Part shown: piece after piece, positions 1 to 21,940 of the stretch
How positions within the stretch are numbered: the first letter of the stretch is position 1
Layout of the letters: every line of letters starts with the position of its first letter
Source: a virus
Strand: one strand, 5' to 3'
IMG/VR virus record: IMGVR_UViG_3300025141_000878
Span: 1 to 21,940 of that record
DNA: 21,940 nucleotides
Translations under genes and position numbers: made by a program
Notes under the pieces: generated by a model
Databases searched by the model: none
Told to the model about the DNA's origin: nothing
What the model saw: only the letters and a program-made list of their open reading frames with translations

Positions 1-726
1 GGGTTTGAGGGCGTTCATAACGACTTCGGTTTGTGCTTTCATGGCTTTGCCAAAGCCCATTTTTTCCGCTCGACCAAAAAAACTGTCTTCCCAAGCAGTA
101 GAGCTTAAATTGAGCATGTTCAGCAAACCCTCAGTCTCATTAACAATTTCCCCATTTGCAGTGACCGCGTCTTCTAGATCTTGGAGTTGGCGGCTGTATA
201 TATCGGCAGTTTCTTCTGCCTGAGAATTCAGGTGTATAAGTAGAGCGACATGTGCAGCTGCATTCTCCTTTTCTTTTTCCGTGGCATCTGCAGATGCTTG
301 AACTTGCTCATTATACCTTGTGGCGCCGATGAGTTGGTCTTTAAGAATTGCAAGATTGTGTTCTTCCGTGGCCAGCTTGATCTGTGCCTCGGTCGCAGCC
401 AATTGAGAATTATGCAAGGAGTCTAGAGTATATTTTCTTTTGAGCACTTCCGCTTTGTATTGCATGTCCGCAATGTCAGCCTCACGCGATTTGCTATCCA
501 CCAAAGATCCAGCAGCTTGAGCCATGCCTTTTTGAAGCGCTTGGAGGCGCTCGGCATATCCCAAAGCCTCATTCATCCCATCAGCCATGGCCTGTGCAGA
601 TTCTGCGGATCGCTCTATAGAGCCTGGATCGACATTACCTCCGGAGCCGCCGCCGGCTTTGCCAGAAAGCTTGTTAATGGCGGCGGTTAGTGCTTTAATG
701 TCTTGTTTTGATGGGCCGTCTGGCAT
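1..726 (-). CDS. Probable tail tape-measure protein, N-terminal part (cut by the window edge)
   Basis: The frame is open from an ATG at 726 to base 1 with no stop, giving 242 residues of a protein that continues beyond the window. It starts MPDGPSKQDIKALTAAINKL, has a Gly-rich patch near residues 26-31, then a long Ala/Glu/Lys/Gln-rich stretch (about 40-200) that looks like continuous alpha-helix or coiled coil. In the cell it would set tail length and sit inside the tail tube. The call rests on helical character and position downstream of the sheath, tube and gp26-like genes; no catalytic motif is visible. A weak AAGGAA Shine-Dalgarno lies at the end of the upstream gene, 14 bases separating the two genes. 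An alternative is another coiled-coil hub or chaperone protein. The full length, which would separate these options, is not visible. Confidence 0.55.
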   Translation of the reverse strand, partial: MPDGPSKQDIKALTAAINKLSGKAGGGSGGNVDPGSIERSAESAQAMADGMNEALGYAERLQALQKGMAQAAGSLVDSKSREADIADMQYKAEVLKRKYTLDSLHNSQLAATEAQIKLATEEHNLAILKDQLIGATRYNEQVQASADATEKEKENAAAHVALLIHLNSQAEETADIYSRQLQDLEDAVTANGEIVNETEGLLNMLNLSSTAWEDSFFGRAEKMGFGKAMKAQTEVVMNALKP

Positions 727-740
727 ACACTAATTGTTCC

Positions 741-1076
741 TTATTTAAAAGGCCACTTAAGTTTTGTGGCTCGCTCAAATTTGCTGACAGCGCCTTGCAG
801 GGCGTATCGACTTCGATGCGTAGCGGGGTTGTCCAGCCCATAACGCATATATGCATCCATATACCTCTTCTCTTTAGAGATCGCATTAGCAAAAGATTTG
901 ATTTCATGGCGGTTGCCGCGCAACGTTGCATTGATTGGCGCGCCTTTGAACATCCTAGAGAGCATCCATTTGATATTTGCCCCCATAACAGACAAGACGC
1001 TTTCATTAAGCTCCCCCCTTCGGTGGGCGCCTAAATCTATAACAACCGGCTCATTTTCTTCAATTTGCTGTTCCAT
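741..1076 (-). CDS. Unrecognised small phage protein, 111 aa
   Basis: I do not recognise a function. The protein is small and basic apart from an acidic N-terminus (MEQQIEENEPVVIDLGAHRR). It is predicted mainly helical, with no signal peptide or membrane segment and no cysteines. An aromatic/basic stretch (EKRYMDAYMRYGLD, about residues 68-81) and a C-terminal WPFK are the most distinctive parts. The start is supported by an AAGGGG Shine-Dalgarno 8-14 bases upstream. It is the first gene after a terminator and lies 14 bases before the probable tape-measure gene, so the two are probably cotranscribed. Position suggests a tail or baseplate-hub assembly role; this is inference from context only. 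Confidence 0.75.
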   Translation of the reverse strand: MEQQIEENEPVVIDLGAHRRGELNESVLSVMGANIKWMLSRMFKGAPINATLRGNRHEIKSFANAISKEKRYMDAYMRYGLDNPATHRSRYALQGAVSKFERATKLKWPFK

Positions 1077-1111
1077 ACTTATAGCCCCTTTTAAAGCATA
1101 TATCTAGTCAA

Positions 1112-1120
1112 AATAAATAG
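1112..1120 (-). promoter_or_regulatory. Recurrent intergenic motif CTATTTATT, copy 1
   Basis: The coding-strand nonamer CTATTTATT lies about 36 bases upstream of the 111-aa gene, just past the terminator that closes the previous unit, and is followed by TTGAC. The same nonamer occurs exactly in four other gene gaps. It may be a phage promoter element. Read on the plus strand it is AATAAATAG, which resembles the T4 late-promoter core ATAAATA but points away from the genes, so its function is uncertain. Confidence 0.35.
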
Positions 1121-1122
1121 TC

Positions 1123-1157
1123 TATAAAAACAAATAAGGCCGGGACGTGCCCGGCCT
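1123..1157 (-). terminator. Rho-independent terminator after the gp26/small-ORF unit
   Basis: Bases 1138-1144 (GGCCGGG) pair perfectly with 1150-1156 (CCCGGCC) around a five-base loop, extended by one A-T pair. In the minus-strand transcript the stem is followed by TTATTTGTTTTT, a T-rich tract. It sits immediately after the stop codon of the small ORF at 1160. Confidence 0.75.
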
Positions 1158-1159
1158 AT

Positions 1160-1396
1160 TTATCTAGACTTGTTTTTTGCTTTATCGTATTCTTGTTTTT
1201 CCTTATCAAATTGTGCTGCGAGGCGCTCTGCAAACCAGTTTCTAAGTCCGATTGGCAGGCTATACAATTCAACGATACTCCAGCCTCCATGATACTTCAT
1301 TGTGAAGAACTGTTCATACACGTTCTTCATATAGCTATCACTTAGGCCAAAAAAACTCCGCCGAAAACGGAACCTCCATTTCTGTCTCAAAACCAC
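1160..1396 (-). CDS. Small ORF after the gp26-like gene, possibly gp51-like hub assembly protein; start uncertain
   Basis: This 78-codon frame overlaps the 3' end of the gp26-like gene. Its core (MKNVYEQFFTMKYHGGWSIV, residues 22-41, then LYSLPIGLRNWFAERL) resembles, from memory, small proteins found directly after gp26-type genes in T4-like phages, where gp51 (baseplate hub assembly catalyst) is expected. The rest is a charged helical tail. Three starts are possible: a GTG at 1396 with no clear ribosome site, the ATG at 1333 just after the gp26-like stop (57 aa), or entry by +1 slippage on the T7 run at 1349-1355, giving a 367-residue fusion. The apparently meaningful FFGLSDSY stretch before the ATG argues against the shortest form. 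The terminator follows directly. Confidence 0.6.
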   Translation of the reverse strand: MVLRQKWRFRFRRSFFGLSDSYMKNVYEQFFTMKYHGGWSIVELYSLPIGLRNWFAERLAAQFDKEKQEYDKAKNKSR

Positions 1397-2264
1397 AGAA
1401 TGGACAGCTAAACTCTTGAGCCATATCCAAAGTTGGAGTGATCTTTACATTGACAGATCTTAAAAATCTAGAATCGAGGGCTGGCATAAGACCAAGAAAT
1501 TCATTAATTTTTGCCTGGTCCTTGACCCCATTGAGCGATACAATGGTTCTTCGAAGTTGATCGATTAAGCTGGGGTCTGAGCTTCCGGACTTATTTGACT
1601 TTCGGCGCTTTTTCATGACGCCGCTAATCCATTGCTCATCCTTTCCTGTCATCAGTTTAAGCTCAGCTTTGATTTTCGTTTTTGGTAGTGTAACCAGGAA
1701 AGTGCCGGTCTCAGTTCTTGACCAGACTTTCTCCAAGGGATCCCCCTCGTCGTCATATTGCTCATCATCCGGATGACGAACTGTGTGAGTCTCCAGGTTA
1801 AATTCATTTTTAGTGTGAGAGCCACAAGAGGGGCACGTTACATTTGTTTCGTATTCTGCCCCATATGCATACATTCTTGTGTAGACCAAAATCGCATTCT
1901 TGTCTCCCGTCAAAAGTTCATCAACTTTAATTGATTTATCGACAATAACACTCTGAATGACTTTATCTAGCGCAACGCCCTTCTTGAGAAGGCTTCTAGA
2001 CGTAAGTATATCTTCCTCCCTAGCTGTCATGTGCCGAATCTCAATTGAGTCCTTTCCATGAAGCGGATGGTCTTTTGGATAAAAGTCTCCTCGTGATGGA
2101 ATATCCACCATCTCGGTCGGCACGATCCAATTTAAGCCGACGTCACTAGTACCCGATGATCCGTTTTCTTGAGAGCCTTCGGGGGCGCTCTCAACTGCGG
2201 GAACGACAGGGACTGGGCTTTGTTGCACAGCCCCTGTGCGGTCCTCATTATTTCGATTAGACAT
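1338..2264 (-). CDS. 26: gp26-like baseplate hub/tail assembly protein with zinc-ribbon-like cysteines
   Basis: This 308-aa protein matches my memory of the T4_baseplate (gp26-like) family. A Pro/Ser-rich disordered N-terminus (1-45) is followed by VDIPSRGDFYP (53-63), then IEIRHMTAREEDILTSRSLL (75-93) and GDKNAILVYTRMYAYG (120-135), which I associate with this family. Two Cys pairs, CPSC (144/147) and CPFC (287/290), probably form a split zinc ribbon. It ends FFWPK. In T4 gp26 is a baseplate hub component or assembly factor; related phage proteins may act as tail assembly chaperones. The start has an AGAGG Shine-Dalgarno. It lies downstream of the tail tube gene, in a tail-assembly context. 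The end overlaps the next frame at a seven-T run. Confidence 0.75.
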   Translation of the reverse strand: MSNRNNEDRTGAVQQSPVPVVPAVESAPEGSQENGSSGTSDVGLNWIVPTEMVDIPSRGDFYPKDHPLHGKDSIEIRHMTAREEDILTSRSLLKKGVALDKVIQSVIVDKSIKVDELLTGDKNAILVYTRMYAYGAEYETNVTCPSCGSHTKNEFNLETHTVRHPDDEQYDDEGDPLEKVWSRTETGTFLVTLPKTKIKAELKLMTGKDEQWISGVMKKRRKSNKSGSSDPSLIDQLRRTIVSLNGVKDQAKINEFLGLMPALDSRFLRSVNVKITPTLDMAQEFSCPFCGFETEMEVPFSAEFFWPK

Positions 2265-2338
2265 CTAAACCTCTCTTAAGTGATGTGTCAATATATAGTC
2301 TAATATTAATATAAATTTGTACAGATGTTAAGCTTTAT

Positions 2339-2950
2339 TTAGAAAGTAACGTCAGGATTGACAGTCGAAGTTTCGTTACCAAATTGATTATCGCCGTTTT
2401 TCGCATTTAGCTTAGCATAATCATAACGAAGCTCTACCGAAATTTCCACCATATCGTCAGAGCTATAATCCAACTCTCCGAGAGAGACCTTTCTGACCCA
2501 AGCATTATAAAGCTGCCACTCTTCAATAACTGTGTCTCCGCCAATACCAAAGCCAGCGTTTCCACCGCCAGAATCTGGTGCTGAGTCGGAGGAACCAAGC
2601 ATCACAATTCGGACTTTGCCAACTTCCGTAGTAGCTCCTCTTTTTGACATAGTTGTTGTGTCGTTCATGTCTTCAGGAGGATGATATCCAGCTCTAGTTA
2701 ACTTGTTGTAAAAAATTTGAGCCATATCAGGGCTCGCCGGATCTGCCAAAGTTACAGTTACTGTACTCCACTTTGTCCTGCCGGGGTAATAAAACTCATG
2801 ATTCAAGTATTGATGTACTGATTCAGTTACTTCCCACTCTGGCTTGGTGACTTTTTTGCACACCCAAGGTTGCATGTCGCCTATATAAGCCAACCACCTA
2901 TATTTTCTTTTGGGTTCCGTGGGGTTCCCAATATCTGACCAAAAGCCCAT
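2339..2950 (-). CDS. 19: Tail tube protein (gp19-like)
   Basis: This 203-aa protein would polymerise into the inner tail tube through which DNA passes. It begins MGFWSDIGNPTEPKRKYRWL and has an alternating beta pattern typical of tube proteins: WVCKKVTKPEWEV (29-41), TKWSTVTVTLADP (about 59-71) and a C-terminal LGELDYSSDDMVEISVELRY, the position where gp19 relatives carry a long beta-strand pair. It is somewhat longer than T4 gp19 (163 aa); the extra length includes a Gly/Ser-rich loop around residues 118-136. The gene follows the sheath gene with a 51-base AT-rich gap and has a strong GGAGG Shine-Dalgarno. The sheath-tube order is the same as T4 18-19, which strengthens the call. Confidence 0.85.
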   Translation of the reverse strand: MGFWSDIGNPTEPKRKYRWLAYIGDMQPWVCKKVTKPEWEVTESVHQYLNHEFYYPGRTKWSTVTVTLADPASPDMAQIFYNKLTRAGYHPPEDMNDTTTMSKRGATTEVGKVRIVMLGSSDSAPDSGGGNAGFGIGGDTVIEEWQLYNAWVRKVSLGELDYSSDDMVEISVELRYDYAKLNAKNGDNQFGNETSTVNPDVTF

Positions 2951-3001
2951 TATTTTAATCCTCCATAAGATTTCTATTATAAATATGTTTTAAAATTATT
3001 T

Positions 3002-5971
3002 TTAATCCGCAAAAGCGGCGCCAGTCCTTGCAATATTAAAATCAATTGCAATAAATTCAATTGCACGAGCAGGTTTAAGGAAAATCTTGGCGTATAGAAT
3101 GTTCCTATCAATCAAATCAGGTGTAGTCGTTGACTCGTCTAATACTACTTTGTAATCAGTCAAGCCAAGATTCATTTTCACACCCTTCAAGAAAGGATCA
3201 ACCTGGCTCAAGAATCGGTTCCAAGTTACCTGAACATTGTTGTCGAAAAGGATTGTCGCAGCAATTGTCGAAACTCTTTTCTTGATGAAAAGAAGCAATC
3301 TTCTCACGTTAATCCGGTCTAGCGCAGACTGTGAAGCCTGAAGTGTTTTCTGACCAAAGATTACGATGCCTTCCGAGGGAAAGCTAGCAATCGGATTAAT
3401 GTTGGCAGCATAGAGCGTGTCACGCTGCTTGCTAGTGAGCTTTTGAGTAATACCGGTTACCGGCATGCCCGCTGCTCCTGAACTTAGTCCGCCGCGATTA
3501 AATCCTGCAGGTGCGAACCAGAGTTTTTGCTTTGCTTGGCCGAAGGACATGGCGCCTAGGGCCACAACCGAAGGGGGTACCCATACCAACTGATTGGCAA
3601 CTGTATCTTGGATTTGCACCCAAGGGAAGTAAGCACAACCGTAGCTGGTGTCAAGCTCTCTGTCTCTCATGGTTCGAGCTGCATTGTCTGCATCTCCAAC
3701 CCGAGATTGGAATCCGCTTGTGCTTTCAGACGCCGGCGTATAGTCGTTTTCAACGTCTATAACTGCCAGTGAATCAGCACGGTCTTCAACCATCTCAAGC
3801 AGCAAGTTTGTAACAAGCGGCTTGTTCACACCAGGCATTGTAATAAGATTGTATTCCGCATCTTCGGGGTCTCGGACGATATCAATTGCCCGTCTTAGAC
3901 TGTTATAAACGTGATCAGTAGTTTCAGTAGCACTGTCACTAATTTTTGCATTACGGATTGGGTTCTTTTCAGTAATATCTAGCCCGTCGTGGCCGCCGAA
4001 GAGAGGCATTGTAAATCCTCCAAGGCCATACTCAATGCTGGCATTGTAGCCTGTATAGCCGTTATTGGCGGCAACAGTCAACGAAGTACCATTCTTCCGC
4101 GAGCCGGATGTGTAGGTTGCATCCAAGTTGTTGTCGGATCCGGATACATCATCCAAACTAAACACAAAAGAGTGGTCTAGTTCCAAAACGGAGGACAAGT
4201 CATCAGTAAACTGGTTTGTAGTTAAGCCTTCTGGCAAGGCTCGTGCGATGTCTGCCTGACTAGAGTCCCATAGTTTGCTCGATGTGGAGCGGCGCATATC
4301 GATACCAAAACGAACTTGGTCCAAATTAGTACCATCGTCAGTATTAGCGCTGCGCAGAGCCATAGTCGGCCACTTAAACGTACCTGTAAAGAAGGCGTTA
4401 GTCGTGCCTTGAACTTCTTCAAATTGTGTTTTAATAATAACACTACTTGATGCAGCCAATTGTGCAGGGGTGTTCGTAACAGTAGCAGCTGCTTTAATAA
4501 AAGAACTGTTGTGAGTTAACGTCAAGTTGGGCTTTGTAGTTATCGCTGACGCCGCGATTGTTCCTTCTGTGAAGAACAATCCTGAATTTCCAGCGACACC
4601 AGAAGTATATTCGTAATTAGCTGGTTTCGGAGGTCCAAAGAATCCCCAAGGAAGGAGTTCTGGATCCAAGGTGCCGTCGCGCAGCGCCTTTGCAGTTTCA
4701 ATTCTTAGGAATTTGGACCTGTTATCAAATTCGCCGTATTCAATCGAACGACGTTGCGATTCGGAGAAGGCAAAATATTTGTCACCAATTTTTCTCGCAA
4801 CAAAATTAGGAGAATTTGGATTCAAGTTACAGTTAGAGAATCTCTCAACAATTTGTGGCTTCTTGTCAATATCGCCAATTTTTCGAATCGAAACGGTGAA
4901 TGTACCGTATCTGTCAGCTAGGTTGCCAGATCTCTTAAGATCTTCAATTGTGACTTTAAGATTTTTCTGATCCCATTCTCCAGTATTGCGGGAATGGAAT
5001 TTAAACAATTTTGGCATTGCTTCTGCAACGAAATTGTTTCGATCACCGAGATCCTGACTGATAACCCAGCCCGATTGAGCAGCTTGGTGCCCGAAGCGAC
5101 GATTCGACCAGTCGACAGAACCGGATCCGAGACCGGTGATGACACCAAAACACTTGGCCGATGTAGTAATCGTATCATTCAAGTGTCTTTCAAAAGTTTC
5201 GCCAAGCCAGTAAGACTTTACAACGCCGGATTCGGTAATTGTACTATTCGTCAGAGTGGGATTTGTGTTAAAAACCTTTCTAATATACTTGTCTGATTGA
5301 GGATCAAAGTTAAAAACAGCTTGATCTTGTATGACTCCCGAAGCGTTTTTGATAACAGCTCGGAATTCTGCGCCTGTATCGGCAGTTGATTCGATAATGC
5401 AAGCGTTAGAGGCTGTAACCAAACTACTCGCTTTGCCGTGGGCATCGCGAAGCCCTACTCGCATGGTACCACTCAAAGCTATCTCACCGGCATCAACATA
5501 CCAAACCGCAGCGAGGGCCGCGTCGACATTGGTCGTAACCGAGCCACTTTCAATAACCCAAAGCCCGTAGGCTCCGCCGGCTGATGTTGGATCTGCTCCA
5601 AGATCATTGGTTGTTTGCCAACCGGCTTGGCCGGCTGTTGTGGCGCTTGAATTTTGGGCTCCAAGAATTCTTACCACATTAACTGGGCCATTGTTGGCCA
5701 GCCATGCTTGTGCGGCATATGCAGCATATGTGGGAGCCATGTAATTACCATCTCTCCAGACATCCCCACTTTTTCCACCAGGAATTGGATTTCCAAAAGT
5801 CTCAACAAAGTCAGAAAGTGACTCAACTTTAGTTGGCACCATTCCAGGGCCTCGTTCAAAAAGGCCGACCACCATCGGGCCGCGCTGTGAGGCGGCGCCG
5901 GGTAGTTGCGAGTTGTCGATTTCCTTTAGGAATATTCCAGGTGATACAAATTTAAATTTTGACGCTGACAT
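3002..5971 (-). CDS. 18: Tail sheath protein (gp18-like), enlarged
   Basis: This 989-aa protein should form the contractile outer tail sheath. The N-terminus (FVSPGIFLKEIDNSQLP, then RGPMVVGLFERGPGMVPTKV) is typical of sheath proteins. The C-terminal portion from about residue 775 carries YFPWVQIQD and VWVPPSVVALGA, then RRLLLFIKKRVSTIAATILF (about 890), DYKVVLDESTTTPDLIDRN and KPARAIEFIAIDFNIARTG, which parallel the end of T4 gp18. It is about 330 residues longer than T4 gp18 (659 aa). The extra sequence lies in the middle (roughly 110-680), which is Ser/Thr/Asn-rich and probably forms surface-exposed domains. A GGGAG Shine-Dalgarno supports the start. It lies between the gp15-like and gp19-like genes, with an AT-rich 84-base gap upstream containing the CTATTTATT motif. 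Confidence 0.92.
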   Translation of the reverse strand: MSASKFKFVSPGIFLKEIDNSQLPGAASQRGPMVVGLFERGPGMVPTKVESLSDFVETFGNPIPGGKSGDVWRDGNYMAPTYAAYAAQAWLANNGPVNVVRILGAQNSSATTAGQAGWQTTNDLGADPTSAGGAYGLWVIESGSVTTNVDAALAAVWYVDAGEIALSGTMRVGLRDAHGKASSLVTASNACIIESTADTGAEFRAVIKNASGVIQDQAVFNFDPQSDKYIRKVFNTNPTLTNSTITESGVVKSYWLGETFERHLNDTITTSAKCFGVITGLGSGSVDWSNRRFGHQAAQSGWVISQDLGDRNNFVAEAMPKLFKFHSRNTGEWDQKNLKVTIEDLKRSGNLADRYGTFTVSIRKIGDIDKKPQIVERFSNCNLNPNSPNFVARKIGDKYFAFSESQRRSIEYGEFDNRSKFLRIETAKALRDGTLDPELLPWGFFGPPKPANYEYTSGVAGNSGLFFTEGTIAASAITTKPNLTLTHNSSFIKAAATVTNTPAQLAASSSVIIKTQFEEVQGTTNAFFTGTFKWPTMALRSANTDDGTNLDQVRFGIDMRRSTSSKLWDSSQADIARALPEGLTTNQFTDDLSSVLELDHSFVFSLDDVSGSDNNLDATYTSGSRKNGTSLTVAANNGYTGYNASIEYGLGGFTMPLFGGHDGLDITEKNPIRNAKISDSATETTDHVYNSLRRAIDIVRDPEDAEYNLITMPGVNKPLVTNLLLEMVEDRADSLAVIDVENDYTPASESTSGFQSRVGDADNAARTMRDRELDTSYGCAYFPWVQIQDTVANQLVWVPPSVVALGAMSFGQAKQKLWFAPAGFNRGGLSSGAAGMPVTGITQKLTSKQRDTLYAANINPIASFPSEGIVIFGQKTLQASQSALDRINVRRLLLFIKKRVSTIAATILFDNNVQVTWNRFLSQVDPFLKGVKMNLGLTDYKVVLDESTTTPDLIDRNILYAKIFLKPARAIEFIAIDFNIARTGAAFAD

Positions 5972-6022
5972 CCTATATTTCTCCCTATTGATCGCTATTC
6001 TAATAGCATTGTTGTATTCCTA

Positions 6023-6031
6023 AATAAATAG
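6023..6031 (-). promoter_or_regulatory. Recurrent intergenic motif CTATTTATT, copy 2
   Basis: An exact copy of the coding-strand nonamer about 52 bases upstream of the tail sheath start. Here TAAATAG at 6025-6031 is also the left arm of a perfect seven-base inverted repeat with CTATTTA at 6052-6058, next to the stop codon of the gp15-like gene. It is a candidate promoter or RNA element for the sheath unit. Confidence 0.35.
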
Positions 6032-6055
6032 TAAGGAAGTTGTCTAAAATCCTAT

Positions 6056-6916
6056 TTAATCTCTAAAGGTTACTTTATCAGGCGAGATGTGATCAGGAAT
6101 GTCCCCAACGATGACTCGCTCCCTTCCAATCTTAACATCAACAAAGTTTTCCCTGTAAATTAACTTAGGAGGATTTTCATTTTTATCATTGCCCATTAAG
6201 TGACCTAGCACCTTTATAGACATCTGAGTTTCATACTTGCGTTCTTCTTCTCCAAGGTCAACAATGTTTGACTCCAAATTGAACTCTGGCTGCATGAATG
6301 CTTCATACCGATGGCCATTGCGAGAAAGGATAAAGTAATTAAGACCTTGGCCCAGATTTAAAAAGGGGGTTGTTATCTCGTTTAATTGCTGCTGATATTC
6401 TGTTCGGATCTTGATGTTATATTGTATGTCGATATACACAGGCAGAGGCATTGACACCGTTTCGTAAACAATTTTTTTATTTTTCCGAGGAAAATTATGC
6501 TGTTGTCGCAGCCTAAAAGAATCAGTGTTTGCAAATTTCTTCGTTTTCTCTTGATTGATTCTTCTGGCAATTGTTAGGCGGCCTGCGCCTGGGACATTAC
6601 CAAAGATAGAGCCCTTCCTTTGCAGATCTTTCGTTGTGCTGCCTCTCTCGATCGAGATGGCCGGCAATATATGTGTACCAGATGCATCTCGAAGATCTTT
6701 GTTTTGCTTTACCTGATATGCTCTCTCTGCGGAAGTCCAAATAACAGGAACTTTTTTAAAACCCTTATTTGTTGTTGCGCGGATGTCCATGTTGTCGATA
6801 AATTCAAATAAAGATGCATCAATATTCTCCAATGTCGAGGCATGAAACAGCTCTTCTCGAACAATAGATGGATCGTCAACTTCCGTATATGTGTAATCAT
6901 CGTCTTTACGTGGCAT
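6056..6916 (-). CDS. 15: Tail sheath stabiliser / tail terminator (gp15-like)
   Basis: This 286-aa protein resembles T4 gp15 (272 aa), which caps the finished tail and joins it to the neck. Visible parallels are FKKVPVIWTSAERAYQVKQN (about 53-72; T4 has a similar strand followed by a SxE helix), LPAISIERGS, the paired strands YETVSMPLPVYIDIQYNIKI, and LNEITTPFLN (about 178-187). The later YETQMSIKVLGHLM also fits the fold. The N-terminus (PRKDDDYTYTEVDDPS) looks disordered. The ATG overlaps the last 11 bases of the gp14-like gene, so translation is probably coupled. An AAGGAT site lies inside that gene. Position directly before the sheath gene matches the expected role; T4 has 15 near 18 as well. 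Confidence 0.72.
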   Translation of the reverse strand: MPRKDDDYTYTEVDDPSIVREELFHASTLENIDASLFEFIDNMDIRATTNKGFKKVPVIWTSAERAYQVKQNKDLRDASGTHILPAISIERGSTTKDLQRKGSIFGNVPGAGRLTIARRINQEKTKKFANTDSFRLRQQHNFPRKNKKIVYETVSMPLPVYIDIQYNIKIRTEYQQQLNEITTPFLNLGQGLNYFILSRNGHRYEAFMQPEFNLESNIVDLGEEERKYETQMSIKVLGHLMGNDKNENPPKLIYRENFVDVKIGRERVIVGDIPDHISPDKVTFRD

Positions 6917-7400
6917 CGAACAATCCTTGGCGCGCTTTGACGCACTTTGCTGTGATCTCTACTCGTCTATCAGCTTGCCCAAAAATCTCTCTTGGTTCCT
7001 GTAGAGTAACTATCTCATAATATGTTTTTCCATACAAAACGAAATCACCCTCACGAACGAAAAGGTCCTGATCTTCAGTTAAGCGTCTTTTGTGGAAATG
7101 CACAACAATTGAAGCTTCCTTGTCCAATCCATAGTGTCGAGCGGACGTTTGTATCCCCTCCCACTCCACCAAAGCGTATACGCGGAGGGGGGGCAGGAAG
7201 CTTTTTTCAATTGCTTCGCCATATGTGGGGTGAAAGCTGGTTGCTTCCAAATCGATTGCATAATAAAGAACTTGCTGGCCGGCCACACGTTCAATTATCT
7301 CATCACTAACCTGCTTTACGAAATCTCTTTCTTTGGCGCCGGCGAATAACGGAGGAGGGGGCGATGATGGCTGATCCCATTTGTTTGATTCTTTCGACAT
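6906..7400 (-). CDS. 14: Neck protein (gp14-like)
   Basis: This 164-aa protein probably belongs to the neck that closes the filled head and binds the tail. The segment from about residue 24 (ERDFVKQVSDEIIERVAGQQ, then VLYYAIDLEATSFHPTYGEA) parallels the T4 gp14 region with a Tyr-Tyr followed by an FGE-type turn. Further on, FVREGDFVLYGKTYYEIVTL and EIFGQADRRVEITAKC match its GD-x-(I/V) strand and FxxGQ patterns. It is shorter than T4 gp14 (256 aa), missing the C-terminal extension. A Pro-rich patch (SSPPPPL) lies near the start. It starts nine bases after the preceding stop, whose TAGGATAGGAG provides the Shine-Dalgarno, and overlaps the gp15-like gene by 11 bases. The similarity is from memory and moderate. 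Confidence 0.6.
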   Translation of the reverse strand: MSKESNKWDQPSSPPPPLFAGAKERDFVKQVSDEIIERVAGQQVLYYAIDLEATSFHPTYGEAIEKSFLPPLRVYALVEWEGIQTSARHYGLDKEASIVVHFHKRRLTEDQDLFVREGDFVLYGKTYYEIVTLQEPREIFGQADRRVEITAKCVKARQGLFDAT

Positions 7401-7409
7401 CTAGATCTC

Positions 7410-8696
7410 CTATCCTACCAACAATCCAACTGGTACAGTTGCAAGGGTTTCTTGGGCGGTTCTAGTAATTTCACTTTGGGTTTCAGATAATTTAGCATAA
7501 GTAAGCTCATCAAGAATCGTCTTAAGCTCCTCTCTTAACTTCTCTTGCTCGTCTTTTGCTTGATTTAGTAGATCTGAAGCGTTGAGTTGCAAGTCGTTCC
7601 CGGGTATCGGGATCGATCCAAACTTGCCACGAACCTGCCCAAGCATTTCTTTTGTTAGGGCTAGCGCGAAACGCCGGATCCATTGCTTGCCAATACTGTT
7701 AATATTCTTATAGGGCAAGTTTGCAAACGGGAGGGTGTTCATGTTGTTTACACCGTCGTGACCCGAACTTCTATCTGTTTCTTCATCCCAAGCATCTTCC
7801 TGAATAGTGAATTCGACCCATACAGTTGTTGGCGACACTGTTGTTGGTTTTGGAAAAATTCTCAAATTATTATTTTTAATTTCGTATGAATAGTGCGAAT
7901 TTCTAGTGTATATCGCATCTTCATAGGCCATGGCTTGGGCTTTGTTTTGCCAAGGAGGGATAATTTCCCAGCTGGAATCATCAGAATACATTCCGTATGT
8001 CGACATGTTGCCTACAGTATTGAGGCCGCCGTAGTATCCATAAAATCTCCACATAGCATGAGGTGTCTTATAGAACACCCTTTTAATGTTAACTCTTTTT
8101 CCGCCAACTTTTCCGAAATATGTTGAAGTTGGGTCTTGTGAGGAAGTGGCGTTGATCAACGATTGCAAATCGTAATCTTGAATATCCTGTACTGTGTTAA
8201 AAGATGCAGAATATGTATTTTGATTTCCACCCAAACCAATTTGGTTGCCAACACCATCGCCAACTCTGTCTGCGTAACCAAAAGTAAATCTTGGAAGTCT
8301 TAAAGAAGCTTCTGTGCCAGACATTGGCGAAGAAGATAACTGTTGTCCATGGTGGTCAAACGTGCCCGTAGTGTTGCCTAGAACGTTGGGCAGGGTATTC
8401 TTAGCCTGGTGTATGTTTATAATATAAGAGTACTCTAAAACAGCCTCTTCATAGGCGGCATAAACGTTTTGTTCGGTGATCTCAACATCTAACACATCTC
8501 CACCGAGCTTTCTGTATGTATAAGATACCTGCTCTACTGCTCCGGATACAAAATTTGCATCGTAAAGCTCTGCAGAACTATCACCGTATATGCCGAAAGG
8601 ATAGTTAGATGCAGTTTGGGCTTTTGACAGCGTCCCAGTTGCCGGTAAGGTTACTGAAGACGTCTCGCTTGATGGTGTTAATGTGACTACGGGCAT
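7410..8696 (-). CDS. Probable head-tail connector/neck structural protein (gp13-like, tentative)
   Basis: This 428-aa protein has no clear motif that I can name with certainty. The segment LGGDVLDVEITEQNVYAAYEEAVLEYSYII (about residues 64-94) resembles the N-terminal helical part of phage connector proteins: a short strand, then a helix with a regular acidic/aromatic pattern. The middle is Tyr/Asn/Gly-rich and probably beta. Near residue 340 the protein turns helical (KQWIRRFALALTKEMLGQVR) and ends in a Glu/Lys-rich helix. It lies directly before the gp14-like and gp15-like genes, where T4 has gene 13 (309 aa), which makes a gp13 counterpart the best guess. AGGAG precedes the start. A nearer ATG at 8700 is out of frame and would not give this protein. 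Confidence 0.5.
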   Translation of the reverse strand: MPVVTLTPSSETSSVTLPATGTLSKAQTASNYPFGIYGDSSAELYDANFVSGAVEQVSYTYRKLGGDVLDVEITEQNVYAAYEEAVLEYSYIINIHQAKNTLPNVLGNTTGTFDHHGQQLSSSPMSGTEASLRLPRFTFGYADRVGDGVGNQIGLGGNQNTYSASFNTVQDIQDYDLQSLINATSSQDPTSTYFGKVGGKRVNIKRVFYKTPHAMWRFYGYYGGLNTVGNMSTYGMYSDDSSWEIIPPWQNKAQAMAYEDAIYTRNSHYSYEIKNNNLRIFPKPTTVSPTTVWVEFTIQEDAWDEETDRSSGHDGVNNMNTLPFANLPYKNINSIGKQWIRRFALALTKEMLGQVRGKFGSIPIPGNDLQLNASDLLNQAKDEQEKLREELKTILDELTYAKLSETQSEITRTAQETLATVPVGLLVG

Positions 8697-8717
8697 TCAT
8701 GGGTACTCCTATACAAT

Positions 8718-8726
8718 ACTAAATAG
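8718..8726 (-). promoter_or_regulatory. Variant of the recurrent intergenic motif (CTATTTAGT)
   Basis: Matches the nonamer CTATTTATT at eight of nine positions. It lies between the post-capsid terminator and the connector-like gene, about 22 bases before its start, a position equivalent to the exact copies elsewhere. Confidence 0.25.
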
Positions 8727-8738
8727 GTTTTTGAAAAT

Positions 8739-8772
8739 GAAAAACCCCACCTTAGATCAACTAAGATGGGGC
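8739..8772 (-). terminator. Strong Rho-independent terminator after the major capsid gene
   Basis: Bases 8745-8755 pair with 8761-8771 over 11 positions (including one G-U pair in the transcript) around a five-base loop. The minus-strand transcript then runs into TTTTTCATTTTC. It lies 27 bases after the capsid stop codon and separates highly expressed scaffold/capsid genes from the neck genes. Confidence 0.87.
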
Positions 8773-8798
8773 TTTTCTAATTAAAGTCGCTTATGCGA

Positions 8799-10670
8799 TT
8801 ATCCAAGAAGGTTCTTGACGATGACGACACCGTACATATCGGGTCTAACCATCTTCTTAGCATAACGAGTCATGACACCTTTACGTGGCACGAAGTCTTC
8901 CGTACCAAAGATGGTAGGAGTGACTTGTAGCGGCACATAAGGAGCGTATACATAACCGCTCTCAAGGAAGCTACTTCCCTTACGGCCGACAAGAACAACG
9001 TTCCTCTCGAAGTAAGGATCAACGTAGACATCCCATTTCTTGCTAAGGCTTCCTGCTTTCACAGCGCCGACGGTACCTTTGGTATCATCTAGCGTGACGT
9101 TAGCACGGAATCCAGAGGTGAACTCAAGGATGTTCGCAACTTCAGGGGAGACAACAATAAAGTTAGCTCCGCCGCGAAGCGTCTTGCGATGGATCTGAGC
9201 CGACACATCATTGATTGTTTCAACGAGAGTCTCGTACCATTCGCTGACCGTACCGGTGAAATCAGCACCGAGCATACTTTCGTTTGCAAGAGAGCTAATG
9301 TCCGCACCGGTGGTGCGATCAAGGAATTGACCAGGACGACGCGACCAGTAGTATGTACCAGCCTTGGCGCCATTAAGAAGATCAGAGAGAAGCTCTTGGT
9401 CGATCTCTAGAGCAATGTGCTCGGAGAGAACGCTTGTAAGCTCAACTTCAGCATCGAGGTTGTGGTAGGCGTTGAGATCTTGTCCCAATTCCGGAGTCCA
9501 CTTTGCCTTGAGCTTCTTGGTGACTGCCGTAACAGCGATACTGTCGACCTTGATGTCGATCTCAGGGATCTTATCTTTATTGGCCGGATCATTTGTGGTG
9601 TTGCCCGCAAGTTCGAGACCCCACTGATCAGCACCAACAACCGCACCAAGCTCAGGAGCAGCATTGAAGTTGTCCTTGAGCGGGAAGTTCAACGAAGGTG
9701 CCTGTGGGTTGCTTGCCTGCGCGCCGGCAGCGAGAATGTCAGCGATGCCAGCATTGCTGCTACCCACAAACGTGAAACGAATATGGATATCATCATTACC
9801 AGAACCTTGAACGACCTTGGTCAAGCGGCGAACCGGTTGGAGATACTCATCTCCACCCAACCCGAACAGTGCAGCTGTTGTACCAGACGGACTAACTGCC
9901 AAAGCAACCAAGTTATCTAGATCCATAGTCTGTGCGAGTGCGGATGTAACAACGAGGTCAGCCTGAATGACTTCGCTAGTTCCGAGCATTGCAAGAAGAT
10001 CCGGATCGTAATCAACAGCCATTTTGTCGTTCTCTGTGAAGGAACTAATAGCGATCGATGCAGTACCAAGACCAACAGCCATGTGGGATCTGCTTTGGGC
10101 ATCAGTTTTTGTTGAAGCCGTGGCAAAAAGATTATCTGCACCACCGTATACAAGCGTAGATCCGGTTGGTGAGGTGTAGCCGTTGTTAAGACCGTAGAAT
10201 CCTTTTTCGGCGCCTGCTCCGGTGTTTGTGGAAGCCGGGGCGGGCTGACCAATGTCGACACCACCTGTCAACTGACGACCAACAACTCCACCGCCGTAGA
10301 TGGAATCGTTTGCACGAACATCAAGACGACTATCTGTGTATTGGAAGTCGAGGAAGAAAATGAGTCCCGAAGGGAGGCTCATTGGCTGGACGGATACGAG
10401 GTCATTAGCGACGAGTCCGCCGAAAACACGACGAACGATCGGGAAAGCCACGGAAGCGAAACCTTCCACGTCTCCAGCGCTCATCGAGGAAGCTTCTCGA
10501 AGAAGCTCAGCAGCCTGGTTCTCTAAGAGCCGGGCCATAGTTTGTTTGGTATTTCCGCCTTCAAGTCCTTCAAGAAGTCCGGTGCGCTCCCACTTTTCGA
10601 GCAAAGCAGCACCTTCTTGCTTAAGGTTCTTTTTGACAATACCTTCAGTAAGTTTTTGCAAAATAGACAT
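8799..10670 (-). CDS. 23: Major capsid protein (gp23-like)
   Basis: This 623-aa protein is the main head shell protein. Like T4 gp23 it has an N-terminal scaffold-type region (LLEKWERTGLLEGLE at 23-37; MARLLENQAAELLREAS at 45-61), then VRRVFGGLVANDLVSVQPMS (79-98). The core follows: KLKAKWTPELGQDLNAYHNL (386-405) and an ALEIDQELL helix, GGANFIVVSPEVANILEF (500-517), VYVDPYFERNVVLVG (548-562), and a VYAPYVPL (574-581) near the end, all close to the gp23 pattern. The LRE at 57-59 fits the (I/L)xE prohead-protease rule, so residues 1-59 are probably removed. It is about 100 aa longer than T4 gp23 (521); extra sequence lies near 215-345. The start is 2 bases after the scaffold stop, with GGAGAA inside that gene's end. 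Confidence 0.95.
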   Translation of the reverse strand: MSILQKLTEGIVKKNLKQEGAALLEKWERTGLLEGLEGGNTKQTMARLLENQAAELLREASSMSAGDVEGFASVAFPIVRRVFGGLVANDLVSVQPMSLPSGLIFFLDFQYTDSRLDVRANDSIYGGGVVGRQLTGGVDIGQPAPASTNTGAGAEKGFYGLNNGYTSPTGSTLVYGGADNLFATASTKTDAQSRSHMAVGLGTASIAISSFTENDKMAVDYDPDLLAMLGTSEVIQADLVVTSALAQTMDLDNLVALAVSPSGTTAALFGLGGDEYLQPVRRLTKVVQGSGNDDIHIRFTFVGSSNAGIADILAAGAQASNPQAPSLNFPLKDNFNAAPELGAVVGADQWGLELAGNTTNDPANKDKIPEIDIKVDSIAVTAVTKKLKAKWTPELGQDLNAYHNLDAEVELTSVLSEHIALEIDQELLSDLLNGAKAGTYYWSRRPGQFLDRTTGADISSLANESMLGADFTGTVSEWYETLVETINDVSAQIHRKTLRGGANFIVVSPEVANILEFTSGFRANVTLDDTKGTVGAVKAGSLSKKWDVYVDPYFERNVVLVGRKGSSFLESGYVYAPYVPLQVTPTIFGTEDFVPRKGVMTRYAKKMVRPDMYGVVIVKNLLG

Positions 10671-10672
10671 TT

Positions 10673-11755
10673 TTATTCTCCTTTAGTATTTATGCCTGCC
10701 AACATCTGCCAGCGATTTTTCGCGGAGTTGTCAGCTTTTTTCTCGCTTTTTCTGCGAGGCAATGATGTCGAAGATCCTCTGGAAACCGCTTCGCTCAGTG
10801 ATTGTGGCTGTTTCTTATTGGTGCTGCCCACTGCGCTCTGAAGAGTCTCATAAATAACTCTTGTTTCTTCAACGTTTTCAGACTTTGACAAAGCTTCAGC
10901 AAATTTAGCTTTTTGCCGCTCATTCAAGGAGTTGTTTGTCAAAACCTTATTTGTGTATAATAGTTTTGCGTTAAGAAGATTGGATTCTTCCAATTTATCT
11001 CTTAACATGGTTACGACTTTACCAAGCTTTTCAAATTTCTCAGAATGCTTGGAAAGTTTTTCTGTAAGTTGGTTGTTTTTTTGCCGCAAAGACCTAGAGG
11101 ACTCTTGCAGGCTTTCTTTTGTTTTTTTAAGCTCTTCGTTTTCTTCTTCTAGTTCGGTGGAGCTTGCGCGGGCCAATGCCTCTTCTTCTTTTTCCGCCAA
11201 ACGAGTATTGGGAATTCCGTTATTTCCCCAGCCATCCGGCTGCGGGTGCACATCAACTTCCAATTCTTCTTTGAGACCCATGTCTTCTAAAAGATCAGCT
11301 AAAAGCTCTTCATCAATTTCGATATCTTCTTCAAGCGGCTCGATTTCGTCGGCGCCAAGAACATCTTCGGCTGCATCTTCATGAGACTCCAAGCCTCCTT
11401 CCGCGTCCTGTTGTTTTAAAAGTTCATCGAAATCGATTTCAATTTCTTCTTCTTCCTCTGGGCAAGGGCACAGGCTCTCACCTTCTGTTGCACCGAGGGG
11501 GATATCGTCCAATGCAGGGTCAAGATCAGCCTCTCCGCCCAAATCATCAATTCCACCGGTATCCGTTGTGGGATCAGCAAATGGATCCTCTTCTGCGCCG
11601 GCTAGCGGATCTTCTTCTGGCTGCTCCAAGATCGTTTCTACAGCTTCTTTGATTTGCGCCGCGTACTTTTCGATGACAGTTGCCTCTGCATTCTTAATGG
11701 CCACTTCTCGCAAAGCGTCGGCATCAACTACGGCTTGTTCTAGCATTGAAGACAT
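10673..11755 (-). CDS. 22: Prohead core scaffolding protein (gp22-like)
   Basis: This 360-aa protein should form the inner core around which the capsid assembles and then be degraded. Residues 45-165 are extremely acidic, containing poly-Glu and, unusually, a CPCP at 96-99. Residues about 185-260 form a long charged coiled coil (LEEENEELKKTKESLQESSR). Next comes LLNAKLLYTNKVLTNNSLNE (260-279), followed by a helix with ERQKAKFAEALSKSENVEET, which I recall as a hallmark of gp22 relatives. The C-terminus is basic. T4 gp22 is 269 aa, so this one is longer. AAGGAG precedes the ATG. Its end overlaps the ribosome site of the capsid gene, so scaffold and capsid are probably coupled. The order 22-23 matches T4, but the gp21 protease gene is not upstream; fibre genes are. 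Confidence 0.85.
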   Translation of the reverse strand: MSSMLEQAVVDADALREVAIKNAEATVIEKYAAQIKEAVETILEQPEEDPLAGAEEDPFADPTTDTGGIDDLGGEADLDPALDDIPLGATEGESLCPCPEEEEEIEIDFDELLKQQDAEGGLESHEDAAEDVLGADEIEPLEEDIEIDEELLADLLEDMGLKEELEVDVHPQPDGWGNNGIPNTRLAEKEEEALARASSTELEEENEELKKTKESLQESSRSLRQKNNQLTEKLSKHSEKFEKLGKVVTMLRDKLEESNLLNAKLLYTNKVLTNNSLNERQKAKFAEALSKSENVEETRVIYETLQSAVGSTNKKQPQSLSEAVSRGSSTSLPRRKSEKKADNSAKNRWQMLAGINTKGE

Positions 11756-11788
11756 TGAAATACTCCTTTTTCGGTAAATTACGTCAAA

Positions 11789-11797
11789 AATAAATAG
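11789..11797 (-). promoter_or_regulatory. Recurrent intergenic motif CTATTTATT, copy 3
   Basis: An exact copy about 34 bases upstream of the scaffold gene, followed by TTTGACG, as in copies 1 and 5. It is directly preceded by a weak AT-rich inverted repeat (11797-11803 with 11811-11817). This would be the natural promoter position for the scaffold/capsid unit. Confidence 0.37.
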
Positions 11798-11858
11798 TAT
11801 TTAAAACGGCTAAATACCCTAAAATATGCTAGATAATGATTTCGCACAACGATACTGG

Positions 11859-14792
11859 CTAATGTTTTTCTGTAACAAGTTTTTCCAATTTATCAATTCT
11901 GTCTTGCTGTGCCTTGACTGCTTCTACCAACAGCGCCGTAAGTTTTGGATAATCCATGGAGCTAGCGTCGATTCCATTTTCTTCAAATGATACAATTTCT
12001 GGAATGATTTCGCCCACATCCTCTGCTATAAATCCTATATCTTTTTGCCCAGAACTTTTCCAATCGAACGAGACGCCTTGCAAATTTTTAATTTTATTTA
12101 TTGCATCTTGAATTGGAACAATGTTTTTTTTGTATCTACGAGAAGAATAAGATAAAAACGCATTTGCCTTAACGGATCCAGTGGCATCAGCTTTATTTGG
12201 TAACGTGACACCATGAGTTATGTAAGAGCCAGTCAAATCAATTCCTAAAAAACCACTACTAACTTCTAAGGAGCCAGTAAATGATCTACTTGCGCCTGCA
12301 TCGGCCACTATAGATATTTTACCTCCAGAATCATTATAAGTTGTGGTAATGTTCGTTTCGCTATTGCTAGTAAACATATCACCAACGATATCTTGTATTT
12401 GCTCTGTGCTCAGCGAGGTACCGTCGAGGGCACCAATTGCAATGTCTTTCCATGTTCCGGTACTGTCCTTAAATTGCATGAAGCCGGCGTTGTCTCTAAA
12501 TCCATACCCGGTTGCGCCTGCGGAATTGCCAAAATTAACATAATTATTGCTATCAGCAAATTTTAAATTTCCGCTGAGATTTAGTTTTCCAACAAAATAC
12601 GCATCCGAACCGGAAACAGTGTGAATGGTTGTTATTGAGTCGTACTTTGCTGCACTTACTGTGCCCGATATGTCCACATCTCCCGAAAAATAACCATTTG
12701 AACTTGATAATACATTTGTTGCTTGGATAGTCTTGTTGGAGGTCAAAGATCCGCCAGTCGACAAAGTGCCGGAAATTACCGAATTTCCAACAAAGTACCC
12801 ATCGGTACCAGAAAGCGTACTTGTTGCTTTAAGGGCGTCGGCGTTCAAGCTTGATCCAAGAGAAAAGCTTCCGGAAAGGCCCAAATCGCCAGTAAAATAA
12901 GCATCGGAACCCGAAACGGTATTTGCTGCATTAATCGTCGATGCGCAATTTAAAGCACCACTAACTTGCATATTTTCTGACGCATAAAAACTAGATCCGG
13001 ACACTGTTCCTGCGACTTCTAGCGTAGCAATGGGTGTTGCTGTTTTGATGCCGATTCTCGCGGTGGATGCGTCGACGCGGAGCATCTCGGTGGCGTTGCC
13101 TGCCGTGTTAGATTGTATAATTAGGTCTTTATCTTGCACTCCAGGTTTGATTGTCCAATCACCACTATTGCTGTGTGTAAAGGTCAACCCAGTGGCATCA
13201 TCGGGGCCGGCTTGCATTCGGATATCGTCACCATCTGCGTCTAATATAATGTCACCCCTGGCGTCGATTGTGACATGTCGTCCCGAACCGATCGTTAGAT
13301 CAGTTCCGTCTCCTGAGATGTATTCGCCGGTGTCAGAAAAGGCAACTTTCTTACTAGCGGGTAAGAGAAGAACACCTGCAGATGAATCAACTCTGAAAAC
13401 TTCGGCGCCGCTGTTGTCATTAGAGTGGCATTTGAATATTATGTCTTTTGTTGATGCGCCTGGGGCCAATATTACATTGCCAGAGCTATTTTTCGCATCG
13501 AGAAAGGTTGTTCCGCCATCTTTAAAAAACACGTCTCCGCCATCGGCATCAAGAATAATATCGCCTTCCGAATCTAGCGTTAAGGCGGCGCCGGTAATAG
13601 TCAATCCCGAACTGTTGCCTTCAATTTTCTCTCCGTCGTCGCCAAAAGCGAGTCCGATGTCTGCTGGAAGATTGATGTCTCCTCCGGAGCCGACACCGAT
13701 AAACAAGTCAGTGCCGTCGCTATAAATGTATTCATTTGCATTGCTAAACGCAAGTTTTCTGTCATTACCAATTTGAATTAAGCCGGCTGAAGAGTCTAGG
13801 CGCATGACTTCGGCGCCGCTATTATCGCTGGAGTGACATTTGAAAATCACATCTTTCGTTGAAGCGCCAGGGACAATGATTGCATCTCCGGAGCTATTTT
13901 GAAAATCGAGAAAAGTGGTGCCATCATCCTTAAAAAAGACATTTGCGCCCCCTGCATCGAGTGTAATGTCGCCGGCTGAATCTAGCGTGAGCACTCCTCC
14001 GGATATTGTTAATCCTGAGCCATCACCTTCGATTTTTTCTGCGTCCGCTCCGAAAGTTAAGCCAATATTAGCTGCAATATTTACATCTCCGCCGGAACCA
14101 ACACCAATGTAAATGTCGGTGCCGTCACCATATATGTATTCCTCCGCGTTGCCAAATAGTATCTTCTTTGACTCGGCAACCAACAAGGACTCTGCAGAAG
14201 AGTCGATTCTAAAAATCTCTGAGGTGCCGGAAGATGCCTTTCCTTTAAATATTATATCCTTGTTGTTGACAGTGTTTACAAAGGCACAATCATTAGTTCC
14301 AGATTCTGAAATTGTTAAATTTGTGTTGCCACTGGAATCTGCCAAAGTGAGCGTCCCTTGTACCGTAAGAGACTGACCTCCAGTGCTTATTGTTGCATTG
14401 GCTTGTTGAATCGCCTTGCCGTTGGTACCGTCTGATGTAATAATTACGTTATCAACATCAGTATTTGATGACATGGAAATACTGCCCCCGCCAGCCAGTG
14501 TTGCAATAGATCCCGCAGTAACCCTTTTCAAATTATTGCTATCATTGATATCTGCAATTAAAACATAGTCTCCGGAAGCAACAGTGCCATCGGTCGCTCG
14601 ATCCGGAGCGATTGTTAAAGCTGCGGCGCCCGTGGATGCACCGCCGTCAAGACCACTGGTAGTTGAAGTTGTAACTGCAGTGATATCGCCTTGAGCAGTA
14701 ATGGTCGCAGCTTCTGCTGCAACTATTGCATCAAGTTGTTTTCTTGTATAATTGCCGATTCTACCTGGCTTTATTAATGCTCCCTTGGCCAT
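11859..14792 (-). CDS. Tail fibre / receptor-binding protein with C-terminal S74 chaperone (977 aa)
   Basis: A long repetitive structural protein, probably a trimeric tail fibre or spike. The N-terminus (MAKGALIKPGRIGNYTRKQL) should be virion-attached. Residues 210-481 are two copies of a 136-aa module (EYIYGDGTD, GVGSGGDVN, GDITLDA, NSSGD, STKDVIFKC). From about 600 to 760 there are several copies of an SGSDAYFxGxLxxSG repeat. The last 103 residues are a Peptidase_S74-type intramolecular chaperone: YSSRRYKKNI with Ser883 and Lys888 in Ser/Lys dyad spacing, then VSFDWK, DIGFIAEDV and MDYPKLTALLVEAVKAQQ. In this family the domain trimerises the fibre and then cuts itself off just before the Ser. 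The usual Asp after the Ser is Ser here. AGGAGA supports the start. It is followed by the scaffold gene after a 103-base gap. Confidence 0.9.
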   Translation of the reverse strand: MAKGALIKPGRIGNYTRKQLDAIVAAEAATITAQGDITAVTTSTTSGLDGGASTGAAALTIAPDRATDGTVASGDYVLIADINDSNNLKRVTAGSIATLAGGGSISMSSNTDVDNVIITSDGTNGKAIQQANATISTGGQSLTVQGTLTLADSSGNTNLTISESGTNDCAFVNTVNNKDIIFKGKASSGTSEIFRIDSSAESLLVAESKKILFGNAEEYIYGDGTDIYIGVGSGGDVNIAANIGLTFGADAEKIEGDGSGLTISGGVLTLDSAGDITLDAGGANVFFKDDGTTFLDFQNSSGDAIIVPGASTKDVIFKCHSSDNSGAEVMRLDSSAGLIQIGNDRKLAFSNANEYIYSDGTDLFIGVGSGGDINLPADIGLAFGDDGEKIEGNSSGLTITGAALTLDSEGDIILDADGGDVFFKDGGTTFLDAKNSSGNVILAPGASTKDIIFKCHSNDNSGAEVFRVDSSAGVLLLPASKKVAFSDTGEYISGDGTDLTIGSGRHVTIDARGDIILDADGDDIRMQAGPDDATGLTFTHSNSGDWTIKPGVQDKDLIIQSNTAGNATEMLRVDASTARIGIKTATPIATLEVAGTVSGSSFYASENMQVSGALNCASTINAANTVSGSDAYFTGDLGLSGSFSLGSSLNADALKATSTLSGTDGYFVGNSVISGTLSTGGSLTSNKTIQATNVLSSSNGYFSGDVDISGTVSAAKYDSITTIHTVSGSDAYFVGKLNLSGNLKFADSNNYVNFGNSAGATGYGFRDNAGFMQFKDSTGTWKDIAIGALDGTSLSTEQIQDIVGDMFTSNSETNITTTYNDSGGKISIVADAGASRSFTGSLEVSSGFLGIDLTGSYITHGVTLPNKADATGSVKANAFLSYSSRRYKKNIVPIQDAINKIKNLQGVSFDWKSSGQKDIGFIAEDVGEIIPEIVSFEENGIDASSMDYPKLTALLVEAVKAQQDRIDKLEKLVTEKH
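13350..14165 (-). repeat. Two tandem 408-bp repeats inside the 977-aa fibre gene
   Basis: Bases 14165-13758 and 13757-13350 encode two 136-residue copies that align without gaps, at residues 210-345 and 346-481. The first starts KILFGNAEEYIY, the second KLAFSNANEYIY. The copies differ at many amino acid and silent positions, so the duplication is not recent. A truncated third copy (KVAFSDTGEYISGDGTDLTI) follows at residue 482. Confidence 0.85.
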
Positions 14793-14808
14793 ATAATAGT
14801 TCTCCTAG

Positions 14809-14817
14809 AATAAATAG
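14809..14817 (-). promoter_or_regulatory. Recurrent intergenic motif CTATTTATT, copy 4
   Basis: An exact copy only about 17 bases upstream of the 977-aa fibre start and directly 5' of its AGGAGA ribosome site. This closeness leaves almost no room for a leader if the motif is a promoter, and is the strongest argument for an RNA-level role instead. Confidence 0.3.
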
Positions 14818-14820
14818 GTT

Positions 14821-14859
14821 TCAATAAGAAGAAAGCCCGTCCGAAGAACGAACGAGCTT
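14821..14859 (-). terminator. Terminator hairpin between the two S74 fibre genes (distal)
   Basis: Bases 14833-14843 pair with 14849-14859 around a five-base AAGAA loop (11 pairs in the transcript, two of them G-U). The transcript then continues TTCTTCTTATTG, a T-rich but interrupted tract. It lies about 60 bases after the 1072-aa fibre stop codon. Confidence 0.62.
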
Positions 14860-14888
14860 CCAATTAATAACAAATTCGAAAGAAAGGA

Positions 14889-14904
14889 CCTGCCCGAAGG
14901 CAGG
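14889..14904 (-). terminator. GC-rich UUCG hairpin just after the 1072-aa fibre gene
   Basis: CCTGCC (14889-14894) pairs with GGCAGG (14899-14904). In the minus-strand transcript the loop is UUCG closed by C-G, an unusually stable tetraloop. The following bases TCCTTTCTTTCG are only moderately T-rich, so it may protect the 3' end or act jointly with the second hairpin at 14833-14859. Confidence 0.45.
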
Positions 14905-14920
14905 CCCAGTTATCAAAGCA

Positions 14921-17900
14921 TTACTTCGATAGCTTCTCTACTTTTGCAGAAAGAGCCTTAATTTGCTTTTGCTGTTGCTTGACAGCCTCAACGAGAAGGG
15001 CGTTCATGCTTGGGTAGTCAAGAGCGTAGCCACCTTCTTCACTTCCGTGACAGAGGGATGGTACAACTTTTGCAACTTCCTGAGCGATGAAACCAATGTC
15101 GCTGCTGTTGTCGTGCTTCCAGTCATAGCTAACTCCACGAAGCTTCTGAACAGTGTCAAGAGCCGTATCAAGCTGCTTGATGTTCTTCTTCATTCTTCCA
15201 TCCGAGTAGGTTACGAAAGCGTGAGCCTTCATATTCTGCCCAGTCCCAAGAGTGAGGTAGTCAGTAGAGTGAGTCATTGTGACATTGCCGCTGTCGAAGT
15301 TAATGACTGCGCCGCTAGCTAGGAAAACATCCGAGAATGCAGTTCCTGCAACACCGAGAGCCAAACCATCGTTAGATGCAGGTCCGAGTGCCGCTGCGTT
15401 CAAGTGTAACTCATCAGAGCCGCCAACTTCGAACGTAATAACGTCGTCAGCAGAAGCGCGAATCGATGTGTCATCGTCAGCATCAAGATCGATACGACCT
15501 GTTCCACCCATGCTGATGTTTCCTTGACCATTAAGATCAATAGCATCAACAAAAAGGCTAGCCCAAGCAGTACCGGAAGCACCAAGGTTGTCAGCACTAT
15601 CGCTGTTTGGTATAATGTTACCATCAACGTCAACATCTCCACCAGCTGGATCAAGTTTAATATCACCGGACGAAATGACACTAAGATCAGTTCCGTCTCC
15701 TGTGATGTACTCGCCAGCATCACCGAATGCAAGTCTGTGGTTAGCAGAAGCCATTACACAGTTGTTTGCAGCCTGGTCAGTCAAGGTGAACTTGGACGTG
15801 CTACCGATGTTAAGAATACAGCTATCAGAAAGAAGATCAAGATCATCACCGATAACAGCACTCTTGGCAACACTTAAACCACCGTCAGTCTGCAAAGAAC
15901 CGTCAGTTGTTGAAGTAGCTTCAGTTGTGTCGTCAGTCTTAACAATTCCACTAGCAACAATTGTTGAGGTTGTAAGAGCCGCTGTCGCCAACGTTCCACC
16001 GGCAACCGTCAAAGCGTTTGAAGAGTGAGTCATTGTGACATCACCACTGTCAAAATTGACTACGGCGCCGCTTGCAAGGAAGAGGTCGCTGAAGCCGTAA
16101 GACGTTTTACCGAGAGCAACGCCGTCGTCGGTAACCGGACCTAAAACGTCCTTTCCGACGCCAAGCATCGCTGTAGATCCAGAGTAAACCATCAAAGCTT
16201 GACCTGCGTCACTCCAGAGCATGCGGGCCATGCCGCCGTCAACAATCGTTCCACCAATTTGGTAACCACCGCTATTAACGTCAGAAGAAGAACCAGAAAG
16301 ACCAGCGAGGATCGTCTTATCGACGACTTCGAGTGTCAAAGCTGTTTCACTAATGCTGTTAATGTTAGTAACATCAAGATTTGTAACCTTAATGTGCGAA
16401 GCAGTTAGTTGGTTGATTGTACCGATATTTAAAGCAGCATCCAAGACAAGAGCCTTCGAAGCAGCTGCAGTACCAGCAGTAACACTGTCAAGTACACCAA
16501 GCTCGGCCGCAGAAAGAGTTGTAGTGTCAAGAGTAAAACTCGTATCACACGCCAACGTTCCGCCAATGTTCAAAGAACCCATAGTGGAAGCGCCGGTAGA
16601 TGTAATAGCACCACAACCAACCGTACCGATAGTTGCAATATTTTTGCTAGCATCAAGAACAACCGCCTTAGAAGCAGCTGCAGTACCAGCAGTGATACCG
16701 TCAAGTTGCTCTAAATCAGCTTCAGACATTGCTGCCGAGCCAATTGTTAAACTGGTTGCGCAAGTAACTGAACCATTGAAGGTTGCATTTCCAGCCTCAG
16801 ACATATCAAGTGTAAGAGCCGTGATTGTGGAACCACCGTCATTACCTTTAAAAAGCATGTCTTGATCTGAAATTGCAGAGTGCACAACAAAGTCACTGCT
16901 GGCATTTGTGAAACGACCAAACTCAGTACCGCCATCTTTGAGGATAACGTCTGCGCCATCAGCATCGAGAACGATATCTGTGGACGAATCAAGAGTTAGA
17001 TCTCCAGTCGAATTAACCGAGATTGGTGTCGCAGCAATTACGAGACCGGTTGCACCATCGTGAGTGAGCGTGGCGTCTTGGCCGGCACCCATGCTAAAAA
17101 TCGCACTATCAGACAAAAGATCTAGATCATCACCGATGACCGCACTTTTGACAACGCTTAAGCCACCATCAGTTTGAAGTGAACCATCTGTTGCAGTGGT
17201 AGCTTCTGTTGAATCGTCAACAAGCACACGACCAGAAGTGGTAACCTGAGCAAAAGACGAATTACCCGTTGAAGTAACGGCTCCACAACCAACAGTACCG
17301 ATAGTTGCGATGTTTTTGCTAGCATCGAGAACAACCGCTTTAGAAGCTGCAGCCGTACCAGCAGTGACGTCGTTGAAGTTAAGCTGACCACCGAGCGCAG
17401 TAACTTGCACGTCGCCAACATAGAATTGCTGCCCCATAACAGAAATCTTATCTGCAGAAATGACAGACCCGTTGCCACCAGTTAGGGCAGATGCCGTAAG
17501 GCTAGTGAGTGTACCAACGTGTTTGCCTGCGTCCAAAACAACCGCTTTAGAAGCTGCAGCCGTACCAGCAGTAACACTGTCCAGAACACCAATTTCAGCA
17601 GTGGTAATAGTGGTTGTATCAAGCGTTAAGCTTGTGTCACCAGTAATTGTACCAACAACGTTCATACCAGCAGAAGTAACTTCTACTCGGTCTGTACCGT
17701 TAATGTTGAGATTGACACCAGTATCAGCTTGTGCGTTCAAATAGCCGTTAGCATCAGAACTAACGTGCACATCGGCATCGCGGAACTCAAGCTTCATGGC
17801 GCCATTTAAACGAACACCTGTGTCGTGAATGTGCGTCAATGTGACTTCCTGGTCATTACCTAAGTAAATGATAGAGCCGTCAGCCATGTAAAGATCGGAC

Positions 17901-18139
17901 CATTCCTTATCGGCGGTACCGAGCGAATCACCATCGGCAGAGGGTGGATCTGCTCCACCGAGGGCCGTGACGTTGCCCCCTTGATTAATAAAGTAAAGTG
18001 CTGCGGTTGAACCTGAAGCAAAGATTCGACCAACAGATTGAGAAGCCGCTACAGGTGCTGCACCTGTTAGAGCTTGTAGTTGAATATACTCTCCGTGTAT
18101 AGAAACCGGATTTAACGCATATGGATTTGAATTTGGCAT
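14921..18139 (-). CDS. Tail fibre / receptor-binding protein with C-terminal S74 chaperone (1072 aa)
   Basis: A second large, low-complexity fibre-like protein. The N-terminus is MPNSNPYALNPVSIHGEYIQ. The body has four copies of a block around VTAGTAAASKAVVLDA, two copies of TDGSLQTDGGLSVxKSAVIG, and two copies of FLASGAVxNFDSGxVTMTHS; some segments (GDITLDA/ADG-type strands, GDGTDL) also appear in the 977-aa protein. The last 103 residues are a canonical S74 domain: YSDGRMKKNI with Ser979-Asp980, Arg982 and Lys984, then VSYDWK, DIGFIAQEV and LDYPSMNALLVEAVKQQQKQ, ending in a short coiled coil. Self-cleavage just before Ser979 would release about 94 residues. The ATG has a GGAGA ribosome site and a structured 200-base upstream gap. 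Two hairpins follow its stop. Confidence 0.92.
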   Translation of the reverse strand: MPNSNPYALNPVSIHGEYIQLQALTGAAPVAASQSVGRIFASGSTAALYFINQGGNVTALGGADPPSADGDSLGTADKEWSDLYMADGSIIYLGNDQEVTLTHIHDTGVRLNGAMKLEFRDADVHVSSDANGYLNAQADTGVNLNINGTDRVEVTSAGMNVVGTITGDTSLTLDTTTITTAEIGVLDSVTAGTAAASKAVVLDAGKHVGTLTSLTASALTGGNGSVISADKISVMGQQFYVGDVQVTALGGQLNFNDVTAGTAAASKAVVLDASKNIATIGTVGCGAVTSTGNSSFAQVTTSGRVLVDDSTEATTATDGSLQTDGGLSVVKSAVIGDDLDLLSDSAIFSMGAGQDATLTHDGATGLVIAATPISVNSTGDLTLDSSTDIVLDADGADVILKDGGTEFGRFTNASSDFVVHSAISDQDMLFKGNDGGSTITALTLDMSEAGNATFNGSVTCATSLTIGSAAMSEADLEQLDGITAGTAAASKAVVLDASKNIATIGTVGCGAITSTGASTMGSLNIGGTLACDTSFTLDTTTLSAAELGVLDSVTAGTAAASKALVLDAALNIGTINQLTASHIKVTNLDVTNINSISETALTLEVVDKTILAGLSGSSSDVNSGGYQIGGTIVDGGMARMLWSDAGQALMVYSGSTAMLGVGKDVLGPVTDDGVALGKTSYGFSDLFLASGAVVNFDSGDVTMTHSSNALTVAGGTLATAALTTSTIVASGIVKTDDTTEATSTTDGSLQTDGGLSVAKSAVIGDDLDLLSDSCILNIGSTSKFTLTDQAANNCVMASANHRLAFGDAGEYITGDGTDLSVISSGDIKLDPAGGDVDVDGNIIPNSDSADNLGASGTAWASLFVDAIDLNGQGNISMGGTGRIDLDADDDTSIRASADDVITFEVGGSDELHLNAAALGPASNDGLALGVAGTAFSDVFLASGAVINFDSGNVTMTHSTDYLTLGTGQNMKAHAFVTYSDGRMKKNIKQLDTALDTVQKLRGVSYDWKHDNSSDIGFIAQEVAKVVPSLCHGSEEGGYALDYPSMNALLVEAVKQQQKQIKALSAKVEKLSK
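16412..17604 (-). repeat. Four dispersed copies of a roughly 100-bp block in the 1072-aa fibre gene
   Basis: Copies lie at about 17507-17604, 17283-17380, 16611-16710 and 16412-16505, each encoding VTAGTAAASKAxVLDA-type sequence (ITAGTAAASKA in one). The second and third are nearly identical over more than 80 bases, with differences mostly at third codon positions. The neighbouring TDGSLQTDGGLSV module at about 17086-17228 also has a partner at about 15804-15945. They are coding repeats, not separate elements. Confidence 0.8.
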
Positions 18140-18155
18140 ATATTTTTCTCCTTTT

Positions 18156-18163
18156 TATAAATA
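18156..18163 (+). promoter_or_regulatory. Perfect TATAAATA octamer (opposite to gene direction)
   Basis: The plus strand reads TATAAATA, the exact T4 late-promoter consensus, immediately before the ribosome site of the 1072-aa fibre gene. It points away from that gene, towards the 3' end of the preceding one. Another perfect TATAAATA, also plus strand, lies at 2978-2985 before the tube gene. These gaps are AT-rich, so chance is possible. Confidence 0.2.
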
Positions 18164-18169
18164 TTGCAA

Positions 18170-18225
18170 ACGTAGCTGTGCATCGGTGCATCCCCATTAT
18201 GGTAGACACACCTCCCCCGCTACGT
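18170..18225 (-). promoter_or_regulatory. Structured 5' leader of the 1072-aa fibre gene
   Basis: In the minus-strand transcript ACGUAGC (18225-18219) pairs perfectly with GCUACGU (18176-18170). Inside, GGUGUGUC pairs with GAUGCACC over eight positions (two G-U), capped by a small CC/GG helix. An internal loop (GGGGGA against GAUGCACA) separates the two helices. The element lies between motif copy 5 and the ribosome site, so it would be in the 5' untranslated leader. Possible roles are mRNA stability or translational control. It is too short (56 bases) and lacks the T-arm sequence for a tRNA. Confidence 0.45.
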
Positions 18226-18226
18226 C

Positions 18227-18235
18227 AATAAATAG
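18227..18235 (-). promoter_or_regulatory. Recurrent intergenic motif CTATTTATT, copy 5
   Basis: An exact copy followed by GACG, about 88 bases before the 1072-aa fibre start and just 5' of the structured leader. If the motif is a promoter element, transcription would start within or just before the leader hairpin. Confidence 0.35.
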
Positions 18236-18251
18236 AGTTCAGTGGAGCCAT

Positions 18252-18287
18252 TTGGAGCAAAAAATATCATTTTTTTTGCTATTCCAA
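18252..18287 (-). terminator. AT-rich hairpin between the first and second fibre genes, possible terminator
   Basis: AGCAAAAAA (18256-18264) pairs perfectly with TTTTTTGCT (18272-18280), extended after a small bulge by TTGG/CCAA. The stem itself carries the T run, so termination could act in either direction. It lies about 55 bases past the stop codon of the first fibre gene. The rest of the 203-base gap (18140-18342) holds only the motif, the structured leader and a weak ribosome-proximal AT stretch. Confidence 0.4.
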
Positions 18288-18342
18288 GGAATACAGTAGT
18301 TTACAAGCCTATTGATTGGTATGCAAGGCTATAAAGTATATC

Positions 18343-21300
18343 CTAAGCGGAGTGCGTAAAGTCATCAGTTTCTGCCCAGACCATCACAGCCTCGCTGCCG
18401 CCGCTGATGCTCGAAACTCTAAAGCGGAATTTTCGACCTTTGCCGGCGGCGACTGCAAATGATGCAGCTCCACCTGAAAGATTCGTAACTCCAGTTCCGC
18501 CAACCAAGTCGACTGCATTACTACTTACATTGAGGAAAATGAACTCAAAAGAGTCACCAGTTGCACAGTTGGGTATTGCGGCGACTATTTGCGCTGCGGT
18601 CGGAGTAGTGTCGTCTTGGCTAGCGTTACGACCTGCTGCAGCCCAGGCGCCGTGAATAAGCTGTGCAGCGGAGATTGTTTGACCTGCGGTGTCATTGCTG
18701 CTAGTGGATCCAAGACCTGTAGTAATCCTTCCTTGACACACCAATGCAGGGAAGGTAGTTCTATTATAGAGCCTAAGAGCGGATGCCTCAGAAGAAGCAT
18801 TGTCATTTGAAATATAAGCAACTTCTCGGGCGGTCGTATCACTAGAATTAGAATTAACATTGAGCGCCTTACCAGAGGTTAAGGCATCGGCAGAAATGTG
18901 TACACCCTTTCCTGTTGTTATCTGATCAGCGTCAACCTCGACAACCTCACCGGTCGTCTGTTCAGAGTCGATGTATAAGGCTCTAGCTTCTGCATTTGCC
19001 GTAGTATTGAAATTAATCTCCAATCCTTTACTTGCGGAGGAACCTGCTCTGTCCCCTCCCTGTGTGATTTGTACCAATGAGCCAACGTTGTCGTTTGTGG
19101 CTCCGTCGTAAATTCTAAATCCCGTACCCGTGGTTCTCGCGTTGCAGTTGATATTAACGATATTGGCTGTTGTTACTGCGTCGGCTGTAATATCGACAAC
19201 GCGGGCATCAATATTGGAAGCATTAATATCAAGTGCAATCTGATTAGTGTCGTTATTGTTAAGTTGCAACAATGGTACATTATATGCACCAGCAGAAGCG
19301 TGGTTTGTGATCTCCAGAGTACCAGACGGTGAAATATCCTGTCCATGGACGGCTTCCCACGAGCCAGAAGAACCAATTAATATCCGGTTGGCGGATCCGT
19401 CGATGAAAAACATGTATTTTTCGTCGCCTGTTTCAACGCGGACGTCTGAGGCCACGCCGCCGTCGTTAATTGTAACCTCTGCGCTAGCAGTAGTTTGCAA
19501 GTGCACGCCATCGGATCCGCTAATGTTGAGTTTTCCGTTAGTGTTTTCTATTTGTGTACCAGCGCTGACGCTTGATTTCCATAAATTATAGCTAAAGATG
19601 TTGTTGACACTTGCAAAAGTAATATCGTCAGAGAAGCTATCGAGATTCAGCCCGCCACCAACTGTGAGAGTTCCTGAGATAAATGCATCACCATTACTAA
19701 TTTGCAGGCTCGAACCAGAAAGGGTTTCTGCTTCTATTAGAGCGCCGGAAAGTGCTGTGATGCCGCCGATCTTTTTACTGGCATTGGCAACAAGGGCGGA
19801 TCCAGTATGAACCACGCCAGGAACAACGTCGTATAATACATTAAATTGCGCTGCGCTGGGCGTGATAGCCGTAGTGTCATAATACAAACTATAGCCGTTG
19901 GCGTCAGGCGCGTTCAAGATAAGAGTCGATGCTGTCATGACAGAAGCTGTAATACTGGTGATCACACCAATGTGCTTTCCTGCATCCAGAACAAGCGACT
20001 TAGAGGCAGTTGCAGTCCCAGCGGTAACATCATTAAAGTTAATCTCAGCAGCAGTGGTTGTCACCGCTACGTCATCAATCTTAAGTCCTCCGGCGTTAAT
20101 TGTTGTTGTAGTGCCCGATAATGTGGTATGCTTCGAGCTGCCGAAGGTGGATTCACCGGTTGATGTAATGGCATCACAAGTAACTGCAGTACCACTAAGC
20201 GTTCCGCCGAGCGTAAGGGTGCCAGTAATAAACGCACTACCATTACCAATTTGCAGGTTCGAGCCAGAAAGAGTGCCAGCCGTGAGATAGCCCCCCGGTG
20301 GTACATTAATGTACGAAGCTGTAATATTTGAAGCAGTTAAGTGGCTGACGCCGGCGATAGTATTTGCTCTGAACGTTCCTGTGATATTTAATGTAGATCC
20401 GTCGAAAGTTGCGTTAGCCTCTCCGTCAAGTTCTGTTGTTGTGGAGCCGATGGTGACCAGTCTGTTGACAGTCTTGTTATTAACTGCTGTAACAACACCG
20501 CTGCCACCTCCACCAGCTGTATTCAAAACAACTTTGCCATCCGAATCAACACCCAAGTAACTTCCCGGTCCAGCGAACGAAGCAGTTCGAAGTCCTGTGA
20601 TCTTGAGCGGGTCTTGCCCACCTGCTCCTCCGTTGAAATTGGTACCAGATAAATATGCAGTACCACTGACATGGAACATAGAGGCTGGGGATGTTAATCC
20701 GACGCCGAGGTTCCCGGCAATTACAGCATCGCCAGAGAATGTGGCTTTTTCGTTACTGTCCAGCTTAAGAACGTTTGCTTGAGATGCGTTTCCGTCTGTG
20801 GTATAGAAATACAACGCGCATCCGTTTTCAGCATTCGTCCATGCGGCATCGGTTATTGCCTCGATTCTCGCGCCGACCGTCTGTGTATTGCTGGAGTCTT
20901 CCGCCCCAGAGAACTCAATAACACCGAGCCTGTGGCTATCACCCATAGGGGCACCATCATTAGCAGAAAGCGTTATCTTTGCGCCGGCGGTGGCACTGGT
21001 TGTTGTAGTATCATGAACGTTAACCACGCCTGTAAACGTGGCTTTCTTATTGCTGTCCAACTTAAGAGTATTAGACTGAGATGCATTCCCATCTGTAGTG
21101 TAAAAGTATAACGCACATCCGTTTTCAGCATTGGTCCATGCAGCGTCTGTCAGTGCCTCGATTCTTGCACCAACCACCTGTGTGTTGTCAGTGTCTTCCG
21201 CGCCGGTAAATTCAATAACACCAAGCCTGTGACTGTCACCCATTGCGGCGCCGTCGTTAGCAGAAAGCCTAATCTTACCACCTGTGTTTGCGCTGGTTGT

Positions 21301-21940
21301 TGTAGTATCCTGAACCTCAAATTGAGCACCTGGGTCCGTGGCTCCAATTCCAACAGGACCATTAGTATAGAAAATAGAGCTTCCAGTGTGGCGCCATGGG
21401 GTTGAACCAGAGCCAATATTCGCGCCACCAACTTGAAGCGTCGTAAACTGCCCCAGAGAACTGGAGAGCCCAACCGATGCTGTCAACTGTGTAAGCATGG
21501 TGACGTCAGAATCCTCGTCTCCAAGAGTTATGTTACCACTGACATGGAGATCTCCATGGAAATACCCTCCGGAGCCAGAAATGGTTGTAGCGTCTATCCC
21601 AGCGATACCGGAGACTCGGCTGTCAGAATCCAAAACGAGAGTTTTCGATGCAGCCGCTGTTCCGGCTGTTACTGATGCATTATAGTTAAGCTGTGCAGAG
21701 GTCGCGGTAACGCCATCTAAAATGTTTAGTTCTGCTGCTGTTGTAGTAACCGCAACTTCAGAAATAGTTAGACCATCTTTGTTGACTTGCAGCGCAGAGC
21801 CAGAAATTGTTCCAGCTTTTACTGTGCCCGTTGCAAAGAGGTCTCCAGAATAAAGACCTGTAGAGGCCGATATATTTCCACTCACCCAAAGTCTGGTCTT
21901 GGGATCGAGTTTAGAGCCGATACCCACAGAACCCATTTGA
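18343..21940 (-). CDS. Large tail fibre-like structural protein, 5' end outside the window
   Basis: The frame stays open to the right edge, so the ATG at 21936 is probably internal: the sequence there (GSVGIGSKLDPKTRLWVSGN) is a typical mid-fibre repeat rather than an N-terminus. At least 1198 residues are visible. Two more VGIG/GVGLTSPA-type repeats occur (GPVGIGATDPGAQFEVQD; GNLGVGLTSPASMFHVSG). A 99-aa module is tandemly duplicated, and VTAGTAAASK/VTAGTATASK blocks recall the next fibre gene. Residues about 820-1060 are Asp/Asn/Ala-rich beta repeats. The last 120 residues (ISAAQLIHGAW, PTAAQIVAAIPN, GDSFEFIFLN, SEAVMVW) form a compact beta-rich module instead of an S74 domain. It is probably a fibre, appendage or head-decorating protein. 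Confidence 0.82.
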   Translation of the reverse strand, partial: QMGSVGIGSKLDPKTRLWVSGNISASTGLYSGDLFATGTVKAGTISGSALQVNKDGLTISEVAVTTTAAELNILDGVTATSAQLNYNASVTAGTAAASKTLVLDSDSRVSGIAGIDATTISGSGGYFHGDLHVSGNITLGDEDSDVTMLTQLTASVGLSSSLGQFTTLQVGGANIGSGSTPWRHTGSSIFYTNGPVGIGATDPGAQFEVQDTTTTSANTGGKIRLSANDGAAMGDSHRLGVIEFTGAEDTDNTQVVGARIEALTDAAWTNAENGCALYFYTTDGNASQSNTLKLDSNKKATFTGVVNVHDTTTTSATAGAKITLSANDGAPMGDSHRLGVIEFSGAEDSSNTQTVGARIEAITDAAWTNAENGCALYFYTTDGNASQANVLKLDSNEKATFSGDAVIAGNLGVGLTSPASMFHVSGTAYLSGTNFNGGAGGQDPLKITGLRTASFAGPGSYLGVDSDGKVVLNTAGGGGSGVVTAVNNKTVNRLVTIGSTTTELDGEANATFDGSTLNITGTFRANTIAGVSHLTASNITASYINVPPGGYLTAGTLSGSNLQIGNGSAFITGTLTLGGTLSGTAVTCDAITSTGESTFGSSKHTTLSGTTTTINAGGLKIDDVAVTTTAAEINFNDVTAGTATASKSLVLDAGKHIGVITSITASVMTASTLILNAPDANGYSLYYDTTAITPSAAQFNVLYDVVPGVVHTGSALVANASKKIGGITALSGALIEAETLSGSSLQISNGDAFISGTLTVGGGLNLDSFSDDITFASVNNIFSYNLWKSSVSAGTQIENTNGKLNISGSDGVHLQTTASAEVTINDGGVASDVRVETGDEKYMFFIDGSANRILIGSSGSWEAVHGQDISPSGTLEITNHASAGAYNVPLLQLNNNDTNQIALDINASNIDARVVDITADAVTTANIVNINCNARTTGTGFRIYDGATNDNVGSLVQITQGGDRAGSSASKGLEINFNTTANAEARALYIDSEQTTGEVVEVDADQITTGKGVHISADALTSGKALNVNSNSSDTTAREVAYISNDNASSEASALRLYNRTTFPALVCQGRITTGLGSTSSNDTAGQTISAAQLIHGAWAAAGRNASQDDTTPTAAQIVAAIPNCATGDSFEFIFLNVSSNAVDLVGGTGVTNLSGGAASFAVAAGKGRKFRFRVSSISGGSEAVMVWAETDDFTHSA
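20719..21312 (-). repeat. Two tandem 297-bp repeats in the first fibre gene
   Basis: Bases 21312-21016 and 21015-20719 encode two 99-aa copies aligned without gaps (both with LSANDGA, MGDSHRLGVIEF, GARIEA, WTNAENGCALYFYTTDGNAS, KLDSN). Protein identity is very high. The DNA differs mainly at silent positions, showing that the copies are old but held by selection. Confidence 0.87.

Follow-up and report, generated by a model that had tools for sequence, protein, structure and literature searches.

What is the function of the nonamer CTATTTATT, which recurs in the gaps between the structural genes of this virus? The stretch of DNA analyzed (the window) is a virus record of 21.9 kb made up of a minus-strand run of structural genes, which also includes genes for a gp15-like protein and a baseplate hub. 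The following genes bear on the question:

2339..2950, minus strand: tail tube protein (phrog_4542, 9e-25)
3002..5971, minus strand: tail sheath protein, gp18-like (phrog_23, 6e-63)
7410..8696, minus strand: head-tail adaptor Ad2/gp13-like protein (phrog_211, 2e-12)
8799..10670, minus strand: major capsid protein, Gp23 family (Pfam PF07068, 2e-73)
10673-11755, minus strand: scaffold-like gene
11859-14792, minus strand: one of two S74-terminated fibre genes
14921-18139, minus strand: the other S74-terminated fibre gene

The best cultured matches are immuto, Mel-JY01 and RM378, and the window shares capsid gene relatives and gene order with the Far-T4 phages (Roux 2015; RM378, Immutovirus). On these best hits the window phage may be labelled Far-T4-type. 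Far-T4 phages are common in water, and their transcription programme was previously unknown. Roux et al. did not detect T4 core transcription-regulation genes in them and suggested that their transcription might differ (PMC4360716). A literature search found no promoter or late sigma factor described for Far-T4 phages, and literature searches for the motif itself returned nothing relevant.

The initial annotation had reported five exact copies of the nonamer and one eight-of-nine copy, always between genes. These coordinates are correct: all five exact copies are intergenic and on the coding (minus) strand, and the plus strand of the window has none. The gaps were said to total less than 1 kb, in agreement with the ~860 intergenic bases counted in the window. 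The copies do precede start codons, at distances of 16-87 bases by our recount rather than the 17-88 first given. A second-order Markov model of the window predicts 0.125 coding-strand copies of CTATTTATT, and at least five copies of the nonamer were obtained in 0 of 200 simulations from that model. With one mismatch allowed, the window holds 11 copies vs 6.5 expected; this enrichment is only mild, so the weight of the nonamer evidence rests on relatives of the virus.

Relatives were retrieved with the capsid protein, yielding 80 related contigs (56-65% identity). Across these contigs and the window (920 kb), 98 copies of CTATTTATT run with the genes vs two reversed, and 93 of the 98 coding-orientation copies are intergenic, though only ~50 kb of the 920 kb is intergenic. 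The aligned sites are also conserved outside the nonamer: counting from the C, positions -21 to -15 read G, G/T, C/A, any base and TTT, position -1 is A and position +12 is a purine. Unsupervised expectation maximization over 474 non-redundant sense gaps refined this to G[G/T][C/A]nTTT, 13 bases, ACTA[T/A/C]TTA (ACTAHTTA) and a purine 12 bases after the C. As far as sequence conservation can tell, the nonamer is half of a longer two-part motif. At 8 bits or more, the refined motif was found in 240 of the 474 gaps in sense, in none in antisense and in 3 in reversed sequence, while the core ACTAHTTA was found in the gaps 253 times in sense vs 7 times in antisense, with 10 expected. In 155 of 232 core matches the TTT begins 17 bases before the C (-17), a single preferred offset.

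The bare DNA pattern was also scanned over IMG/VR contigs, with the reversed pattern as control. Among the matches listed, 104 of 119 loci encode at least two proteins related to the group, vs 25 of 120 loci among those listed for the reversed pattern; 73% of the matches listed are intergenic and just upstream of a start, vs 11% in the reversed control. These shares, and not the totals of the two capped listings, are what can be compared.

A held-out model, whose training excluded the window and seven larger genomes or fragments, recovered five of the six window sites at 18.8-26 bits, namely four exact copies and the eight-of-nine copy. On the opposite window strand it gave one 7.6-bit match, where 0.98 matches of at least 7 bits are expected by chance. 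The window sites, with the upstream (-30) element of each, are as follows:

1112..1121, minus strand (1120 site): core ACTATTTATT, upstream of gene 741-1076; inferred +1 at 1108; held-out score 23.0 bits
1135..1141, minus strand: -30 element GGCCTTA of the 1120 site, 6.1 bits
1157-1137: terminator-like hairpin, -15.9 kcal/mol, overlapping the -30 element of the 1120 site
6023..6032, minus strand (6031 site): core ACTATTTATT, upstream of the tail sheath gene; inferred +1 at 6019; held-out score 23.4 bits
6046..6052, minus strand: -30 element GGATTTT of the 6031 site, 6.8 bits
8718..8727, minus strand (8726 site): core CCTATTTAGT, the eight-of-nine copy, upstream of the Ad2/gp13-like gene; inferred +1 at 8714; held-out score 18.8 bits
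8741..8747, minus strand: -30 element GGGTTTT of the 8726 site, 8.0 bits
8775-8741: terminator-like hairpin, -21.9 kcal/mol, overlapping the -30 element of the 8726 site
11789..11798, minus strand (11797 site): core ACTATTTATT, upstream of the scaffold-like gene and the major capsid gene; inferred +1 at 11785; held-out score 26.0 bits
11812..11818, minus strand: -30 element GGTATTT of the 11797 site, 5.3 bits
14809..14818, minus strand (14817 site): core CCTATTTATT, upstream of the S74 fibre gene 11859-14792; inferred +1 at 14805; held-out score 21.8 bits
14832..14838, minus strand: -30 element GGGCTTT of the 14817 site, 7.7 bits
14860-14832: terminator-like hairpin, -16.9 kcal/mol, whose 3' arm and T-tract are the -30 element of the 14817 site
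18227..18235, minus strand: exact nonamer only, upstream of the fibre gene 14921-18139; score 3.3 bits, element -2.8 bits

The 18235 copy was missed by the held-out model in its scan of the window. Its low score results from the missing upstream element and preceding A, and we regard this copy as a doubtful or degenerate site. The leader between the sheath gene and its putative promoter contains a mini-ORF of four codons at 6009-5995 (ATG CTA TTA GAA TAG).

At three of the five window sites (14817, 8726 and 1120), the -30 element overlaps an intrinsic-terminator-like hairpin belonging to the gene upstream, and among 243 core-selected sites 59 (24%) have the element at the end of such a hairpin. 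TTT is nevertheless in the right place at 67% of sites without an upstream hairpin vs 69% of sites with one (background 6.7%). Since it is about equally frequent in both, the -30 element is independent of terminators, and its explanation as a terminator by-product was rejected.

The motif is restricted by gene class. In seven related genomes, picked by capsid similarity, possibly incomplete and with mechanical gene calls, it was found in 25 of 50 structural-gene gaps vs 0 of 27 replication/metabolism-gene gaps (Fisher p = 1.4e-6), leaving half of the structural-gene gaps without a scoring site. In relatives, scaffold, gp13-like, sheath and tube genes are repeatedly preceded by it. Gaps without the motif carry TTGACA-N17-TGnTATAAT promoters in the marine genomes, so that two promoter classes appear to coexist, which looks like an early/late programme. 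The motif differs from the sigma70 -35/-10 promoter (TTGACA-N17-TATAAT) in its elements and spacing, and stands as a separate class in the same genomes.

The candidate reader of the motif is a gp55-like protein of ~226-256 aa, for which the best family is phrog_234, late sigma transcription factor. This profile matches 60 of 61 family members at E values up to 1, the best at 1.6e-7 and some weakly, and the gp55-like protein is its only match in G001, G002, G003 and immuto. The gene is absent from the 21.9 kb window; it was found in all large genomes examined except RM378, and Mel-JY01 encodes a homologue. None of 58 loci has the late motif immediately before the sigma gene. The phrog_234 match spans residues 7-164, and the ~65 further residues form a conserved, predicted helical domain carrying the motif NKKAxYxYxRExTGxNTKQ. 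An AlphaFold2 model of the protein (mean pLDDT 82, pTM 0.45) retrieved mainly sigma factors from both structure libraries, none of them significant in PDB, and a model of the C-terminal fragment (pLDDT 87, pTM 0.75) gave weak, non-significant matches to helix-turn-helix proteins and homeodomains. Profile searches of PDB with the gp55-like sigma gave no match at E up to 10. The protein is probably a diverged gp55-like late sigma, with weak profile scores and structure matches that are mostly non-significant. The initial annotation had also pointed to gp55- and gp33-type genes: the former has a counterpart here, while profile models for gp45 and gp33 (PF02916, PF16805) matched nothing in six records, a search that diverged homologues could escape. 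A second, full-length sigma70-family factor with regions 2, 3 and 4 is encoded in G002 (C1:105925-106884; L101). It was considered as the motif reader and rejected: the other genomes examined lack a homologue, and a factor confined to one genome does not explain a shared motif.

The T4 late box is TATAAATA at -13 to -6 (PMC2988020, PMC1524935). When the C of our motif is set to -12, the core reads A-13 C-12 T-11 A-10 H-9 T-8 T-7 A-6 and the conserved purine falls at +1, where G or A is present at 80% of sites; the inferred +1 lies a median of 27 bases from the start codon (5-95% range 13-74). The run-on of some copies into TTGAC or TTTGACG, pointed out initially, owes something to the preference for a purine at +1 and for A at +2, and its reading as a -35 box was rejected. 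Given the shared register and the purine at +1, ACTATTTA is most plausibly a relative of the T4 box, read in sense orientation. Both boxes stand at -13 to -6 from a purine start (here inferred from the register) in the same orientation, with identical T-11 A-10 and T-7 A-6; both precede like genes (scaffold, neck, sheath, tube), structural and not replication genes, in phages that encode a gp55-family sigma. They differ in that A-13 C-12 and T-9 T-8 here replace the TA and AA of T4, and in that the sigma here has an added C-terminal helical domain. The -30 element is a further difference: the T4 late promoter has no upstream element (PMC2988020), and a count of the same kind over 17 T4 sites gave no comparable conservation at -33 to -27. 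A further parallel is Aeromonas phage Aeh1, whose late box is CTAAATA from -12 and whose gp55 is strongly diverged (PMC1524935). Aeh1 shares the C at -12 and the flanking CTA..TA (5 of 7 bases identical), but has AA at -9/-8 where the motif here has TT, and no upstream element is reported for the Aeh1 late promoter in the text consulted.

We conclude that the nonamer is very probably the core of a two-part Far-T4-type late promoter, most likely read by a diverged gp55-like sigma. That it could be a late promoter had been proposed at the outset, and the polarity, the upstream element and the restriction to structural genes now strongly support it. The full promoter would consist of G[G/T][C/A]nTTT at about -33 to -27, a fixed 13-base spacer, ACTA[T/A/C]TTA at -13 to -6 and a purine at +1, and would face the structural genes, its box standing in for the T4 late box. 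This box would most likely be read by the phage's own late sigma on host RNA polymerase, and the -30 element, which lacks a T4 counterpart, may be read by the helix-turn-helix-like C-terminal domain of that sigma. Transcription would then initiate at the motif, presumably at the conserved purine and late in infection. Judged on sequence, the best reading is a previously undescribed variant of the T4 late system in which register and role are the same and the box, the upstream element and the sigma have changed. T4 late transcription needs gp33/gp45 clamp coupling. It is a tentative possibility, which we consider rather doubtful, that a self-sufficient two-element sigma replaces gp33/gp45 coupling here, its gp55-type region binding the ACTATTTA box and its C-terminal helix-turn-helix the -30 element, with terminators doubling as -30 elements. 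The motif provides a directly usable late-promoter signature for the Far-T4 group and a lead to the candidate late sigma; it also implies that more than one box can be at work in late transcription of the T4 type. Cultivated immuto, which grows on Flavobacterium sp. LMO8, is a test case, with its sheath gene preceded by a full-length site of 16.5 bits that has both elements.

Other readings of the motif were weighed against this promoter. The nonamer had been described as the reverse of the T4 late core, pointing away from the genes, and an antisense promoter was among the options listed. Its complement does contain AATAAATAG, and T4 late boxes contain ATAAATA; TATTTAT and ATAAATA are complementary, which accounts for the reversed match. 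The motif nevertheless faces the genes: the purine start and the upstream element take their expected places in sense only, and the T4 core itself is at background in sense gaps (8 seen vs 6.4 expected). Polarity and background level together rule out a reversed T4 core, and an outward-facing T4-type late promoter with ATAAATA on the opposite strand is extremely improbable, since the polarity of the motif runs with the genes. An RNA-level signal in the 5' untranslated region (a processing site, leader element or translation enhancer) would suit an AU-rich motif 16-87 bases before start codons, and RNA processing had also been suggested. However, the distance to the start codon varies widely, whereas the TTT element conserved together with the core keeps a fixed distance, 15-17 bases upstream of it, and at 24% of sites this element is the tail of the previous gene's terminator-like hairpin, so that an RNA with both parts is not expected as the main transcript. 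Since both the element at fixed distance and the terminator stems before it lie upstream of the inferred transcript start, an RNA signal is very unlikely.

The least improbable of the alternatives, though still unlikely, is a second promoter type for host RNA polymerase, read by a housekeeping or alternative host sigma and used for structural genes. The two-element, -35/-10-like layout of the motif would fit. The early region of immuto also abounds in a strong GTTG-N20-TATATTTAG motif, whose box is superficially similar and which fits a Bacteroidota housekeeping (-33/-7) promoter. Yet immuto has both types, with separate ACTATTTAT-type sites before structural genes such as sheath and neighbouring genes, and in the marine genomes the canonical TTGACA-N17-TGnTATAAT promoters of other gaps indicate that the housekeeping sigma has a different target. 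The presence of the gp55-like sigma in every large genome examined except RM378 also argues against a host reader. The Bacteroidota -33/-7 promoter (TTTG / TAnnTTTG) resembles the motif in its two AT-rich elements and TATTT-like box, but differs in spacing and upstream element; it was rejected for the marine genomes, with 1 match in all sense gaps vs 1.7 expected, though it is the prevailing type in the early region of immuto. As for the other cultured relatives, some structural genes of Mel-JY01 carry a TATATTTAT variant, and a motif search of RM378 gave no clear motif.

In G001-G007 (L086-L105, L114-L133) the early-type promoters follow the canonical TTGACA-N17-TGnTATAAT pattern, which speaks against Bacteroidota as hosts of the window's closest relatives; published host predictions for Far-T4 phages favour Flavobacteriales. 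A host search in GTDB genomes returned one contig only and was uninformative. In Mel-JY01 (PP395634.1; L106, L108-L110), the dominant promoter-like motif is (C/T)TTGC, about 19 bases, then TATATTTG, which resembles the Bacteroidota -33/-7 promoter though the phage is recorded from Microcystis elabens, a cyanobacterium; a check of its actual host may be worthwhile. Mel-JY01 also carries an annotated ribosomal protein S21 gene (L106:22183-22410) between its prohead protease and scaffold genes.
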